DNA from: Bacteroidota bacterium
GTDB taxonomy: Bacteria > Bacteroidota > Bacteroidia > Chitinophagales > Saprospiraceae
Assembly (NCBI GenBank): GCA_020160935.1
Contig: JAIUPL010000027.1
Span: 1 to 64,000, forward strand
Length of the DNA: 64,000 bases
Reading direction: 5' to 3'
The notes under the pieces are model-generated. The model was not told the DNA's origin and made no database searches. It was given only the letters and a program-made list of their open reading frames with translations. The position numbers were made by a program, and so were the translations under genes. Shown piece by piece: positions 1-64,000 of this stretch (positions within the stretch are counted from its first letter, which is position 1; the number at the start of each line of letters is the position of its first letter).

Positions 1-2
1 AG

Positions 3-56
3 AACTTGTCAGGCCAGGTAGATATTACCCAAGACCCCAAAATGTCCGACGACTGA
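3..56 (+). CDS. Possible 3' end of an unidentified gene
   Basis: An open frame enters from the left edge and stops with TGA, giving a hydrophilic tail that ends KMSDD. CydA would be the expected neighbour of cydB, but 17 residues are too few to identify it, and another frame is also open here. Confidence 0.22.
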   Translation, partial: NLSGQVDITQDPKMSDD

Positions 57-194
57 ATGGAAAATATCAAACCTTCAAAAACTATCGAAGAGCATCTTGA
101 AATTCCTTAAGTCAACGACATTGGGCTAAAGCCCATACCACCACATCAAAAACGCCTGGCTATTGTTGTATCGTTTCAAATAAATAACCTGCAC

Positions 195-1229
195 ATGGAA
201 ACCTTACTCGGCATACCCCTTACCCACTGGTGGTTTCTCGTACTGGGCGCCGTTTTTTCCGGCTACGCCATCCTCGACGGTTTCGACCTCGGCGCGGGCG
301 CCTTGCACCTGTTTTTCAGAAAAGAAGAAAGCCGACGCATCGCCCTGAATGCGATCGGGCCCGTGTGGGACGGCAACGAAGTGTGGCTTGTGATTGGCGG
401 TGGCACCTTGTTCGCAGGTTTTCCTGTGGTGTATGCCACGGTGTTTTCGGCGTTTTATGTGCCGTTTATGCTGCTGCTGACGGGATTGATTTTCCGGGCC
501 ATCAGCATCGAATTTCGCAGCAAGGAGCCCATGCGCTGGTGGCGGCTGTTGTGGGATATCAACTATTCCGTGTCGAGTATCCTCATTGCCGGATTGCTCG
601 GCTTGATGCTGGGCAATGTGATTCAGGGCATCGCCATCGGGCCCAATTTTGAATTCCAGGGCCACACGATGGATTTTGTAAATCCATTTGCCCTGCTGAC
701 AGCGCTGACGACCATAGCGCTGTTTGCCATGCACGGCGCCATTTATCTTGTTATGAAAACGGAAAACAGGCTGCATGCCCGGCTCATGGGCATGGTGGCG
801 GTGACCAGCCGCGGCTTTGTGTTTTTGTATTTCATACTTACCATGGCCACGCTGATTTACAATCCCGAAATGGCCGATAAATTCCGCCGGTATCCTGTGT
901 TGTTTGTGGCCCCGGCGCTGGCCGTGTTGTTTGCCATCAATGTGCGGCGGCTGGCGGAAAAAAGGCGTTACCTTCGGGCGTTCATTTTTTCGGGACTTAC
1001 AACGGCCTTGCTGCTGGTGCTGGTGGCGATGGGACTTTTCCCGGTCATCGTACCGAGTACCATCGACCCGGCATACCACCTGACCGTCGAAAATAGTGCC
1101 TCCACCCCATACACCCTGCGGCTTTTGCTGATTATTGCTGCTATCGGTACGCCTTTGGTCGGGATTTACACGGGCTTTGTTTTCTGGACGTTTAGGGGGA
1201 AGGTGAAGTTGGATAAGACGAGTTATTGA
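195..1229 (+). CDS. cydB: Cytochrome bd quinol oxidase subunit II
   Basis: Subunit II of the cytochrome bd terminal oxidase, an inner-membrane complex that reduces O2 with electrons from quinol. The 344-residue protein opens with a hydrophobic helix followed by GYAILDGFDLGAG (residues 23-35) and VWDGNEVWLV (57-66), both typical of CydB, and hydrophobic helices recur to the C-terminus. It is a little shorter than E. coli CydB (379 aa), which is usual for this phylum. Its partner CydA is not in the window and would be expected just upstream. There is no Shine-Dalgarno sequence before the ATG. The gene is followed directly by a long inverted repeat. Confidence 0.95.
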   Translation: METLLGIPLTHWWFLVLGAVFSGYAILDGFDLGAGALHLFFRKEESRRIALNAIGPVWDGNEVWLVIGGGTLFAGFPVVYATVFSAFYVPFMLLLTGLIFRAISIEFRSKEPMRWWRLLWDINYSVSSILIAGLLGLMLGNVIQGIAIGPNFEFQGHTMDFVNPFALLTALTTIALFAMHGAIYLVMKTENRLHARLMGMVAVTSRGFVFLYFILTMATLIYNPEMADKFRRYPVLFVAPALAVLFAINVRRLAEKRRYLRAFIFSGLTTALLLVLVAMGLFPVIVPSTIDPAYHLTVENSASTPYTLRLLLIIAAIGTPLVGIYTGFVFWTFRGKVKLDKTSY

Positions 1230-1240
1230 TAGAGGGGGGG

Positions 1241-1606
1241 GAGGCTTCGCCTATTTTGATTTTTGTTCGGCTTCGCCTCCATAGATTTTTGTTCGGCTTC
1301 GCCTCACGGGGGGATTTGGGATTGGGCGGATGAAGCGGATAAAGCGGATTTTTGTGGCCTGACGGCCACTTATTTGTTTCTTTCTTTTTTGAAATTAAAA
1401 AAATAACGAATAACGAACACCGAATAACGAACAACAAAATAGTGCTCACTCAAAAATCAATCAAAAAAGTGGCCGTCAGGCCACAAAAATCCGCTTTATC
1501 CGCATAATCCGCCCAATCCAAAATCCCCCCGTGAGGCGAAGCCGAACAAAAATCTATGGAGGCGAAGCCGAACAAAAATCATTAGGCGAAGCCGAATAAA
1601 AAATCC
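1241..1606. repeat. Long inverted repeat, GGCGAAGCCGAAC-unit arms
   Basis: The left arm (about 1241-1372) and right arm (about 1472-1606) are reverse complements. Outer parts are tandem units of roughly 22 nt with the core GGCGAAGCCGAACAAAAAT. Inner parts pair AAGCGGATAAAGCGGATT with its complement and then TGGCCTGACGGCCAC with GTGGCCGTCAGGCCA. The AT-rich centre contains ATAACGAA direct repeats. The right end is only about 8 bp before the next start codon, so any promoter of that gene must lie in or before the element. Confidence 0.85.
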
Positions 1607-1613
1607 AATCTCT

Positions 1614-2963
1614 ATGCCCATCCCGCTCCTCCTCATCGACGACGAAGCGCCCCTCCGCTCCCTCCTGGCACGCATCCTGGGCCTGGAGCAGTATCAGGTG
1701 ACCGAGGCAGGCACGGCTAAAGACGCGTTGCGACTGCTGGAAAAGGAAGATTTCGCCGTCATCCTCTGCGATGTAAAACTCCCCGATGGCAATGGCGTGG
1801 ACCTCGTACCGCAGTTCAAAAAAATTCGCCCGACCAGCGAAATTATCCTGCTCACAGCATACGGCACCATTCCGGCAGGGGTGCAGGCCATTCAGCATGG
1901 CGCTTTCGATTACCTGACAAAAGGCGACGACAACGAGCGCATCCTGCCCGTAGTGAGTCGGGCTGCCGAAAAAGCCATGCTCCAGCGCCGCATCCTGCAA
2001 CTGGAAGAAAAAGTGGGCCGCAAATACCATTTCGACAATATGCTCGGACAGTCGGCCGCTCTCCTGCGCGCCGTCGACCTGGCCAAAAAAGTAGCGCCCA
2101 CCGATACCACTGTGCTGCTGACCGGCGAAACGGGCACCGGAAAGGAAGTTTTCGCCGAAGCCATTCACCAGGCCAGTCGCCGCAAAGGGCATACTTTCGT
2201 AGCCGTCAATTGCAGCGCGCTGGGCCGCGACATTCTGGAAAGTGAACTGTTCGGCCACAAAGCCGGGGCATTTACCGGCGCCGTACGCGATAAAAAAGGC
2301 CTGTTTGAAGAAGCCCACCAGGGCACTTTGTTCCTCGACGAGATTGGTGAAATGCCGCCCGAACTTCAGGCCAAACTCCTGCGCGCCCTCGAAACCGGCG
2401 AGTTTATGCGCGTGGGCGACACCAAAACAATTCGCACCGACGTGCGCATTATTGCCGCCACCAACCGCAACCTGCTGCAGGAAAGCAACGAAGGGCATTT
2501 CCGCTCCGACCTCTACTACCGTCTCTCCGTTTTTCATATTCAACTGCCGCCCCTGCGCGAACGCAGAGAAGATATTCCTGCACTGGCGGCGTTTTTCGCG
2601 CGTTTTTTTGCGGATAAAATGAATCGGCCCACGCCGGATTTGTCGCCCGATTTTTTGAAAAAACTGGCGGTTTACGACTGGAAAGGCAATATCCGCGAAC
2701 TCAAAAACGTGATCGAACGCGCCGTTATCCTCGCTGGCGATACCCTTACGCCCGACCTGCTGCCCGCCGAAATTCTTTTCGCTTCGGGCGAAGATGCCGG
2801 CCACTCTCCTTTCGACCTGGGTATTGCGGAAAAAAACCTGATCCATAAAGCCCTGCAACATACCAAAGGCAACAAAACCGAAGCAGCGCGCCTGCTGAAT
2901 ATCGGGCTGACGACATTGTATCGGAAAATTGAGGAACACGGGGAACACGGATGGCGCGGATAA
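1614..2963 (+). CDS. NtrC-type sigma-54-dependent response regulator
   Basis: Two-component regulator of 449 aa. It has a receiver domain (about 5-115, D9/D10 acidic pocket, phosphoacceptor D53), an AAA+ sigma-54 activation domain (Walker A GETGTGKE near 170, GAFTGA loop near 219, DEIGEMPP near 241) and a Fis-type helix-turn-helix (NKTEAARLLNIGLTTLYRK near 420). GAFTGA implies that it remodels sigma-54 polymerase. Its position just before the kdp genes, with an inverted repeat and a -24-like element between, suggests it replaces KdpE as kdp activator; that link is inference. The last residues (EEHGEHGWRG) are encoded by the left arm of the following repeat, so the native C-terminus may have been replaced. 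Confidence 0.93.
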   Translation: MPIPLLLIDDEAPLRSLLARILGLEQYQVTEAGTAKDALRLLEKEDFAVILCDVKLPDGNGVDLVPQFKKIRPTSEIILLTAYGTIPAGVQAIQHGAFDYLTKGDDNERILPVVSRAAEKAMLQRRILQLEEKVGRKYHFDNMLGQSAALLRAVDLAKKVAPTDTTVLLTGETGTGKEVFAEAIHQASRRKGHTFVAVNCSALGRDILESELFGHKAGAFTGAVRDKKGLFEEAHQGTLFLDEIGEMPPELQAKLLRALETGEFMRVGDTKTIRTDVRIIAATNRNLLQESNEGHFRSDLYYRLSVFHIQLPPLRERREDIPALAAFFARFFADKMNRPTPDLSPDFLKKLAVYDWKGNIRELKNVIERAVILAGDTLTPDLLPAEILFASGEDAGHSPFDLGIAEKNLIHKALQHTKGNKTEAARLLNIGLTTLYRKIEEHGEHGWRG

Positions 2964-3090
2964 AAAACGGATTTTCGCGGATTGGATGAGTGGCAGGAGG
3001 TATTAGAATAATTTCTTTGGCCCCTTACCACTCATCCAATCCGTGAAAATCCGTTTTTTATCCGCGCCATCCGTGTTTCCCGTGTTCCCC
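2931..3090. repeat. Inverted repeat with GGAACACGG / CGGATTTTCGCGG arms
   Basis: Left arm about 2931-2990 and right arm about 3031-3090 are near-perfect reverse complements around a loop of about 40 nt. Motifs are GGGGAACACGG, ATGGCGCGGATAAAAAACGG and GCGGATTGGATGAG. The left arm covers the stop codon of the regulator gene. A second copy of the family lies at 22650-22852. Confidence 0.88.
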
Positions 3091-3163
3091 GTTTTGAAAA
3101 TCCACCTTTCCATTTTGGTATGGTATGCGCCCTTCCTCACGCCATGCGCATATTGCCTAAACA

Positions 3164-3180
3164 ATTGACAATCAGTCAAT
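3164..3180. promoter_or_regulatory. Candidate enhancer (UAS) for the kdp regulator
   Basis: A perfect 6-bp inverted repeat, ATTGAC-N5-GTCAAT, lies about 45 bp upstream of a -24-like TTGGCA and 93 bp before the first small kdp ORF. Size and placement fit an upstream activating site for an NtrC-type regulator; binding is inferred only. Confidence 0.4.
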
Positions 3181-3221
3181 AACAGGCAAATTCCTTCCCA
3201 TTTTCACAAACAGGCATCGAA

Positions 3222-3240
3222 TTGGCATAGCAGTATTCAT
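3222..3240 (+). promoter_or_regulatory. Weak candidate sigma-54 promoter of the kdp genes
   Basis: TTGGCATAG matches the -24 half of a sigma-54 promoter. The expected GC at -12 is TT here, so the match is incomplete. It lies 33 bp upstream of the small ORF at 3273 and downstream of the inverted repeat at 3164-3180. Confidence 0.28.
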
Positions 3241-3272
3241 CCGGAATGACCCGGACGAATAACACCACCGCC

Positions 3273-3353
3273 ATGATATTTCTGCTGCTCGCCGCGGCAC
3301 TGCTCTGCTTCGGCCTCTTTTTTCGAACCGTCGATTTCTTTGAAAAAATCTGA
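3273..3353 (+). CDS. 26-aa putative membrane peptide before kdpF
   Basis: A short reading frame, MIFLLLAAALLC followed by GLFFRTVDFFEKI, encodes one hydrophobic helix with a charged tail. It stops 3 nt before the kdpF start, so the two would be co-translated. The tail resembles the ends of other very small peptides I associate with Bacteroidota kdp operons, but I cannot name a family. It could assist KdpFABC assembly or be spurious. Its position and membrane-helix composition are the only support. Confidence 0.45.
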   Translation: MIFLLLAAALLCFGLFFRTVDFFEKI

Positions 3354-3356
3354 TCT

Positions 3357-3434
3357 ATGACCGCCCTGTTTATTGTCTCGCTACTGGTTTTTGGCTACCT
3401 GGTTTATGTGTTGCTGAGGCCGGAAAAATTTTGA
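3357..3434 (+). CDS. kdpF: KdpF, small subunit of the K+-transporting P-type ATPase
   Basis: KdpF is a one-helix peptide that stabilises the KdpFABC complex in the inner membrane. This 25-aa frame encodes a single helix with a C-terminus of YLVYVLLRPEKF, the typical KdpF ending (YLxYxLLxPExF). It starts 3 nt after the preceding small ORF and comes before kdpA, the expected order. A repeat element separates it from kdpA. Confidence 0.85.
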   Translation: MTALFIVSLLVFGYLVYVLLRPEKF

Positions 3435-3439
3435 AAAAG

Positions 3440-3561
3440 GGGTTGATGAGTGTTGAGAGGTTGAAGGGTTGAGAGGTTGAGAGTTGAGATTGTAGCCTCT
3501 TGGCCTCACTGGTAGGAATGTACAACTCTCAACCCCTCAACCTCTCAACTCTCATCAACTC
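3440..3561. repeat. Heptad-armed hairpin element, GTTGAGR family (kdpF-kdpA spacer)
   Basis: Arms are tandem GGTTGAG/GTTGAGA units on the left and their complement (CTCAACC) on the right. The core runs from ATTGTAGCCTC through TTGGCCTCACTGGTAGGAATG to TACAAC. The same core occurs at 44723-44922 and 45752-45884. It ends 9 bp before the kdpA start and interrupts the kdp operon. Confidence 0.92.
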
Positions 3562-3570
3562 TACCCACTC

Positions 3571-5262
3571 ATGTCCACCGAACTATCCGGCATCCTTGCC
3601 GCCTTTTTTATCACCCTGGCGATGGCCTGGCCCCTGGGCCGATACATTGCCCGCATATACAGCGGAGAACGCACCTGGACTGATCCGGTGCTGGGGCCGC
3701 TGGAACGATTCTTTTTCCGCATCAGCCGCATTGATGCTACCAGTGAAATGACCTGGCAGGAACACATGAAAGCCATGCTGACCATCAACCTGGTGTGGCT
3801 GCTGGCCACCGTATTCGTGCTGATGAACATGGCCTGGCTGCCGCTCAATCCCGATGGAAACCCCTCGATGTCGGCCGATTTGGCGTTCAATACCGCCATT
3901 TCCTTTGTGGTCAACTGCAATTTGCAGCACTACAGCGGCGAAAGCGGCCTGAGTTACCTCGGCCAGATATGGCTCATGTTCCTGCACTTCGTCAGCGCCG
4001 GCACAGGCATGGCTGCTGCGGCCGTGTTGTTCAATGCGTTGCGCGAGCGGCAGACCAGCACCCTGGGTAATTTTTACGACTACTTCCTGAAATCCTGCAC
4101 GCGTATCCTGCTGCCCATTTCCATCGTGACCACCTTGCTGCTGCTGGCAGAGGGCACGCCCATGACATTTGCAGGCAAAGACACCATAACCACCTTGCAA
4201 GGCGACACCGTACAGGTGAGTCGCGGCCCCGTGGCGGCTTTCGTCGCCATCAAACACGTAGGCACCAACGGAGGTGGTTTTTTTGGCGCCAACTCCGCAC
4301 ATCCGCTGGAAAACCCCACGTATTTCACCTCGCTGGTAGAAATGGCGGCGCAATTTATCATCCCGCTGGCGATGGTGTTTGCCTTTGGTTTTTACCTGAA
4401 ACGCCGCCGACTCGGCGCGATGGTACTGGGAGTGATGACCGTGGGTTTTCTGCTGCTGGTCATTCCCAATATCATTTTTGAGATGAACGGCAACCCCGCC
4501 ATCGGCGCCATGGGCATCGACCAGGCCACGGGCGCGATGGAAGGCAAAGAGGTGCGGCTGGGCTCGGGATTGTCGGCCTACTGGAGCATCCTCACCACGG
4601 TCATTTCCACCGGCTCCGTCGGCGCCATGCACGACAGCACCATGCCTTTGTCGGGCATGAACGAACTGCTGGCCATGATGGTCAACGGCTTTTACGGCGG
4701 CTGCGGCGTGGGACTGCTCAACTTTTTTATCTACGTCATCATTGCGGTGTTCATTGCCGGACTGATGGTGGGCCGCACGCCCGAATTTCTGGGTAAAAAA
4801 GTGGAAGCCCGCGAGGTAAAAATTGCCATGCTCACCACCCTGCTCAGTCCGATGCTCATCATGGGCGGCACGGCGCTGGCAGCCTGGACGCTGGGGCAAC
4901 ACCCCGACCTGCCCTGGCTGAACAACCCCGGTTACCACGGTTTTTCCGAAATGCTGTACGAAATGACTTCTGCCAATGCCAACAATGGCTCCGGCTTTGA
5001 GGGCCTGGGCGACAACAATCCGTTCTGGAATATTTCCACGGGCATTGTGCTGCTGCTCGGGCGTTTCATCCCGATCATCGGGCCGATCGCCATTGCCGGT
5101 TTGCTGGCCGGGAAAAAATACATTCCCGAAAGCCCCGGCACCCTGAAAGTCGACACGCTCACATTTGGCATCATGATCTTTTCGGTCATCGTGATTCTGA
5201 CAGCGCTGTCGTATTTCCCTGCGCTGGCGCTGGGGCCGCTGGCGGAATTTTTCTCCATGTAA
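3571..5262 (+). CDS. kdpA: K+-transporting ATPase subunit A
   Basis: KdpA is the potassium-selective channel subunit of the high-affinity KdpFABC pump in the inner membrane. The 563-aa protein has the four pore-loop regions: [10 protein letters not shown] (about 115-124), [12 protein letters not shown] (about 231), [11 protein letters not shown] (about 347) and [10 protein letters not shown] (about 470). Length matches the family (E. coli 557). The start sits 9 bp after a repeat element and has no Shine-Dalgarno. kdpB follows after 26 bp, and the two are almost certainly co-transcribed. Confidence 0.97.
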
Positions 5263-5288
5263 ACCACACACATTCAATTCATTTTGCA

Positions 5289-7322
<2,034 letters not shown>

Positions 7323-7331
<9 letters not shown>

Positions 7332-7666
7332 CGTGAGTTCGGCTATATTTTGATTGTAATGAAACTGAAAAAGAGATTCTGAAAGTGGAATCATCGTGCT
7401 ATACTGTACTTTTTCCTTGATGAAAAAGTACCAAAAAATCAAGGCTGTATTCAAATCCTACGATTTTGCTCTCCTTGGAAGCGGGTTCGCACCCAAACTC
7501 GGCCCACCTGCGGCGGGCCTCAAACATGGGTGCTCACTGCCGCTTCCAAGGGAGCAAAATCGGGATTTGAATAAGGCCGCCCGAACAAAACTTGGTCAAC
7601 GCATTGATTTTCAAATGTTTACACTGGATGAAGCGGGCGTATAATCCCGAACTCACGTTTATTTAA
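7323..7666. mobile_element. MITE-like insertion with 9-bp target duplication
   Basis: A 326-bp segment (7332-7657) starts CGTGAGTTCGG and ends CCGAACTCACG, a perfect 11-bp terminal inverted repeat. It is flanked by direct repeats TTTATTTAA at 7323-7331 and 7658-7666, as left by a transposase making 9-bp target duplications. No transposase fits inside. The interior holds a long imperfect hairpin (about 7449-7579) pairing ATTCAAATCC, CGATTTTGCTC and CTTGGAAGCGG with their complements around GGCCCACCTGCGGCGGGCC. It sits between kdpB and kdpC and could attenuate kdpC expression. Confidence 0.85.
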
Positions 7667-7706
7667 CTCAAAAGGGCGATTCGTCCAGGTTTATAAAACA
7701 TTCAAC

Positions 7707-8270
7707 ATGAAACAACATATTTTTCCAGCCATCCTGCTCACACTGTGCTGCCTGGTATTGTTCAATATTATTTACCCCCTGGCCATGTATGGCGTCGGGC
7801 TGGTGATCGGCCCCAACCATGCCAGAGGAGAAACCGTAGAAGCCAAAGGCCGCACAGTGGGTTATGCCCTTTTGGGGCAGTCTTTCACCGAAGACCGTTA
7901 CTTTTGGTCGCGCCCCTCGGCCGTTGGCTACAATGCTGCGGGTTCGGCAGGCTCCAATAAAGGACCTTCCAACCCCGACTATTTAAAAACGGTGCAGGAA
8001 AGGATCGACACGTTTTTGGCACACAATCCCGGTATTCGGGCCAGTCAGATACCTTCAGAACTGGTTACGGCTTCCGGTTCGGGCCTCGACCCCGACCTGT
8101 CGCCACAAGCCGCCCGGGTACAGGTGGCGCGTATTGCCCGTGCGCGCAACATCGATGCTGCCCGGGTGGAACAACTCATTGCAGCCCAAACAAAAGGCCC
8201 GCTGCTCGGCATGTTCGGCCCGAGTACCGTCAACGTGCTTCACCTCAACCTGGCACTGGATGCCTTGTAA
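7707..8270 (+). CDS. kdpC: K+-transporting ATPase subunit C
   Basis: KdpC is the single-helix inner-membrane subunit that accompanies KdpB and raises its ATP affinity. The 187-aa protein has one N-terminal membrane segment (about 6-29) and a periplasmic domain with family motifs: GYALLGQSFTEDRYFWSRPSA, SGSNKGPSNP-like AGSNKGPSNPDY and the highly conserved segment DPDLSPQAARVQVARIARAR. Length is normal. It is displaced from kdpB by the MITE and followed after 39 bp by the porin gene. Confidence 0.96.
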   Translation: MKQHIFPAILLTLCCLVLFNIIYPLAMYGVGLVIGPNHARGETVEAKGRTVGYALLGQSFTEDRYFWSRPSAVGYNAAGSAGSNKGPSNPDYLKTVQERIDTFLAHNPGIRASQIPSELVTASGSGLDPDLSPQAARVQVARIARARNIDAARVEQLIAAQTKGPLLGMFGPSTVNVLHLNLALDAL

Positions 8271-8309
8271 ACAATTGCAACAACCAACCATTTTCAACCA
8301 ATATTTATC

Positions 8310-9362
8310 ATGAAATACTATATGCCCGTGCTGTTTTGCCTCTTTTTTATGAAGGCATCGGCGCAAACACCCGACTCGGCCCGCCTGCAATGGAGCGCGT
8401 ATGCAGAAACCTATTATTCATACGACTTCAACCAGCCGGACAACCACAATCGCCCCGGATTTTTATACAACCACAACCGGCACAACGAATTCAATATAAA
8501 CCTGGCATTTGTAAAAGCCGCCTACAACGCCAAAAATGTGCGTGCTAACCTGGCCCTCATGGCCGGCACCTACGCCAATGCCAACCTGGCTGCCGAACCC
8601 GGCGTGTTGAAAAACATATACGAAGCCAATGTCGGCCTGCGGCTTTCTCCAAAAGTGTGGATCGACGCAGGTATTATGCCCTCGCACATCGGATTTGAAA
8701 GCGCTGTTTCCAAAGATTGCTGGACGCTCACCCGCGGACTGCTCGCCGAAAACTCGCCGTACTATGAAAGCGGTGTAAAACTGAGCATCACACCCAACGA
8801 TCAATGGACGATTGCTGCGCTGGTACTCAACGGTTGGCAACGCATCAACCGCCCCGACGGCAACAACACACCCGCGTTCGGAACACAAGTCCTGTACAAA
8901 CCCAATGATCGTACTACCTTGAATTACAGCACTTTCGTCGGTTCCGACAAGCCCGACGATGCGCGGCTGATGCGCGTATTCCACAACCTGTACGGCATTT
9001 TTCAGGTGTCGGAGCATTTCGGCCTGACGGCCGGTTTCGATATCGGCACCGAACAAAAAGCAAAAGGCAAACCGGAAGTGAATGTGTGGTACACGCCCGT
9101 GCTGATCGGCCGCCTGACCCTGAACGATCAGGTGGCGCTCGCCGCCCGGTATGAATATTACAGCGATGAAAACGGCGTCATCATCGGGCCCGATTTCCGT
9201 ACGAGCGGCTACTCGCTCAATGTGGATTACGCGCCGCGCAGCAATGCCCTGTTCCGCGTGGAAGGCCGTTTGTTGCAGAGTAAAAACGATATTTTTGTCA
9301 CGGAAAACGGTTTTTCCAATACCGATTTTGCCATAACGGCCTCCATGGCCGTGTCTTTCTAA
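8310..9362 (+). CDS. Outer-membrane beta-barrel porin of the kdp cluster
   Basis: Probable outer-membrane porin of 350 aa. A signal peptide (MKYYMPVLFCLFFMKASA, cut before QTPDS) is followed by alternating aromatic/polar strands such as WSAYAETYYSYDF and YNHNRHNEFNINLAFVKAAY and a C-terminal strand ending in F. This resembles the OmpL-like beta-barrel porin family 2. Its place between kdpC and the KdpD-like gene suggests it admits K+ or other ions at the outer membrane; that role is inference. It ends 17 bp before the sensor gene, so the genes form one unit. Confidence 0.8.
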   Translation: MKYYMPVLFCLFFMKASAQTPDSARLQWSAYAETYYSYDFNQPDNHNRPGFLYNHNRHNEFNINLAFVKAAYNAKNVRANLALMAGTYANANLAAEPGVLKNIYEANVGLRLSPKVWIDAGIMPSHIGFESAVSKDCWTLTRGLLAENSPYYESGVKLSITPNDQWTIAALVLNGWQRINRPDGNNTPAFGTQVLYKPNDRTTLNYSTFVGSDKPDDARLMRVFHNLYGIFQVSEHFGLTAGFDIGTEQKAKGKPEVNVWYTPVLIGRLTLNDQVALAARYEYYSDENGVIIGPDFRTSGYSLNVDYAPRSNALFRVEGRLLQSKNDIFVTENGFSNTDFAITASMAVSF

Positions 9363-9379
9363 ATAGTTCGGAACAGGTC

Positions 9380-10519
9380 ATGGAAATTTTCAACGACCGC
9401 GATCGCGACGCTGCTGCCAATGAGTTTCTCGATCTGATCCGCCGCTCCCGACGCGGCAAATTCAAGGTGTACATCGGCATGTCGGCTGGCGTGGGCAAAA
9501 CCTACCGAATGTTGCAGGAAGCGCACGGTCTGTTACAAAATAAGGTGGATGTGAAAATCGGGTTTGTGGAAACCCACGGCCGTCTCGAAACCGAACAACA
9601 GTTGGCAGGATTGCCGCAGGTGCCACGCCGGAAACTGTTTTACAAAGGCAAGGAACTGGAAGAGATGGACTTGCAAGCCATTCTCAACCTGCATCCGGAA
9701 ATTGTAATCGTCGACGAACTGGCCCACACCAACATCGAAGGCAGCAAAAACGAAAAACGCTGGCAGGATGTGCTGGAACTGCTCGAAGCGGGCATCCACG
9801 TCATCAGCGCCGTCAACATTCAGCACCTGGAAAGCCTGAACAAGGATGTGCATCAAATCACCGGCATCGAGGTGCGGGAGCGTATTCCCGACCGCATTCT
9901 GCAATTGGCCGATGAAGTGGTGAACATCGACCTGACGGCCGACGAACTTGTGGCACGGCTGCGGGCTGGCAAGATTTATGCGCCGGAAAAAGTGGAAATT
10001 GCCCTGCAAAACTTCTTTCTACCGGAAAAAATCCTGCAACTCCGCGAACTGGCCCTGCGCGAAGTGGCGCATCAGGTGGAACGAAAAATTGAAGCGGAAA
10101 TCCCGAAAACCGGCCAGTTGCGCACCGAACGTTTCCTGGCTTGTATCAGCAGCAACGACGATACAGCCAAAACAGTGATCCGCAAAACCGCCCGCCTGGC
10201 CTCCTATTACGATGCACAGTGGATGGTGCTGTACGTGCAAACGCCTGCCGAAGAACCCGATAAAATCAACCTGGCGCTCCAGCGCCATTTGCTCCACAAC
10301 TTCAAAACGGCGATGGAACTGGGCGCCGAAATCATTCGGGTAAAAAGCCCGCATATTGCCCAAACCATTTTGCAGGTGACGGCCGAACGCGACATTACCA
10401 CCGTTTGTATCGGCAAACCGCACCTGAATTTGTGGCGCATCATTGTGAATACCAGCATTTTTAACCAATTGCTGACTGAGTTGTCGGGCAGCAAGGTGGA
10501 TTTGATTATACTATCTTAA
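9380..10519 (+). CDS. kdpD: KdpD N-terminal sensor module without kinase domain
   Basis: A 379-aa protein equal to the cytoplasmic N-terminal half of KdpD. The KdpD domain (about 25-235) contains Walker A GMSAGVGKT (33-41) and VDELAHTN (near 111). A universal-stress-protein-like domain (about 250-375) follows. The four membrane helices, GAF and histidine-kinase parts of classical KdpD (about 890 aa) are absent. In classical KdpD this half senses nucleotide and K+ status, so the protein may signal to the HAMP-PAS kinase encoded next; that partnership is inference from order. A heptad hairpin element lies between the two genes. Confidence 0.92.
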   Translation: MEIFNDRDRDAAANEFLDLIRRSRRGKFKVYIGMSAGVGKTYRMLQEAHGLLQNKVDVKIGFVETHGRLETEQQLAGLPQVPRRKLFYKGKELEEMDLQAILNLHPEIVIVDELAHTNIEGSKNEKRWQDVLELLEAGIHVISAVNIQHLESLNKDVHQITGIEVRERIPDRILQLADEVVNIDLTADELVARLRAGKIYAPEKVEIALQNFFLPEKILQLRELALREVAHQVERKIEAEIPKTGQLRTERFLACISSNDDTAKTVIRKTARLASYYDAQWMVLYVQTPAEEPDKINLALQRHLLHNFKTAMELGAEIIRVKSPHIAQTILQVTAERDITTVCIGKPHLNLWRIIVNTSIFNQLLTELSGSKVDLIILS

Positions 10520-10521
10520 AT

Positions 10522-10656
10522 AGTCCTGAGTCGTAAGTCCTGAGTCCTGAGTCTGTAGAGTACACGTTGTTACTATTGGCTATTATGGATTAGGATGCCA
10601 TGAGTATCAACGTGTACTCTACAGACTCAGGACTCAGGACTTACGACTCAGGACTT
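10522..10656. repeat. Heptad-armed hairpin element, GAGTCCT family
   Basis: Left arm of GAGTCCT/GAGTCGTAAGTCCT units, then GTAGAGTACAC, an inner imperfect stem and loop (TTGGCTATTATGG, TTAGGATGCC), then GTGTACTCTAC and the mirrored right arm. It ends 6 bp before the histidine-kinase start. Members of the same subfamily lie at 21511, 34060, 36199 and 43134. Confidence 0.93.
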
Positions 10657-10661
10657 TTCTT

Positions 10662-12395
10662 ATGCTTCGCATCAAAACCAAACTCTCGCTCGGCCTCGGC
10701 TTCCTTTTTGCCGTCATCGTGCTGCTCACTGCGGCGGGCCTGTACTCGCTCAACCGTTTATCGGGCGATGCGCAGGCGGTATTGCAGGACAATTACCTGA
10801 GCCTCGAACTGACGGAGCGCATGCACCGGATGCTCGATAACTACGTTGCAGACCTTGCGGAAGGATCGCCTGCGGGTGCTGCCAGGGACGGCTTTATTAC
10901 GGAATTTGAAAAAAGCCTGACCCGCCAGGAGCGCAATGTAACGGAGCCGGGCGAACTGGAAGCCACGCAGGATTTGCGCAGCCAGTTCGATGTGCTGAAA
11001 AAAGATTCCTCGCTGGTGGCCAGCCGATTTTCCGACATCCGGCAGTCGTTGCATCGGGTGAATGAACTTAATATGAACGCGATTGTCCGCAAAAACGAGG
11101 CAGCGCGCCAGACCGCCGAACAGGCCAATGTGCTACTGGGGATTATTGCAGTGCTGTCGTTTCTCATTTCTTTTGTGTTCATTGTCAATTTCCCGGGTTA
11201 TATCGCCGATCCCATTCGGCAGTTGACGGAAAGTATCCGGCAGATTGCCGACCGCAATTACAGCGAGCGGCTGTTTTTCAAATCCCGGGATGAGTTCGGC
11301 GAACTCGCGGCGGCGTTCAACGATATGGCTTCGCGGCTCGATGCATATGAACACAGCAGCCTGGCGGAACTCCTGTTTGAAAAAAAACGTATGGAAACCC
11401 TGCTCGACAATATGAGCGATGCGGTGCTGGTGCTGGATGAGAAAAATCGGGTGCTGTTTGCCAATCCGATAGCGTGCCAGTTGTTGTCGGTGAAAAAAAG
11501 CGATCTGACGGGCCGGTACGCACCCGATGCCGCCCTGCACAACGACCTGTTGCGCAGCCTGTTACAGACCGACAGCAGCCATACTTTCAAGATTTATCAC
11601 AACGACAAGGAGAGTTTTTTCCAGAAAGAAACATTTGTGGTGCGCGTCGAACGACCCAATATGTCGGCCGACGCTGGTGTGGTGATTTTGCTGAAAAACG
11701 TAACTTCCTTCAAGGAACTCGACCAGGCCAAAACGAATTTCATCGCCACCATTTCACACGAACTAAAAACGCCCATTTCTGGCATCAAAATGTCGCTCAG
11801 CCTGCTGGAAGACAAACGCGTGGGCGCACTCAATGAAGAACAGCAAAAACTGCTGGCGCATATCCGCAGCGACAGCCAGCGCCTGCTCGGCATCACGACC
11901 GAACTGCTCGATCTGGCGCAGGTAGAAACGGGCAATATTCGGCTGAATATCAGCCCTTCCGACCCCTATGCGCTGCTGCAATACGCCCTAGAAGCCGTGC
12001 AGGTGGAGGCCGAACAAAAGCAACTCCTGCTCGAAACACAGGTGGAGGAAAACCTGCCGCAGGTTCGCACCGACCCGGATAAAATCACCTGGGTTATGAT
12101 CAACCTGCTTACCAACGCCATTCATTATTCGCCGGAAAAAAGTCGCATTTTGATCGAAATGCGCAAGGAACAGGAGTATTTACTGGTATCTGTCCGCGAT
12201 TTCGGGAAAGGTATCGAAGAGCGTTTCCGCAGCCGCGTGTTCGATCGCTATTTTCAGGTGCCCGGCAGCCCGCAATCCGGTACCGGACTCGGGCTGGCGA
12301 TCTGCAAGGAATTTGTGGAGGCGCAGGGTGGCCAAGTCGGGTTGGAAAGCGAGGTAGGGAAAGGAAGCCGGTTTTATTTTGAAATACCCTTTTAA
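10662..12395 (+). CDS. HAMP-PAS sensor histidine kinase
   Basis: Membrane histidine kinase of 577 aa. It has TM1 (about 8-28), a periplasmic helical region, TM2 (about 150-172), HAMP (about 175-225), PAS (about 245-345), HisKA with the phosphorylated histidine in TISHELKTP (about 365), and a HATPase domain with N box NLLTNAIHYSP (about 480) and GTGLGLAICKEF (about 541). Following the KdpD-like sensor module, it is the likely output kinase of a split KdpD system that phosphorylates the NtrC-type regulator at 1614-2963; the pairing is inferred from location. The start directly follows a repeat element. Confidence 0.92.
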   Translation: MLRIKTKLSLGLGFLFAVIVLLTAAGLYSLNRLSGDAQAVLQDNYLSLELTERMHRMLDNYVADLAEGSPAGAARDGFITEFEKSLTRQERNVTEPGELEATQDLRSQFDVLKKDSSLVASRFSDIRQSLHRVNELNMNAIVRKNEAARQTAEQANVLLGIIAVLSFLISFVFIVNFPGYIADPIRQLTESIRQIADRNYSERLFFKSRDEFGELAAAFNDMASRLDAYEHSSLAELLFEKKRMETLLDNMSDAVLVLDEKNRVLFANPIACQLLSVKKSDLTGRYAPDAALHNDLLRSLLQTDSSHTFKIYHNDKESFFQKETFVVRVERPNMSADAGVVILLKNVTSFKELDQAKTNFIATISHELKTPISGIKMSLSLLEDKRVGALNEEQQKLLAHIRSDSQRLLGITTELLDLAQVETGNIRLNISPSDPYALLQYALEAVQVEAEQKQLLLETQVEENLPQVRTDPDKITWVMINLLTNAIHYSPEKSRILIEMRKEQEYLLVSVRDFGKGIEERFRSRVFDRYFQVPGSPQSGTGLGLAICKEFVEAQGGQVGLESEVGKGSRFYFEIPF

Positions 12396-12400
12396 AGTTA

Positions 12401-12576
12401 GAGGGTGAGAAATGTGAGAGAGTGAGAAGGTGAGAGAGTGAGAAGGTGAGAGAGTGAGAGTCCGTAGAGTGTACCACATTACTCATGGTAATTTTGATAA
12501 GAGCAATGTGGTACACTCTACGGACTCTCACCCTCTCACCCTCTCACTCTCTCACCTTCTCACTCTCTCACGCTCT
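12401..12576. repeat. Heptad-armed hairpin element, GTGAGAG family
   Basis: Arms of GTGAGAG/GTGAGAAG units are mirrored as CTCTCAC units. The centre has GTAGAGTGTACC pairing with GGTACACTCTAC and inner ACATT/AATGT, so the central stem resembles that of the GAGTCCT family. It lies between convergent genes and runs up to the stop codon at 12577. Confidence 0.92.
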
Positions 12577-13086
12577 CTAATGAGGTAGCCTCTCCCGCAC
12601 CGCACCATACACCCACGTACCGGCCAGCGCACTTGCAATCACGATCAGAATAGGCAGCACGCCCGTGCCCAGGATGGCAAACAGTGGGCCGGGGCAAGCG
12701 CCCGTCATGGCCCAGCCAAACCCGAACATCAGCCCGCCGATGACCTGTCCGCGGTTGAGTTTTTTTGCATGAAATTGAATGGGCTCGCCATGCATGGTTT
12801 TGACCTGGAATTTTTTGATCAGCCACACCGACAAAGCGCCGATCACGACACCCGTGGAAATAACACCGTACATGTGAAACGACTGAAAACGAAACATTTC
12901 CTGCATGCGAAACCAGGAAATGATCTCGGTTTTGACAAAAGCAATCCCGAAAACGACGCCTACCACAGCGTATTTAAAATTGTGGTACCAGGGGAGTTGT
13001 TCCTGCGATTCATTGATGCACATGGCATCCAGCGAACGGACTTCAAAATCTTCTTCGGGAAGGAGAAAGGAGGTTTGAGTGGACAT
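12577..13086 (-). CDS. YeeE/YedE family membrane protein (second half)
   Basis: Polytopic membrane protein of 169 aa of the YeeE/YedE (sulfur transport) family, which imports thiosulfate-like compounds in characterised members. Conserved glycine-rich stretches include GLMFGFGWAMTGACPGPLFA with the family's central cysteine. It lies 31 bp downstream of a second, related gene on the same strand; two such short proteins commonly form a pair equal to one long YeeE. The linked rhodanese supports a role in sulfur trafficking. A one-sided GTGAGAG repeat lies in the short spacer. Confidence 0.9.
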   Translation of the reverse strand: MSTQTSFLLPEEDFEVRSLDAMCINESQEQLPWYHNFKYAVVGVVFGIAFVKTEIISWFRMQEMFRFQSFHMYGVISTGVVIGALSVWLIKKFQVKTMHGEPIQFHAKKLNRGQVIGGLMFGFGWAMTGACPGPLFAILGTGVLPILIVIASALAGTWVYGAVRERLPH

Positions 13087-13090
13087 GGGT

Positions 13091-13121
13091 AGAGGTGAGA
13101 GGTGAGAGGTGAGAGGGTCAG
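13091..13121. repeat. One-sided GTGAGAG heptad array
   Basis: Four GAGGTGA/GGTGAGA units lie between the two YedE-type genes with no inverted partner nearby. It looks like a half element or a precursor of a two-armed hairpin. Confidence 0.7.
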
Positions 13122-13681
13122 AGGCGCAGGATGTAGGGCAGGATAAAATTGGCCATCAGGATGCCGCCTGCCATGAAGCAGATGGTTGCAACAAGCGAGG
13201 GCAATTGCAGAGAGGAAAGGCCCATGATGGAGTGGCCGCTGGTGCAGCCGCCGGCGTATCGGGTGCCGAAGCCTACAAGGAAACCACCTACGACAAGCAG
13301 CACGAAGCCGCGGAGGGTGAACAGACTGTCCCAGGAAAATATTTCAGGTGGCAACTGGCTGTCATAATTGCTGATGCCGTATGTCTGGAGTTCGGCAGCC
13401 AGTTCGGGCGCCACGCGCACCGGATTGGGGTCGGCCAGCAAAGTGGCCGCTATGGCAGCACCCAGCATGATGCCACCTGCAAAAAAGAGGTTCCAGGACT
13501 CTTTTCGCCAGTCGTATTTGAAAAAACGAATATTGGAAGGAAATACCGCTGCGCAGATATGCCGCAGGTTGCCGGAAATACCAAAATGCCGGTTGCCCAG
13601 TAGCAACAGGGCCGGAACAGTGAGTCCGATAATGATGCCCCCTGCCCACCAGGGCCAGGGCTGGCTAAGTGTTTGAATCAT
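13118..13681 (-). CDS. YeeE/YedE family membrane protein (first half)
   Basis: Membrane protein of 187 aa with several hydrophobic segments and the family signature [20 protein letters not shown] (about 131-150), whose cysteine is in the position implicated in substrate relay in YeeE proteins. It is the upstream partner of the YedE gene at 12577-13086. A rhodanese gene lies upstream on the same strand, separated by a hairpin element. Together these suggest uptake and handling of thiosulfate or sulfane sulfur. Confidence 0.92.
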
Positions 13682-13734
13682 GTGTTGTCAAATTGTGCGG
13701 CTGAACATACGCACAATTTGGCAGATTGTAATGG

Positions 13735-13870
13735 GTGTTTTAGTGTTTTGGTGTTTTTGTGTTTTTGAGGGGCTTCGCTTTCGGCTTTAAAAATCAATTT
13801 GGCCTATTTCATCCTACACCAAGAGCGAAGCACTTCAAAAACACAAAAACACAAAAACACTAAAACACTA
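13735..13870. repeat. Inverted repeat, GTGTTTT-unit arms with GCTTCGC core
   Basis: The left arm TTTTAGTGTTTTGGTG with TGTTTTT units is mirrored by AAAACACAAAAACAC units. The central stem is GGGGCTTCGCTTTC against AAGAGCGAAGCACTTC, imperfect. The partner family member is at 15334-15513. It lies between the rhodanese and YedE genes. Confidence 0.87.
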
Positions 13871-13877
13871 GAAAGCC

Positions 13878-14189
13878 CTACAGACTCGCTTCCAGGCTGT
13901 CCCAGGCGCCGCCGTTGTACACTTCGATGCCTGAATTGCGCAGGATACCTGCTGCAGCGCCGCTGCGGTTGCCACTGCGGCAAACGGTGATGATCGGGGT
14001 GTTTTTGCCTTTAAGGGTAGCGATTTTGGTGCCGATCTGATCGAGCGGAATATTTACGGAGCCCTTGATATGGCCCTGTTTGAACTCTCCCGGCGTACGA
14101 ACGTCTACAATCACGGCGCCTGCTTCTACCAGGGCTTTAAAATCGGCAGAAGGGCCGCTCGAAAAAATGCTTTTCAGAAAATCCATCAT
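13878..14189 (-). CDS. Rhodanese-like domain protein
   Basis: Single-domain rhodanese of about 103 aa that probably carries sulfane sulfur on its active-site cysteine. It shows the start of the fold (GAVIVDVRTPGEF), GHIKGSVNIPLDQI and the catalytic loop VCRSGNRSG containing the cysteine. I start it at the MMDFLKS methionines (14189), because the open frame upstream is not conserved-looking. It is the first gene of a minus-strand set with two YedE-type transporters, a recurring sulfur-handling association. Confidence 0.9.
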   Translation of the reverse strand: MMDFLKSIFSSGPSADFKALVEAGAVIVDVRTPGEFKQGHIKGSVNIPLDQIGTKIATLKGKNTPIITVCRSGNRSGAAAGILRNSGIEVYNGGAWDSLEASL

Positions 14190-14350
14190 GGTTCGGATAT
14201 GAAATGATAAAAAATGGTGAATGAAAGGATGCAAAAACAAGTCGATCTTCGCTGTTCAGGCATCGTACATGGTTATTGGGATGAATTCTGTAAGAATCTG
14301 CTACAAAGGTGCCATATTGGGCAGCATAAACTATGTAACAAACATCACAT

Positions 14351-14393
14351 AAGTACCAGGTCAATATTAGTTTAGACTTTGGACCTGGTACTT
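14351..14393. promoter_or_regulatory. 12-bp inverted repeat upstream of the DUF6624-like gene
   Basis: AAGTACCAGGTC (14351-14362) and GACCTGGTACTT (14382-14393) are perfect reverse complements 19 bp apart. The loop contains TTTAGACTTTG, close to a Bacteroidota -7 box. It ends 13 bp before the ATG at 14407. It may be an operator spanning the promoter or an RNA hairpin in the leader. Confidence 0.5.
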
Positions 14394-14406
14394 AAAGCAA
14401 AAGAGT

Positions 14407-15333
14407 ATGAAGAGGCTCCTTGTATTCATGTGTTTTTTAGGCGCGAATGTCCTTTTAAACGCCCAAACGGCTTTTTACAATGCCGGCATCCACACGGCCG
14501 ATTCCCTATTTCAAATTCCTGACTATCCCGCTGCTGCCCGGGCTTACCGAACGGCATTTGATGCCCTTGGTGGCAAGGCATACCCTGCCGACCGATTCAA
14601 AGCCGCTCGCGCCTGGAGCATGACAGGTAAAGCCGACTCTGCATTTTTTCACCTGGAACGGCTGTACCTAAAAACTGATTTTCTGGATGATGTGAACACC
14701 TGGGAACAAACACCCGAATTGTGGAATTTGAAAAACGATGTTCGCTGGACGCGGCTGCTCAATCAAATCGCGCTCAAAAACGAACGCAGTGCGGCCATTC
14801 GAACCAACCCGCTGAGTATCGAACTCGAACAGATTCATACCCTCGACCAATGGTATCGAATTCATATGGACAGCGTTATTTCCATACATGGGCGCAATTC
14901 TCCCGAATTCAGGGATTTTATCCGACGCAGTATCGAACAGGATTCACTCAATCAATTGCGTGTGAGCCAGATCATCGAAGCACACGGCTGGCTGGGTACC
15001 GATGTAGTAAGCCCGTTTGCCTCTCAGGCGTTGTTTCTGGTGGTGCAACATGCCGAACTGCCCATGCAGGAACGCTACGCACCCCTCCTGCGCCGGGCAG
15101 TGGCAGAAGGAAAAGCGGATGCCGGAAACCTGGCTTATCTGGAAGATCGTATCCTCATGCGTCAGGGTAAACCCCAGCGCTATGGCAGCCAGATTGTGGC
15201 AGATAAAACGACCGGCGCATGGATACTTTATCAGGTGGAAGACCCGGAAAATCTGGACAAACGCCGCGCTACTGTCGGGCTGGGGCCAATTGCAGCCTAC
15301 CTGGAGGCTACAGGGGCGGTATGGAGGAAATGA
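14407..15333 (+). CDS. Secreted DUF6624-like protein
   Basis: Protein of 308 aa with a signal peptide (MKRLLVFMCFLGANVLLNAQ). The N-terminal part resembles tetratricopeptide-like helices (YPAAARAYRTAFDALGG). The C-terminal part has features I associate with DUF6624: HGWLGTDVVSPFASQALFLV, LEDRILMRQGKPQRYGSQ and a final RRATVGLGPIAAYL. Function is unknown. The gene stands alone, with a 12-bp inverted repeat before it and a hairpin element directly after the stop codon. Confidence 0.75.
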   Translation: MKRLLVFMCFLGANVLLNAQTAFYNAGIHTADSLFQIPDYPAAARAYRTAFDALGGKAYPADRFKAARAWSMTGKADSAFFHLERLYLKTDFLDDVNTWEQTPELWNLKNDVRWTRLLNQIALKNERSAAIRTNPLSIELEQIHTLDQWYRIHMDSVISIHGRNSPEFRDFIRRSIEQDSLNQLRVSQIIEAHGWLGTDVVSPFASQALFLVVQHAELPMQERYAPLLRRAVAEGKADAGNLAYLEDRILMRQGKPQRYGSQIVADKTTGAWILYQVEDPENLDKRRATVGLGPIAAYLEATGAVWRK

Positions 15334-15513
15334 GTGTTTTTGTGTTTTGGTGTTTTTGTGTTTTAGTGTTTTGGTGGGCTTCGCTCTTGGTAATTATGGT
15401 TATGGTAAAGGAATTGCTCTGTAAACGCAATTAAAGGCATGAATTTGCCCCCTAATCCCGACGAGAGCGAAGCCCACCAAAACACAAAAACACCAAAACA
15501 CAAAAACACCCCC
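15334..15513. repeat. Inverted repeat, GTGTTTT-unit arms with GGGCTTCGCTC core
   Basis: Arms are GTGTTTTTGTGTTTTGG units and their mirror. The core stem GGTGGGCTTCGCTCT pairs with AGAGCGAAGCCCACC, with a central loop of about 75 nt. It starts at the base after one stop codon and ends at the base before the other, filling a convergent gap. Confidence 0.9.
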
Positions 15514-15514
15514 T

Positions 15515-16111
15515 CTACAGCAACCTGATCTTCCCCCTGCCCGTCCGCAGCACATCCTCCTGTTCCAGTTTTTTTAAGATACGCGTCACCACTTCGCGGG
15601 TGCTGCCGATTTCGTCGGCAATTTGCTGGTGGGTAATATCGATGACGCGGGAGCCGAAGATGTTGGCTTTTTCACGAAGCAGGTCGACAATGCGGTCGTC
15701 CGTTTTTTTAAATTGCACATTGCTGACCAGTTGCAGCAATTCCTCGAAGCGGTTTTGGTAGAGTTTGAAAATGTATTCAGCCCAGGCGGGATGTTCCTTT
15801 ACCAGGCGTGCGGCTTTTTCCGGACGGATAAAAATGATTTCCGTTTCCTCAATGGTAATCGCCTTGATTTTGCTGGACGTGCCCGTCAGAGCGCCCAGAA
15901 TGGCCATGACACAACTTTCGCCGGGTCGGATATAGTACAGCAGAAATTCGTTGCCGTTTTCGTCCTCGCCCACCACTTTGATGTGGCCGCGCAACACGAC
16001 AGGAATACTTTTTACATAGGCCTGAAAATTCAGTACCACCGAACCAGCCGGCAAAATTTTCACATCATTTTCGTCGGCCAGTTTTCGAAGCAGGCTGTGA
16101 TCTGTTTGCAT
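15515..16111 (-). CDS. Crp/Fnr family transcriptional regulator
   Basis: Regulator of about 198 aa. An N-terminal cyclic-nucleotide-binding fold (about 10-125, with LLYYIRPGESCVMAILGALTG) is followed by a Crp helix-turn-helix (ITHQQIADEIGSTREVVTRILKKLEQE, split near 150-175). I start at MQTDHSLL because the longer frame reads antisense into the neighbouring gene. It is divergent from the DUF2807 gene 100 bp away and could regulate it. No Fnr-type cysteine cluster is visible, so the signal is unknown. Confidence 0.88.
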   Translation of the reverse strand: MQTDHSLLRKLADENDVKILPAGSVVLNFQAYVKSIPVVLRGHIKVVGEDENGNEFLLYYIRPGESCVMAILGALTGTSSKIKAITIEETEIIFIRPEKAARLVKEHPAWAEYIFKLYQNRFEELLQLVSNVQFKKTDDRIVDLLREKANIFGSRVIDITHQQIADEIGSTREVVTRILKKLEQEDVLRTGRGKIRLL

Positions 16112-16211
16112 ACGGGCGAAGGTCGTAAAAAAAAATTCACCCGGCATCAGGGTAATAGATAATTGGCGTGTCTCAGGGAAACAATTAATCACAAAAACGA
16201 TCCAATAAGCA

Positions 16212-16931
16212 ATGACAACAAAAATGAATTTCCCGGCCCTGATGCTTGTAGCCATCACCGTGTTTTCGCTTACCTCCTGCGACGTGTTCGGCGTGCGCAG
16301 CAATGGCGAACTCGAAACCGAAATCCGCAATGTCGATAATTTCCACGCCCTGGAAGTCAATGTACCCGGCGATGTGGAAGTCCGCATCGGCGACGAATAC
16401 AAAGTGGAAGTAACCTGCGAAAACAGCGTTATCGCCTACCTCGAAACCATCGAAGACGATGGTGTGCTGAAAATCCATTTCAACCGCGATGTATTCGATG
16501 TAGACAACTTGAAAATCCGCGTGTGGGCGCCTTCCTGGGACGGTTTCGTCATCAATGGCAGCGCCGATGTGGATGTGCCCGATGCGATTCAGGGCGAACT
16601 GCTGAAACTCGGCGTTTCCGGCAGCGGCAATATCAAGGTTTTTAATGCCAATTTTCCGGACATCGACACGCGTGTCAGCGGTAGCGGCGATGTAAATCTA
16701 AGCGGCCATGCCGATCACCTGAAATGCACCGTTTCCGGCAGCGGCGACGTGGATGCCCTGAATTGTCCTGTAAAAACCGCCATTGTCACGGTTTCGGGCA
16801 GCGGTAATGTCCGTCTGAATGTTTCCGACAGCCTCAACGTGACCATCAGCGGTAGTGGCGATGTAGAATATGAAGGCAATCCCGAGGTGACGAAACAGGT
16901 GTCAGGTTCGGGGAATGTGCGGAAGATTTAA
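16212..16931 (+). CDS. DUF2807 (GIN-domain) lipoprotein
   Basis: Lipoprotein of 239 aa with lipobox LTSC (lipidated cysteine about 23). The mature part is a repetitive beta-structure with at least five SGSGxV motifs (VSGSGNIKV, VSGSGDVNL, VSGSGDVDA, VSGSGNVRL, ISGSGDVEY), typical of the DUF2807 putative auto-transporter adhesin head domain. It is probably surface or periplasmic; the function of this family is not established. It is divergent from the Crp/Fnr gene. A short hairpin element follows 14 bp after its stop. Confidence 0.88.
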   Translation: MTTKMNFPALMLVAITVFSLTSCDVFGVRSNGELETEIRNVDNFHALEVNVPGDVEVRIGDEYKVEVTCENSVIAYLETIEDDGVLKIHFNRDVFDVDNLKIRVWAPSWDGFVINGSADVDVPDAIQGELLKLGVSGSGNIKVFNANFPDIDTRVSGSGDVNLSGHADHLKCTVSGSGDVDALNCPVKTAIVTVSGSGNVRLNVSDSLNVTISGSGDVEYEGNPEVTKQVSGSGNVRKI

Positions 16932-16945
16932 ATTTGGGATGTAGT

Positions 16946-17009
16946 GTTCGGCTTCGCCTCACTTTTTTATCCGCCCAATCCTGGATAAAATAGTGAGGCG
17001 AAGCCGAAC
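16946..17009. repeat. Short hairpin, GTTCGGCTTCGCCTCACT arms
   Basis: An 18-bp perfect inverted repeat (16946-16963 and 16992-17009) has an inner TTTTATCC/GGATAAAA stem. The arm sequence is the same as the unit at 1241-1606, so this is a minimal member of that family. Convergent-gene position suggests a bidirectional terminator. Confidence 0.85.
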
Positions 17010-17017
17010 CTCCATTC

Positions 17018-17629
17018 CTATCCTTTTTCAAAAACAAAAAAATCAGAAACGCTCCGATCCCGATGCGGATTCTCCACGCGTTGTCGAAGCACCCAACCCT
17101 CCGGCACATCAGCACTGAAACGGCGCTGCCGGAAATGCGGGAACATTCCTTTTCCCTTTTCCTCTTCGTCGGAGGAAAAAATAATCACCCAGCGACTCGA
17201 CAATGCAAACAGGTGCTGCATGTAAAGTAAATAGAGCCGTTCCTCGGTGAGGTGAAAGATGACTTCCAGCGAAATAGCCAGATCTGCCTGAAACGATGCC
17301 GACACAAAACAATCCGGGTCGTACACTTCAAACTGTTTAGTACGATCTTCCGAAAACAGGGCTTCGCAACGCTCCACTGCGGAGGCTGCAATATCCAGTC
17401 CGATATATTTCGGGTATTCAGCCAGATTTAATTGCCTTCCATCTCCGCAGCCCAGTTCCATGACGGAATCAATGGAGTGTTCCTGCACAAATGTGTTCAA
17501 AAAATTTGCTTTGTATGCCGCCAATACCCCTCCCGAACCAGCGCCGGAATCGCCTCCATCACTATATCGCCGCTCCCAGTAGCGTCGGCTGCCAGGGTAA
17601 AAAAGGTGTTTTAGAAATGTGAGGAACAT
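17018..17629 (-). CDS. Class I SAM-dependent methyltransferase
   Basis: Protein of about 203 aa with motif I ELGCGDGRQL and the acidic residue after strand 2 (YIGLDIA), as in class I SAM methyltransferases. The substrate is not identifiable. I start at MFLTFLKHLF (17629). The open frame continues upstream, but those residues (MPLASLNFASC...) are translated repeat sequence. It ends close to the hairpin at 16946-17009. Confidence 0.85.
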   Translation of the reverse strand: MFLTFLKHLFYPGSRRYWERRYSDGGDSGAGSGGVLAAYKANFLNTFVQEHSIDSVMELGCGDGRQLNLAEYPKYIGLDIAASAVERCEALFSEDRTKQFEVYDPDCFVSASFQADLAISLEVIFHLTEERLYLLYMQHLFALSSRWVIIFSSDEEEKGKGMFPHFRQRRFSADVPEGWVLRQRVENPHRDRSVSDFFVFEKG

Positions 17630-17636
17630 GGGTTGG

Positions 17637-17677
17637 AAGAGGCAAGAGGCAAAATTTAAAGAGGCAAGGGGCAATAG
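17637..17677. repeat. One-sided GGCAAGR heptad array
   Basis: Units GAGGCAA, GAGGCAAAATTTAAA and GAGGCAAGGGGCAA occur in the same orientation as the left arm at 18095. They lie between the methyltransferase and the S23-type gene, so that gene is flanked by direct copies of the array. Confidence 0.75.
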
Positions 17678-17685
17678 ACAAAAAA

Positions 17686-18051
17686 TCAGTAGCGATCGGG
17701 GTGGGAGATCATGTGTGAAAGTAGTTTGCCTATTTCAGTACTTTGGTTCAGCAAATACTCGTATTCTGATTTCTGCAAATAATTACATCGGAAAGCGAAG
17801 TCGAGCCATACCTGGGTTTCAGAGTTTTCGGCATCTGCATCGGTAATTTTGGAAATGAAATGGGCTGGGTAAATTTTCTTTCTAAAGGCCTCCGCCAGAT
17901 TAGCGCAAACAGAACGGGATGATCGTCTAATCTGATCCGTCAGCGCATACTTTTCTTCTTGGGGAAACTCTTTCGTTTTTTCAAAAATAAACATTGCCAA
18001 TGCAAAACCTTTCACAAATGCAGAAGTGTTCTTAAAATTGGTTGAAGCCAT
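17686..18051 (-). CDS. Four-helix bundle protein (S23 / IVS family)
   Basis: Protein of about 121 aa resembling the 23S rRNA intervening-sequence (S23) four-helix bundle family. Signature-like parts are FEKTKEFPQEEKYALTDQIR, RRSSRSVCANLAEAF and KITDADAENSETQVWL. The biochemical role of the family is unclear; relatives sit in rRNA intervening sequences, and the Avd accessory protein of diversity-generating retroelements has the same fold. I start at MASTNFKN (18051), because the frame upstream is translated repeat. It is the only gene in the window flanked on both sides by GGCAAG arrays. Confidence 0.88.
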   Translation of the reverse strand: MASTNFKNTSAFVKGFALAMFIFEKTKEFPQEEKYALTDQIRRSSRSVCANLAEAFRKKIYPAHFISKITDADAENSETQVWLDFAFRCNYLQKSEYEYLLNQSTEIGKLLSHMISHPDRY

Positions 18052-18094
18052 GTTTTGTAAAATTTGATTAAAAATTATTGCAAAAATAATAAAA

Positions 18095-18388
18095 CAAGAG
18101 GCAAGGGGCAAGAGGCAAGGGGCAAGAGGCAAGGGGCAAAGAGCAAGAGGCAAGGGGCAAAGAGCAAGGGGCAAGAGGCAAAGGGCAAAAATTTACAACA
18201 GCATAAACATAAGCCGGCCTTTTACCTTCGCCCTTTGCCCCTTGCCCCTTGCCCCTTGCCCTTTGCTCTTTGCCCTTTGCCCTTTGCCCCTTGCCCTTTG
18301 CTCTTTGCCCTTTGCCCCTTGCCCTTTGCTCTTTGCCCTTTGCCCCTTGCCCTTTGCTCTTTGCCCCTTGCCTCCTGCCCTTTGCCCC
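18095..18388. repeat. Heptad-armed hairpin element, GGCAAGR family
   Basis: About 12 left units (GGCAAGA/GGCAAGG/GGCAAAG) face a longer right arm of about 25 TTGCCCY/TTGCTCT units around a centre of about 45 nt containing ATAAGCCGGCCTTTTACC. Arm lengths are unequal. The right arm ends at the stop codon of pbpC. Confidence 0.92.
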
Positions 18389-20797
18389 TCACTTCCCCAC
18401 AATCTCAAACCGCTGCTCCAGCCGATACCCGTCTTTGTCTACCAGTGCCAAAACGTGCTGCCCGACAGGCGGTTGCAGCGCCATTTGATGAAAGGTGCGG
18501 GTGCTGCCCAGGTACACCCCGTCCAGATGCCAGAAAATTTCAATATCCGGCGTACGGTGCGCCACCTGAAAAACCGTGCTGCTGAGTTTACCGTTGAGGT
18601 CGACAGGCACATAAATTCGGGTCGGGTTTTTGGGGTAAATCAGTTGCATGGGCGACTGCATATGCGCCGTTTGAGCGCCCACACAATCGGGCCGGAAAGG
18701 TGGTGGCGACACATATGAAGGATTTTTGCTTTTGAAGTAAAACTCCTCGATAGGTGGCAGCACAAACCACGGCACATGCAGCATGGAGGCCTGCGAAGCA
18801 CAATCGCTGTTTACCTGCCACATGCCCGTAGAGTCGAGGTGCAGCAACTGGTGATTGGGGCAAACAACTGCTTTCAGGCCGCTTTTGGGTATCCACAGCG
18901 TGTCATTTTCGCAATATTCGCCTGCACGCCAGCCGCTTTTTTTACATACCGGGGCCTGCACCATATCATCGTAGGGCGGGTCGAACCAGCGTTCGCCGCC
19001 AGGCAGTTGTTCAAAAATTTCAAACAACACAGGCGCCGCCATTTCCACTCCCAGCAGGCCGGGGCGGCCTTCTCCATCGGCATTGCCCACCCATACACCG
19101 ACAGCGTATCGGGGCGTTACGCCGGCGGCCCAGGCATCTCGGAAGCCCATGCTGGTGCCCGTTTTCCAGGCCACGGGGCGGCCTGCACGGAAAAGTTCCC
19201 ACTCTCCTGCGCTATTGGGCCGTTCCACTTCGCGCATGGCTTCGAAGGTGTACCAGATAGATCCGGCGCTGAGCAGGTCGGTGCTGCTTTGGTGGGTGTT
19301 TGTGTTGCGCCGGGGGCCGTCTTTGTCTTTCAGCAGGATAGGCGCCCGGAAGTCGTCGGAAGCATATCGGCCGTTGCGATCGTAAAATGTGCCGAGCCGA
19401 CGTGCCATGCAGGCATACATATTTGTAATGTCGCTCAAGGTCGCTTCCGCGCCGCCCAGAATCAGCGACAGTCCATAATGATCGGGCGGGCGGTTCAGGG
19501 TCGACAGTCCCAGGCGCTGGAGGTTGAAATGAAATTTTTCCAGTCCATACTGTTGCAGCAACAACACAAATGGCACATTGAGCGAACGAATCAGCGCGCG
19601 TTTGGCGGGTACCGCTCCGTCGTAGGTTTCGTAGTAGTTTTCCGGTTTGTACTGCCCGAGTTGTGTCGGCACATCATGCAGCAGGCTGTTGGGCAAAATG
19701 TCGCCGCTTTCCAGTGCCAGTGCGTAGAGGTAAGGTTTCAGGATACTGCCCGTGCTGCGCGGTGCGGTGATGATGTCGACCGATTCGCCATGTTCTTTGC
19801 CGGCGCCCTGCACATTGCCGACATAGGCCAGCACTTCGCCGGAAGCCACATCGATGATAATGGAGGCGAGGTTGTGCACGTCATTGCCACTATAAATTTC
19901 CTGTCGGCGCATCAGAATGTCCGAAATCCGTTGTTGCAGGTCTTTATCGAGGGTTGTATGGAACCGGGAAGCGCCCCCGGCAGCGAGGCGATCGAGCAGG
20001 TGAGGCGCCAGTTGGGGCAATGGGAGGGGCTGTTCGGGCAGGGGTTCTTCCTGTGAAAGTTCGCATTCTGCCGCGCTGATTTGTCCATTGTCGCGCAGGC
20101 GTTCGAGCAGTCGGTTGCGTTTTTGCACCAGTGCATCGCGGTTGCGGCCCGGGTGAATGAGCGCCGGGCTATTGGGCAACACCGCCATGGTGGCTGCCTC
20201 GGCCCAGGTGAGCAGGTGCGGGCTTTTGCCGTAATAGCGCCACGAAGCGGCTTCTATGCCTACCACATTGCCGCCGAAGGGCGCATGAGAAGCGTACAGG
20301 TTCAGGATTGTTTTTTTGGAATACGTCAGTTCCAGCCGTGTCGCCCGGAACATTTCCAACAATTTTTCCCATACCGTGCGCGGCGGATTGCCACGTGCCA
20401 GCCGAATGACTTGCATGGTGATGGTACTGCCGCCGCTGACCACCTGCCCACTGCGGGCATTGAGCCACACGGCGCGCAGCAGGCTCACCGGATCTACGCC
20501 CGGGTGCCAGCGAAAACGTTTGTCTTCAAAGGCGATGACACAGGCGGCGTACTTGGCAGGCACCGAATCACTTTCCGGGAAACGCCACTGCCCGTCGGTA
20601 GCAATGCGCGCGCCCAGCAACTGTCCATCGCGGTCTTCCAGCACCACCGAAATGGGCTCGCGAAACAAGGGGCTTGGCAAGCAAAACAGCCAGATCAAAA
20701 GCAATACCAGCAAACCCGCAGCAGTGCGCGGTCGGCGCCGCACCCAGGCTGCCAGCCCAATTCCTATGCGTTGAAACCAACGCCCTGCGGAACGCAA
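18389..20797 (-). CDS. pbpC: Penicillin-binding protein 1C
   Basis: Bifunctional peptidoglycan synthase of 802 aa anchored by one helix (about 25-41). The glycosyltransferase 51 domain has the catalytic glutamate in FEDKRFRWHPGVDP (E91) and STITMQVIRL. The transpeptidase domain has SILKP near 350, an SLN motif (RSLNVPF) and KTGTS near 545. The C-terminal BiPBP_C domain matches PBP1C. Length agrees with the family. An alpha-2-macroglobulin gene, the usual pbpC neighbour, is not adjacent. A lipoprotein gene lies 59 bp upstream on the same strand. Confidence 0.95.
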   Translation of the reverse strand: MRSAGRWFQRIGIGLAAWVRRRPRTAAGLLVLLLIWLFCLPSPLFREPISVVLEDRDGQLLGARIATDGQWRFPESDSVPAKYAACVIAFEDKRFRWHPGVDPVSLLRAVWLNARSGQVVSGGSTITMQVIRLARGNPPRTVWEKLLEMFRATRLELTYSKKTILNLYASHAPFGGNVVGIEAASWRYYGKSPHLLTWAEAATMAVLPNSPALIHPGRNRDALVQKRNRLLERLRDNGQISAAECELSQEEPLPEQPLPLPQLAPHLLDRLAAGGASRFHTTLDKDLQQRISDILMRRQEIYSGNDVHNLASIIIDVASGEVLAYVGNVQGAGKEHGESVDIITAPRSTGSILKPYLYALALESGDILPNSLLHDVPTQLGQYKPENYYETYDGAVPAKRALIRSLNVPFVLLLQQYGLEKFHFNLQRLGLSTLNRPPDHYGLSLILGGAEATLSDITNMYACMARRLGTFYDRNGRYASDDFRAPILLKDKDGPRRNTNTHQSSTDLLSAGSIWYTFEAMREVERPNSAGEWELFRAGRPVAWKTGTSMGFRDAWAAGVTPRYAVGVWVGNADGEGRPGLLGVEMAAPVLFEIFEQLPGGERWFDPPYDDMVQAPVCKKSGWRAGEYCENDTLWIPKSGLKAVVCPNHQLLHLDSTGMWQVNSDCASQASMLHVPWFVLPPIEEFYFKSKNPSYVSPPPFRPDCVGAQTAHMQSPMQLIYPKNPTRIYVPVDLNGKLSSTVFQVAHRTPDIEIFWHLDGVYLGSTRTFHQMALQPPVGQHVLALVDKDGYRLEQRFEIVGK

Positions 20798-20856
20798 TAC
20801 ATAAGGAAGTACAGGACGACGAAAGATGGTGTAAACAGTTTACAGGTTAATAGAGA

Positions 20857-21489
20857 TCAATTTCCGGCCAAAAAGCCACTTTGGCACAGTCCGATATAGT
20901 CTTTCCACGCGCGCCGCGCCCTGGCAAACGGCGTTTTCAAATGAGCAGGCGTCAAGGTTTCCAGTTTTGCCAGTAAATCATAAACGTCGCTTGCAGCCTG
21001 CACGATTTCCCGGCGAGCGCCAACAGTACCCGCTGGCCAGCGCTGCTCGAGTTGGGCTACATATTCCGGAAGGTATTCCATCAATTTTTGAGTAAGGGGC
21101 TTGTTGTCGAGTGTTAACGCTCGTTCAAACGACGTTGTTATTTGTTGGCTAAATTGCTCAAGCGACACAGCCACACCCTGGGCCGCCAGGTCGGCCGTAG
21201 CCCGACTCAGTGCATCTAAACGTTTGAGATCAGATGCCGCGAGGGATTGTTTATCAATCTTTTGAAGATATGTCTGTAATGCAGCGGCTTCTGTTTTTGA
21301 TTTCGCTGCATCTTCCGGGGCTGGCAGCATCGGCAGAAAAAGCGTGTCTTTACCGGCTGTCAGGGCAATTTTTTCCGGCGAGGCCAGTATTTTCAGAAAT
21401 CGACGCTCCGCCTCCCGCAAACGATCGGCGTCTGACTGGCAGGCGCTAAGTAAAAACAGGCACCAGAAGGGCCAGGTCTTGATTATCAT
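20857..21489 (-). CDS. Lipoprotein of unknown function
   Basis: Protein of 210 aa with a lipobox LLSAC near residue 16, then mainly helical sequence rich in A, L and charged residues. I do not recognise a family. It is upstream of pbpC on the same strand and may be co-transcribed. Its ATG is one end of a 208-bp palindrome whose other end is the ATG of the divergent hydrolase, so both genes begin in the same sequence context. Confidence 0.7.
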   Translation of the reverse strand: MIIKTWPFWCLFLLSACQSDADRLREAERRFLKILASPEKIALTAGKDTLFLPMLPAPEDAAKSKTEAAALQTYLQKIDKQSLAASDLKRLDALSRATADLAAQGVAVSLEQFSQQITTSFERALTLDNKPLTQKLMEYLPEYVAQLEQRWPAGTVGARREIVQAASDVYDLLAKLETLTPAHLKTPFARARRAWKDYIGLCQSGFLAGN

Positions 21490-21694
21490 GGTGGAAAAAG
21501 AAGCAAAAGTAATAAAAGTCCTGAGTCTTGAGTCCTGAGTCCTGAGTCCGTAGAGTACACCTGATTACTTTCGGTTTCATATATGACCAATGCCGAAAGT
21601 AATCAGGTGTACTCTACGGACTCAGGACTCAGGACTCAGGACTCAGGACTCAGGACTCAGGACTTTTATTACTTTTGCTTCTTTTTCCACCATG
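21487..21694. repeat. Palindromic divergent spacer with GAGTCCT-family element
   Basis: From the start codon of the lipoprotein gene (CAT at 21487-21489) to that of the hydrolase (ATG at 21692-21694) the spacer is a nearly perfect palindrome. The outer 41 nt on each side are exact reverse complements. The heptad arms differ by one unit. The centre has GTAGAGTACACC, TGATTACTTTCGG and their complements. Promoters and leaders of both genes are therefore mirror copies. Confidence 0.95.
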
Positions 21695-22699
21695 CCCATC
21701 ATCCACAACTCCTCCTACCCTGGGCCGGCACGCTTTCAGTTCAACGGCCACTTGCAGACACTGATTCCCGGTATGTTTCGCCGTATCAAAGGTGTTGATT
21801 ATCAGCGTGAAAGAATAGAAACTTCCGATGGCGACTTCCTCGACATCGACTGGCTGACCCACGGCAACCGGCGGCTCGTCATCCTGACCCACGGGCTGGA
21901 AGGCAGTTCTGCCGGACAATATATTCGGGGTACGGCACGGCATTTTACCCAACATGGCTGGGACGCGCTGGCCTGGAATTGCCGATCCTGTTCGGGGGAG
22001 ATGAATCGCCGATTCCGCATGTACCACCATGGCGACACGGAAGACATCGACGCCATTGTGCAGCATGCCTTGAAAACGGGCAGGTACGATGTGCTCGTCC
22101 TCGTTGGGTACAGCATGGGCGGCAATATCACCATGAAATACCTGGGTACCAAAGGCGATCAGGTGGCGCCACAGGTGAAGGCCGGGGTTGCTTTTTCATC
22201 CCCCTGCGACATTGCTGCAGGCGCAGATGTACTCGATCGCTGGGATAATTTTATTTACAAAAAACGATTCATGGGGTTCCTGGAACGGAAAATACGCCTG
22301 AAAAACAAACAGTTTCCCGGGCACCTCGACGTCTCGAAACTTCGGAAAGTGCGGCGCTGGCACGATTTCGACGAGTGGTTCAGTGCGCCTATTTGCGGGT
22401 TTCGCTCTGCTGCCGAATTTCATCAGCAAGCCTCTGCCAAAAATTTTCTGGAAGGTATCCGCATACCCGTTCTGCTGGTCAATGCAGCCAATGATCCGAT
22501 CCTGACGCCCGAATGTTTCCCGTTCGATATTGCCGAAAAACACCCCTGGTTTCATTTCGAACTGGCGCCCGGCGGCGGCCATTGCGGGTTCCGGGCTCGC
22601 GGCGACCGCGACAGTTCCTGGTCGGAAAGAAGGGCGCTGGAGTTTTGTGTGCAACACGGGAACACGGATTACACAGATAAAACGGACTTGCGCGGATAG
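21692..22699 (+). CDS. Alpha/beta hydrolase, YheT-like
   Basis: Hydrolase of 335 aa resembling E. coli YheT and the EMB8 group. Visible catalytic elements are the nucleophile elbow GYSMGGN, the acid in NAANDPILTPE and the histidine in GGGHCGF. It is a probable esterase or lipase on small acyl substrates; the substrate is unknown. I start at MPIIHNSSYPG (21692), because the longer frame upstream is translated heptad repeat. The last residues (NTDYTDKTDLRG) are encoded by the next repeat element. Confidence 0.9.
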   Translation: MPIIHNSSYPGPARFQFNGHLQTLIPGMFRRIKGVDYQRERIETSDGDFLDIDWLTHGNRRLVILTHGLEGSSAGQYIRGTARHFTQHGWDALAWNCRSCSGEMNRRFRMYHHGDTEDIDAIVQHALKTGRYDVLVLVGYSMGGNITMKYLGTKGDQVAPQVKAGVAFSSPCDIAAGADVLDRWDNFIYKKRFMGFLERKIRLKNKQFPGHLDVSKLRKVRRWHDFDEWFSAPICGFRSAAEFHQQASAKNFLEGIRIPVLLVNAANDPILTPECFPFDIAEKHPWFHFELAPGGGHCGFRARGDRDSSWSERRALEFCVQHGNTDYTDKTDLRG

Positions 22700-22852
22700 T
22701 TGCAACACGGGAACACGGATTGCGCAGATAAAACAGATATGCACGGATAATATTCAGAGAATAATGATTTTTGTGCAGAAAAAGAACATCCTCCCTTACC
22801 CTTCATTCCAATCCGTGTAAATCCGTCCTATCCGCGAAATCCGTGTTGCACA
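22650..22852. repeat. Inverted repeat, GGAACACGG family with internal duplication
   Basis: The left part contains two tandem copies of a segment of about 48 bp (GCAACACGGGAACACGGATT ... GCGCGGATA and GCAACACGGGAACACGG ... TGCACGGATA). The right arm AATCCGTG, TCCTATCCGCG, AAATCCGTGTTGCAC is a single inverted copy. Related to 2931-3090. It covers the end of the hydrolase gene and ends at the ATG of the helicase. Confidence 0.87.
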
Positions 22853-25800
22853 ATGGCCAATCCCTACAATGAATCCTTTCTCTCCTTTCTACAAACGCTG
22901 AATGCTGCACAGCAGTCGGCCGTAGACGCTGTGGAAGGTCCTGTGTTGGTCATTGCAGGTCCGGGAACGGGGAAAACACATATTCTTACGGCTCGTATCG
23001 GCAACATTCTGACACGTACCGATGCGCGGGCCCAGAATATTTTGTGCCTCACTTTCACAGATGCCGGCGTGCATGCCATGCGCCAACGCCTGCTCGAACG
23101 CATCGGGCCGGAAGCGCACCGGGTGCCCATATTCACGTTCCATGCTTTTTGCAACCGAATCATTCAGGAAAACCCGGAAGTGTTCGGGAAAGGCAACCTC
23201 GAACCCTTGAGCGATCTGGAACGTATAGAACTGGTCAGGCAAATGCTGACAAGGCTGCCTGCCGAACATCCGCTTCGGGAAGGCCGAAAAGACACTTTTC
23301 AGTTTGAGCAGCACCTGCGCGACCTGTTCGCTACCATGAAAAAAGAGGGCTGGGCGCCGGGGTTTGTCCTGAAAAAATGCGACGAATACATACGCGATTT
23401 ACCTCAAAACCCGGAATTTATTTACAAGGTAAATACCAAAAAAGCCCGCAAAGGCGACCTCAAGCAAGCGCAGATTGACGAGGCCATCGAAAAAATGAAC
23501 CGCCTGAAAGCCGCTGCCGATCTGTACCCCAAGTACCAGCAATTGCTGGATAAGCACGGGCGGTACGAATACGAAGACATGCTGCTGTGGGTCACCAAAG
23601 CCTTCTCCAAAAACGAGGCCCTGCTGCGCACCTACCAGGAACGATACCAGTATGTGCTGGTCGACGAATTTCAGGATACCAACGGCGCACAATTTCACCT
23701 GCTCCAGCAATTGCTCGACTACTGGGATGTGCCGAATATTTTTATCGTGGGCGACGACGACCAGAGTATTTTCGAATTTCAGGGCGCGCGCCTGGAAAAC
23801 CTGGTACAATTTTACCAGCAATACCGCAAAGGGCTGAAAACCATTGTGTTGAGCGATAACTATCGCTCGGCACAACCCATCCTGGATGCAGCAGCCCACG
23901 TGATCAGGCACAACGACATTCGGGCCATTAGCCGCCTTGACCAGCCGCTCGAAAAAATGCTTCGGGCCAGTGCCGACAGGTTTCAGGCGAGCGCTGCGAC
24001 GTATACGCCGGCGCGTATCACAGTATATGAAAACCGACTGCACGAACTGGCCGATATTGTTGCCAGAATAGAACGGCTCCTTGCACAAGGCACGGCGCCG
24101 TCCGCCATTGCGGTGTTGTATGCCCGCCACCGGCAGGCTACACAGTTGCTGGCTTTGCTCGAAAAAAAGGGGATTCCTTACCAGACAAAACGCCCGGTCA
24201 ATGCCCTCGATTTGCCGGTTATGCAGCATTTCCGTACACTGCTGACCTATCTGCACGATGAATTGTTGGAACCGTTTTCCGGCGACCATCGCCTGTTCCC
24301 GCTGCTGCACGCCTCTTTTTTCAACCTGGCCCCGCTCGATCTGGCGCAAATTGCATTGGCCATGCGGCGCGCCGCATCGCGCGAAAACAAAGACCTGTAC
24401 ATCAAAGCAGGTCATGCTTCCTCTAAAAAAACGTATTGGCGAATAGTCCTCTCGGATGCTGCATTTCTGGAAAATCTGCCGCTTTCCAATCCGGATGTAT
24501 ACCTGCAACTCGCCGCGCACCTGAACGGCTGGATCGCCGACGCCGCCAACCTGCCGCTGCCCCGGTTGATCGAACATCTGTACACTCAGACCGGCCTGAT
24601 GACCTGGGCTTTGCAACAACCCGATCGGGTGTGGCATATTCAGGTGCTGCACACCCTGATGGAATTTGTACTGCGCGAATCAGCCCGCAATCCGCGACTG
24701 GCACTCGGCCGATTGCTCGATTTGCTGCGCAGTATGGACGACAACCAGTTGCCCTTACCTGTGCAACAGCCCGTACAAAACGGCCCCGGGGTGCAGTTGC
24801 TCACCGCACATGCGGCCAAAGGGCTGGAATTTGAGCATGTTTTTCTGTTCGATTGTGTGGACGACGCCTGGGAAAAAAGCGCCGGTAACAAAAGCGGCAG
24901 GTTCGCACTTCCTCCTACTCTTACGCTTTCCGGTGAAGAAGACGCTGTGGAGGCTCGTCGGAGGCTGTTTTATGTGGCGCTCACCCGCGCCAAGGCGCAT
25001 TTGCAAGTGTCGTGGGCAGCGGCGGCCTACGATGGCAAGTCGCTCACACAAACGCGTTTTGCCGACGAAACCACGCTGCCGCACAACCACGCAAGCGTGC
25101 CGCAGGATATGCTGCTGGATGCCCAGATCAGTCTGCTGCTGGAACCTGCACAACCGGTTATCACGCTGCCTGAAGCGGCTTTGCTGGATGAATTGCTCGG
25201 TCAATTTAGCCTGAGCATCACGGCGCTCAACCGCTACCTGCGTTGTCCGCTGGCTTTTTACTATGAAGACCTGCTGAATATACCAGCCGCAACGAGCGAG
25301 GCAGCGGCATTTGGCACGGCCATGCACGGCGCCCTGCAAGAGTTTACCCTGAAAATGAAAGCGGATAAAAAGATGCAGTGGCCTTCGGCGGAGTCGCTTG
25401 TGCGGATGTTCGGGCAGGAAATGGAGCGCCAGCGCGCTTATTTTTCTGAGAATGGCTGGGTGCAACGGTTTGCGCTTGGGAAAGACTACCTGCGGCGTAT
25501 ACACGTCGAACAGGTGCCTTTTTGGCGAAAACGTGTAATTGTGGAAAGAAAAATTGACAAGGTAGAACTCGAGGGGGTGCCGCTTACCGGTGTGATCGAT
25601 AAAATCGAGTGGTTCGATAATCAAACCATCCGGCTGGTGGATTACAAAACAGGTACGCCGGATATGAAAAAAACAGCAGCACCCGATGAAAAACAACCCT
25701 TCGGAGGCGAGTACTGGCGGCAATTGGCATTTTATACCATCCTGCTGGAAACAGCACATATTTACCCTGAAAAAGTAGGGAAAACGGCCATCTCATGGCT

Positions 25801-26020
25801 TGAACCCGATAAACGCGGCGCATTTCCTGTAGTGGAGATTGCTTTTAGCGGCGCGGAATTACAGGCTATGAAAGACACTATTAAAACGGTCTGGAACCGC
25901 ATTCAGGATCGCGACTTCAATACCGGTTGTGGCAAGGATGATTGCATCTGGTGTACCATGCACCGAACCCGTGTTTTTGCAGAAGGCAGCAGGGGCGAGG
26001 AGGAAGGGTTGGATGATTGA
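22853..26020 (+). CDS. UvrD/Rep-type helicase fused to a PD-(D/E)XK nuclease with probable Fe-S cluster
   Basis: A 1055-aa superfamily 1 DNA helicase-nuclease. Helicase motifs are Q-like LNAAQQSAV, Walker A GPGTGKT (about 36), DEFQDTN (about 271), GDDDQSIFEFQG and TAHAAKGLEFEHV. The C-terminal RecB-like nuclease has GTAMHGALQE and VDYKTGT (about 929). One cysteine in YLRCPLAFYYE (about 797) plus three in CGKDDCIWC (about 1026-1034) have the spacing of AddB/Cas4-type 4Fe-4S nucleases. It probably processes DNA ends in recombination or repair. It stands alone between two repeat elements, so no RecBCD/AddAB partner is visible. Confidence 0.93.
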   Translation: MANPYNESFLSFLQTLNAAQQSAVDAVEGPVLVIAGPGTGKTHILTARIGNILTRTDARAQNILCLTFTDAGVHAMRQRLLERIGPEAHRVPIFTFHAFCNRIIQENPEVFGKGNLEPLSDLERIELVRQMLTRLPAEHPLREGRKDTFQFEQHLRDLFATMKKEGWAPGFVLKKCDEYIRDLPQNPEFIYKVNTKKARKGDLKQAQIDEAIEKMNRLKAAADLYPKYQQLLDKHGRYEYEDMLLWVTKAFSKNEALLRTYQERYQYVLVDEFQDTNGAQFHLLQQLLDYWDVPNIFIVGDDDQSIFEFQGARLENLVQFYQQYRKGLKTIVLSDNYRSAQPILDAAAHVIRHNDIRAISRLDQPLEKMLRASADRFQASAATYTPARITVYENRLHELADIVARIERLLAQGTAPSAIAVLYARHRQATQLLALLEKKGIPYQTKRPVNALDLPVMQHFRTLLTYLHDELLEPFSGDHRLFPLLHASFFNLAPLDLAQIALAMRRAASRENKDLYIKAGHASSKKTYWRIVLSDAAFLENLPLSNPDVYLQLAAHLNGWIADAANLPLPRLIEHLYTQTGLMTWALQQPDRVWHIQVLHTLMEFVLRESARNPRLALGRLLDLLRSMDDNQLPLPVQQPVQNGPGVQLLTAHAAKGLEFEHVFLFDCVDDAWEKSAGNKSGRFALPPTLTLSGEEDAVEARRRLFYVALTRAKAHLQVSWAAAAYDGKSLTQTRFADETTLPHNHASVPQDMLLDAQISLLLEPAQPVITLPEAALLDELLGQFSLSITALNRYLRCPLAFYYEDLLNIPAATSEAAAFGTAMHGALQEFTLKMKADKKMQWPSAESLVRMFGQEMERQRAYFSENGWVQRFALGKDYLRRIHVEQVPFWRKRVIVERKIDKVELEGVPLTGVIDKIEWFDNQTIRLVDYKTGTPDMKKTAAPDEKQPFGGEYWRQLAFYTILLETAHIYPEKVGKTAISWLEPDKRGAFPVVEIAFSGAELQAMKDTIKTVWNRIQDRDFNTGCGKDDCIWCTMHRTRVFAEGSRGEEEGLDD

Positions 26021-26028
26021 GAGAGGTG

Positions 26029-26212
26029 AAGGGCAAGGGGCAAGAGGCAAAGTTTAAAGAGGCAAGGGGCAAGGGGCAAAGTTTAAAGAGGCAAGAGGCA
26101 AGGGGCAAAGTTTAAAGAGGCAAGAGGCAAGAGGCAAAATTATACCCCTTGCCTCTTGCCTCTTTAAACTTTGCCTCTTGCCTCTTGCCTCTTTAAACTT
26201 TGCCTCTTGCCT
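26029..26212. repeat. Heptad-armed hairpin, GGCAAGR family with AAAGTTTAAAGA spacers
   Basis: GGCAAGAGGCAA blocks are separated by the repeated spacer AGTTTAAAGA, giving a higher-order unit of about 31 nt three times on the left and twice on the right. The loop is nearly absent (AAAATTATACCCC). It fills the gap between convergent genes. Confidence 0.92.
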
Positions 26213-26858
26213 ACTGCTTCCCTCCGGAAGCCGACATGGGATCAGGCGCGGTGGTAGGTTTCTTTTTCACAGTACAACCTACGGCACGGGTGAAATCCGG
26301 GTTGGGTTTTTCGCCGCGCATAAGAGATTCCACGGCTTTTTCCACCCAGCGGTTTTTGGCCAGTTTGGGTGTTTCCGGGTTATCGTCGATGGCGCCGATG
26401 TAGCGAATCACCTTGTCTTGATCGAGCAGGAAAACGTGGGGTGTGCGCGTAGCGCCAAATTTCGGATACACTTTTTGTTCTTCATCGAACAGGTATTCGA
26501 AAGGATATTTATTGGCCTTGGCCCGTTTCTGCATTTCCTCGAAACTGTCTTCCTCGACGATAAGTGGACTGTTCGGATTGATAGCGATCACCGGGAACCC
26601 CTGCGGTGCGTACTTGTTGTGCAGGTCGATGATGCGTTGTTCGTACAATTGGGCGTATGGGCAGTGATTGCAGGTAAAAATGACGATGTACCCCCGGGCT
26701 TCCTTGAAGTCGGACAGAGATACCATTTTGTTATTTACACTTTTCAGAGAGAAATCCTCTGCATGGTCGCCGACTACATAGCCGGAAGGAGAAGTAGCAG
26801 AGATAAAAAGCAGGAAAACGCCTGCCATTAACAGCGGGGAGAAGGCGGGTTTCTTCAT
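26211..26858 (-). CDS. Peroxiredoxin-like thioredoxin family protein
   Basis: Exported thioredoxin-fold protein of 215 aa with an N-terminal signal segment (about 1-25). GDHAEDFSLKSVNNKMVSL is AhpC/TSA-like, and the redox centre is CNHCP in VIFTCNHCPYAQLYE. TRTPHVFLLD supplies the cis-proline loop. It is likely a periplasmic thiol oxidoreductase with unknown partner. The final residues lie at the edge of the repeat element. Confidence 0.87.
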   Translation of the reverse strand: MKKPAFSPLLMAGVFLLFISATSPSGYVVGDHAEDFSLKSVNNKMVSLSDFKEARGYIVIFTCNHCPYAQLYEQRIIDLHNKYAPQGFPVIAINPNSPLIVEEDSFEEMQKRAKANKYPFEYLFDEEQKVYPKFGATRTPHVFLLDQDKVIRYIGAIDDNPETPKLAKNRWVEKAVESLMRGEKPNPDFTRAVGCTVKKKPTTAPDPMSASGGKQ

Positions 26859-26939
26859 GAAGCAACCGGAGGGAATAAAAGAATGAACGATAGTGGGATG
26901 AATGCGATTATCTGGGCCGGGAAATAGCCCCGATGGTCT

Positions 26940-27500
26940 CTATTTGCCAGTGAGGCAGGGGTACTGTGATGAATCTTTTAATACCGAGACGTCTGCAAGA
27001 AAGGGGCGCACAAATGTTTCCAGTTCGGTGTAGTTGGCAAATTTACCCAGGTTGAATTTTCGTTGTTGTCCTTTTATGATCACCGTGGCTGGTATGGCGC
27101 CATCCCACTCCTGACTTATTTTTGGAATCCAGGTGTTGGCATCCTGATCGGCAAATAGTACTACTTCGGATTTAAACTGCTTTTCTTTCAGGAACGGAAT
27201 AAACTTTTTCTCTAACTGACTTTTAAAATCGAGGCTGACAAGTATCACCAGTACATTCTGACCATTGTAACGTTCGCGTAGTTCTTCAAAACAAGGTAAT
27301 TCTTCAATGCAGGGTTTGCACCATGTCGCCCAAAAATTGATAACCAGTGTCGTATCCTTCGCGTTTTCAATGCGGGACTCGAGTTGGGGCATACTGTCAT
27401 AAATGGCAAACGATTGGCCTGTAGCGGAGTAGTTGCTCAAACAACAACACACCAGCACCATCAAAAACAGGAGAAACCGATTAAGGCGAATGGCTATCAT
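26940..27500 (-). CDS. TlpA-like thioredoxin family protein
   Basis: Exported thioredoxin-fold protein of 186 aa. An N-terminal hydrophobic segment (about 8-30) is followed by WATWCKPCIEELPCFEEL with a CxxC centre and IPATVIIKGQQRKF with the cis-proline. It resembles TlpA/ResA proteins that reduce periplasmic disulfides or act in cytochrome maturation. It lies 81 bp upstream of another thioredoxin-fold gene on the same strand. Confidence 0.87.
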   Translation of the reverse strand: MIAIRLNRFLLFLMVLVCCCLSNYSATGQSFAIYDSMPQLESRIENAKDTTLVINFWATWCKPCIEELPCFEELRERYNGQNVLVILVSLDFKSQLEKKFIPFLKEKQFKSEVVLFADQDANTWIPKISQEWDGAIPATVIIKGQQRKFNLGKFANYTELETFVRPFLADVSVLKDSSQYPCLTGK

Positions 27501-27609
27501 GAAACAGTATTATTAAAAAAAACAATGCAAGAAACGCATTAACGCTGGAACATCCACCAGCTTTAACACTTTTTCCGACGAAAAAAACAATAAATCTTAA
27601 TAAATACAT

Positions 27610-27646
27610 AAAATCCCCCCGAAACATATGTATTCGGAGGGATTTT
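27610..27646 (-). terminator. Rho-independent terminator of the zinc-ribbon gene
   Basis: AAAATCCCTCCGAA and TTCGGGGGGATTTT (minus strand) form a stem of about 14 bp with one mismatch around ATACATATGT, 32 nt after the stop codon, with flanking A and T tracts. Confidence 0.8.
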
Positions 27647-27677
27647 AAAGCAAATCAGGGTTCTAAAAAGTTCATTA

Positions 27678-28433
27678 TCAGGCTTCCACCGCCAATTCCG
27701 GATAGGCGATAGAAGTGTCTACCAAAATACGGCCACAGTGCTCGCAAGCGATGATTTTTTTGTGCAGGCCGATCTCGAGTTGTACTTGCGGAGGCACATT
27801 GTTGAAGCAACCACCGCAGGAACTGCGCTCTACGGTCACCACTGCCAGGCCGTTGCGATACGTACGGCGGGTTTTGTCGTACGAGTTCAGCAGGCGATCT
27901 TCGATGCCATGGCGAGCCTTGTCGCTCTGGGCGCGCAACTGGCTCTCTTCCTGTTCGGTTTTTTCAATAATACCCTGGAGTTCCACTTTTTTGGCTTCCA
28001 GTTCCTTTTGCTTGGCTTCAAAACGCGACTCGGCGATGTTGAGGCTTTCTTTTTTGGCTTCCAGGCCGGCTTTTGCTTCGCGCACTTTCTTCTCTGACAA
28101 CTGGATATCCAGTTTGGCCAGGTCGATTTCTTTTTGCAGGGCATTGTACTCGCGGTCGTTTTTCACTTCCTCGAGTTGTTTCTGGTATTTCTTGATGTTC
28201 GCATCGGCTTCCTTGGCAGTTACCTGCAGTCGGCCGATTTCCTGTTCGCTCTCTTTGTAAGCGGCTTTCAGTTTTTTGATACGGGTATCCAGTCCGGCTA
28301 CTTCGTCTTCCAGATCGGATACTTCCATGGGGAGTTCGCCTTTCAAAATCTGTATCTCGTCCAGTTGGGAGTCGACTTGCTGTAATTTCCACAGCAATTG
28401 CAGTTTTTCGGCGACGGATGCTTCTACAGACAT
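27678..28433 (-). CDS. Coiled-coil protein with C4 zinc ribbon
   Basis: Protein of 251 aa. Long coiled coils (about 10-170; LQVTAKEADANIKKYQKQLE) precede a C-terminal zinc ribbon with CGGC (about 207) and CEHCG (about 232). This is the C4-type zinc-ribbon family (CT398/CdsZ-like) found next to Nif3-family genes in many bacteria, as here: the Nif3-family gene is 42 bp upstream on the same strand. A nucleic-acid or scaffold role is suspected but unproven. Confidence 0.9.
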   Translation of the reverse strand: MSVEASVAEKLQLLWKLQQVDSQLDEIQILKGELPMEVSDLEDEVAGLDTRIKKLKAAYKESEQEIGRLQVTAKEADANIKKYQKQLEEVKNDREYNALQKEIDLAKLDIQLSEKKVREAKAGLEAKKESLNIAESRFEAKQKELEAKKVELQGIIEKTEQEESQLRAQSDKARHGIEDRLLNSYDKTRRTYRNGLAVVTVERSSCGGCFNNVPPQVQLEIGLHKKIIACEHCGRILVDTSIAYPELAVEA

Positions 28434-28475
28434 ACTGTATTTATGGTGGGTGAATGAAATAAATAGTGATGCATT

Positions 28476-29327
28476 TCACAGATAAAACACCGGGTTGGTG
28501 TTCACTTTTGTGCAATGGAGCGCAAAAGTAGGGAATTTTTCCCGAACAATGTCAAATAAAAGTTCGATCGTAAACTGTTCGCTTTCGTAATGCCCAATGT
28601 CGGCTATCACCAGCCTGTCTTCGGCATCGAAAAACTCGTGGTATTTGAAATCGGCCGTTACAAACGCATCGGCGCCTGTCCTTAGTGCCTCTGACAACAA
28701 AAAACTGCCACTGCCACCACAAACGGCTACTTTTTCAACCGGTTTGTTCCGCAAAGCCGTGTGTCGTACGCAAGACGCCTGCAGTGCGGATTTGACATGG
28801 TGCAGAAAATCAGTTTCGGCCATGGGCTGCGGGAGAAGGCCGATCATTCCGGCGCCTGTAGAGAGTCCTGAGTCCTGAGTCCTGAGTCCTGAGTCGGGTG
28901 CGGACTCAGGACTCAGGACTCGGGACTCAGGACTTCCTTTCCTTGGCGAGAGGATTCTTGTCTCACCAAGTCCCAGTTTCTCCGCAATTTTCGCATTTAC
29001 CCCCTGATAATACACATTGTCGAGGTTGGTATGAATGGCATAGAGGGCTACGTCGTGGCGTATCGCTTGCATCACCGTTCGTTCGACGTAGGAACTTCCG
29101 TTGAAACGTTTGAGTCCGCGAAAAACAATCGGGTGGTGGGCCACTACCAGGTTGCAACCCAGCGCAAGCGCTTCTTCTACGACGGCCTCTGTGGAATCGA
29201 GGCAAAAAAGCACCCCGGTCACTTCCGCCTCCGGATGGCCTACGATGAGCCCGGCATTGTCGTATGATTCCTGCAAATGCGGCGGCGCAACGGCTTCCAG
29301 TACCGCCAGAATATCTTTTATTTTCAT
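28476..29327 (-). CDS. Nif3-family dinuclear-metal protein with repeat-derived linker
   Basis: Nif3/YbgI-family protein of 283 aa. Metal-binding residues are visible: AHHPIVF (H64, H65), NLDN (D103) and GHYESEQF (H246, E250). Relatives in this phylum are about 365 aa and carry an insert domain of roughly 110 aa between the segments equivalent to ILSPRKG (126-131) and GAGMIGLLPQ (158-167); that comparison is from memory. Here only residues 131-156 lie between them, and they are the translation of a GAGTCCT-family hairpin element in frame (SPESRVLSPES, DSGLRTQDSGL). Both halves of the core look intact, so the protein is probably functional in the short YbgI form. It is followed by the zinc-ribbon gene. 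Confidence 0.9.
   Translation of the reverse strand: MKIKDILAVLEAVAPPHLQESYDNAGLIVGHPEAEVTGVLFCLDSTEAVVEEALALGCNLVVAHHPIVFRGLKRFNGSSYVERTVMQAIRHDVALYAIHTNLDNVYYQGVNAKIAEKLGLGETRILSPRKGSPESRVLSPESAPDSGLRTQDSGLSTGAGMIGLLPQPMAETDFLHHVKSALQASCVRHTALRNKPVEKVAVCGGSGSFLLSEALRTGADAFVTADFKYHEFFDAEDRLVIADIGHYESEQFTIELLFDIVREKFPTFALHCTKVNTNPVFYL
28861..28936. repeat. GAGTCCT-family hairpin element inside the Nif3-family CDS
   Basis: Four GAGTCCT units face four inverted units across a short GGGTGCG loop. It carries no GTAGAGTACAC core. About 76 bp contribute roughly 26 codons without a stop. It is the only element in the window lying wholly inside a gene. Confidence 0.95.
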
Positions 29328-29481
29328 TTAAAACGGGTTGTGATGTATATACAAGGACACAATGGGTGCAAATTTCAGCCGCTTTTTGCTTCCTGAACAA
29401 AAGAATTATCATTTCTGTGCCATAAAAATTAGTTTGAGGTTAATATCCTGCAAACACACCTGCATTTCATTGCGACCCATG

Positions 29482-29489
29482 TAACTTTG
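29482..29489 (+). promoter_or_regulatory. -7 box of a candidate tatA promoter
   Basis: TAACTTTG matches the Bacteroidota -7 consensus TAnnTTTG, 84 bp before the tatA start. No convincing -33 TTTG is at the right distance. Confidence 0.4.
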
Positions 29490-29572
29490 CCAGGCCTTAC
29501 CGGTCAAAGGAGGCACTAAAGAAATTGTACGGTTTCTGCCGTATTTTACCATCATTTTAAAAACATACGACC

Positions 29573-29791
29573 ATGACAGCGATGTTTTTGTTCCTTGGCA
29601 ACCTCGGCGCCACCGAACTTACCCTTATTTTTCTTGTAGTTCTTCTCATGTTCGGCGGCAATAAAATTCCCGAACTGATGCGCGGCCTCGGAAAAGGCAT
29701 CCGCGAATTTAACAATGCCAAAAACTCGGTGGAAGACGAAATCCGCCAGGGCATGCGCGATGCGGAAAGAAAGCCGCTGGATGACAAGTAA
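29573..29791 (+). CDS. tatA: Twin-arginine translocase TatA/TatE-type subunit
   Basis: Small Tat-pathway protein of 72 aa that forms the protein-conducting assembly for folded proteins. It has an N-terminal membrane helix (about 9-27), the conserved [20 protein letters not shown] amphipathic segment and an acidic-basic tail. Length fits TatA of this phylum. It is monocistronic: a candidate promoter precedes it and a terminator follows. TatC is not in the window. Confidence 0.93.
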
Positions 29792-29811
29792 GAATCTCCG
29801 ACATTCCTGCT

Positions 29812-29855
29812 ATCCCGAATTTTTCAACCGCTGAGAAATTCGGGATTTTTTTTTT
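29812..29855 (+). terminator. Rho-independent terminator of tatA
   Basis: ATCCCGAATTT and AAATTCGGGAT form an 11-bp stem with a 12-13-nt loop followed by a run of about ten T, 20 nt after the stop codon. Downstream to 29948 I see only a short open tail (ending KKAHPDIF) that may be a gene remnant. Confidence 0.85.
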
Positions 29856-29948
29856 CGCTGCACAGGGACTGATCCCGGAAAAATACGCGCGCAGGCTGAC
29901 CAAACGCGTCAAAAAAGCCCACCCCGATATTTTTTAAACGAGCCGCTT

Positions 29949-30112
29949 AGAAACTGTTTTAAAACCCCTCGCCGGCCGCAAAGACTTGTCTTTTAAGGCT
30001 ATATTTCATCCATTTTTAAAGGAATAGGCGCCACTATGCCTTCAAAAATGAATTTCATCTATCCTTAAAACTCAAACCTTTTCGCCTCGTCAGGGGTTTT
30101 AAAACAGTTTCT
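29949..30112. repeat. Nested inverted repeat with AGAAACTGTTTTAAAACCCCT ends
   Basis: Ends at 29949-29969 and 30092-30112 are exact 21-bp reverse complements (arm core ACTGTTTTAAAACCCCT). Inside, CATTTTTAAAGG with AATAG and CTATGCCTT with CAAAAATG form a second stem around GCGCC. It ends on the stop codon of the next minus-strand gene. Its arms are not heptad repeats, so I keep it as a separate family. Confidence 0.85.
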
Positions 30113-30918
30113 TACAGGGCCTTCGACAGTACGTACATCAGATACGTTTCGTCCTGGTTGTTCACGCCCAGCCGATTGGCCGTCAGATGCAACAAACTCG
30201 GCAGGGCTTTTTCCAGGTTGGCGCCGAATTCTTTGATTACCAATTGATTGCCGCGGAACCAGCGCGTCCATTCCGGCTGCTTGGGGTCGAATTTCTCTTC
30301 CTTCAGCGAGTCCCACAGGGTATTGAGATTGGCACGGATACTGTCGGCCTGCGGGGTATAATTTTGTTCAAAATTGGCAAGCACATTTTGGGGCAGATCG
30401 GCGTTTTCCCCGTCTGCCGGCTGGAAAAAGAGGGGAACCCACTGCTCGCAGAGTTGGCGGAAATACCATGCTGCTTTTTCGCGTTCGAGCCCGGCAGCGA
30501 AAGCCGTCATGGTGTGCATGCGCAGGGTATCGAACAGGGCATCGCCATAGGTGTACTGCGGCCGCTGCAGGCGGTCGAGTACCACACGGGTGCTGATGTG
30601 AAAATACTCTTCGGCCCAGGTCATGGCTTCCTCGCCGCCAAAACGCGTCACTTCAGGATCGTACGGGATAGCGAGGCACTCGCCGCGGTCGGCAAACCAG
30701 CCTTCCACAGCGGGTTCCAGCGTTTCGCGCAGCCAATCCTGTTCGCCGCGCAGGCGCAGACGGATATGCAAGCCCTTGTCGTCTTCATATCGAATAAAAA
30801 AAGCGCGGGTACCGGATTTGCTCCAGATATACTGTTCGAGGAAAGGCCGCAGTGCGCGTGTCAGAAAAACATCGGCTGTTTCCAGCGGATAAAAATGAAA
30901 GGAGAGCCATTCTTGCAT
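30112..30918 (-). CDS. Stand-alone lantibiotic-dehydratase C-terminal (thiopeptide-type) domain protein
   Basis: Protein of about 268 aa resembling the SpaB_C / thiopeptide-type bacteriocin biosynthesis domain, which in LanB-like dehydratases performs glutamate elimination. Visible features are WLSFHFYPLETADVFL, FFIRYEDDKGLHIRLRLRG, IPYDPEVTRFGGEEAMTWAE and the helical tail. No N-terminal dehydratase domain, precursor peptide or cyclase lies nearby, so its substrate is unknown. I start at MQEWLSFHF (30918); a -7 box directly before it suggests a leaderless transcript. It is divergent from the M1 peptidase. Confidence 0.85.
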   Translation of the reverse strand: MQEWLSFHFYPLETADVFLTRALRPFLEQYIWSKSGTRAFFIRYEDDKGLHIRLRLRGEQDWLRETLEPAVEGWFADRGECLAIPYDPEVTRFGGEEAMTWAEEYFHISTRVVLDRLQRPQYTYGDALFDTLRMHTMTAFAAGLEREKAAWYFRQLCEQWVPLFFQPADGENADLPQNVLANFEQNYTPQADSIRANLNTLWDSLKEEKFDPKQPEWTRWFRGNQLVIKEFGANLEKALPSLLHLTANRLGVNNQDETYLMYVLSKAL

Positions 30919-30922
30919 GCGG

Positions 30923-30930
30923 CAAAGGTA
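30923..30930 (-). promoter_or_regulatory. -7 box for a probably leaderless transcript
   Basis: On the minus strand TACCTTTG matches TAnnTTTG exactly and ends 5 nt before the ATG at 30918, placing the transcription start at or next to the start codon. Confidence 0.5.
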
Positions 30931-30934
30931 CGGG

Positions 30935-30969
30935 TTTGGAGCATGTGCAAACATAGCGACATATCTTTA
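30935..30969 (+). promoter_or_regulatory. Candidate promoter of the M1 peptidase gene
   Basis: TTTG at 30935-30938 and TATCTTTA at 30962-30969 match the Bacteroidota -33 and -7 boxes with about 26 nt between equivalent positions. The start codon follows about 30 nt later. Confidence 0.5.
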
Positions 30970-30998
30970 GCACTCCGAAACAGAATAGTTATACCAAA

Positions 30999-33900
30999 AT
31001 GATGAAATACCCGCTCATTTTTACCCTTTTGCTGGGAGTATGCCTGTTGAAGGCCCAAACCCCCAAGCCCTATTTTCAGCAGGAAGTTAATTACCGCATA
31101 GAAGTGTCGCTCGACGACAAAACGCATACTTTGAGCGGCACTGTGGAAATGGAGTACCTGAACAACGCTCCCGATGCCTTGCAGATGATCTGGATTCACC
31201 TGTGGGGAAATGCTTACAAAAACCGTGAAACGGCATTTTGCAAACAAAAACTGCGCGACGGAAACCGCAATTTTTACTTTGCTGACGACAAAAACCTGGG
31301 TTATTTCAAAAACCTCGATTTTTCGGTGGACGGCCGGAAAGCCGCCTGGAAATATGATCCCGACAATCCCGACATTGCACTTCTTACGCTGGAACAGCCA
31401 CTACAGCCGGGCGGCCGCATCAAAATTTCCACACCGTTTTTGCTGAAAATTCCGGCCTCGTTCTCTCGCCTCGGCCATGCAGGCGCGGCTTACCAAATGA
31501 CGCAATGGTACCCCAAACCCGCCGTGTACGACAACCGCGGCTGGCATGCCATGCCTTACCTCGACATCGGTGAGTTTTACTCCGAATTCGGCAGTTTCGA
31601 TGTCAGCATCACCCTGCCTGCCAATTATGTGGTGGGCGCTACCGGCACGCTTCAAACGCCCTCGGAAGTAGCATTTCTGGAGAGAAAAGTCGAAGAAACA
31701 GCCGAATATTTCAAAAAATTTCCTGGCAAACAAGCCAAGCAGATCGACAGTATTCCCCGTTCCAGCGCCGAATTGAAAACGATCCGGTACACGGCCGAGC
31801 GGGTACACGATTTTGCCTGGTTTGCCGACAAATGTTTTTTGGTTGGGAAAGATCAGGCCACCCTGGCTTCCGGCAAAACGGTCGACTGCTGGGCCATGTT
31901 TCGGCGTTATGAAGCCCCGCTGTGGGAAAAAGGCGCATTTTATGTGCGCAGGGCCGTCGAATACTACTCCGAACGCGTAGGGGAGTACCCCTGGCCACAT
32001 GCCACGGCCGTGCATTCGGCACTGAGCGCCGGAGCAGGTATGGAATATCCGATGATCACAGTAATAGGAGAGAGCGATTCACCCAAAGATCTCGACGAAG
32101 TAATTACGCACGAAGTAGGACACAACTGGTTTTACGGCATTCTGGCCTCCAATGAGCGCGAACATCCGTTCATGGATGAAGGCATGAATTCGTACTACGA
32201 GTACCGCTACATGGAAAAATATTACGGCAAAAACAGCCCTGTTTCGATGCCTGCAGCCTGGATGGAACCCAAACCCAGCCAGGGCTCCATGATCGAACTC
32301 GGACAGTTGATTCTGGCGCGTGAAGACATTGGCACCCCGCCCGACCGGCACTCCAACAACATGTCGCAGGCCGCCTACGGTCTCCAGGTGTACACCAAAA
32401 CCGGCACCACGCTGCACTGGCTCGAACTGTCGGAAGGAACGGAAAAATTTGATCGTGCCCTGCAGACCTATTATCGTGAATGGCAGTTCAGGCACCCTTA
32501 CCCGGAAGATTTGCGCGAAGTGTTTTCAAAAGCGGGCCTCGACGCAGCGTGGTGGTTCCAGTTGATGCAAACGGAAAAAACCGTCGATGTGGCCATTACC
32601 GATATCCACAAAAATGCCGATGGCTGGCAAATAGACGTCGCACAAAAAGGCAGCCTGGCAGCGCCGTTCCCCATTTCCGCTATGAAAGATGGGAAGCCGG
32701 TAGAAACGCGCTGGTTCCGCCCCCGCGAACAGGTAACATTCCCGGCTATCGATGCTGATGAATTTGTGATTGATTATGAGCATGTTATACTCGATCTCAA
32801 CCGGAAAAACAACCAGCGCCGCTGCTCGGGCGTTTTCCCGGGAATAGAACCTGTACAGGTAAAATTGCTCAACCTGATCGAAGAACCTACGCGCAGCAGG
32901 GTAGGCGCTTTGCCCTGGATTGGCTGGAACAACTACGACAAAACGATGCTGGGCCTGATGTTGTACAGCGCCGCGGCGCCTTCCCAGCGTTTTCAGTACA
33001 TCCTGGCGCCGGGTTATGGCATTGCCAGCAAATCGCTGACCGGCCTGGCTGATGTGCGATACAAGTTTTATCCGGGTGGGCCATTCCCGAAAATTACGGT
33101 AGGCGTCAGTGCCAAAACCTTTCATTTCAACCAGAATATCGGGCTGGATTACCGCCTGAAAATGGCGCGTATTGTACCACAAGTTCGTTTCGAACTGCCC
33201 GATAAATCGGTGTCCTTCAGGCACTTCCTGAATTTCCGGGTTCTTTTCCTGGATCGGGAAAACGCACAATTCGACGGCTCCGGTTTTGCCGGAAAAGAAC
33301 ACATCCAAACGACCATTTACGAGACCCGCTACGAGGCGCGCCAAAAACACTCGCCTAATCCCTGGCAGTTAAAAGCAGTCCTAGAAAACAGTTCGAACTA
33401 CAAGAGTATTTTTGGCGAAAAAGCGCCTTATGTACGCGGCACCTTCGAATGGCGGCAGGAGTTTTATTACCAGCGCAGCCGCCGTATTACGGCTCGTTTT
33501 TTTGCCGGCGCATTTCTGGAAAATACCCAGCGCAATCGCTCGGTGGAGGCCAATGCACTGGCGCTCAATCCGCAAGGGTTCAACGACTACAAATTCGATC
33601 AGGTGTTTTTTGCGCGTAATGCGCTGGGCGGCGTTTTTTCCAGACAAATAACGCAAACGGATGGCGGCTTTAAAGGCGCTTTCGGATCGCCCTTCGCTTC
33701 GGTTGTCGGCAATTCCAACAACTACCTGCTGGCGCTCAACCTCAAGGCCGATTTGCCGCAACGCCTGCCCTGGGGCATTCACTTGTGCCCTTACTTCGAC
33801 CTGGGATATTTTGACGATGCCACGGTTATCGGCCAGGATCGGCCGCGCAGCGAACAACTGCTCTGGAGCGGTGGTTTTGTGCTCGAATTTTTCAAAGGCG

Positions 33901-34052
33901 GTTTTGAATTTTACCTGCCGGTAGTGAGTGCGCCGCTTCTGAAAGACCTGTACGCCGAACAACGCGACGGCAATTACCTGCGCAATATTTCCTGGAGTAT
34001 TCGCATTCCAATCAGGGAACCGGGAGAGGCTTGGGATTTCTTTATGAGATAG
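30999..34052 (+). CDS. M1-family zinc metallopeptidase, secreted
   Basis: Large exported peptidase of 1017 aa. A signal peptide (about 1-21, ending LKAQ) is followed by an M1 aminopeptidase-like N-terminal domain, the zinc site HEVGHNW (about 370-376) and the third ligand in MDEGMNSYYEYRY (about 388). The C-terminal 350 residues are beta-rich with many aromatics, as in other Bacteroidota M1 proteins. It probably degrades external peptides. A recognisable promoter precedes it and a GAGTCCT-family hairpin follows the stop. Confidence 0.92.
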   Translation: MMKYPLIFTLLLGVCLLKAQTPKPYFQQEVNYRIEVSLDDKTHTLSGTVEMEYLNNAPDALQMIWIHLWGNAYKNRETAFCKQKLRDGNRNFYFADDKNLGYFKNLDFSVDGRKAAWKYDPDNPDIALLTLEQPLQPGGRIKISTPFLLKIPASFSRLGHAGAAYQMTQWYPKPAVYDNRGWHAMPYLDIGEFYSEFGSFDVSITLPANYVVGATGTLQTPSEVAFLERKVEETAEYFKKFPGKQAKQIDSIPRSSAELKTIRYTAERVHDFAWFADKCFLVGKDQATLASGKTVDCWAMFRRYEAPLWEKGAFYVRRAVEYYSERVGEYPWPHATAVHSALSAGAGMEYPMITVIGESDSPKDLDEVITHEVGHNWFYGILASNEREHPFMDEGMNSYYEYRYMEKYYGKNSPVSMPAAWMEPKPSQGSMIELGQLILAREDIGTPPDRHSNNMSQAAYGLQVYTKTGTTLHWLELSEGTEKFDRALQTYYREWQFRHPYPEDLREVFSKAGLDAAWWFQLMQTEKTVDVAITDIHKNADGWQIDVAQKGSLAAPFPISAMKDGKPVETRWFRPREQVTFPAIDADEFVIDYEHVILDLNRKNNQRRCSGVFPGIEPVQVKLLNLIEEPTRSRVGALPWIGWNNYDKTMLGLMLYSAAAPSQRFQYILAPGYGIASKSLTGLADVRYKFYPGGPFPKITVGVSAKTFHFNQNIGLDYRLKMARIVPQVRFELPDKSVSFRHFLNFRVLFLDRENAQFDGSGFAGKEHIQTTIYETRYEARQKHSPNPWQLKAVLENSSNYKSIFGEKAPYVRGTFEWRQEFYYQRSRRITARFFAGAFLENTQRNRSVEANALALNPQGFNDYKFDQVFFARNALGGVFSRQITQTDGGFKGAFGSPFASVVGNSNNYLLALNLKADLPQRLPWGIHLCPYFDLGYFDDATVIGQDRPRSEQLLWSGGFVLEFFKGGFEFYLPVVSAPLLKDLYAEQRDGNYLRNISWSIRIPIREPGEAWDFFMR

Positions 34053-34059
34053 TGTAAAT

Positions 34060-34196
34060 AAGTCCTGAGTCGTAAGTCCTGAGTCCTGAGTCTGTAGAGT
34101 ACACCTTGATACACTTGGCCTATCAAGATAGGAATGCCAAAAGTATCAAGGTGTACTCTACAGACTCAGGACTCAGGACTTACGACTCAGGACTTA
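34060..34196. repeat. Heptad-armed hairpin element, GAGTCCT family
   Basis: TAAGTCCTGAGTCGTAAGTCC arms enclose GTAGAGTACACC, then TTGATAC, then the loop TTGGCCTATCAAGATAGG followed by AATGCCAA, and the mirror half. The loop is the best link to the GTTGAGR-family core. The right end includes the stop codon of the CBM48 gene. Confidence 0.94.
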
Positions 34197-35162
34197 ATTT
34201 ACAAACAGCACCGAATTATGGTTCCCTTCCAGATCGATCTCTACGCGACGGTTGGCGGGGTCGGTGATCCATTGTCCGTCCACTACAAATTTATACAGGT
34301 GTTTTCCACCCACCAGGGGCAGTTCGGCGCGCCAGCCGGCGTCTGTGCGGCGCATTTTGATGGCAGAAGGGTCCCAGTTATTAAAACTTCCGGATAACAC
34401 GACCTGTTGGGCATTCTGGTGGCCGTCGAGCACAAATTTGACTACTGTGAACACACGCAGCACCGAATTAAAGGTAGCATATTGATTGCGCCTTTTTTCG
34501 TGGTTGGCCGGGTCTTCCATCCAGGTGCCATCGGCGATGAATTTGTATTCGTAGATGCCGGGAGAAAGAGTCAGGTGGATTTCCCAGCCGTCGCCCTGGC
34601 GTTTCATGTGGATAGCCTGTTCATCCCAATTATTGAATGATCCGGTCAGGATGACTGTTTTTGCCTGGGTGTAGCCTTTCAGGACAAATCGTACATTGCC
34701 GGTATCGCTCACAGTAGGGCCGGGGGCATCGGGGTTTTTCAGGTCATAAATATCGAGGATACTTTTTTTGTGCGGGTCTACATCGGGTGCAGCCCAGTAG
34801 GTGCCATTGATGAGAAATTTGAATTCCCAGTTGGGAGCATCCTTGAAATCGCTCAGGTGTTTGCGTACCTGAAAGCGATTGGCGTCGATGCGTTGCATTT
34901 TCCAGCCTTTTTTGGACCATCCATTGAAGTTGCCGCTGATGGCCACCTGTGAAATATCGAGGTCGTCGAAATCGACCATTTGCCCGTTGGAGCGATGCAC
35001 GGCCAGTTCGTATTCGCGACGGTCGAATTCAAACACCACTTCGTCGCCTTCAAAAAAATAGGTTCCAAATGCACTTTTTTCATGTTCCACCTGTGCAAAA
35101 GAGCGGAAACCCGCCAACAGCAGCATGAAAACAGTACTATATTTCAAAAATATTTTGATCAT
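34194..35162 (-). CDS. Exported protein with three glycogen-binding CBM48-like modules
   Basis: Protein of 322 aa with a signal peptide (about 1-23, FRSFAQ). Three AMPK/isoamylase-type carbohydrate-binding modules follow, marked by VAISGNFNGWSKKGWKM (about 71), VILTGSFNNWDEQAIHM (about 169) and VVLSGSFNNWDPSAIKM (about 252), each with a later YEFKF/YKFxxDGxW strand. No catalytic domain is present, so it may bind alpha-glucans at the cell surface or in the periplasm. It shares its spacer with the retropepsin-like gene upstream. Confidence 0.88.
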   Translation of the reverse strand: MIKIFLKYSTVFMLLLAGFRSFAQVEHEKSAFGTYFFEGDEVVFEFDRREYELAVHRSNGQMVDFDDLDISQVAISGNFNGWSKKGWKMQRIDANRFQVRKHLSDFKDAPNWEFKFLINGTYWAAPDVDPHKKSILDIYDLKNPDAPGPTVSDTGNVRFVLKGYTQAKTVILTGSFNNWDEQAIHMKRQGDGWEIHLTLSPGIYEYKFIADGTWMEDPANHEKRRNQYATFNSVLRVFTVVKFVLDGHQNAQQVVLSGSFNNWDPSAIKMRRTDAGWRAELPLVGGKHLYKFVVDGQWITDPANRRVEIDLEGNHNSVLFVN

Positions 35163-35211
35163 GTCGATAATGGTTCAAAGGTATAGCAATTTTGATGGAA
35201 CCGCGCTCCGC

Positions 35212-36183
35212 TCAGGGCCGGGCTTTTCCATAAAACCGGATGCGTTTTTTTTGATAATTGATGCTGACAGGCCGTTGTGACAGGAATTCGTAGCCCAAAA
35301 CACCATCCACATTGGTTTGGTAAGTGGCATTAATTTCACTCATGTCGATCAGCAGTGTTGCCATGGGTTTTATGTGCAGGGTATCGAGTTGCGCATGCTG
35401 CAATACCCCACTGAACACCTCAATGCTTTCTTTGCCCGCACCGTTGAGGTTGACCCTTCGCCTGATCTCGAAATGATTTTTTAGAAAACGGCCGCCGGTA
35501 TTAAAACTCAGCAGGTTTTGCTCTGCGCCTGAATCGAGCGCAAAGACGCGGCCTTTGCCATCGAAATTCATGCGCAGAATAGCGACGTGCCCGACTACCT
35601 GTAAGGGATATTCAACCTTGAGTTGGTATTCCCAGTTGGGCAAGGCTTCTACAGCAACGCCTTTGGCATCGGTGCGTATCAGCACCAGTCGCCGTGCTTC
35701 ATAGTCGAACAGCACTTCATACCCTTCAAAAACATTGTGCCCGACGATGCCCAGCAGGTCTACTTTTTTGCTCCGCTCGATATGCGACATATCGATCCAG
35801 TCGGCAGACACATCCACCACCTGGAGGTTGTCGAGCAGAAAGGTGTCTACTTTCATGGAGCCCATCACCCTGACCTTTCCTGTGACGCCACCGGCAGCAG
35901 AAGAGGCCGTCATTTGGTTGCCTGGTACGCGATAACGCTGATTGAGGAGCAGTTTGCTTGCGCCGGTATCGAAAAAAAAGTTGCCTTCCAGCGTATCCAG
36001 CCTGGCCCGAACGGTAATGAGTGTACCGGTAAGTGTAAATGGAATCCGGATGATGTTGGGGGTTTCCCAGGTCGCCTGTGTCAGGGTCAGTTGGTGTGCG
36101 CCTACCACCGGGGCCGGATAGGCGAATGCGGGAGCGCGCAAGAGAAACAAGGCGCAAAAAAGATGGAAGGGGAGTGTTTTCAT
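35212..36183 (-). CDS. Retropepsin-like aspartyl protease, exported
   Basis: Protein of 323 aa with a signal peptide (about 1-22) and two aspartyl-protease motifs, FFDTGASKLLLN (about 71) and FALDSGAEQNLLS (about 214), as in single-chain two-lobed retropepsin-like enzymes. VGHNVFEGYEVLFDY and GVLGYEFLSQRPVSINY are the usual flap-proximal segments. It is a probable periplasmic protease of unknown target. Confidence 0.88.
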   Translation of the reverse strand: MKTLPFHLFCALFLLRAPAFAYPAPVVGAHQLTLTQATWETPNIIRIPFTLTGTLITVRARLDTLEGNFFFDTGASKLLLNQRYRVPGNQMTASSAAGGVTGKVRVMGSMKVDTFLLDNLQVVDVSADWIDMSHIERSKKVDLLGIVGHNVFEGYEVLFDYEARRLVLIRTDAKGVAVEALPNWEYQLKVEYPLQVVGHVAILRMNFDGKGRVFALDSGAEQNLLSFNTGGRFLKNHFEIRRRVNLNGAGKESIEVFSGVLQHAQLDTLHIKPMATLLIDMSEINATYQTNVDGVLGYEFLSQRPVSINYQKKRIRFYGKARP

Positions 36184-36198
36184 ATCTGGGGCAAAGAT

Positions 36199-36339
36199 AT
36201 GAAAGTCCTAAGTCCTGAGTCCTAAGTCCTAAGTCTGTAGAGTACACCTTTGTACCCTTGGTATTTGCTGTTGTTAATGCCAAGGGTACAAAGGTGTACT
36301 CTACAGACTTAGGACTCAGGACTCTGGACTTACTTTCAT
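36199..36339. repeat. Heptad-armed hairpin element, GAGTCCT/AAGTCCT family
   Basis: The arms mix AAGTCCT and GAGTCCT. The central stem GTAGAGTACACC with TTTGTACCCTTGG is perfectly mirrored, and the loop holds TATTTGCTG and AATGCCAAGG. The outermost ATGAAAGT is also mirrored. It overlaps the stop codon of the 702-aa gene. Confidence 0.94.
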
Positions 36340-38444
36340 ATTCCCAATAAACTCACCCACCCTTGCGTATTCCCCACCTTTTCCGTTACATCTTCCACCT
36401 GGAAGGAATATTCATCTTCATCGCGCAGATTGGAAGCGGCATAGGTGTCGGCAGGCAAGTAATAAATGCGGCCATTGGATGCCAGGACGACCACTTGTAA
36501 GGCTTGCCCGGGTGCGACAATGAGTTTTTCGGGATTGGGCAGGGAGAAAAACAGTTTGCGGCGCCGATCCACAACGCGGGCAGAAACTGGCAGTACAGAT
36601 TCTCCGGAGGGGGTCCGATAATGCGGGCGCAGGTAGCGTTCGGGGTTGGCCAGCCGGAAAACCTGATCCCAGTTGTAGGTGCCGAAATCGGAAACGCTGA
36701 GCGTCATGGCCATTTTATTCAATTGGGATGCGTGGGTTGTTGCCACATCGATGCGATCCATACGCATCTGGCGCAAGCGATCTTTCCAGGCTTTGATGGC
36801 TGCGGCGGCGAAAACCCGGTCGGTGAGCAGGCCGTTTCGCGAAAGAGAATCATAACGAGTGCGCATGTTTTTCTTGTTTTTATCAAAATAGTCGAACCAT
36901 GCGCGGCTCGTCATGCACCATTCTTCCGAAGATTGAAACATGGCCGCTGTGGCTGTAAAATGCTTCCACCTGCGCACCTCGTCCATGTATCGGCGTTGCC
37001 GTTCTTTGAGCAATTGTTCGTAATGAGCAAAAATCTGACCGGGTTGAAAAGTCGTTTTGAGCGGGCGCGCTGCATCGCGTGTAAGCCTCGTCGGCACCCG
37101 TAGTTCTTCATTTTCATCGCCTACCACGATGGTGCAACGGTCGTCTTCTTCCGGGTAAATCTGCACACGCTTCCAGATACGCGGCTGTGAGAAAAGTCGG
37201 TCTACGCTGTTTTCCACATCTGGACGCCAGGCAGCGTCGGTAGAATCGGTGGTTTTGATAAAGAAATAACCTTTGAAAGCAGCCAATTCCGTAAAGACAT
37301 GACTCAGATCGTCGGGGAAAAAATGCTTGTCGGAGTACACAATGCGCACTTCTCCGCGTTCCAGTCCGCGCGAAAAAAACAGGTCATTCTTGTCCGCATT
37401 TCTTCGAAACCATTCAGGAGGTTGTGTAGTCCCTTGTGCATATGCATAACCCGTTCGGATGGATTCCTGCATCCAGTCGATTTCATCGGCCGTATCGGGC
37501 ACGGCCCAGCCGTTGTTGTCGGGCAGGCAGGAAAGGCTACTGCCTGCGTTGTTATCCCGGGCGACCGCATCGGCACTGAGCACGCGCGGGCGAAAAACTT
37601 CCGCGATTCCGACTGTATCGGAAATCGGTGTGCCGTGGCCTTCTTCTGATGGAACAGATGACGGAGGTGGAATATTAACCCATCGATCCGTGGCATCGGG
37701 CAGGTAATACAATGCGGCATCTTTCAAGGCATGCGTGGGCTCAAATACGACGGTGTAATTTTTACCCGGCGCTATGCGCAGTTGCTCGCCGTTCTGGCTT
37801 ACCCGCACTTCAAACATGCCACCTGAATTGAAGAAAAACGTACCTCTTTCATCCTGGTAGTGCATGGGCATTCCCGCCGCGGCGAAGTCTGCCAGGTTTC
37901 GGTATTCGCGGAAAAACAGGTCGACCGGCCCGCTCACCGGGCTGCCGTCGGCATGAATGAGGATATTGCCTCCGATGCGCACCATATTGCCCGATGTCTG
38001 GCTTTTGTAGAGTATGCCTGTTTCTGCTTCAAAACGTGCCGACTGGCCTTTGACCGGGTTGCGGAGGTACCATTGGGGCCGTTTTTCTGAAAAATAGCCG
38101 CTCGCCAGGGTTGCTTTGGAAGATGCAGAAGGCGATGCTGCTGCCGTCCAGCCTGGTTCCCCGGGTACGATTTCCTCCACAACGGGTCGAAGTGGGTCGT
38201 TCCCGGCCGGAGGTAAGACTGGGGAAGTTGCAAACCAAAAATGCCATGCCGCCCATATCCCGGCTACACCTATCAGCAGCATTGCCGCGCGAAAGCCATA
38301 GTGTCTGAAACGAAGTCGCCGGTTGAGGTTTTTCTGGCTGGCAGCGATTTTCGACCAGGTTTCGGCATCCGGAGCCGGCTGCAACTCCGACAGTTGGCGG
38401 CGTACAAAATTTTCGAGTTCAGAAGAGTTATTATGTTGTTCCAT
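36336..38444 (-). CDS. Large membrane-anchored putative anti-sigma factor
   Basis: Protein of 702 aa encoded directly downstream of an ECF sigma gene (6-bp gap). A short cytoplasmic N-terminus (about 1-50; LENFVRRQLSELQPAPDAETW) is followed by one membrane helix (about 52-70) and a periplasmic region of about 630 residues that I do not recognise beyond beta-rich segments such as ILYKSQTSGNMVRIGGNILI. Topology and order fit an anti-sigma factor with a very large sensory domain. It lacks an obvious zinc anti-sigma motif (HxxxCxxC). Function is inferred from context. Confidence 0.7.
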   Translation of the reverse strand: MEQHNNSSELENFVRRQLSELQPAPDAETWSKIAASQKNLNRRLRFRHYGFRAAMLLIGVAGIWAAWHFWFATSPVLPPAGNDPLRPVVEEIVPGEPGWTAAASPSASSKATLASGYFSEKRPQWYLRNPVKGQSARFEAETGILYKSQTSGNMVRIGGNILIHADGSPVSGPVDLFFREYRNLADFAAAGMPMHYQDERGTFFFNSGGMFEVRVSQNGEQLRIAPGKNYTVVFEPTHALKDAALYYLPDATDRWVNIPPPSSVPSEEGHGTPISDTVGIAEVFRPRVLSADAVARDNNAGSSLSCLPDNNGWAVPDTADEIDWMQESIRTGYAYAQGTTQPPEWFRRNADKNDLFFSRGLERGEVRIVYSDKHFFPDDLSHVFTELAAFKGYFFIKTTDSTDAAWRPDVENSVDRLFSQPRIWKRVQIYPEEDDRCTIVVGDENEELRVPTRLTRDAARPLKTTFQPGQIFAHYEQLLKERQRRYMDEVRRWKHFTATAAMFQSSEEWCMTSRAWFDYFDKNKKNMRTRYDSLSRNGLLTDRVFAAAAIKAWKDRLRQMRMDRIDVATTHASQLNKMAMTLSVSDFGTYNWDQVFRLANPERYLRPHYRTPSGESVLPVSARVVDRRRKLFFSLPNPEKLIVAPGQALQVVVLASNGRIYYLPADTYAASNLRDEDEYSFQVEDVTEKVGNTQGWVSLLGI

Positions 38445-38450
38445 GTGAAT

Positions 38451-38993
38451 TCAAATCAGGCAGGTGAAAAGTTTATCCACCATCAGGCGGAGTTGTTTGC
38501 AGGCACGCGTGTATTGAGAGCGGACGCTGCTTTCTGCAATGCCCAGTTCCGACGCGATTTCAGCATAAGACCAGGCTTCGATGGCGTGCATATTGAAAAT
38601 GGTGCGATAGCCCTCCGGCAATTGCTGAATGAGTTTCAGAATGGCTTCGCTGTTGAGTTCGCTGTCGGGCTGCGGGTCAAAACCCTGTGGCGGCAATTGG
38701 GAATAATCTTCTGCAAAACGAAGCGGGTTTTTCCGGCGCAGGTATTGCAGAATAGAACGCAGGGTCACTTTGTGCAGCCAGCCTTCAAAAGATCCATCGC
38801 CGCGGTATCGATCCAGGTCTTTAAAAATGGCGAGAAACGCGTCTTGAAGCATATCCTGTGCCTCGGGGCGATCCCTGGCATAACGCAGGCACACGAGGAA
38901 CAGGCTTTTGTTGTGCAGTTCGAACAACTGGAACTGGGCATTCGCATCGCCGCGTTTGCAGGCCGTCAATAATTTTTTCAGTGTTGACTCCAT
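38451..38993 (-). CDS. ECF-type RNA polymerase sigma factor
   Basis: Sigma-70-family ECF factor of about 180 aa. Region 2 contains DMLQDAFLAIFKDLDRYRGD and the following EGWLHKVTLR; region 4 contains LPEGYRTIFNMHAIEAWSYA and EIASELGIAESSVRSQYTRA. It is co-transcribed with a membrane protein that probably restrains it. The start could also be at 39029; I choose MESTLKKL. Genes under its control cannot be read from this window. Confidence 0.92.
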   Translation of the reverse strand: MESTLKKLLTACKRGDANAQFQLFELHNKSLFLVCLRYARDRPEAQDMLQDAFLAIFKDLDRYRGDGSFEGWLHKVTLRSILQYLRRKNPLRFAEDYSQLPPQGFDPQPDSELNSEAILKLIQQLPEGYRTIFNMHAIEAWSYAEIASELGIAESSVRSQYTRACKQLRLMVDKLFTCLI

Positions 38994-39144
38994 GTTGTTG
39001 ATAGGGGGTAATTCTTGCTGTGCAAACATTTATCAGGTTTGCTTTCCTGAACAATACGGTGCATCCCCGCTGTAATTTGCTGCATGAAGGTGTTTTATTT
39101 TTTGATACCTCTACTTTTGAGCCTGTATTCTAACAATTTCTGCC

Positions 39145-39759
39145 ATGACGCTTGCTCTTTCCCGAACCCCCGATTTTGAAAAAATGCCCGACGGGCTTGT
39201 TCCCGCTATTATTCAGGATGCTCGTACGGCTGCTGTGCTGATGCTCGGCTATATGAATGCCGAATCCCTGCAAAAAACACAGGAAACCGGACTGGTTACC
39301 TTTTTCAGCCGCTCCAAACAACGCCTCTGGACCAAAGGTGAGGAATCGGGCCATGTGCTGCGGGCACAAAACATTCTGCTCGACTGCGACGACGATACGC
39401 TGCTGATACAGGCCACGCCGGCCGGGCCAGTTTGCCACACCGGCGCGGATACCTGCTGGAATCAGAGCAATGAACCGCGCGATTTTTTGCATCAACTGGA
39501 AAATATTATTTGGCAAAGAAAAGATGCTGCTCCGACGGCGTCTTACACGGCGCAGTTATTTGCCAGCGGTATTGCCAAAATTGCCCAAAAAGTAGGCGAA
39601 GAAGCAGTAGAAACCGTCATAGAAGCGCTGGGAGACAATAAAAAACTCTTGCTCAACGAATGTGCCGACTTGCTATATCACCTGCTGGTGCTGCTGGCAG
39701 CCAAGGAAATTTCGCTGGAAGAGGTAGAAAATGTGCTGTCGTCGCGACATAAGCGCTAA
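39145..39759 (+). CDS. hisI: Histidine biosynthesis bifunctional protein HisIE
   Basis: Bifunctional enzyme of 204 aa for steps 2 and 3 of histidine biosynthesis. The phosphoribosyl-AMP cyclohydrolase domain (about 1-115) has GYMNAESLQKTQETG, FFSRSKQRLWTKGE and the metal-binding cysteines in DCDDDT and GPVCHTGADTCW. The phosphoribosyl-ATP pyrophosphatase domain (about 120-200) has KVGEEAVETVIEA and ECADLLYHLLVL. Other his genes are not in the window. Confidence 0.95.
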   Translation: MTLALSRTPDFEKMPDGLVPAIIQDARTAAVLMLGYMNAESLQKTQETGLVTFFSRSKQRLWTKGEESGHVLRAQNILLDCDDDTLLIQATPAGPVCHTGADTCWNQSNEPRDFLHQLENIIWQRKDAAPTASYTAQLFASGIAKIAQKVGEEAVETVIEALGDNKKLLLNECADLLYHLLVLLAAKEISLEEVENVLSSRHKR

Positions 39760-40002
39760 AAGAATTGTCTAATTTCTGACAAATTTCATCGGTTGGCATC
39801 GATTTGGAAAATAAAGATTCTGTCGATGCGTTAAAATTGTCATTACAGCCGATTATGATTTGGTGAAGGCGCTGATTGCTTTTCGAAGATTTGCAACTAC
39901 CCTGTTTCTGATTCTTATTGATACGAACCACCCAACCAAATTGAAAATCACTTGCGGATGCATCGGCCCCCATTATTCTTTCACTATAAAAAACCACCGG
40001 TC

Positions 40003-40674
40003 ATGTTAGCGAGGACATCACTTTTTGCCACTTTAATCATTGTTGCTTTTTCATTTCCAACCCAGGTACAGGCACAGGTTCGCCACCGTTTGGGCTTCAC
40101 GATAGGTAGCAACTACTCTTCCGTACAATCGGATCTGTTTACTACTGCCAATGGCCGCCTCAGCGCGCTGGTAGGCTGCAATTTTCAGTTTGATTTCAAC
40201 GAAAATTTCTCCCTGACACAGGAAATTGCCTTCATGCAAAAAGGCGCTTCTGTGCGTACTGTCCGTTTTGTTCCGGAAGATGTTTCAGAAGAGCACACCT
40301 ACAATTTCTACTACAATACATTCGAAGCCGGCGTTTTTGCCACTTTTTACCCCATGGGCGGCGCAATCGGCTTACAGGGCGGCGGCTTTTTCGGCACCAA
40401 CTACCACAACCTGAACCGCAACAACCGCGATCTGTATGTGGGCGACTACAACAGCATCAACGACGCTACACGTGCGGTCGATCTTAATGAGGCTTTTGCA
40501 GGTATGGATTTCGGCCCAGCAGCAGGTATCAGCGTGGCAGCCGGTCGTTTTCAGGCCAATGCGCGCTACTACTACGGCATGAGCAACCTGTACAACAACC
40601 TCGACTTTGTGAAGCCGGGCCATCATATCCGTTCCAATTCGCTGCGCCTGTCGCTGACGTATTTTCTTCGTTAA
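40003..40674 (+). CDS. Outer-membrane beta-barrel protein (PorT-like)
   Basis: Protein of about 223 aa. It starts at MLARTSLFATLIIVAFSF with a signal peptide cut near QAQVRHRLG, then shows a beta-barrel pattern: GFTIGSNYSSVQSDLF, ALVGCNFQFDFNENFSLTQE, GASVRTVRF and a C-terminal SLRLSLTYFLR. It fits the outer-membrane beta-barrel families common in this phylum. Two hairpins follow that can terminate it. Confidence 0.82.
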   Translation: MLARTSLFATLIIVAFSFPTQVQAQVRHRLGFTIGSNYSSVQSDLFTTANGRLSALVGCNFQFDFNENFSLTQEIAFMQKGASVRTVRFVPEDVSEEHTYNFYYNTFEAGVFATFYPMGGAIGLQGGGFFGTNYHNLNRNNRDLYVGDYNSINDATRAVDLNEAFAGMDFGPAAGISVAAGRFQANARYYYGMSNLYNNLDFVKPGHHIRSNSLRLSLTYFLR

Positions 40675-40687
40675 TTCAACGTCGGTT

Positions 40688-40720
40688 AACGTCGGCAGGG
40701 TTTTAAACCCTGCCGACGTT
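40688..40720. terminator. 33-nt palindrome, AACGTCGGCAGGG type
   Basis: AACGTCGGCAGGGTTT and AAACCCTGCCGACGTT are exact reverse complements with essentially no spacer. It lies 13 nt after the barrel gene and encodes the last codons (NVGRV) and stop of the convergent glycosyltransferase gene. It is probably a repeat that also works as a bidirectional terminator. Confidence 0.7.
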
Positions 40721-41746
40721 CATAAAAAGCCGCTGATACGCATCAGCGGCTTTTTCTATGGTGTAGGTTACCACTGGTTGTTCAATTAGCGGTTTTTCCA
40801 GCGCCTCCAGCACCAATTGCGCCAGTTGCTCAGGCGTGTCGGCACAGGCCGCCATCTCCGGCCCGATACCGACCGGTGTCGACACCAGCCGGCAGCCGTT
40901 TTGCGCGGCTTCGGCCAGCACAAACCCGAACGATTCATAATCAGATGTGTGGAGCAGTACACGCGCCGTTTGCATGCAGGCCAGCACTTCCGGCCGATCG
41001 AGGCCGCCCAGGAACTGAACCCGGTCTGACAGGCCATATGCAGTGGCCATTTGTTCGAGCCTTTTTCGGAGCGGGCCATCGCCAATGAGCGCGGCCCGAA
41101 TGCCGGGCTTCCGGGTGTTCAAAATGGACAGGGTTTGCAACCATTTTTCCCAGTTTTTTACCGCTATCAGCGAACCGACGCCCAGTACATCCAGTGAGCG
41201 TTCGGCAGGAAGCAAGGCAGGCGTTTCAGTCGGGTCGATGCCCCAGGGAATCAGGTGCGGGATTTCATAACCTGTATTTTTGTAAAATTCGGCGGTATGA
41301 AAGGCGGAAAGGCCTATCAGGCGCTCGATGTGCCGGCTTTTCAAACGGCGCAAATACCGGTTGGAGGTGCGTGCATCCTGCCCCATGAGGGTTGTCCAGT
41401 GCGGAATTTTCCACTTCTCAGCAAGTTCGTCTCCTATCACCCAGGCCGGGCCGAGCCAGAAACTATGGATCACATCCGGTTTTTCCGTCTGAATGATCTG
41501 GCTGGCAAATCGACGCACGCGCGACCAGCTGCGCCAGCGAAGCCAGCGTCGGTTTTGTCCGTTGGCCGAAACAACCCGGGCGCCGTGCCATAGGGCTGGT
41601 TCGTCGCGAAATGGATATTCAAACGCCACGATTTGTATGTCGAATCCACGTGCCTGCATGGCACGCACGTACAACTGCAAGGGAGGGATGCAGGTAAAAT
41701 CCTGTTCGAATGCGGCAAAACCGGGCGTCAGGATCAGCAGGCGCAT
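40703..41746 (-). CDS. Glycosyltransferase family 4
   Basis: GT-B glycosyltransferase of 347 aa. The N-terminal acceptor domain contains HSFWLGPAWVIGDELA. The C-terminal donor domain starts near VLGVGSLIAVKNW and includes IGDGPLRKRLEQMA, VQFLGGLDRPEVLACMQTA and the E-x7-E motif ESFGFVLAEA. Donor and acceptor are unknown. The C-terminal residues are encoded by the palindrome at 40688-40720. It overlaps the stop of the upstream regulator by one base, so the two are translationally linked although functionally unrelated at first sight. Confidence 0.9.
   Translation of the reverse strand: MRLLILTPGFAAFEQDFTCIPPLQLYVRAMQARGFDIQIVAFEYPFRDEPALWHGARVVSANGQNRRWLRWRSWSRVRRFASQIIQTEKPDVIHSFWLGPAWVIGDELAEKWKIPHWTTLMGQDARTSNRYLRRLKSRHIERLIGLSAFHTAEFYKNTGYEIPHLIPWGIDPTETPALLPAERSLDVLGVGSLIAVKNWEKWLQTLSILNTRKPGIRAALIGDGPLRKRLEQMATAYGLSDRVQFLGGLDRPEVLACMQTARVLLHTSDYESFGFVLAEAAQNGCRLVSTPVGIGPEMAACADTPEQLAQLVLEALEKPLIEQPVVTYTIEKAADAYQRLFMNVGRV
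40724..40755 (+). terminator. Terminator-like hairpin within the end of the glycosyltransferase gene
   Basis: AAAAAGCCGCTGAT and ATCAGCGGCTTTTT form a 14-bp stem with a 4-nt loop and a T run on the plus strand. It can stop transcription coming from the barrel gene while encoding part of the glycosyltransferase (KAADAY) on the other strand. Confidence 0.7.
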
Positions 41747-43119
41747 CAGAGATTGTACTTCTCCAGTCGGCGGTACAGCGAAGCGCGGGTGAGTCCCAGT
41801 TCGGTGGCCGCTTCGGTGATATTGCCGTGGTATTTTTGTAAAGCCTTCATAATCAACTGCTTTTCCATGTCGTCAAGGTTCATGGTAGGCAGGTCAATGT
41901 CGCGGTCGCCGGAACCCGATTGTCGGAAGAAAAAGTCTTCGGGCTGTAGTTTTTCCCCTTTTGCCATGATCACGGCACGCTCTACGGCGTGTTGAAGTTC
42001 GCGCACGTTGCCGGGCCAGGCATAACGGTGCATTTCCTTGAGCAATGCGGCGCTGAGCCCCGTTACAGGGCGGTTGTATTTTTTGGAAAATTCTTTCAGG
42101 AAATGCAAGGCCAGCGGTTCGATATCGTCGATGCGGTCGCGCAGCGCCGGAATATGAATTTCAATGGTATTAATGCGGTACAACAAATCCTGCCGGAAAG
42201 TGCGGTTTTTGACGGCATCGAACAGGTTCTGGTTGGTAGCGGCAATCACACGTACATTGATCGGGCGCACGCGGTTGGAACCTACACGCGTGACGGTTCG
42301 GTTTTGCAGCACGGTGAGTAATTTGGCCTGCAAGCCGAGGGTCAGGTTGCTGATTTCATCCAGAAAAATGGTGCCGCCGTCGGCTGCTTCGAAACGGCCG
42401 GGGCGGTCATCGCGAGCATCGGTAAAAGCGCCTTTCACATGGCCGAACAGTTCGCTTTCGAACAGCGTTTCGGTGATGGCGCCCATATCCACTTTCACAA
42501 AATTGTCGAGCGCGCGTTTGCTTTTGGCATGAATGGCCTGGGCGATGAGGTCTTTACCGGTGCCGTTTTCGCCCAAAAGCAACACATTGGCATCGGTTTC
42601 TGCCACCCGCTGCACCGTTTCAAATACCTCTTCCATAGCCCGGCTCTGGAAAATGAGCGCAGGCATATCGCGCGCTTCAGCCAGGTTTTTACCCTGTTGC
42701 CGCGATTTTAACTGACTGGCTTCTTCCTGGCTGTTTTTGAGCCGCAGGGCCGAATGCAGGGTGGCGAGTAGTTTGTCGTTGTCCCAGGGTTTGAGCACAA
42801 AATCGGTCGCACCGTTTTTGATGGCTTTTACGGCCAGTTCCACATCACCGTATGCCGTGATGAGTACTACCACCGCTGTTGGGTCGATTTCCAGGATGCG
42901 GGCAAGCCAGTCGAACCCTTCCTGCCCGGTATTTTTGGCGCTTCGTCCGTAATTCATGTCGAGCATGATAACGGAATAACGTTTTTCCTTCAGCAATACG
43001 GGAATTTCCTCGGGATCGCGCGTGGTATCTACCTCTGCGAAATGCCGTTTGAGGAACAGTTTGCCGGCGCTGAGCACGCCCGGATTGTCGTCTACGATGA
43101 GGATGTTGGATTCGTTCAT
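41746..43119 (-). CDS. NtrC-type sigma-54 response regulator of the efflux cluster
   Basis: Response regulator of about 457 aa. The receiver domain (NILIVDDNP, phosphoacceptor in IMLDMNYG near 58), AAA+ domain (Walker A GENGTGKDLIAQAIH, GAFTDA in place of GAFTGA, DEISN) and Fis-type HTH (NITEAATELGLTRASLYRRLEK) are all present. The loop reads VKGAFTDA, a conservative change. It is divergent from the ABC efflux genes, with an inverted repeat and a -24-like element in the spacer, so it probably activates them. No histidine kinase is encoded nearby. Confidence 0.93.
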   Translation of the reverse strand: MNESNILIVDDNPGVLSAGKLFLKRHFAEVDTTRDPEEIPVLLKEKRYSVIMLDMNYGRSAKNTGQEGFDWLARILEIDPTAVVVLITAYGDVELAVKAIKNGATDFVLKPWDNDKLLATLHSALRLKNSQEEASQLKSRQQGKNLAEARDMPALIFQSRAMEEVFETVQRVAETDANVLLLGENGTGKDLIAQAIHAKSKRALDNFVKVDMGAITETLFESELFGHVKGAFTDARDDRPGRFEAADGGTIFLDEISNLTLGLQAKLLTVLQNRTVTRVGSNRVRPINVRVIAATNQNLFDAVKNRTFRQDLLYRINTIEIHIPALRDRIDDIEPLALHFLKEFSKKYNRPVTGLSAALLKEMHRYAWPGNVRELQHAVERAVIMAKGEKLQPEDFFFRQSGSGDRDIDLPTMNLDDMEKQLIMKALQKYHGNITEAATELGLTRASLYRRLEKYNL

Positions 43120-43133
43120 GTACATGGCTGGGA

Positions 43134-43266
43134 AAGTCGTAAGTCCTGAGTCCTAAGTCCGTAGATTACACCTATATACTCATGGCATTCCTTTGTGCAT
43201 AGACTATGAGCATCCATGTGTAATCTACGGACTTAGGACTCAGGACTTAGGACTCAGGACTTACAA
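43134..43266. repeat. Heptad-armed hairpin element, GAGTCCT family
   Basis: The arms mix AAGTCCT/GAGTCCT. The central stem is GTAGATTACACC versus TGTGTAATCTAC, where G-to-T in the left arm is matched by C-to-A on the right compared with other copies. The loop has ACTCATGGCATTCC on the plus strand, the opposite orientation from 34060. Confidence 0.93.
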
Positions 43267-43323
43267 CTACAAAGACAGTGCCTTCCGCTAACAGTCTGCA
43301 AATCAAGTATTTTTTTTTGAGAT

Positions 43324-43362
43324 AGTGTTCATTTTCGGACACTTGCGTTCGCCAACGAACGC
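43324..43362. promoter_or_regulatory. Candidate enhancer sites for the efflux operon regulator
   Basis: A first inverted repeat AGTGT-N10-ACACT (43324-43343) is followed directly by a perfect 7-bp one, GCGTTCG-CCAA-CGAACGC (43345-43362). They lie 54-90 bp upstream of a -24-like element, as expected for binding sites of the NtrC-type regulator encoded divergently. Confidence 0.5.
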
Positions 43363-43415
43363 GGGAGACAGGATGTGATTCATTCTAATTTTTTGATTTT
43401 CAATTTTTTAGAAAA

Positions 43416-43432
43416 CTGGCACGGGCTTGTTA
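43416..43432 (+). promoter_or_regulatory. Candidate sigma-54 promoter of the efflux operon
   Basis: CTGGCACGGGCTTGTTA resembles TGGCACG-N4-TTGC. The -24 half is perfect; the -12 half is TTGT and about 1 nt too close. It lies about 43 bp before the probable GTG start. Confidence 0.4.
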
Positions 43433-43474
43433 ACATCCTTGCATTATCATTCATCCTTACATTTTGCAGTTACT

Positions 43475-44722
43475 GTGGACAGACCCATCAAGAAAAAAAG
43501 ATTTACACCCCAACGCATAGCACTAGGACTGGGTGCACTGGCTTTTATTGCTTTTGTAGCGCACCTGTTGTTTAATGGCAATCAGAGCAGCCTGAATGTT
43601 GACCGGGAAAAAATTACGGTTTCCAAGGTGTCGCGCGGCGTTTTCGATGAGTTTATCGTAGTTACCGGTGTAGTACAGCCGCTCAAAACCTACCAACTCG
43701 ACGCTATTGAAGGCGGTTATGTATCGCAAAAACTGCTCGATGGCGGCGCAACGGTAAAACAGGGCGACCTGATTCTGAAACTGGAAAACCAGCGCCTCAT
43801 GCTCGATTTTGTGAACCGGGAAACAGAGATGTACGACCTGATCAACAACCTGGAAAATACACGACTGCGCTTGCGTCAGGACAAATTTGCCCTGAAAAAG
43901 ACACTTTCCGAACTCGATTTTCAGATTCGACAGGCCAAAGACGATTTTGACCGCAATGCCAGACTGTATGGCGATAAAGTGATCAGCGAACAGGAATACA
44001 CACGTTTCAAAAACACCTATGAACGCCTGGTGCAGCAACGCGATATTGAAGTGGAAAACCAGAAGTTTCAGGAAGAAAACAGCATTACGCAGATCAAACA
44101 ACTGGAAGGAACACTCGACCGCACCCGCCTCAACCTGAGCATGATGAAGAAAAACCTCGAAAATCTTTCCGTCAGAGCCCCGGTTTCCGGTTTGCTGTCG
44201 CGGGTGGATGTAGAAATCGGCGCCAGTATCACGGCCGGCCAAAACATCGGCCAGATCGACGATCTCAACGGATTTAAAATGCGAGTGGAAGTAGACGAGC
44301 ACTATCTTTCGCGCATCTTCCCGGGACTGGAAGGGTCTTTTGAGTTCAATGGTGAAAATGTGGAACTCGTGGCCTCCAAAGTATACCCGGAAGTGAGCAA
44401 CGGCCGCTTTCAGGTGGATATGACCTTCAAAAAAGCGCCTTCGGGTGTGCGTCGCGGACAATCGGCGCCCGTGCGGCTCCAACTGGGTAAACCCGCCGAA
44501 GCCACCTTGCTTGCCACCGGCGGTTTTTTCAGCGATACGGGCGGCAACTGGGTATACGTGGTAGATGCCTCCGGCTCCAGAGCAGAAAAACGGGATATTT
44601 CACTCGGCCGCAAAAACCCGCAGTTTTTTGAAGTGCTGAGCGGCTTGCAACCCGGAGAAGAAGTTATTACGAGTTCGTACGAGAATTTTGGCGATAAAGA
44701 TGTGCTGAATTTGCAGAATTAG
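43475..44722 (+). CDS. HlyD/MacA-type periplasmic adaptor of an ABC exporter
   Basis: Membrane-fusion protein of about 415 aa. One N-terminal helix (about 17-34) is followed by a lipoyl-like half motif (VVQPLKTYQLDAIEGGYVSQ), a coiled-coil hairpin (about 100-210), the second lipoyl half (LSVRAPVSGLLSRVDVEIG) and beta-barrel parts. It connects an inner-membrane ABC permease to an outer-membrane channel. I place the start at GTG 43475 (reading MDRPIKKKRFTPQR), since the frame upstream overlaps the promoter. It heads an operon with two ATPases and a permease. Confidence 0.9.
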   Translation: MDRPIKKKRFTPQRIALGLGALAFIAFVAHLLFNGNQSSLNVDREKITVSKVSRGVFDEFIVVTGVVQPLKTYQLDAIEGGYVSQKLLDGGATVKQGDLILKLENQRLMLDFVNRETEMYDLINNLENTRLRLRQDKFALKKTLSELDFQIRQAKDDFDRNARLYGDKVISEQEYTRFKNTYERLVQQRDIEVENQKFQEENSITQIKQLEGTLDRTRLNLSMMKKNLENLSVRAPVSGLLSRVDVEIGASITAGQNIGQIDDLNGFKMRVEVDEHYLSRIFPGLEGSFEFNGENVELVASKVYPEVSNGRFQVDMTFKKAPSGVRRGQSAPVRLQLGKPAEATLLATGGFFSDTGGNWVYVVDASGSRAEKRDISLGRKNPQFFEVLSGLQPGEEVITSSYENFGDKDVLNLQN

Positions 44723-44922
44723 AGGGGTTGAAGGGTTGAGGGGTTGAGAGTTGAGGGGTTGAGATTGTAGCCCCTTGGCCTCACTGGTAGGAATGCATAA
44801 CCTCTCAACCCCTCAACCCCTCAACCTCTCAACCCCTCAACCCCTCAACCTCTCAACCCCTCAACCCCTCAACCTTCTCAACCCCTCAACCCCTCAACCC
44901 TCCTCAACACTTATCAACCCAC
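44723..44922. repeat. Heptad-armed hairpin element, GTTGAGR family
   Basis: The left arm has about six GTTGAGR units. The core is TTGTAGCCCC, then TTGGCCTCACTGGTAGGAATG. The right arm is much longer, with about fourteen CTCAACC-type units. It ends 6 bp before the ATPase start, so ribosome access must occur in the repeat tail. Confidence 0.93.
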
Positions 44923-44927
44923 CTATC

Positions 44928-45605
44928 ATGATAAAGACAAGCAACCTCCACAAATTATTCACGACCGACGAAGTGGAAACTACCGCCCTCAATGGCGTAA
45001 GCATTGAAATTCAACCCGGCGAATTTGTAGCCATGATGGGGCCTTCCGGTTGCGGCAAGTCCACATTGCTTAATATTCTCGGCTTGCTCGACAACCCCAC
45101 GGAGGGCGAGTATCATTTTTTTGGCACGGAAGTCGGAAAAATGAACGAACGCAACCGAGCCAACCTGCGCAAAGGCAATATTGGCTTTGTGTTCCAGTCG
45201 TTCAACCTCATCGACGAACTGACGGTGTATGAAAACGTCGAATTACCCCTGCTCTACCTCAAAACGCCCGCTTCCGAGCGCAAAAAACTGGTAGAGGCCC
45301 AACTCGACCGCATGAACATCATGCACCGCCGCAACCACTTTCCACAGCAACTGTCGGGCGGTCAGCAGCAACGCGTAGCCATCGCGCGGGCCGTAGTAGC
45401 CAATCCGAAAGTCATCCTGGCCGACGAACCGACAGGTAACCTCGATTCCACCAACGGCCTCGAAGTGATGAACCTGCTCACCCAACTCAACCAGGGCGGC
45501 ACCACCATCGTCATGGTAACGCACTCGCCACACGATGCCGGCTTCGCACACCGTATCATCAATTTGTTTGACGGGAAGGTGGTGACGGAGAATTTTCATG
45601 TGTAG
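44928..45605 (+). CDS. ABC exporter ATP-binding protein (MacB/LolD type), first copy
   Basis: ATPase of 225 aa. It has Walker A GPSGCGKST (about 39-47), Q-loop FQSFNL, signature LSGGQQQRVAIARA, Walker [14 protein letters not shown] and the H-loop VTHS. It belongs to the MacB/LolD group that drives FtsX-type permeases. The start is MIKTSNLHK at 44928; residues of the longer frame upstream are translated repeat. A second ATPase follows after 281 bp. Confidence 0.94.
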   Translation: MIKTSNLHKLFTTDEVETTALNGVSIEIQPGEFVAMMGPSGCGKSTLLNILGLLDNPTEGEYHFFGTEVGKMNERNRANLRKGNIGFVFQSFNLIDELTVYENVELPLLYLKTPASERKKLVEAQLDRMNIMHRRNHFPQQLSGGQQQRVAIARAVVANPKVILADEPTGNLDSTNGLEVMNLLTQLNQGGTTIVMVTHSPHDAGFAHRIINLFDGKVVTENFHV

Positions 45606-45640
45606 AGGTGAGAAGTGAGAAGCGAGAGGTGAGAAGTGAT
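45604..45640. repeat. One-sided GTGAGAA heptad array
   Basis: Five units of GAGGTGA/GAAGTGA/GAAGCGA follow the ATPase stop codon with no mirrored arm. Confidence 0.7.
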
Positions 45641-45747
45641 TTTCAAAAACAGCCGCTTTTTTGCGGGGTACGCCTGTATTAACATCTGTTATTTAGCCGT
45701 TTTTATCCAACCTGCCTGCGCAAATCGGGCGGCTGTTTTTGGGAAAA
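45640..45747. repeat. Inverted repeat, TTTTCAAAAACAGCCGC ends
   Basis: TTTTCAAAAACAGCCGC (45640-45656) pairs with GCGGCTGTTTTTGGGAAAA (45729-45747) with one or two interruptions. The loop is about 72 nt. It is sandwiched between a one-sided array and a complete element in the spacer of the two ATPase genes. Confidence 0.75.
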
Positions 45748-45751
45748 TTTA

Positions 45752-45884
45752 GGTTGAAAAGTGTTGATGGGTTGAGGAGTTGAGATTGTCACCCTTGGCC
45801 TCACTGGTAGGAATGCACAACTCTCAACCTCTCAACTCCTCAACCCATCCCTCATCAACCTTTATCAACCATATCAACCTCCCA
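45752..45884. repeat. Heptad-armed hairpin element, GTTGAGR family
   Basis: Left units are GTTGAAAAGTGTTGATGGGT and GAGGAGTTGAG. The core is TTGTCACCC, then TTGGCCTCACTGGTAGGAATG. The right arm decays into ATCAACC units. It ends 2 bp before the second ATPase start. Confidence 0.92.
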
Positions 45885-45886
45885 CC

Positions 45887-46570
45887 ATGCTTGAACTCAA
45901 AAATATCGAACGATATTACCAAAATGGCGCCACCAAAACCTATGTGCTGCGCTATGTAAATGCCCATATTGCTGAAGGAGAGTTTGTCAGCATCATGGGG
46001 CCCAGCGGTTCGGGCAAAAGCACCCTGCTGCACATCCTTGGTATGCTCGACGAGCCCACAGAAGGGGAATACTGGTTTCTTGGCGAAGCCGTACACAAAT
46101 TCAACGAACGCCGCCGCACCGAGCTGTATCAGCAGTACATCGGTTTTGTATTTCAAGCCTATCACCTGATCGACGACCTGACGGTGTACGAAAACCTTGA
46201 AACCCCCTTGCTTTATAAAAAAGTGCCCTCAGGCGAGCGAAAAAGCCGCATCGCCGATCTGCTCGACCGTTTTAATATGGTGGCAAAAAAAGACCTGTTT
46301 CCTGCCCAACTTTCCGGCGGACAGCAGCAACTTGTAGGTATTGCACGCGCCCTGATCGGAAACCCCAAACTCATTCTGGCCGACGAGCCTACTGGCAACC
46401 TGCAAAGCCAGCAGGCAAAGGAAATTATGGACGTTTTCAAAAAACTCAATGAAGAAGACGGCGTAACCATCGTGCAGGTAACCCACTCCGACGCCAATGC
46501 TCAATATGGCAAACGCATCCTGCACCTGATGGATGGGCGTGTGGAAAGCGAGGAGATTGTGAAGAAGTAA
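45887..46570 (+). CDS. ABC exporter ATP-binding protein (MacB/LolD type), second copy
   Basis: ATPase of 227 aa with Walker [10 protein letters not shown] (about 38), [33 protein letters not shown] and VTHSD. It is related to the upstream ATPase but clearly diverged, so the two may heterodimerise or serve different permeases; only one permease follows. The spacer before it is filled entirely by three repeat elements. Confidence 0.94.
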
Positions 46571-46572
46571 GA

Positions 46573-46850
46573 ACAAGAGGCAAGGGGCAAAAAGCAAGAA
46601 GCAAAAGGCAAGGGACAAGAGGCAAGGGGCAAGAGGCAAGGGACAAGAGGCAAGGGGCAAGAAGCAAACGGGAAGGGGCAGAACCAGTCAATTGCACAAA
46701 TCCATTTGTCAACCACTTTGCCCCTTGCCTTTTGCCCCTTGCCCCTTGCCTTTAGCCACTTTGCCACTTTGCCCCTTGCCCCTTGCCCCTTGCCCTTGCC
46801 TCTTGCCCCTTGCCTCTTGCCCCTTGCCTTTTAAAAAATTGCCTCTTTAA
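46573..46850. repeat. Heptad-armed hairpin element, GGCAAGR family
   Basis: About a dozen GGCAAGR-type left units (including AAGCAAG variants) and as many TTGCCCC/TTGCCTY right units enclose a centre with CAATTGCACAAATCCATTTG. It lies between ATPase and permease genes of one operon. Confidence 0.92.
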
Positions 46851-46871
46851 ATATTATCCACTTACGCTACC

Positions 46872-49256
46872 ATGTTCAACAACTATCTGCTCATTGCATT
46901 CCGCAATTTGCGGAAAAACAGCACTTATACACTGCTGAATATTTTAGGGCTCGGGCTGAGTATTGCCTGTTGCATTGTCATTTTTCTGATGCTGCAGTAC
47001 CACCTCAGTTTTGATGCGTACCACAGCAGGGCGGATCGCACCGTACGGGTTGTTACCGACGTGCATATGGAAAGCATCACACCTTTCCGGGGCGCGCCCA
47101 ATCCGATGTCGAAAGCCCTGCGAACGGAATTTTCATTTTTGGAAAATGTGGCGATGTATGCTACCCGTGCGGAGGCTCTGATCAGTGTGCCGGGCACTTC
47201 AGGTATTCCCGACAAGTACAAGGAAGAGGACAAATTTGCTTTTGTAGAACCTGAATTGTTTGGTATTCTGGATCTTCCGCTGTTGCAGGGCGACGCCAAG
47301 GCACTTGCGGAACCCAATACAGCGCTCATTACCGAAAATCTGGCCCGCAAATACTATGGAACGATTGATGCGGTGGGGAAAACGTTTCGATACGACAACA
47401 AGGTGGATTTTCGAGTGGCAGGTATCCTGCGCAATTTGCCCGTCAATACGGATTACAACAGCGAAATTCTGGCTTCCTGGGCTACGCGCGCTTCCATGTC
47501 GGAGTACAGCCCGTTCATGGATAACTGGGGCGGCATGAATGGCGGCACTTATTGCCTGGCAACCTTTCGCGAAGGGCACCGGCAGTCGGAACTGGAGGCT
47601 GCCATACCCGAATTCAGGAAAAAATACCGGCATCCGGAAAGTGAAATGCTGTTTTTATACAAGCCTTTGCCGCTTACCAGCATCCACCTCAATAACGATT
47701 ACAACACCGGTATGATGAAGAAAAGTTACCTGTGGGCGCTGGCCCTGATCGGGTTTTTTCTGTTGATCACGGCCTGTGTCAATTTTATCAATATGGCTAC
47801 CGCGCAAGCGCTCAAACGCGCCAGAGAAGTGGGCGTGCGGAAATCGCTGGGCAGCACGCAGGGGCAATTGTTTTGGCAGTTTATTTTTGAAACTGCCCTG
47901 ATCGTAGTGGCGGCTGTCGTGATTGGATGGGTAATGGCACGGATTTTCCTTCCCTATCTGAATACCTGGACCAAGGATCAGGTTGAATGGACGGGCACGG
48001 ATTTGAAGATGTTGATAGCGTTTTTACTGGCTTTGAGTGTGGTCATCATTTTCCTGGCCGGCGCCTATCCCGGGTTGGTGCAGGCGCGTTTCAAGCCGGC
48101 GGTTTCGTTGCGCGGCCTGGCAGAAACCAAACCTGCAGGCGGCTTTTCCCTACGACGTATGCTGGTAACCACACAATTCACCATTTCCCAGATTCTCATC
48201 ATCGGAGCAGCGGTGGTGACTGCCCAGATCGAGTTTGCGCGCAATGCCGACTGGGGTTATCGCCCGGGTGTGGTGTTCACGGTGCCGGTGCCCGATACCG
48301 ATCATATGAAATCCCTGAAACAAGAGATCGCCTCCATTGCAGGGGTAAAAAACGTGTCGTTGTGCTACCAGCCGCCGGCCTCCAGTTCCAACAACCAAAA
48401 CGGCGTGCAATTTGAAAACCGAAGTGCAGGCGAGCCATGGGCAGTTAATTTCAAACCTGCCGATGCCGATTACCTCGAAACCTTTGGTCTGCAACTCGTA
48501 GCCGGCCGAAACGTGATGCCCTGCGATACGGTTCGGGAATACGTTGTAAATGAAACCTTTGTAAAAAAACTCAACCTCGCTGGCCCGCCAGAAATTCTCA
48601 ACCGCTCTGTCAATATCGATGGAATAAAAGGGACAATTGTGGGCGTGGTGCGCGATTACCACAACTGGGAATTGTCGCAGGATATTTCGGCCATCGCTTT
48701 TTCCACCCGTTCATCCTCTTATTCCAACTGCGCCATCGAACTGATGCCAGGCAATCCGGCGCCGGTGATGGAGCAGATCAAACAGGTATGGGAGCGCAAT
48801 TACCCTGAGTACTACTACGAACATACGTTTATGGATGAACGCATGGCGCAGTTCCTCGAATCGGAAAGCATCATCATGAACCTGATTCGCATTTTTGCCG
48901 GCATCGCCATCTTCATCGGCTGCCTGGGCTTGTACGGACTGGCTTCGTTTATGATTTTGCGTAAAACCAGGGAAATCGGTATTCGGAAAACACTCGGCGC
49001 CAGTGTACCCGGAATTCTGTGGCTGTTCGGACGCGAATATATTCGCCTGATTCTGGTGGCTTTTGTTATCGCTACGCCGATGGCATGGTGGGCCATGAAC
49101 GCCTGGTTGCAAGAATATGCCTATCGAACAACATTAGGTCCCGGCATCTTCGCTTTTGCGCTGGCCATGACATTTGTAGTGGCGTTATTGACGGTGGGTA
49201 TTCAGAGTGCGCAGGCGGCGCTGGCGAATCCGGTGAAGAGCCTGAATAGAGAGTGA
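46872..49256 (+). CDS. FtsX-type ABC exporter permease (MacB-like)
   Basis: Membrane protein of 794 aa. It has an N-terminal helix after LLIAFRNLRKNSTYTLLNILGL, a large periplasmic MacB-PCD domain (about 45-270) and three helices (about 285-400, RAREVGVRKSLGSTQGQL). A second duplicated half has a helix near 430, another periplasmic domain, and final helices with TREIGIRKTLGASVPGILWL. The two EVGVRKxLG/EIGIRKTLG motifs mark the FtsX coupling regions. With the adaptor and ATPases it should form a tripartite exporter; the substrate is unknown. Confidence 0.93.
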   Translation: MFNNYLLIAFRNLRKNSTYTLLNILGLGLSIACCIVIFLMLQYHLSFDAYHSRADRTVRVVTDVHMESITPFRGAPNPMSKALRTEFSFLENVAMYATRAEALISVPGTSGIPDKYKEEDKFAFVEPELFGILDLPLLQGDAKALAEPNTALITENLARKYYGTIDAVGKTFRYDNKVDFRVAGILRNLPVNTDYNSEILASWATRASMSEYSPFMDNWGGMNGGTYCLATFREGHRQSELEAAIPEFRKKYRHPESEMLFLYKPLPLTSIHLNNDYNTGMMKKSYLWALALIGFFLLITACVNFINMATAQALKRAREVGVRKSLGSTQGQLFWQFIFETALIVVAAVVIGWVMARIFLPYLNTWTKDQVEWTGTDLKMLIAFLLALSVVIIFLAGAYPGLVQARFKPAVSLRGLAETKPAGGFSLRRMLVTTQFTISQILIIGAAVVTAQIEFARNADWGYRPGVVFTVPVPDTDHMKSLKQEIASIAGVKNVSLCYQPPASSSNNQNGVQFENRSAGEPWAVNFKPADADYLETFGLQLVAGRNVMPCDTVREYVVNETFVKKLNLAGPPEILNRSVNIDGIKGTIVGVVRDYHNWELSQDISAIAFSTRSSSYSNCAIELMPGNPAPVMEQIKQVWERNYPEYYYEHTFMDERMAQFLESESIIMNLIRIFAGIAIFIGCLGLYGLASFMILRKTREIGIRKTLGASVPGILWLFGREYIRLILVAFVIATPMAWWAMNAWLQEYAYRTTLGPGIFAFALAMTFVVALLTVGIQSAQAALANPVKSLNRE

Positions 49257-49453
49257 GAGATGTGAGAGGGTGAGAGCGTGAGAGATGTGAGAGCGTGAGA
49301 GTACGTAGAGTTGACCGCTTCGCCACAAAAATTGAAATTAAAAGAGCGAAGCGGTCAACTCTACGTACTCTCACCCTCTCACATCTCTCACGCTCTCACT
49401 CTCTCACTTCTCTCACTCTCTCACTTCTCTCACGCTCTCACTTCTCTCACGCT
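49250..49453. repeat. Heptad-armed hairpin element, GTGAGAG family with GAAGCGG core
   Basis: GTGAGAG units (left) and CTCTCAC units (right, longer) enclose GTACGTAGAGTTGACCGCTT, CGCCACAAAAATTG, AAAAGAGCGAAGCGG and the mirror of the first block. The core recurs almost unchanged but inverted at 54692-54877. It overlaps the stop codon of the permease gene. Confidence 0.94.
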
Positions 49454-49942
49454 CTATACGATCTCTCCATTCGCCATGATCTCCATAAACCGCGTTTTCG
49501 AGGTCGTAGGATCAAAATGGCTGCCGCCTTCCGAGGATGTGCCTTCCCCGATGGTGATTTCGTATTCTTCGTCGATGTGGGCTACCGAGCGAAAAACGCG
49601 GTTGTCGATCACATTGGTTTGGGCAATGACCTTGCAATCAATCAGTTCCCCTTTCATGGTGAAAGTAGCCAGGTAATATTCGTAGTTGAGCAGGGTGGCT
49701 TTCCACCATACCAGCGCGATAAACTGTTCCGTGTCTTCGATGGCGAAACAGGGCACGTATTCGGTGAATTCATCGAGCACGGCAGCGCTGGATTCAGCCG
49801 GCAGGATAAACTGTTCAATCATGGCGTCCGGCAGCGGTTCATTTTCGACGCCAAACGTATGGTGCGTGTCTTCGCCCAGCGTGACGGGCATGGGCACAGG
49901 AGGAAATTTTGCTACAAAATCAGGGAAAATAAATCGTTGCAT
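49454..49942 (-). CDS. Hypothetical protein
   Basis: Protein of 162 aa without signal peptide or membrane helix. It is acidic with many aromatics (IALVWWKATLLNYEYYLATF) and a C-terminal EEYEITIGEGTSSEGGSHFD. I recognise no family. Its codon usage resembles neighbouring genes, so it is probably real. It ends at the last base of the hairpin element. Confidence 0.65.
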   Translation of the reverse strand: MQRFIFPDFVAKFPPVPMPVTLGEDTHHTFGVENEPLPDAMIEQFILPAESSAAVLDEFTEYVPCFAIEDTEQFIALVWWKATLLNYEYYLATFTMKGELIDCKVIAQTNVIDNRVFRSVAHIDEEYEITIGEGTSSEGGSHFDPTTSKTRFMEIMANGEIV

Positions 49943-50066
49943 GTGTCGTCATTGAATCTGCAAAGGTCGTTGTTTGCAGATAAAATTAAAACGCAACAAA
50001 CAGATGGAATGGGTTTGGGTTCATAAAAGGTCATTCGTGCCTGAAAAGAATTGAACGGAGGCACTC

Positions 50067-51605
50067 TTATGGTTGCCCATTTCCCAAAAAAGATTCAAAA
50101 TCATTCAATTGTGCCATCTTCAATACCCGAGGAATTTTTGCCTGCCCGTTTAGTTTTCCACGTTGTTCGAGCCATTTCAGGAATACTTCATTGGACAGCA
50201 GTCGCACACGCACTTCCTGCAAGGCATATTTCCGCTCGGTAGCATAGTCGTCGTTTAAAACACACAATTCCTGATCGACGGCCTGTGCAAATGCCTGTGG
50301 CGTAATACCCTGATTTTCAAGGGACACATACCATTGGTGCGCCCATTTGCTGCCCAATGGCACGCCTGCAACTGTAAATTCGCGCACGCCTGCATTCAAA
50401 CGTGCATTGGCTCGCCGCACGGCCTCGTTCAGGTTGTCGATAGACAAGTGTTCGCCGCACACCGTCAGGTATTGTTTGGTGCGACCGGTAAGTTGCACCT
50501 GGCAACGCTCTGTATCCGTAAATCGCAGGGTGTCGCCGAGCAAGTAGCGCCAGGCGCCAGCGCTGGTGCTGATCAGCAGCGCATAATTTTCATGAGGTTG
50601 TACTTCATCAAGGGTAAGTGCAACAGGCTGGGCGCTGCGCAGGTCGCCGTTTTCGTCAAAATTTTCATCGTTAAACGGGACAAATTCATAAAAAACACCA
50701 CAATCGGTGAGCAATTGCATGGTATTCCGCCCCGGCTGGTTTTGAAAAGCAAAAAAGCCTTCCGAGGCCATATAGGAATTGATGTATTGCACCTGCTTGC
50801 CCAGCAATTGCTCGAAATTGGCTTGATAAGGTTCGAAAAACACCCCACCGTGCACCAATACCGAGAAATCGGGCCATATTTCATGGATGTTTTGCAAACG
50901 GTGTTTTTCCAGAATACGCTCCAGAATTAGTTGCAACCACATCGGATTGCTCACGGCAAATCCGATATCCCAACCCGGCGCCTCCGTTGCGATGCGTTCG
51001 ATGCGTTCGCTCCAGTCTGGCAAGTCGGTAATCAGTCGACCGGGCCGGTAATACGGTTCGAGCCACAAGGGGCGATTCAGCCCCAGAATACCGCTCAAAT
51101 CACCCGTCCAGTGCTGCCCTTCCCTTGCAGGGCGCGTACACGAGCCCACCATCAGCATTTGTTTGGTGTACTGCCGGTTAGGTATTCCAAAGCGTCGCAT
51201 ATTGAAAAAAAGCCGCCGAGAGCCACGTTTCATCCCGCGTATCATGTCCTCCGTCAGGGGCAGGTATTTGGTAGCCGACTGACTCGTACCGCTCGACAGT
51301 GCGAAATAGGGCACCTGTCCCGGCCAGCAGATGTCGGGCATATCGTGCAAATGCGCCTGCGACCACCATCGGTCGTACATACCCTGGTAGTCAGTGGCCG
51401 GCGCCTGCCGACGAAAAGCCGAGTACATATCGGGTGCATACAGCGCCTCCTGAAAACCGTAAAAACGCCCGTAAGCAGTATTTCGGGCTTTATTCAGCAG
51501 GCGAAAAAGTTGAACGTGTTGTTGCTCCACCAGGCTGAGGCGTTTTCGCTCGGCAATGGCGCCGAGGCGTGTGCCCTGGCGAATCAGGCTTCCGATAATG
51601 GACAT
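50067..51605 (-). CDS. GH3 family acyl-adenylating protein
   Basis: Protein of 512 aa of the GH3 family, whose plant members form acyl-AMP and conjugate amino acids. Family features are the phosphate-binding FALSSGTSQSATKYLP (about 101), YMASEGFFAFQ (about 275), LLISTSAGAWRYLLGDTLRF and LTGRTKQYLTVCGEHLSIDNL (about 384). Bacterial members are common in this phylum, but their substrates are unknown. It stands alone. Confidence 0.92.
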   Translation of the reverse strand: MSIIGSLIRQGTRLGAIAERKRLSLVEQQHVQLFRLLNKARNTAYGRFYGFQEALYAPDMYSAFRRQAPATDYQGMYDRWWSQAHLHDMPDICWPGQVPYFALSSGTSQSATKYLPLTEDMIRGMKRGSRRLFFNMRRFGIPNRQYTKQMLMVGSCTRPAREGQHWTGDLSGILGLNRPLWLEPYYRPGRLITDLPDWSERIERIATEAPGWDIGFAVSNPMWLQLILERILEKHRLQNIHEIWPDFSVLVHGGVFFEPYQANFEQLLGKQVQYINSYMASEGFFAFQNQPGRNTMQLLTDCGVFYEFVPFNDENFDENGDLRSAQPVALTLDEVQPHENYALLISTSAGAWRYLLGDTLRFTDTERCQVQLTGRTKQYLTVCGEHLSIDNLNEAVRRANARLNAGVREFTVAGVPLGSKWAHQWYVSLENQGITPQAFAQAVDQELCVLNDDYATERKYALQEVRVRLLSNEVFLKWLEQRGKLNGQAKIPRVLKMAQLNDFESFLGNGQP

Positions 51606-51706
51606 GGTGCTGTGTTTTTGGCTACCTGGCTAAAAAACACAAATGTCAAACGACCGCATCCGAAGCGTGGAAAGTGTGCGTTAAGGATGGGTGAAGTTTT
51701 GGTAAA

Positions 51707-51957
51707 GAAAGGGCAAGGGGCAAGGGGCAAGGGGCAAGAGGCAAAGGGCAAGGGGCAAAAGGCAAGAAGCAAGAGGCAAAGGGGCAAGATGCAAGACGCA
51801 AAAAGCAAAAGGCAAATTCTATCTGTAAAATTGCCCCTTGCTTTTTTGCCTCTTGCCCCTTGCCTTTTGCCCCTTGCTTCTTGCCCTTTGCCCCTTGCCC
51901 TTTGCCTCTTGCCCCTTGCCCTTTGCCTTTTGCCCTTTGCCCCTTGCCCTTTGCCCT
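51707..51957. repeat. Heptad-armed hairpin element, GGCAAGR family
   Basis: About 14 GGCAAGR/GGCAAAA left units and about 16 TTGCCCY right units enclose AATTCTATCTGTAAAATT. The right arm reaches the stop codon of the WYL gene. Confidence 0.92.
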
Positions 51958-52964
51958 CATCCATACAATCCCGCCGCTTCTTCCAGCACCGCACTGATTT
52001 TTTTCACCAGAATACGCGGGCTCAAGACCTTCACTTTGGGCCCAAATCCCAGGATTTCGCGTTCCAGTTCGAAATTGAGCACCACTTCGATTTGAATGAT
52101 GATCTCCTGTTCCGATTCTTTCAACACGGTTTGAGAGGCGTGCAGGGGCTTGGTGAGCAAATAAGGAATGGTGTCGCGTCGTACGCTGAGCACTACCTTC
52201 GCGGGGTTGTCTTTTTCGGATTTGGTAACGCCGATCACATTGTCGAAATAGTGATTGAAATCGACTTCTTTGTATGTATAATACGTTTCTTTCAACAACT
52301 CTTCCAGCCCTTCGATGCGGTCGAGCGCCAGCGTAACCAGGTGGCGCTGGGCTTTGTTGCGGCAAATCACAAACCAGCGATTGCGGTATTCTTTCAACAA
52401 ATAAGGGTAATAAACGCCTTGTTTGGTACTTCTGGCACGGAAAGATCGGTAGTCGATCAGCACCGCCCGGCGGGCAGCAATGGCTTTGTACAGTGGATCG
52501 ATCCAGTTCAGTCCTTTCAGCAAGGGGTTCGATTCGAACTGGATGATGTCGGGACCGTGGGTGCGGCTGCGCTGGAGTTCGTTTTCCAGTTTGGCGATCA
52601 TCTCGCTCATTTCCCCAAAATGGTTAAACCCGTTCAGGTGTTTGAGGATGCCTACCACTTCGTTCATTTTTTGCAGGTCGGCCGAGGTCAGTTTGGACTG
52701 GGTAATACTGAATGTGGGGTCTTCGTAGGTGTAGTATTTTCGCTCCTGCACCACGATCGGGGCGCTGTACAACTTGTCACTGCGCATGGTTTGCAGGTCG
52801 AGTTGGAGGGTGCGTTTGCTTACCCCGTCGCGAATACCTTCGTATTCATACAAGGCTTCGGATACCTTGTCGATCAGGTTTTCGAGCGTCCAGCGACGCC
52901 CGCGGTTGCGCAGGCATTCATCGATGGTTTTGTAGCGAATGAGGGCGAGTTTGTTTAATGCCAT
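51957..52964 (-). CDS. WYL-domain transcriptional regulator of the RNA-repair genes
   Basis: Regulator of 335 aa. The N-terminal winged-helix region (about 1-80) has RDGVSKRTLQLDLQTMRS. The WYL domain (about 145-240) has the sheet RAVLIDYRSF and NRWFVICRN, where the signature tripeptide reads WFV. The C-terminal WCX extension has VVLSVRRDTIPYLLT and a conserved-looking EILGFGPKVKVLSPR. WYL domains are proposed to sense nucleotides or nucleic acids. Divergent from rtcB with two copies of an inverted-repeat operator between, it probably controls rtcB and itself; the ligand could be an RNA damage product (inference). Confidence 0.9.
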   Translation of the reverse strand: MALNKLALIRYKTIDECLRNRGRRWTLENLIDKVSEALYEYEGIRDGVSKRTLQLDLQTMRSDKLYSAPIVVQERKYYTYEDPTFSITQSKLTSADLQKMNEVVGILKHLNGFNHFGEMSEMIAKLENELQRSRTHGPDIIQFESNPLLKGLNWIDPLYKAIAARRAVLIDYRSFRARSTKQGVYYPYLLKEYRNRWFVICRNKAQRHLVTLALDRIEGLEELLKETYYTYKEVDFNHYFDNVIGVTKSEKDNPAKVVLSVRRDTIPYLLTKPLHASQTVLKESEQEIIIQIEVVLNFELEREILGFGPKVKVLSPRILVKKISAVLEEAAGLYG

Positions 52965-53060
52965 GGCAGGGTTGCGGCGAATTTATTTGGAACTTAATAC
53001 CGGATGAAGCGGTTAGTCGGGTGCTGTTTGATTTTTTTGAAATCGCACAAAAGTATTTAT

Positions 53061-53080
53061 CTGCGCAATCTATTTGCGTA
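53061..53080. promoter_or_regulatory. Operator-like inverted repeat, copy 1
   Basis: CTGCGCAAT-CTA-TTTGCGTA is an imperfect inverted repeat of TGCGCAA/TTGCGTA halves. The same arrangement recurs 121 bp downstream next to rtcB, pointing to a shared binding protein, most simply the WYL regulator. The sequence between is very AT-rich, with CAATTGAAAATCAATTG. Confidence 0.6.
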
Positions 53081-53181
53081 ATAAACCATTTGGTGTTTTT
53101 TTCAAAAAAAATAAAAAAATATTTCAATTGAAAATCAATTGTTTAGAAACAATTTTGAAAAATTTTATGATAAAAATTTTA

Positions 53182-53202
53182 CTGCGCAATTCTATTGCGT
53201 AG
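53182..53202. promoter_or_regulatory. Operator-like inverted repeat, copy 2, at the rtcB promoter
   Basis: CTGCGCAAT-TCT-ATTGCGTAG has 9-bp arms with one mismatch. It lies just upstream of CACCTTTG (53212-53219), a near match to the TAnnTTTG -7 box, so a bound regulator would overlap the -33 region of the rtcB promoter. Confidence 0.62.
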
Positions 53203-53248
53203 TACGGTGTTCACCTTTGCTTTGTCAAAAAGAAAACACAACTATAAA

Positions 53249-54691
53249 ATGAAACGCACTACCCAGACACCGATCCCCATCACCGGAAAAGACCTGCTGA
53301 CGCTGGGCTTCAGCGAAGGGAAAACCATCGGTCTGGCCCTCGAAATAATCGCAGGTCCGCTGGCCACTGAAACCAAACAACGCACCCTGACCCTGCTCAA
53401 ACGCGTTCGGAAAAATCCCGAATCGTACCTCGACGACGCAGCACTGGCTCCGCTGGCCGCCGCCCTGATCGAAGCCGCGCAGGCACAGGTAGATACCACT
53501 ATTCCATTGAAAGAAACCACTGATTCATACGCCGTTTTCGGAAAAGATCAGATCGAAGAAGGCGCCCTCAACCAGATGAACATAGCCATGAAACTTCCGG
53601 TAACGATCGCCGGGGCCCTGATGCCGGATGCGCATCAGGGCTACGGACTGCCGATCGGCGGGGTGCTGGCTACCAAAAATGCCGTCATTCCGTATGGCGT
53701 CGGCGTCGACATCGGTTGCCGTATGGCGTTGTCCGTGTTCGATATTCCCGAAAAACACTTCTTCGACCACCGGTCGACCTACAAGCGCGAACTGATTGCC
53801 CATACGGCTTTCGGCGCCGGAAACGGTTTCCGCGGCCAGGATCGCGCCTACCACCAGGTGCTCGATCGCAAGGAATTCGAGATGAACGGCCTGCTGCGCG
53901 GTCTGAAAGACAAGGCTTTTGCCCAATTGGGCTCTTCCGGCGGCGGTAACCACTTTGTAGAATGGGGCATTATCGATTTTGAAGAAAAAGACGAGGCGCT
54001 GGGCGTGGAAAAAGGCCGTTACCTCGCACTCCTGACGCATTCAGGTTCGCGTGGACTCGGCGCTACACTTGCCGGACACTACACCCGCATCGCCAAAGAC
54101 TTGTGCAAATTGCCGCAACATGCTGCCAACCTGGCTTACCTCGACCTCGACAGCGAGGCCGGGCAGGAGTACTGGCTGGCCATGAACCTCGCCGGCGATT
54201 ATGCCTCGGCCTGCCACGAGGTGATCCATCGCCGGCTGACCAAGGCCATCGGCGCCAAGGTGCTGGCCAGCGTGGAAAACCACCACAATTTCGCCTGGAA
54301 GGAAACCCTGAACGGCGAAGAGGTGGTCGTGCACCGCAAAGGCGCTACGCCGGCCGGGAAAGGGGTGATGGGCATCATTCCGGGTTCCATGACCGCACCG
54401 GGGTTTCTGGTGCGCGGAAAAGGAGAGGTTTCCTCGATCCACTCCGCTTCACATGGCGCCGGGCGTCAGATGAGCCGCACCCAGGCCATCAAAAACGTAT
54501 CGAAAAACGAACTGCGCACCCTCCTGCAGGATATGGGCGTCACGCTGATCGGTGGGGGCCTCGACGAAGCGCCGATGGCCTACAAAAACATTCACCAGGT
54601 CATGGCTTCCCAGCAGGAACTGGTAGATACCGTTGCCCGCTTTACCCCGAAAATGGTGAGAATGGCGGATGATGGAAGCAGAGAAGATTAA
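53249..54691 (+). CDS. rtcB: RNA 3'-phosphate/2',3'-cyclic phosphate ligase RtcB
   Basis: RtcB joins RNA ends bearing 2',3'-cyclic phosphate or 3'-phosphate to 5'-OH, using GTP and Mn2+. This 480-aa protein has the metal cysteine in VDIGCRM (about 155-161), SGGGNHFVEWG, THSGSRGLG and the guanylylated histidine motif SHGAGRQMSR (about 401). I start at MKRTTQTPIP (53249), after the -7 box. It is divergent from a WYL regulator and followed by tRNA-like RNA and slipin sequences, an arrangement indicating RNA or tRNA repair after damage rather than constitutive processing (inference). No rtcA or archease gene is present. Confidence 0.96.
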   Translation: MKRTTQTPIPITGKDLLTLGFSEGKTIGLALEIIAGPLATETKQRTLTLLKRVRKNPESYLDDAALAPLAAALIEAAQAQVDTTIPLKETTDSYAVFGKDQIEEGALNQMNIAMKLPVTIAGALMPDAHQGYGLPIGGVLATKNAVIPYGVGVDIGCRMALSVFDIPEKHFFDHRSTYKRELIAHTAFGAGNGFRGQDRAYHQVLDRKEFEMNGLLRGLKDKAFAQLGSSGGGNHFVEWGIIDFEEKDEALGVEKGRYLALLTHSGSRGLGATLAGHYTRIAKDLCKLPQHAANLAYLDLDSEAGQEYWLAMNLAGDYASACHEVIHRRLTKAIGAKVLASVENHHNFAWKETLNGEEVVVHRKGATPAGKGVMGIIPGSMTAPGFLVRGKGEVSSIHSASHGAGRQMSRTQAIKNVSKNELRTLLQDMGVTLIGGGLDEAPMAYKNIHQVMASQQELVDTVARFTPKMVRMADDGSRED

Positions 54692-54877
54692 CAGAGCGTG
54701 AGAGCGTGAGAGATGTGAGAGATGTGAGAGAGTGAGAGATGTGAGAGTACGTAGAGTTGACCGCTTCGCTCTTTTAATTTAATTTTTATGGCAAAGCGGT
54801 CAACTCTACGTACTCTCACATCTCTCACATCTCTCACGCTCTCACCCTCTCACATCTCTCACACTCTCTCACATCTA
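54692..54877. repeat. Heptad-armed hairpin element, GTGAGAG family (inverted core)
   Basis: GTGAGAG/GTGAGAT units and CTCTCAC units enclose GTACGTAGAGTTGACCGCTT, CGCTCTTTTAATTTAATTTT and the mirror. The loop is the reverse complement of that at 49250-49453, so the same core is installed in the opposite orientation. Confidence 0.94.
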
Positions 54878-54996
54878 AGAAATATGCTCCGAACCCTCCC
54901 AACCCTCGTCGGGCGCATCTCCTCGCGCCGTTGTGTGGGCCGCGTGCGGTACCATATTCAGGTTGCAGGCAGTAGGTGTCATATACAGTGTGTGTC

Positions 54997-55013
54997 GCGG
55001 GTTCGACTCCCGC
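54997..55013 (+). ncRNA. tRNA-like fragment 1 (T-arm)
   Basis: GCGGG-TTCGACT-CCCGC is a perfect T-stem with canonical T-loop, followed by CTTCCCTC like a 3' acceptor strand. No matching 5' acceptor, D-arm or anticodon arm lies upstream, so it is not a full tRNA gene. The 3' strand CCTC is palindromic with GAGG, the start of fragment 2. Confidence 0.55.
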
Positions 55014-55021
55014 CTTCCCTC

Positions 55022-55084
55022 GAGGATGTAGCTAAGTGGTATAGCAACACTTTTGTGATTGCAGGTTCGAATCCTGCCCGGCGC
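55022..55084 (+). ncRNA. tRNA-like fragment 2 (tRNA-His-like, anticodon arm incomplete)
   Basis: GAGGATG-TA-GCTA-AGTGGTA-TAGC resembles acceptor, positions 8-9 and D-arm. TTTTGTGAT is like a His (GUG) anticodon loop, and GCAGG-TTCGAAT-CCTGC is a perfect T-arm. Only 15 nt separate D- and T-arms where about 23 are needed, so the 3' half of the anticodon stem and the variable loop are missing. The acceptor strands do not pair. It reads as a tRNA mimic or degraded tRNA, not a functional gene. Confidence 0.6.
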
Positions 55085-55085
55085 G

Positions 55086-55128
55086 TTGTCGGTAGCATAA
55101 TGGTTAATGCACTGGACTTTTAATCCAC
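55086..55128 (+). ncRNA. tRNA-like fragment 3 (tRNA-Lys(UUU)-like 5' part)
   Basis: TTGTCGG-TA-GCAT-AATGGTTA-ATGC has acceptor-like and D-arm features, followed by anticodon arm TGGA-CTTTTAA-TCCA with anticodon UUU. No T-arm follows directly. However, TGTCGGTAGC (55087-55096) is perfectly complementary to GCTACCGACA (55229-55238), next to a GGTTTCGAC segment, so a distant 3' half may exist. Confidence 0.5.
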
Positions 55129-55166
55129 CACCATCAAAAGAAGGGTAACTTTTAAAAATAGCCCGC

Positions 55167-55405
55167 GAACGCGTCGGTTGCACCCTGCTGTACGACAGCA
55201 GTCGGCGAACAACTTGCAGGTTTCGACCGCTACCGACACAGCATGTAAACGGAAGGGAAAGCCCCGGCTGGAACCATGCCACTCCAGGTGTATGCCTGAA
55301 GCGGTACGGCCTATGCCATACTTTTCTGAAAGATACCTGCCCTGCCGGATGCCAGGGAAACCTCCGTTTTCTGCCGACGGGTGCAATTTGACGCGTTCTT
55401 TTTTT
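55167..55405 (+). ncRNA. Candidate structured RNA closed by a long-range stem, RtcB locus
   Basis: GAACGCGTC-GG-TTGCACCC (55167-55185) pairs with GGGTGCAA-TTT-GACGCGTTC (55379-55398), closing about 190 nt. Seven T follow immediately (55399-55405), as in an intrinsic terminator. Internal hairpins include TGCTGT-ACG-ACAGCA (55186-55200), CAGG-TGTATG-CCTG (55285-55298), CTTT-TCTG-AAAG (55321-55332) and CCCTG-N8-CAGGG (55340-55357). No credible reading frame is present. It does not match RNase P, SRP or standard tmRNA motifs that I know. Position between rtcB and slipin suggests a Y-RNA-like partner or substrate of the repair system (inference). Confidence 0.6.
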
Positions 55406-55462
55406 GTATAAATATTTTATTAAATACTGATAATCAACGCATTATCATAAAACTCCGACATC

Positions 55463-56557
55463 ATGAAATTCTTCACCGTCCCCGTCAACCAGGTAGCGCT
55501 GGTTTTCAAACAACAACAACTGGCACAGGTGCTCACCGCCGGCAGTTATTGGGTAGGCTTCGGTAAAACGGTCGAATTGTACGACATGTCTTCGCCGTTT
55601 TTGCCGGGACAGGAACTGAACGTGTTGCTTCAACATGCCGACCTGGCTGCCCTGCTCGATGTGGTGGAACTGGCCGACAATGAAATTGCGCTGCTCTACC
55701 GCGACGGTAATTTCCGGCAAGTGCTCAGCGCCGGCAAGTTTGCGTTCTGGAAAGGCGCTACCGTGTACAGCGTGGTGAAAGCCGACCTGCGCAGCCTGTA
55801 TATCGATGCGTACATCGACAAAAACCTGCTCGAAAAAGGTGCGCTCAACCCCTATGTACGCTTGTATCGCATCGAGGCATTCGAACAGGGTATCCTGTTT
55901 GTCAACGGCGAAATGGTGCAAAAACTGTCCACTGGTTCACATTATTTCTGGAAAAACGCCGACATCGTGACGGTGGTAAAAACCGATCTGCGGCAGATCA
56001 CCGTCGACCTGCTCGGCCAGGAAGTGCTCACGAAGGATAAAGCGCAGTTGCGTATCAACATCACCGTGCAATACCGCGTGGCGGACATCGTGAAAGCGCT
56101 GGTCGACAACAAGGATTTTGAGCGCCAGTTCTACACGCAAATGCAAATGGCCTTGCGGGAAATCGTCGGTAAACAAACCTTCGACGAACTCATGGACAAC
56201 AAAGACCGCATAGCCGAACAGGCGCTGGCAGGCGCTACCGAAAAAGCCGCGCAACTGGGCGTGGAACTCGTCGACTTCGGGGTGAAAGACATCATCCTGC
56301 CCGGCGACATCCGCGAGATCATGAACCAGGTGCTCGTGGCCGAAAAACGCGCACAAGCCAACGTCATCACCCGGCGCGAGGAAACAGCCTCCACCCGCAG
56401 CCTGATGAACACTGCCAAACTGATGGAGGAAAACGCCATGCTGTTCAAACTAAAAGAGATGGAATACGTGGAAAAAATCGCCGAAAAAATCAACTCCATC
56501 ACCGTTTCCGGCGGAAGCCAGGTGGTCGATCAGTTGAAACAGTTGTTCGTAAAATGA
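55463..56557 (+). CDS. Slipin (SPFH/band 7) protein associated with RtcB
   Basis: SPFH/stomatin-family protein of 364 aa. The N-terminal half has three related beta units: VALVFKQQQLAQVLTAGSYW (about 11), IALLYRDGNFRQVLSAGKFA (about 76) and GILFVNGEMVQKLSTGSHYF (about 146). The SPFH core (about 165-290; VKTDLRQITVDLLGQEVLTK) and a C-terminal coiled coil with EAKxR-like AEKRAQANVITRREE follow. There is no N-terminal membrane helix, unlike typical slipins. Slipins occur beside rtcB in other RNA-repair operons, which supports its assignment to this island; its molecular role there is unknown. Confidence 0.9.
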   Translation: MKFFTVPVNQVALVFKQQQLAQVLTAGSYWVGFGKTVELYDMSSPFLPGQELNVLLQHADLAALLDVVELADNEIALLYRDGNFRQVLSAGKFAFWKGATVYSVVKADLRSLYIDAYIDKNLLEKGALNPYVRLYRIEAFEQGILFVNGEMVQKLSTGSHYFWKNADIVTVVKTDLRQITVDLLGQEVLTKDKAQLRINITVQYRVADIVKALVDNKDFERQFYTQMQMALREIVGKQTFDELMDNKDRIAEQALAGATEKAAQLGVELVDFGVKDIILPGDIREIMNQVLVAEKRAQANVITRREETASTRSLMNTAKLMEENAMLFKLKEMEYVEKIAEKINSITVSGGSQVVDQLKQLFVK

Positions 56558-56586
56558 GGAAGTGTGGAAAGAACGCCAAAACACCC

Positions 56587-56619
56587 GGGGATTTGTCGCG
56601 CAGGCGGCAAATCCCTTTT
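56587..56619 (+). terminator. Rho-independent terminator after slipin
   Basis: GGGATTTG (56588-56595) and CAAATCCC (56608-56615) form an 8-bp stem with a 12-nt loop followed by TTTT, 30 nt after the stop codon. The stretch to 56760 holds only a 42-codon frame ending 3 nt before the next start, which looks non-coding. Confidence 0.8.
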
Positions 56620-56760
56620 CATTTCACAATGAGTTCTAAAAGATGCCTTACAAGTTCCAAACAAAGCGTTACCCGCTGTTTTCCACTCGTATACAGGTCG
56701 CTTTCAGCGCGAAATTTTGATTTTGAGAAGCCGCGCATCAAACAGGAAGGCGTCTGAACT

Positions 56761-58095
56761 ATGTCTAAGTTATACTCTTTTGCACTTGTAATCCTTGTTT
56801 CCATTTCCGTTTCCACACACCTTTCAGCACAATGCAGCCCTTCCGCACCAGCCGAAGGCTCCTGCTCGGGCGGCAATGGCGCTGCCACCGACGGCGCCAA
56901 TATCAACAACAACCAGACCTACTGGTACAGCAGCACCGGCACATTCCAGAACGGCGTGAACCTCAACAGCGGCGGTACGCTACGCGTATGTGGCAACCTG
57001 ACGCTCAATCAAATCAACCTCAACGGTGGCACCATCATCGTCACTTCTGGCGCTACCCTGACCATCAACGGCGGCGGTACGCTCAACCTGAACAACAACG
57101 TGATGATCGCCAACTATGGCACCCTGAATATCAACCGGGACGTATTGTTTCAAAACAACGGAAATACGATCGTCAATGCCACTATTTCATCCGTCATTAA
57201 TATGCCCAACTACAAAATGACGGTTTCCGGTCCCAATACCTCCAGCGGAAATATCTTCATCAACAAAGGCACGATCAACCTCCATACCCTGGAAGTGACG
57301 GCCAACAGCAATGGCGTTTGCCTTGGCAACCAGTCGGTGATCGACACGAAATATTACATCAATTCGAAGGACAATGCCATTACTGTGGAGCCCGGCGCCG
57401 TGGCGGTTCTGCGTTTTACCCAAAACGGCCAGAACAACGCGGCGCTCACTTCTCATTCCGGTCTGCACGTGTGCAAAGCACCCGGCGCAACGTTTACCGG
57501 CACCAACACGGGTTCGGCTACCATTTATGACAACTGCACATCGGCGGCTGTGGCGCTGCCCGTCACCCTCACCGATTTTCAGGTAAAAACCACCGGCGCT
57601 GCCGTTCAGGTATCCTGGGAAACGGAACAGGAAGCCGACAACCACTACTTTATCGTAGAGCATAGCACCGACGGTATTCATTTTGAAACCGGAAGTGCAA
57701 AAGTGGACAGCAAAGGAAAAAGCGGCGGCAAGTATTCCTGGCTGGATGCCGCACCCGCGCCTGGAAAAAACTACTATCGTTTGTTACAAGTCGATGTCGA
57801 CGGCGCCTCGCAGTACCTCGGTATTCGTGCTGCCACCGTTGCAGGAAGTGTTTTGTCGGCACAGGTGTATCCCAATCCGGCCGACGAGCGCGTGGTGGTA
57901 TCTCTCCCACAAGACAATGAAAATCAGTTCATTGTAACCCTCCTGGACATAAACGGCAAACAGGTGCTGCGCAATACCGTTGCACCCGGCACCGCAGCGC
58001 TCGAACTCGATTTATCGCACCTGCCTTCCGGACCGTATTACGTGATGATTGCAGGCGAACGTTCGGTGCAGAGCATTAAGGTGGTGAAGAGATAG
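56761..58095 (+). CDS. Secreted protein with type IX sorting domain
   Basis: Exported protein of 444 aa. A signal peptide (about 1-22, HLSAQ) precedes a parallel-beta-helix-like region of asparagine/glycine-rich repeats (LNLNNNVMIANYGTLNINRD, about 60-230), a fibronectin-like module (LPVTLTDFQVKTTGAAVQVS, about 262) and a C-terminal T9SS type A sorting domain (VYPNPADERVVVSLP ... SVQSIKVVKR). It should be secreted by type IX secretion and anchored or released at the surface. Possibly an adhesin; no enzymatic motif is seen. Confidence 0.88.
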   Translation: MSKLYSFALVILVSISVSTHLSAQCSPSAPAEGSCSGGNGAATDGANINNNQTYWYSSTGTFQNGVNLNSGGTLRVCGNLTLNQINLNGGTIIVTSGATLTINGGGTLNLNNNVMIANYGTLNINRDVLFQNNGNTIVNATISSVINMPNYKMTVSGPNTSSGNIFINKGTINLHTLEVTANSNGVCLGNQSVIDTKYYINSKDNAITVEPGAVAVLRFTQNGQNNAALTSHSGLHVCKAPGATFTGTNTGSATIYDNCTSAAVALPVTLTDFQVKTTGAAVQVSWETEQEADNHYFIVEHSTDGIHFETGSAKVDSKGKSGGKYSWLDAAPAPGKNYYRLLQVDVDGASQYLGIRAATVAGSVLSAQVYPNPADERVVVSLPQDNENQFIVTLLDINGKQVLRNTVAPGTAALELDLSHLPSGPYYVMIAGERSVQSIKVVKR

Positions 58096-58108
58096 TTTGG
58101 TTGGTTTT

Positions 58109-58289
58109 TGTTATTAAGTTATTGGTTATTAAGTTATTGGTTATTAAGTTATTGGTTATTAAGTTATTAGGGGTGGGTAAGGGTTTTTGAGTTCATTCAT
58201 CTTGGCATCCCTATTCAAGAAGCCAGGATGAATGAACTCAAAAACCCTTACCCACCCCTAATAACTTAATAACCAATAACTTAATAACA
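58109..58289. repeat. Heptad-like hairpin element, TTATTAAG/TTATTGG family
   Basis: Units TTATTAAG and TTATTGG alternate. The core stem GGGTAAGGGTTTTTGAGTTC is followed by ATTCATCTTGGC, the loop ATCCCTATTCAAGAA and the mirror. The loop is nearly the reverse complement of that at 60641-60810. Confidence 0.93.
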
Positions 58290-58373
58290 AAAAGGCAGGC
58301 CGGACATTTCGCCCAACCCGCCAATAACCCTAAAAAACCAAATGAAAAGATTTTTCAGACGTCTGTCTATATT

Positions 58374-58811
58374 TTAATTGCGGGCAAACTTGAGTATGTC
58401 GGTATCGCCGTTGCCGCCGCTGGTGTGTTCGAAGTGCATGAAGGTGTCGGTCATTTGAATAATGCGCCAGTCTTCTTCTATTTCCGACAATGCGCTGGGT
58501 ACAGCGCCATTGAAATCGATCAGAAATTTATTCGCGCTGTCGTCGAAGCCTGTACCCCAGGTGCCGTTCCAGGTTTGGCTGCCGTTGGTAGCGCTCATGC
58601 TGCCGTTGGCGCCGAATTCGAAGGTGTAGGCCGCGTAATTGCCCGTTTCATCTTTTTTATCAAAGAAATAGGTTACTTTCCAGGTGCCGGCACCTGGCGT
58701 CTGGCCATTGCCATTGGGGCCCGAATTGCCATTGCTGTTGTCGTCGCAGGCGGTGGCGCTCAGAATAGAGAAAAGAGAAATCAGGACGGGCAAGAATTTG
58801 AAGTTTGACAT
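58374..58811 (-). CDS. Small lipoprotein, lipocalin-like
   Basis: Lipoprotein of 145 aa with lipobox LSATAC (about 17-22) and a flexible N/G-rich linker. The single beta domain (GTWKVTYFFDKKDETGNYAA, YTFEFGANGSMSATNGSQTW) resembles lipocalin-like domains of this phylum, and WKVTYFFD-type openings are usual there. Ligand and role are unknown. It is convergent with the T9SS gene across a hairpin element. Confidence 0.75.
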   Translation of the reverse strand: MSNFKFLPVLISLFSILSATACDDNSNGNSGPNGNGQTPGAGTWKVTYFFDKKDETGNYAAYTFEFGANGSMSATNGSQTWNGTWGTGFDDSANKFLIDFNGAVPSALSEIEEDWRIIQMTDTFMHFEHTSGGNGDTDILKFARN

Positions 58812-58997
58812 ATCAGTATGCTGCTTTCGTGAACGATTGATGTGACAAAAGAACCCTGCCCGCTTTTCGGTGCCAAAAACAACTGACCCAGGCAGGCAAT
58901 GAATGCACTGAACGGGAATTATTGGCTACCGGAATTTATCCGCCCGCCTGCGTTTCTTCGTATATGGGTAAACTGAAAACAATTCAATGACACCCTT

Positions 58998-59690
58998 ATG
59001 AAAACAGTATTCATGACCGGCGGCACCGGTTACCTCGGTTCGAGGCTTGCCCAACAACTGCTCAAACGCGGGCATCAGGTTATCCTGTTTGTGCGACCCG
59101 AATCTGCGCACAAGGCCCCGGCAGACGCCATCGTTGCCACCGGCAACCTGTTCGACCCTGTGGCCATGTGCCCCTTTATCCCTGAAAACAGCGTGTTCGT
59201 GCAACTGCTCGGCGTTCCGCACCCCTCGCCGCGCAAACGCGACCTGTTTTACAAAATCGACCTGGAATCGGTAAAAGCCTCCGCTTTAGCCGCCCGACTG
59301 GCGGGCGCAGGGCATTTTGTGTACGTAAGCGTGACACAGGAACCTACCCGCATCATGCACGACTACCAGCAGGTGCGGGCGCAAGGCGAAGGCTACATCC
59401 GCCAAACGGGCCTGATGCACACCTTCATTCGTCCCTGGTACGTGCTGGGGCCGGGGCACTGGTGGCCGCTGCTGCTATGGCCTTTGTACAAAATACTGGG
59501 ATGGCTGCCCGCCTCGCGCCGCAAAGCGCGTGCGCTGGGCCTGGTTAGTCTACGGCACATGCTAAACGCATTGCTGCTGGCCGTAGAACAACCCGAACAA
59601 CTGCCCGAGGTGCTGGAAGTGCCTGATATCCGCAAATTTGGCGGTCGGAAGGCTGAGGCACAGGTGGTGGTGGTTCCATCGGGTGTGTAG
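58998..59690 (+). CDS. NAD(P)-dependent epimerase/NmrA-like protein
   Basis: Short-chain-dehydrogenase-fold protein of 230 aa with the dinucleotide motif TGGTGYLGSRLAQQLL (about 7-22). VYVSVTQEP replaces the catalytic YxxxK region, as in atypical NmrA-like or quinone-oxidoreductase-subunit-like members. The substrate is unknown. The last codon overlaps the start of the palindromic repeat. Confidence 0.85.
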   Translation: MKTVFMTGGTGYLGSRLAQQLLKRGHQVILFVRPESAHKAPADAIVATGNLFDPVAMCPFIPENSVFVQLLGVPHPSPRKRDLFYKIDLESVKASALAARLAGAGHFVYVSVTQEPTRIMHDYQQVRAQGEGYIRQTGLMHTFIRPWYVLGPGHWWPLLLWPLYKILGWLPASRRKARALGLVSLRHMLNALLLAVEQPEQLPEVLEVPDIRKFGGRKAEAQVVVVPSGV

Positions 59691-59780
59691 ATTTGACAAC
59701 TTTTTGAAAGTTGTCAAATCTTAAAACCGATGCATCGTCTGAAACCCAGATTTGACAACTTTCAAAAAGTTGTCAAATCT
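59689..59780. repeat. Inverted pair of 33-nt palindromes, GATTTGACAACTTT type
   Basis: AGATTTGACAACTTT-N3-AAAGTTGTCAAATCT occurs at 59689-59721 and, reverse-complemented, at 59748-59780 with a 26-nt spacer. Each copy is itself a hairpin, so two alternative structures are possible. It overlaps the ends of both convergent genes. Confidence 0.92.
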
Positions 59781-60633
59781 CCAAAAAGTCCCTTACGGCC
59801 CGCACCACCGACGAATGCTGCATGCGGTGGCCGTGTTCCTGCGTTTCGATATACGCTGCGCCCCAGCGTTCAGCCAGCAGTCGACCTTCTTCCACGGGCG
59901 CCACATCGTCGTGTTCGTCGTGCATCACAAGGCCTTGTACGTCGCTGAGCAGGGTGATTTTTTGCGCGACGGAATATTCGTGTATCGGAATGCCGCCCTG
60001 CCGTTCTATTTCATGAAACACGCGCTGGATCACGGTTTCATTGGCGCCGATGTACCCGCTGAAATCGCGGATGACGCGTTCTGTTTCTGCAAAGGCAGCC
60101 AACAGCACCATTTTTTCGGGTCGGGGGCCGCCCAGCAGTGCAGCGCTCATCACGGCCGCGCCACCGCCGAGTGAATGCCCTACCACGGCGTAGAAATGGC
60201 CTTTTTCTTCGAGGAATTGTTTGACAACCTTGCTGAATAGCAGCACATTGAGCCGATCGCCGCCGGAAAGTCCGCTGCGTGGCGCATCGAACGCCCACAC
60301 CTGAAACCCTTTTTTCCGCAAGGCTTTGATGTATTGTCGCCAGCGCGCTGAGTTGGATTCCCAGCCATGCAGAAACAGCACTTGACGGCCATTGCCCTCC
60401 CCGGTCGGCTCCCAGCGATAGGTGCTGATGGGCATTCCTTCAGCCTGCCACATCGGCTGCTGCGCTGCCAGCAGGAAATTTTTATCCTGCACATCCATCG
60501 GCTTTCGGCGCGGACTGCAAAACAGCCGAAACGTGAGCCGCCCTGCCATCGCCGGCGACATGCGCGACAAGGCATTGAGGCTCCGGCCAAGGTTGCGGAG
60601 TTTGCGAAGGGTGGAGGGGGAGAAATGCCGCAT
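59773..60633 (-). CDS. Alpha/beta hydrolase
   Basis: Hydrolase of 286 aa with cap-less alpha/beta fold features: oxyanion region VLFLHGWESNSARW, nucleophile elbow GHSLGGGAAVM, acid in VMHDEHDDVAPVEE and the catalytic histidine in EHGHRMQHS. It is a probable esterase or lipase of unknown substrate. Its final two codons lie in the 33-nt palindrome. Confidence 0.88.
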   Translation of the reverse strand: MRHFSPSTLRKLRNLGRSLNALSRMSPAMAGRLTFRLFCSPRRKPMDVQDKNFLLAAQQPMWQAEGMPISTYRWEPTGEGNGRQVLFLHGWESNSARWRQYIKALRKKGFQVWAFDAPRSGLSGGDRLNVLLFSKVVKQFLEEKGHFYAVVGHSLGGGAAVMSAALLGGPRPEKMVLLAAFAETERVIRDFSGYIGANETVIQRVFHEIERQGGIPIHEYSVAQKITLLSDVQGLVMHDEHDDVAPVEEGRLLAERWGAAYIETQEHGHRMQHSSVVRAVRDFLEI

Positions 60634-60640
60634 AGCGTAA

Positions 60641-60810
60641 TTGGGTTATTAAGTTATTGGTTATTAAGTTATTGGGGAGGGGTAAGGGTTTATTTCTTCA
60701 TTTGATTTGGCTTCTTCAATATGGATACCAAGATGTATGTACTAACAAACCCTTACCCCTCCCCAATAACTTAATAACCAATAACTTAATAACTCAACAA
60801 CCAATAACTT
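60641..60810. repeat. Heptad-like hairpin element, TTATTAAG/TTATTGG family
   Basis: The left arm TTATTAAGTTATTGG and the longer right arm enclose GGGGAGGGGTAAGGGTTT, then a loop with TTTGGCTTCTTCAATATGG and ATACCAAGATG. The loop is the reverse complement of the 58109 copy at most positions. Confidence 0.93.
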
Positions 60811-61742
60811 TAACGGATTTTCCTCAACACCTCCGGCAACTGCCTCAACGCCGCCAGTTCCTTGTATTTCTCTCGAATTTCCTCGGCAGGAGCGCCGAAA
60901 TAGGTTTTTCCGCCTTCTAATGATTTGGATACGCCGGAAGTGGCCAGTACGATCGCGCCTTTGCCGATGGTGATGGCCTGCGCCACGCCCACTTGTCCAT
61001 ACAGCACCACATTGTCTTCGATGATCGTTTTGCCGCCGATACCCACTTGGGCGGCGAACAGGCAGTTTTTGCCCACCACTACCCCGTGGCCGATGTGAAT
61101 CTGGCAGTCGAGTTTGCTGCCTTCGCCTATGATGGTGTCGCCGCTCACGCCCTTGTTGATGGTGCAGCCGGCGCCGATGTCGACGCGGTCATGGAGCAGC
61201 ACGCGGCCGCCGGAACGCCATTTCTGAAATGAGCCGTCGGGTTGTTTTTTGTAGTAAAATGCGTCGGAACCGATGATGCTGTTGGGGCCGATGCTCACAT
61301 AATCGCCGATGAGGGTGTATTCGCCGATGTAGGTGTTGGCCTGAATATGGCAGTAGGCTCCAATTTTTACATTGGCGGCAATCACCACGCCAGGTTCGAG
61401 AATGGCCGTGGGGTGGATGTCGGCCCGTGGGCTGATGGGCTCGGTCAGCGGCTCAAAAGGGCGGTATTCACGCACCAGCGAATCGTAGGCTTCGAAAGGC
61501 TGCGGCACCACGAGGATCACTTTGCCGGGCGGGCATTCTACGGCTTCGTTGAGCAGGATGACCGTGGCGGGGCTGGACAGCGTTTTTTCAAAATATTTTT
61601 TGACGTCGGAAAAGGCGATGTCTCCGGGCTCCACCTTGTGGATTTCGTTGATGCCGGTGGCCGACAAAGTGGCATCGCCGATCACCTGCGCCTGAAAACG
61701 GGTCGCCAGTTCGCTGACGGGAATGGGCTGTGGAAATTTCAT
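60810..61742 (-). CDS. lpxD: UDP-3-O-acylglucosamine N-acyltransferase LpxD
   Basis: LpxD adds the second hydroxyacyl chain to UDP-3-O-acylglucosamine in lipid A biosynthesis, in the cytoplasm. The 310-aa protein has the N-terminal uridine-binding domain (IPVSELATRFQAQVIGDATL), about ten left-handed hexapeptide repeats (about 105-260) and the catalytic histidine region QIHIGHGVVVGKNC. It is slightly shorter than E. coli LpxD (341) but complete. Its terminal codons touch the hairpin element. Confidence 0.93.
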   Translation of the reverse strand: MKFPQPIPVSELATRFQAQVIGDATLSATGINEIHKVEPGDIAFSDVKKYFEKTLSSPATVILLNEAVECPPGKVILVVPQPFEAYDSLVREYRPFEPLTEPISPRADIHPTAILEPGVVIAANVKIGAYCHIQANTYIGEYTLIGDYVSIGPNSIIGSDAFYYKKQPDGSFQKWRSGGRVLLHDRVDIGAGCTINKGVSGDTIIGEGSKLDCQIHIGHGVVVGKNCLFAAQVGIGGKTIIEDNVVLYGQVGVAQAITIGKGAIVLATSGVSKSLEGGKTYFGAPAEEIREKYKELAALRQLPEVLRKIR

Positions 61743-61774
61743 ATTGGAATGGTGTAATGGTTAGAGCCGCAAAA

Positions 61775-61890
61775 GTAGAGGTGAGAAGTGAGAAGTGAGA
61801 GGTGAGAGGTAAGAATTTGTGAGTATGATACCACTCAGCCCTCTCTTGCCTCTCACCTCTCACTTCTCACCTCTTACTTCTCACTTCTAA
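61775..61890. repeat. Heptad-armed hairpin element, GTGAGAA/GTGAGAG family
   Basis: GAGGTGA/GAAGTGA units on the left and their mirror on the right surround AATTTGTGAGTATGATACC, without an obvious extra stem. It lies in the divergent spacer of lpxD and the glycoside hydrolase gene, 33 bp before the latter. Confidence 0.9.
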
Positions 61891-61923
61891 ATTTACGTAC
61901 ATTTACCGCAAAACCAGTCTTTT

Positions 61924-63552
61924 ATGAAACAACACACTCAATTCCCTGTTTTTGCGCTTTTTTTGGGTATTTTTTTGCTGTCACAAAATGTATATGGACA
62001 GCGGCCGCCGGCTGCGCCGGTGGCAGAGATGCGTGGCGCGTGGATTGCCACCAGTTTTAACATCGACTGGCCATCAAAACCCGGCTTGTCGATCGATCGA
62101 CAGAAAGTAGAGTTCGACAGCCTGCTCGATGTGTTGAAGGCCATGAATATGAATGCGGTATTTGTACAGGTGCGGCCTTCAGGCGATGCCATGTATCGCT
62201 CGCCCAACGTGCCCTGGAGCAAATTCCTGATGGGCCAGCAAGGCGTTGCCCCCCCGGATTCCACCTACGATCCGATGCAATACATGATAGAAGCGGCGCA
62301 CAGGCGCAGGATGGAGTTTCATGCATGGCTGAACCCGTACCGCGCCACGCTCGACCTGGATACGGCTGCTTTGTCGCCCCTGCACCCGCTGCGTTCGTTG
62401 CCCGACAACCGCAAAGCGCAGTGGTTTTTCCGTTATGGCCGGCGTTATTATTTTAACCCCGCCAACCCCTCTGTTCAGCAATATCTGGTGAATGTGGTGA
62501 AAGACATCGTGCTGCGCTACGATGTGGATGGCATCCATTTCGACGACTATTTCTATCCATACAAAGAGGCAGGTGAAACACTGAACGACTACAATGAATT
62601 TGCTTCTGACCCGCGCGGCTTTTCTACCATTGAAGACTGGCGCCGCGACAATGTCAGCCGACTGGTTTCGGCGGTGTCTGCCAATATCCACAAACTCAAA
62701 CCTTATGTGCGTTTCGGGATCGGGCCTTTCGGGGTATGGCGCAACCGCGATCAGGATCCGGTGATGGGTTCGGATACCCGCGCAGGCGTTACCTGCTATG
62801 ACGATTTGTATGCCGACGTGTTGCTATGGCTGAAAAACGGCTGGATCGATTATGTGGCGCCTCAACTGTACTGGAGCATCGGTTTTGTGCCCGCCGATTA
62901 TGAGAAACTCGTAGACTGGTGGAGCAAAAACACCTATGGAAAGCAGTTGTACATCGGCCATGCAGCCTATAAAATCAACAACGCCCCCAACGATGTGAAC
63001 TGGACACGCCCCGATGAGATCAAACGCCAGATTCAAATGAATCGCAGCAATCCGAACGTCAGCGGCAGCATCTTTTTTTCCACCAAACCACTGCTCAGGA
63101 ATCCGCTGGGCGTGCAGGATTCCCTGATCAACGACCTGTTTAAAACGCAGGCGCTGGTGCCGCCTGTGGCCAGTTTGTCGAAAATGCCGCCCGCTACCCC
63201 GCAGATATGCCGCATAGAAGGTTCGCCGAGTTCGGTGCGCCTGGCCTGGAATATCTGCGATGTGATCGCTGCCGAACAAATGCCTTATTACTTTGCTATC
63301 TACCGCTTTCAGGGGGAGGCGGTGGGTGACTTTCGCAATCCGCGTAACCTGCTCGCTACGACAGCATTTAATGCAGATGCTGACAAATGGACCTACGAGG
63401 ATCAGACGGCGGTAGAAGGCGAATATTACACGTATGTTGTCATGGCGTTCAACCGCCCGAATGTGCAGAGTTACAGCAGCGCCCCTGTTTTTGTGAAAAA
63501 AACGGCAAGTACGGCAAAACGGAAGAAGAAGATATTTGGGTACCTTTTTTAG
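61924..63552 (+). CDS. Glycoside hydrolase, GHL10/DUF187 type, secreted
   Basis: Exported protein of 542 aa. A signal peptide (about 1-24, QNVYGQ) precedes a TIM-barrel-like GHL10 (PF02638-type) domain (about 35-380) with EMRGAWIATSFNIDWPS, NMNAVFVQVRPSGDAMY, DGIHFDDYFYPY (putative acidic pair near 201) and DYVAPQLYWSIGF. A fibronectin-like C-terminal module (about 420-525) follows. Relatives act on peptidoglycan or other glycans; the exact substrate is uncertain. Confidence 0.9.
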   Translation: MKQHTQFPVFALFLGIFLLSQNVYGQRPPAAPVAEMRGAWIATSFNIDWPSKPGLSIDRQKVEFDSLLDVLKAMNMNAVFVQVRPSGDAMYRSPNVPWSKFLMGQQGVAPPDSTYDPMQYMIEAAHRRRMEFHAWLNPYRATLDLDTAALSPLHPLRSLPDNRKAQWFFRYGRRYYFNPANPSVQQYLVNVVKDIVLRYDVDGIHFDDYFYPYKEAGETLNDYNEFASDPRGFSTIEDWRRDNVSRLVSAVSANIHKLKPYVRFGIGPFGVWRNRDQDPVMGSDTRAGVTCYDDLYADVLLWLKNGWIDYVAPQLYWSIGFVPADYEKLVDWWSKNTYGKQLYIGHAAYKINNAPNDVNWTRPDEIKRQIQMNRSNPNVSGSIFFSTKPLLRNPLGVQDSLINDLFKTQALVPPVASLSKMPPATPQICRIEGSPSSVRLAWNICDVIAAEQMPYYFAIYRFQGEAVGDFRNPRNLLATTAFNADADKWTYEDQTAVEGEYYTYVVMAFNRPNVQSYSSAPVFVKKTASTAKRKKKIFGYLF

Positions 63553-63668
63553 AGGGATGAGTTATGAGTTATGAGTTATGAGTTATACTCACGTTGCTAT
63601 CGGTTACTCTAAAGAAGATACCGATAGCAACGTGAGTATAACTCATAACTCATAACTCATAACTCTAA
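63551..63668. repeat. Heptad-armed hairpin element, GAGTTAT family
   Basis: Three or four GAGTTAT units and four mirrored units enclose ACTCACGTTGCTATCGGT, the loop TACTCTAAAGAAGA, and the mirror TACCGATAGCAACGTGAGT. It begins on the stop codon of the hydrolase gene. Confidence 0.94.
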
Positions 63669-63672
63669 AAAC

Positions 63673-64000
63673 CTATTTTTTCTTAAACTTGTCCCACACG
63701 CCCCAGTCCTTCACCTTATTGCGCTCGCGTTTGGCGATAATATAACGTACCGACAGCGAGGCGCCGGTCCAGTCGAAAGGTTTTACTTCGTTGCCGGAGA
63801 GGTGGAGTTCGGGTTTCCAGTCGACAGCGAAATTGATACGGCCAACGGAGAGTTCGGCGCCGCCGATGCCGGTGAGGCCCCACACGTTGTTTTCAGTGAG
63901 GGCATCCGCGCTGCGGGCACTATTGGTGCCGTAGTAGTGCATACCGCCACCAGCGTAAAAATTGAATCCCCGGAACAGAATTTTATGGTGTTTTTCGGCC
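63673..64000 (-). CDS. Outer-membrane beta-barrel protein, 5' end outside the window
   Basis: The open frame runs out of the right edge. The visible 108 residues alternate hydrophobic and polar (FRGFNFYAGGGMHYYG, GLTGIGGAELSVGRINFAVD, WTGASLSVRYIIAKRERN), as in outer-membrane beta-barrel proteins, and end in a basic KDWGVWDKFKKK tail. Family cannot be fixed from this part. Confidence 0.75.
   Translation of the reverse strand, partial: AEKHHKILFRGFNFYAGGGMHYYGTNSARSADALTENNVWGLTGIGGAELSVGRINFAVDWKPELHLSGNEVKPFDWTGASLSVRYIIAKRERNKVKDWGVWDKFKKK

What the first reader, a model, noticed from the sequence alone, without database searches (positions are those of the whole stretch)
1241..63668. A superfamily of hairpin elements with 7-nt tandem-repeat arms fills most intergenic spaces
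About 25 gaps carry long inverted repeats, on average one per 2.5 kb. Arms in at least six unrelated sequence classes are tandem units of 7 (sometimes 8) nt: GAGTCCT, GGCAAGR, GTGAGAG, GTTGAGR, GAGTTAT, TTATTGG/TTATTAAG. Each has a non-repetitive core and a mirrored second arm. Cyanobacterial STRRs are also heptanucleotide arrays, but I know no described system in which many heptamer classes are all built into two-armed hairpins with shared cores. One 7-nt mechanism acting on different sequences is the striking part. Elements lie between convergent, divergent and co-directional genes, so they are not just terminators.
Basis: partly seen in the sequence, partly recalled or inferred. Interest (0 to 1): 0.92.

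Follow-up and report, generated by a model that had tools for sequence, protein, structure and literature searches.

The report
Self-mirroring repeat hairpins between genes
Many of the spaces between genes in this uncultured Saprospiraceae bacterium hold long DNA hairpins whose two arms are mirrored arrays of short repeats, and comparison with relatives suggests that the same places keep a hairpin while its sequence is repeatedly rewritten at the DNA level.

Summary
A long inverted repeat lies in 26 of 46 window gaps of at least 25 nt, and in 101 of 296 gaps of a 464-kb sample, against 0 of 296 shuffled gaps. Arms are tandem arrays in 74 of 101; the best lag is a multiple of 7 in 42, of 8 in 12, of 10 in 4. 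'Most gaps' is true of the window only, and placement is biased to convergent gaps and stop codons.

The closest relative (87% DNA identity) shows that sites persist while sequences change: of 138 syntenic gaps, 30 hold the same class in both genomes and 19 a hairpin of another class. The arms behave as a DNA palindrome: no G·U excess in co-directional gaps (91:109; canonical terminators of this genome 34:10), no T-tail, arm-arm mismatch 7% against 35% at four-fold sites. One copy sits in frame in a NIF3 gene.

Best reading: a lineage-specific population of dispersed palindromes at gene ends, re-symmetrised by replication template switching, expanded by slippage, swapped or nested. How they spread is unknown. 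A role at 3' ends is not excluded.

The parts
1243..1593 (.). hairpin, GTTCGGCTTCGCC class, co-directional gap
   Evidence: score 230; same class in G035 with a CTTTGTG element nested in its loop
2939..3082 (.). hairpin, CGGAT-repeat class
   Evidence: score 100
3442..3559 (.). hairpin, GTTGAGR arms, core GTAGCCTCTTGGC
   Evidence: score 59; sequence
7448..7573 (.). non-tandem palindrome; different palindrome in G035
10519..10658 (.). hairpin, (AGTCCTG)n arms + GTAGAGTACAC core
   Evidence: score 104; same class in G035
12414..12571 (.). hairpin, GTGAGAG arms + GTAGAGTGTACC core; other class in G035
   Evidence: score 127
13091..13116 (.). one-armed AGAGGTG array (no mirror arm)
   Evidence: hairpin score 6
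13735..13868 (.). hairpin, GTGTTTTG (8-nt) arms + GGCTTCGC core
15342..15509 (.). hairpin, GTGTTTTG arms; spacer inverted relative to G035
16936..17018 (.). hairpin, GTTCGGCTTCGCC class; shorter GGTCGGCAGGGTTT hairpin (score 36) in G035
18095..18370 (.). hairpin, GGCAAGR arms
   Evidence: score 120
21487..21694 (.). hairpin, AGTCCTG arms + GTAGAGT core; palindrome reaches both flanking start codons
22712..22847 (.). weak hairpin, CGGAT class (score 39)
26039..26211 (.). hairpin, GGCAAGR arms; TTTGAATCAGGATT class in G035, AATGATG arms in G006 (by eye, its score is inflated by a run of N)
28864..28934 (.). hairpin, AGTCCTG arms, in frame inside a NIF3 gene (28476-29327, minus strand)
29949..30112 (.). 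non-tandem palindrome
34053..34203 (.). hairpin, AGTCCTG arms + GTAGAGTACACC core
   Evidence: score 119
36197..36341 (.). hairpin, AGTCCTR arms + GTAGAGTACACC core
   Evidence: score 102
43135..43254 (.). hairpin, AGTCCTG arms + GTAGATTACACC core, divergent gap
   Evidence: score 73
44722..44854 (.). hairpin, GTTGAGR arms, right array longer than left
45604..45639 (.). one-armed AGAAGTG array
45766..45849 (.). hairpin, GTTGAGR arms
   Evidence: score 40
46574..46826 (.). hairpin, GGCAAGR arms; no hairpin in the 24-nt G035 gap
49248..49421 (.). hairpin, GTGAGAG arms + GTAGAGTTGACCGCTTCG core
   Evidence: score 137
51708..51938 (.). hairpin, GGCAAGR arms; only a one-armed array in G035
54685..54876 (.). 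hairpin, GTGAGAG arms + GTAGAGTTGACC core; other class in G035
58137..58291 (.). hairpin, GTTATTGG/GTTATTAAG arms; other class in G035, with an AATAACC array left beside it
59686..59783 (.). non-tandem palindrome, convergent gap
60641..60797 (.). hairpin, GTTATTGG arms + GGGGTAAGGG core
61773..61886 (.). hairpin, GTGAGAAG arms, divergent gap
63559..63665 (.). hairpin, GAGTTAT arms + CTCACGTTGCT core; GTTATTAG class in G023

Best explanation
The elements are a lineage-specific population of dispersed, non-coding palindromic repeats that occupy gene ends. Shown: mirrored arms, site persistence with class change, renewal since the split from the closest relative, and no sign of RNA-pairing selection. 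Inferred: (1) arms are kept mirrored by copying one arm from the other during replication (template switching at a quasi-palindrome), which can also turn a one-armed array into a hairpin; (2) 7-, 8- and 10-nt units expand and are homogenised by slippage; (3) new palindromes land in, nest inside or replace old ones, so a site stays a palindrome while its class changes; (4) selection against damage to genes and promoters leaves them mostly just after stop codons. How a class spreads through the genome is not known. A secondary benefit at 3' ends is possible.
For: Arms: within-element identity exceeds between-element identity in the same family (GTAGAGT family A, 32 elements, inner 8 nt 0.836 against 0.669, permutation p=2e-4). 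In four-way arm alignments of 30 same-class orthologous pairs, 184 columns changed in concert against 10 in the crossed pattern. Arm-arm mismatch is 7.1% of aligned pairs although four-fold sites differ by 35% between the genomes. DNA level: sense-strand G.T against A.C mismatches in co-directional elements are 91:109; canonical terminators in this genome's gaps give 34:10 (Fisher p=1.9e-4). Turnover: of 138 syntenic gaps (of 296) 30 same class, 2 unsure, 19 different class, 11 window-genome only, 5 relative only, 71 none. Without same-class gaps, 21 of 32 occupied gaps hold another or unsure-class hairpin against 5 of 76 empty ones (p=3.6e-10; co-directional alone 12 of 19 against 3 of 51, p=1.5e-6). 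Nesting and remnants: C24:127455, C24:174424, window 58095. Same left core half with different arrays: C24:147046; same apex with different arrays: C17:83579. One-armed in G035 and two-armed here: 51605, 73238 and the NIF3 gene; reverse case C17:125290. Spacer inversion: window 15333. Mechanism precedent: PMC8794818 (abstract, passages), PMC8604942 (abstract).
Against: 24 of 30 same-class orthologous loops show no clear similarity, so whole-element replacement can explain much of the symmetry without in-place copying. The 85 'orthologous' columns and 341 single changes show that arms also drift. GTAGAGT family L (8 elements) has mirrored outer arms (0.968 against 0.625) but no mirror in the inner stretch (0.328 against 0.435). 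Only one strong spacer inversion. Site persistence and stop-codon adjacency also fit a function. Mutator and enzyme background are untested.
Confidence: 0.53

Rival explanations
1. Bidirectional RNA 3'-end elements (terminators or exonuclease barriers): convergent and co-directional genes need a hairpin after the stop codon, any class will do, and selection keeps a hairpin at the site while classes swap.
For: Convergent gaps 38 of 54; hairpin edge median 4 nt from the stop codon, 93 of 125 within 25 nt; nearer the upstream stop in 40 of 49 co-directional gaps; occupied sites refilled with other classes; four genomes keep hairpins, of two array classes, at window gap 63552. In convergent gaps canonical terminators are somewhat rarer where an element is present (13 of 38 against 8 of 16, p=0.36).
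Against: No T-tail (2.2 T in 8 nt, background 2.25). No G.U excess. In co-directional gaps elements do not stand in for canonical terminators: 20 of 48 gaps with an element have one against 24 of 131 without. G035 has no hairpin at 46570 and 110988. One element lies in frame in a coding gene. Divergent gaps carry them too (14 of 61).
Confidence: 0.2
2. Transposase-mobilised families (MITE or REP type): each class is moved by an enzyme as an already symmetric unit, and diversity of classes reflects many enzymes.
For: High copy number: GTAGAGTRYACC has 296 matches in this genome (arms counted singly) and 282 in G035, against 0-7 in nine low-copy congeners. One non-tandem class shows an insertion with a likely 5-bp TTAGA duplication (C17:178898). 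One of the two Y1 transposase genes has a palindrome (score 79, C42:24580-24680) and a one-sided 10-nt array just upstream, and parts of that palindrome recur 2-3 times in the 464-kb sample. PMC3733652 (passages) reports REPs mainly between convergent and unidirectional genes.
Against: Only two Y1_Tnp hits in the genome. The other gene is flanked by a GTAG-tagged REP. Neither repeat is one of the 19 array classes. No clear target duplication for a heptamer element in the 10 of 16 one-genome-only gaps that I aligned. Arm and array rewriting at fixed loci is not simple transposition. Other transposase families were not searched.
Confidence: 0.22
3. Ordinary short tandem repeats (STRR-like slippage) that happen to pair.
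For: 7-nt units are the mode; one-armed arrays occur.
Against: Inverted arms in 101 of 296 gaps, 0 of 296 shuffled; slippage alone makes no inverted arm.
Confidence: 0.05

Closest known systems
REP/BIME elements and RAYT-associated REPINs (PMC3733652 listing and passages; PMC3116915 and PMC2817692 search listing only)
   Same: Dispersed intergenic palindromes, downstream of genes, mainly in convergent and unidirectional gaps.
   Different: REPs are 20-40 bp with a GTAG or CGTC tag at one end; these span about 65-425 nt, mostly with tandem arms, in many classes that exchange at one site.
Cyanobacterial STRR heptamers (recalled) and TAACTGA heptamers of Beggiatoaceae, Cyanobacteria and Bacteroidetes (PMC4679880 passages)
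   Same: Intergenic heptanucleotide tandem arrays.
   Different: The TAACTGA paper reports 169 direct sets and one inverted one in its main genome, mostly upstream of start codons; here both arms are arrays around a core and lie at stop codons. 100 kb of Trichormus plasmid A gave 0 hairpins by the same scan; no cyanobacterial chromosome was scanned.
Quasi-palindrome template-switch mutation (PMC8794818 abstract and passages; PMC8604942 and PMC3820800 abstracts)
   Same: Arm homogenisation, spacer inversion, creation of perfect stems in one event.
   Different: Reported there for single loci, RNA genes and yeast coding genes; here it would act on many dispersed sites with tandem arms.
BrickBuilt MITE of Porphyromonas gingivalis (PMC4596501 abstract)
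   Same: Tandem repeat inside an inverted-repeat element in Bacteroidota.
   Different: One family, 23-nt unit, 19 copies in one strain, small inverted ends around the array rather than mirrored arrays.

Membership tests
REP/REPIN (RAYT-mobilised) | short palindrome with conserved GTAG or CGTC tag at one end | tested here: not met
   GTAG occurs in the GTAGMGT core, in both arms, with six or seven of 19 array classes, and in GTAGCC cores of GTTGAGR elements read by eye; other classes lack it
REP/REPIN (RAYT-mobilised) | RAYT gene flanked by the same repeat | tested here: inconclusive
   Two Y1_Tnp genes. One is flanked by a GTAG REP absent from the 464-kb sample; the other has a non-tandem palindrome upstream whose parts recur 2-3 times there. 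No heptamer class is linked, but only a few kb around each gene were read
REP/REPIN (RAYT-mobilised) | 3'-biased intergenic location | tested here: met
Intrinsic terminator | T-tract after the hairpin | tested here: not met
   3 of 125 with >=6 T in 8 nt
Intrinsic terminator | tolerance of G.U in the RNA stem | tested here: not met
   GT 91, AC 109 in co-directional elements; 34 and 10 in this genome's canonical terminators
Intrinsic terminator | transcripts end there | not testable with these tools
   no RNA data
STRR heptamer repeats | tandem units of 7 nt | tested here: met
   best lag a multiple of 7 in 42 of 74 tandem-armed hairpins
STRR heptamer repeats | single direct array without mirrored arm (definition recalled) | tested here: not met
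   101 of 296 gaps hold inverted repeats; 74 of these have tandem arms
MITE | target-site duplication and insertion of the unit | tested here: inconclusive
   one non-tandem class shows TTAGA on both sides; heptamer classes show none clearly in 10 of 16 gaps aligned
Quasi-palindrome template-switch products | concerted arm changes without RNA constraint | tested here: met
   replacement by another copy would also give concerted columns
Quasi-palindrome template-switch products | spacer inversion | tested here: inconclusive
   one strong case (window 15333); 3 forward, 3 reverse, 24 of 30 loops without clear similarity

The most novel reading that the evidence does not exclude
Gene-end palindromes in this clade are permanent sites of sequence rewriting: a natural, genome-wide template-switching regime in which arrays are born one-armed, acquire a mirror arm by snap-back copying, change unit class in concert on both arms, and nest in one another, so the site is inherited but the sequence is not. 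It may be permitted by loss of hairpin-cutting nuclease activity.
Probability: 0.35. Interest if true: 0.87.

Novelty: new variant of a known kind. Interest (0 to 1): 0.72.

Why it matters
Long palindromes are usually held to be unstable in bacteria (recalled, not from a call), yet this genome keeps about 22 per 100 kb. If the arms are renewed by template switching, it is a natural laboratory for how perfect hairpins arise and persist without RNA selection, a question raised for RNA genes in PMC8794818. Persistence of sites with exchange of sequence also warns that paired changes alone do not prove a functional RNA.

Tried and rejected
Universal apex motif TTGG[CTA]: 39 of 209 against 27.1 expected, dropped. 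Stop codons read outside-in: 0.077 against 0.042 per nt over 195 elements, but only 12 of 19 classes, so not claimed. G-rich 5' arm: mean GC skew +0.38 over 195 elements (147 positive, 38 negative); 13 of 19 classes positive and none below -0.14, but the class sign test is p=0.17. Short inverted repeats (score 24-39) share it (26 positive, 6 negative of 38); canonical terminators do not (21 positive, 29 negative of 56). Unexplained.

Loss of SbcCD: of 41 genomes (this one and 40 congeners) SbcD passes the cut-off in 5, G021 only with its neighbours in the frame. G008, G012 and G043, the three of these that I sampled, give 1, 0 and 0 hairpins in 40, 80 and 19 kb. This genome has no match to SbcD or SbcC Walker B. 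Against it: most low-density congeners also lack a full-score SbcD, and G046 has no SbcD match yet 0 hairpins in 20 kb. At best permissive. Reverse transcriptase: 4 matches here, 0 in G035, G006, G023 and G038, so no correlation. Rfam: two weak tRNA matches only; ARAGORN none. One plasmid search with the 34040-34210 element: no match. Literature searches (open-licence PMC only; listings capped at 8-15 rows) listed no title or abstract on two-armed heptamer hairpins; two returned no paper.

Limits: own gene caller (it left out the open frame 20857-21489, which has no Pfam match; start sites are rough). Hairpins were found by local alignment, which favours matching arms, so 7% mismatch is a lower bound. 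Class patterns are mine; 'same' means alignment score >=36 or normalised >0.6. Only 138 of 296 gaps could be anchored in the part of G035 that I fetched (44 of 46, 61 of 116, 33 of 134). The genomes compared in the genus are drafts or unnamed. In one search one hit in L039 was a run of N and was dropped; one search skipped windows with more than five N; one search scores for L039 gap 26020 are inflated by N. Searches used 209 and 195 hairpins from eight and four chosen genomes. In one search loops shorter than 8 nt scored 0 and loop limits depend on the alignment. One search sets other than this genome's gaps include coding DNA.

Full report
WHAT IS THERE. The window is part of a 5.84-Mb draft genome of an unnamed congener of Saprospiraceae MAGs (nearest named record JAEUUT010000101.1, 'Saprospiraceae bacterium isolate new MAG-362', whose contig length equals that of G035:C143). 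Its gaps carry long inverted repeats. A gapped hairpin alignment scores >=40 in 26 of 46 window gaps, in 37 of 116 and 38 of 134 gaps of two 200-kb contig stretches, and in 0 of 296 dinucleotide-shuffled gaps. In 74 of 101 the arms are tandem arrays (4 of 101 when shuffled); best lags are multiples of 7 in 42, of 8 in 12, of 10 in 4. Nineteen array classes were written as patterns for 209 hairpins from eight genomes; 35 hairpins fit none and 10 fit two or more. The core motif GTAGMGT goes with six array classes, seven if AGTCGAC is counted apart from AGTCCTG; other cores go mostly with one.

PLACEMENT. Convergent gaps 38 of 54, co-directional 49 of 181, divergent 14 of 61. The hairpin edge is a median 4 nt from the stop codon, and 93 of 125 stop-hairpin pairs lie within 25 nt; in co-directional gaps the hairpin is nearer the upstream stop in 40 of 49. 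One of 102 hairpins (score >=50) in the 464-kb sample lies wholly inside a called gene.

LINEAGE. The same scan without gene calls gives per 100 kb 22.0 here (464 kb), 23.1 in G035 (298 kb), 41.8 in G006 (36 kb), 45 in G023 (20 kb) and 37 in the named record L037 (13 kb). It gives 0-10 in the 17 other congeners sampled (19-80 kb each) and 10 in L036, and 0 in two other families (57 and 60 kb), in 100 kb of E. coli, in 100 kb of a Trichormus plasmid and in 20 kb of L040. The GTAGAGTRYACC motif has 296 matches here, 282 in G035, 58 in G006, 53 in G023, 22 in G038 and 0-7 in nine others.

SITES PERSIST, SEQUENCES CHANGE. G035 is collinear with the window: 48 of 49 called genes match in order. In 138 syntenic gaps, of 296: 30 same class, 2 unsure, 19 different class, 11 window-genome only, 5 G035 only, 71 none. 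Leaving same-class gaps out, a gap occupied here holds another (or unsure-class) hairpin in G035 in 21 of 32 cases, and a gap empty here holds one in 5 of 76 (p=3.6e-10). Counting unsure cases as unfilled gives 19 of 32 against 5 of 76 (p=1.0e-8), and gaps of at least 100 nt 20 of 30 against 5 of 48 (p=3.2e-7). By orientation, co-directional alone is significant (p=1.5e-6); convergent and divergent are not (p=0.06 each). More distant relatives show other classes again: window gap 26020 has GGCAAGR here, TTTGAATCAGGATT in G035 and AATGATG arms in G006 (by eye; the score is inflated by N); in L036 a CGGAT array scores only 33, and L037 scores 14.

HOW THEY CHANGE. At C24:147046 the left half of the core is the same in both genomes while the arrays are AGTCGAC here and AGTCCTG in G035. 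At C17:83579 only the apex is shared. At C24:174424 a GTAGAGT element in G035 stands beside the right arm of the GTTATTGG element that fills the gap here. C24:127455 shows concentric shells of different classes. At window 58095 G035 keeps an AATAACC array beside another element. At 51605 and 73238 G035 has a one-armed array where this genome has two arms; at C17:125290 it is the reverse. The most telling place is the NIF3 gene (28476-29327; PF01784, E=6e-81). Three relatives have no insert. G035 has an in-frame 18-residue insert made of a nearly one-armed array (hairpin score 16). This genome has a 22-residue insert within a hairpin of 32-pair arms. Which state came first is not shown.

DNA, NOT RNA, SYMMETRY. 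If transcripts needed the stem, G.U mismatches on the sense strand should outnumber A.C. In co-directional gaps (49 elements here, 25 in G035) they are 91 and 109, p=0.23; over all orientations, read on the plus strand where sense is undefined, 197 and 193. Canonical terminators, found with no credit for G.U, give 34 and 10 in this genome's gaps and 96 and 54 over all six sets; the other sets include coding DNA, and G013/G014 alone give 11 and 11. Elements differ from this genome's terminators at p=1.9e-4 and from all sets at p=7.7e-4. No T-tail follows the hairpins. Arm-arm mismatch is 7.1% of aligned pairs, whereas four-fold sites in 87 gapless gene matches differ by 35% between the two genomes, so arms or whole elements have been renewed since the split. 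Arms of one element resemble each other more than arms of other elements of the same family, except in the inner stretch of family L. Concerted changes outnumber crossed ones 184 to 10 in 30 same-class pairs, with 85 following the ortholog, 341 single and 172 other. The flanks of the 21487-21694 element, next to two start codons, are mirrored here and partly in G035, and the mirrored part differs between the genomes. Loops are mostly unrelated between orthologs: 24 of 30 without clear similarity, 3 forward, 3 reversed, with one strong inversion at 15333.

MECHANISM. Shown: mirrored arrays, conserved places, exchanged classes, nesting, renewal since the split, no RNA-pairing signal. Inferred: arm-to-arm copying by replication template switching, for which PMC8794818 (abstract, passages) and PMC8604942 (abstract) give precedents including spacer inversion; slippage for the arrays; replacement or nesting for class change. 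Because most loops are unrelated, whole-element replacement may account for much of the renewal. Dispersal is unexplained. Of the two Y1 transposase genes, one is flanked by a GTAG-tagged REP, and the other has a non-tandem palindrome and a one-sided 10-nt array just upstream; neither is one of the array classes, but a link to the palindrome population is not excluded. Reverse transcriptases do not track density. The location can be due to purifying selection alone, but a 3'-end role remains open.

NOVELTY. Intergenic palindromes at gene ends, heptamer arrays and template switching are each known. Their union in one population whose sites are inherited while sequences are exchanged was not seen in the listings of eight searches of the open-licence library or in the passages and abstracts of the seven papers that I opened.

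Noticed in passing
window 28476-29327: A conserved NIF3 gene carries an in-frame 22-residue insert within an AGTCCTG hairpin; orthologs in L036, L037 and L039 lack it, G035 has a shorter nearly one-armed version.
   Followed up: yes
L061 2332-2577 (G000:C29): A Y1 transposase gene flanked by GTAG-tagged palindromes (GTAGTTGGCGAGGACGCCAACTAC), absent from the 464-kb sample: a separate, classic-looking REP system.
   Followed up: partly
L060 6521-6690 (G000:C42:24521-24690): A one-sided 10-nt array (ACATACGAAT) and a palindrome (score 79) just upstream of the other Y1 transposase gene; parts of the palindrome recur 2-3 times in the 464-kb sample.
   Followed up: partly
G000:C17:178921-179081: A non-tandem palindromic element (AGAGCGTGTTTTAATTTCAG class) absent from G035, with a likely 5-bp TTAGA target duplication: MITE-like.
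   Followed up: partly
own genome: No match to SbcD (TIGR00619) or to SbcC Walker B (PF13558), although 38 of 41 genomes searched have some match to each.
   Followed up: partly
hairpin arms in G000, G035, G006, G023: The 5' arm is G-rich and the 3' arm C-rich on both strands (mean GC skew +0.38 over 195 elements); canonical terminators lack this. No explanation.
   Followed up: partly
window 55028-55138: Two weak Rfam tRNA matches in a long gap; ARAGORN finds none. Possibly degraded or unusual tRNA genes.
   Followed up: no
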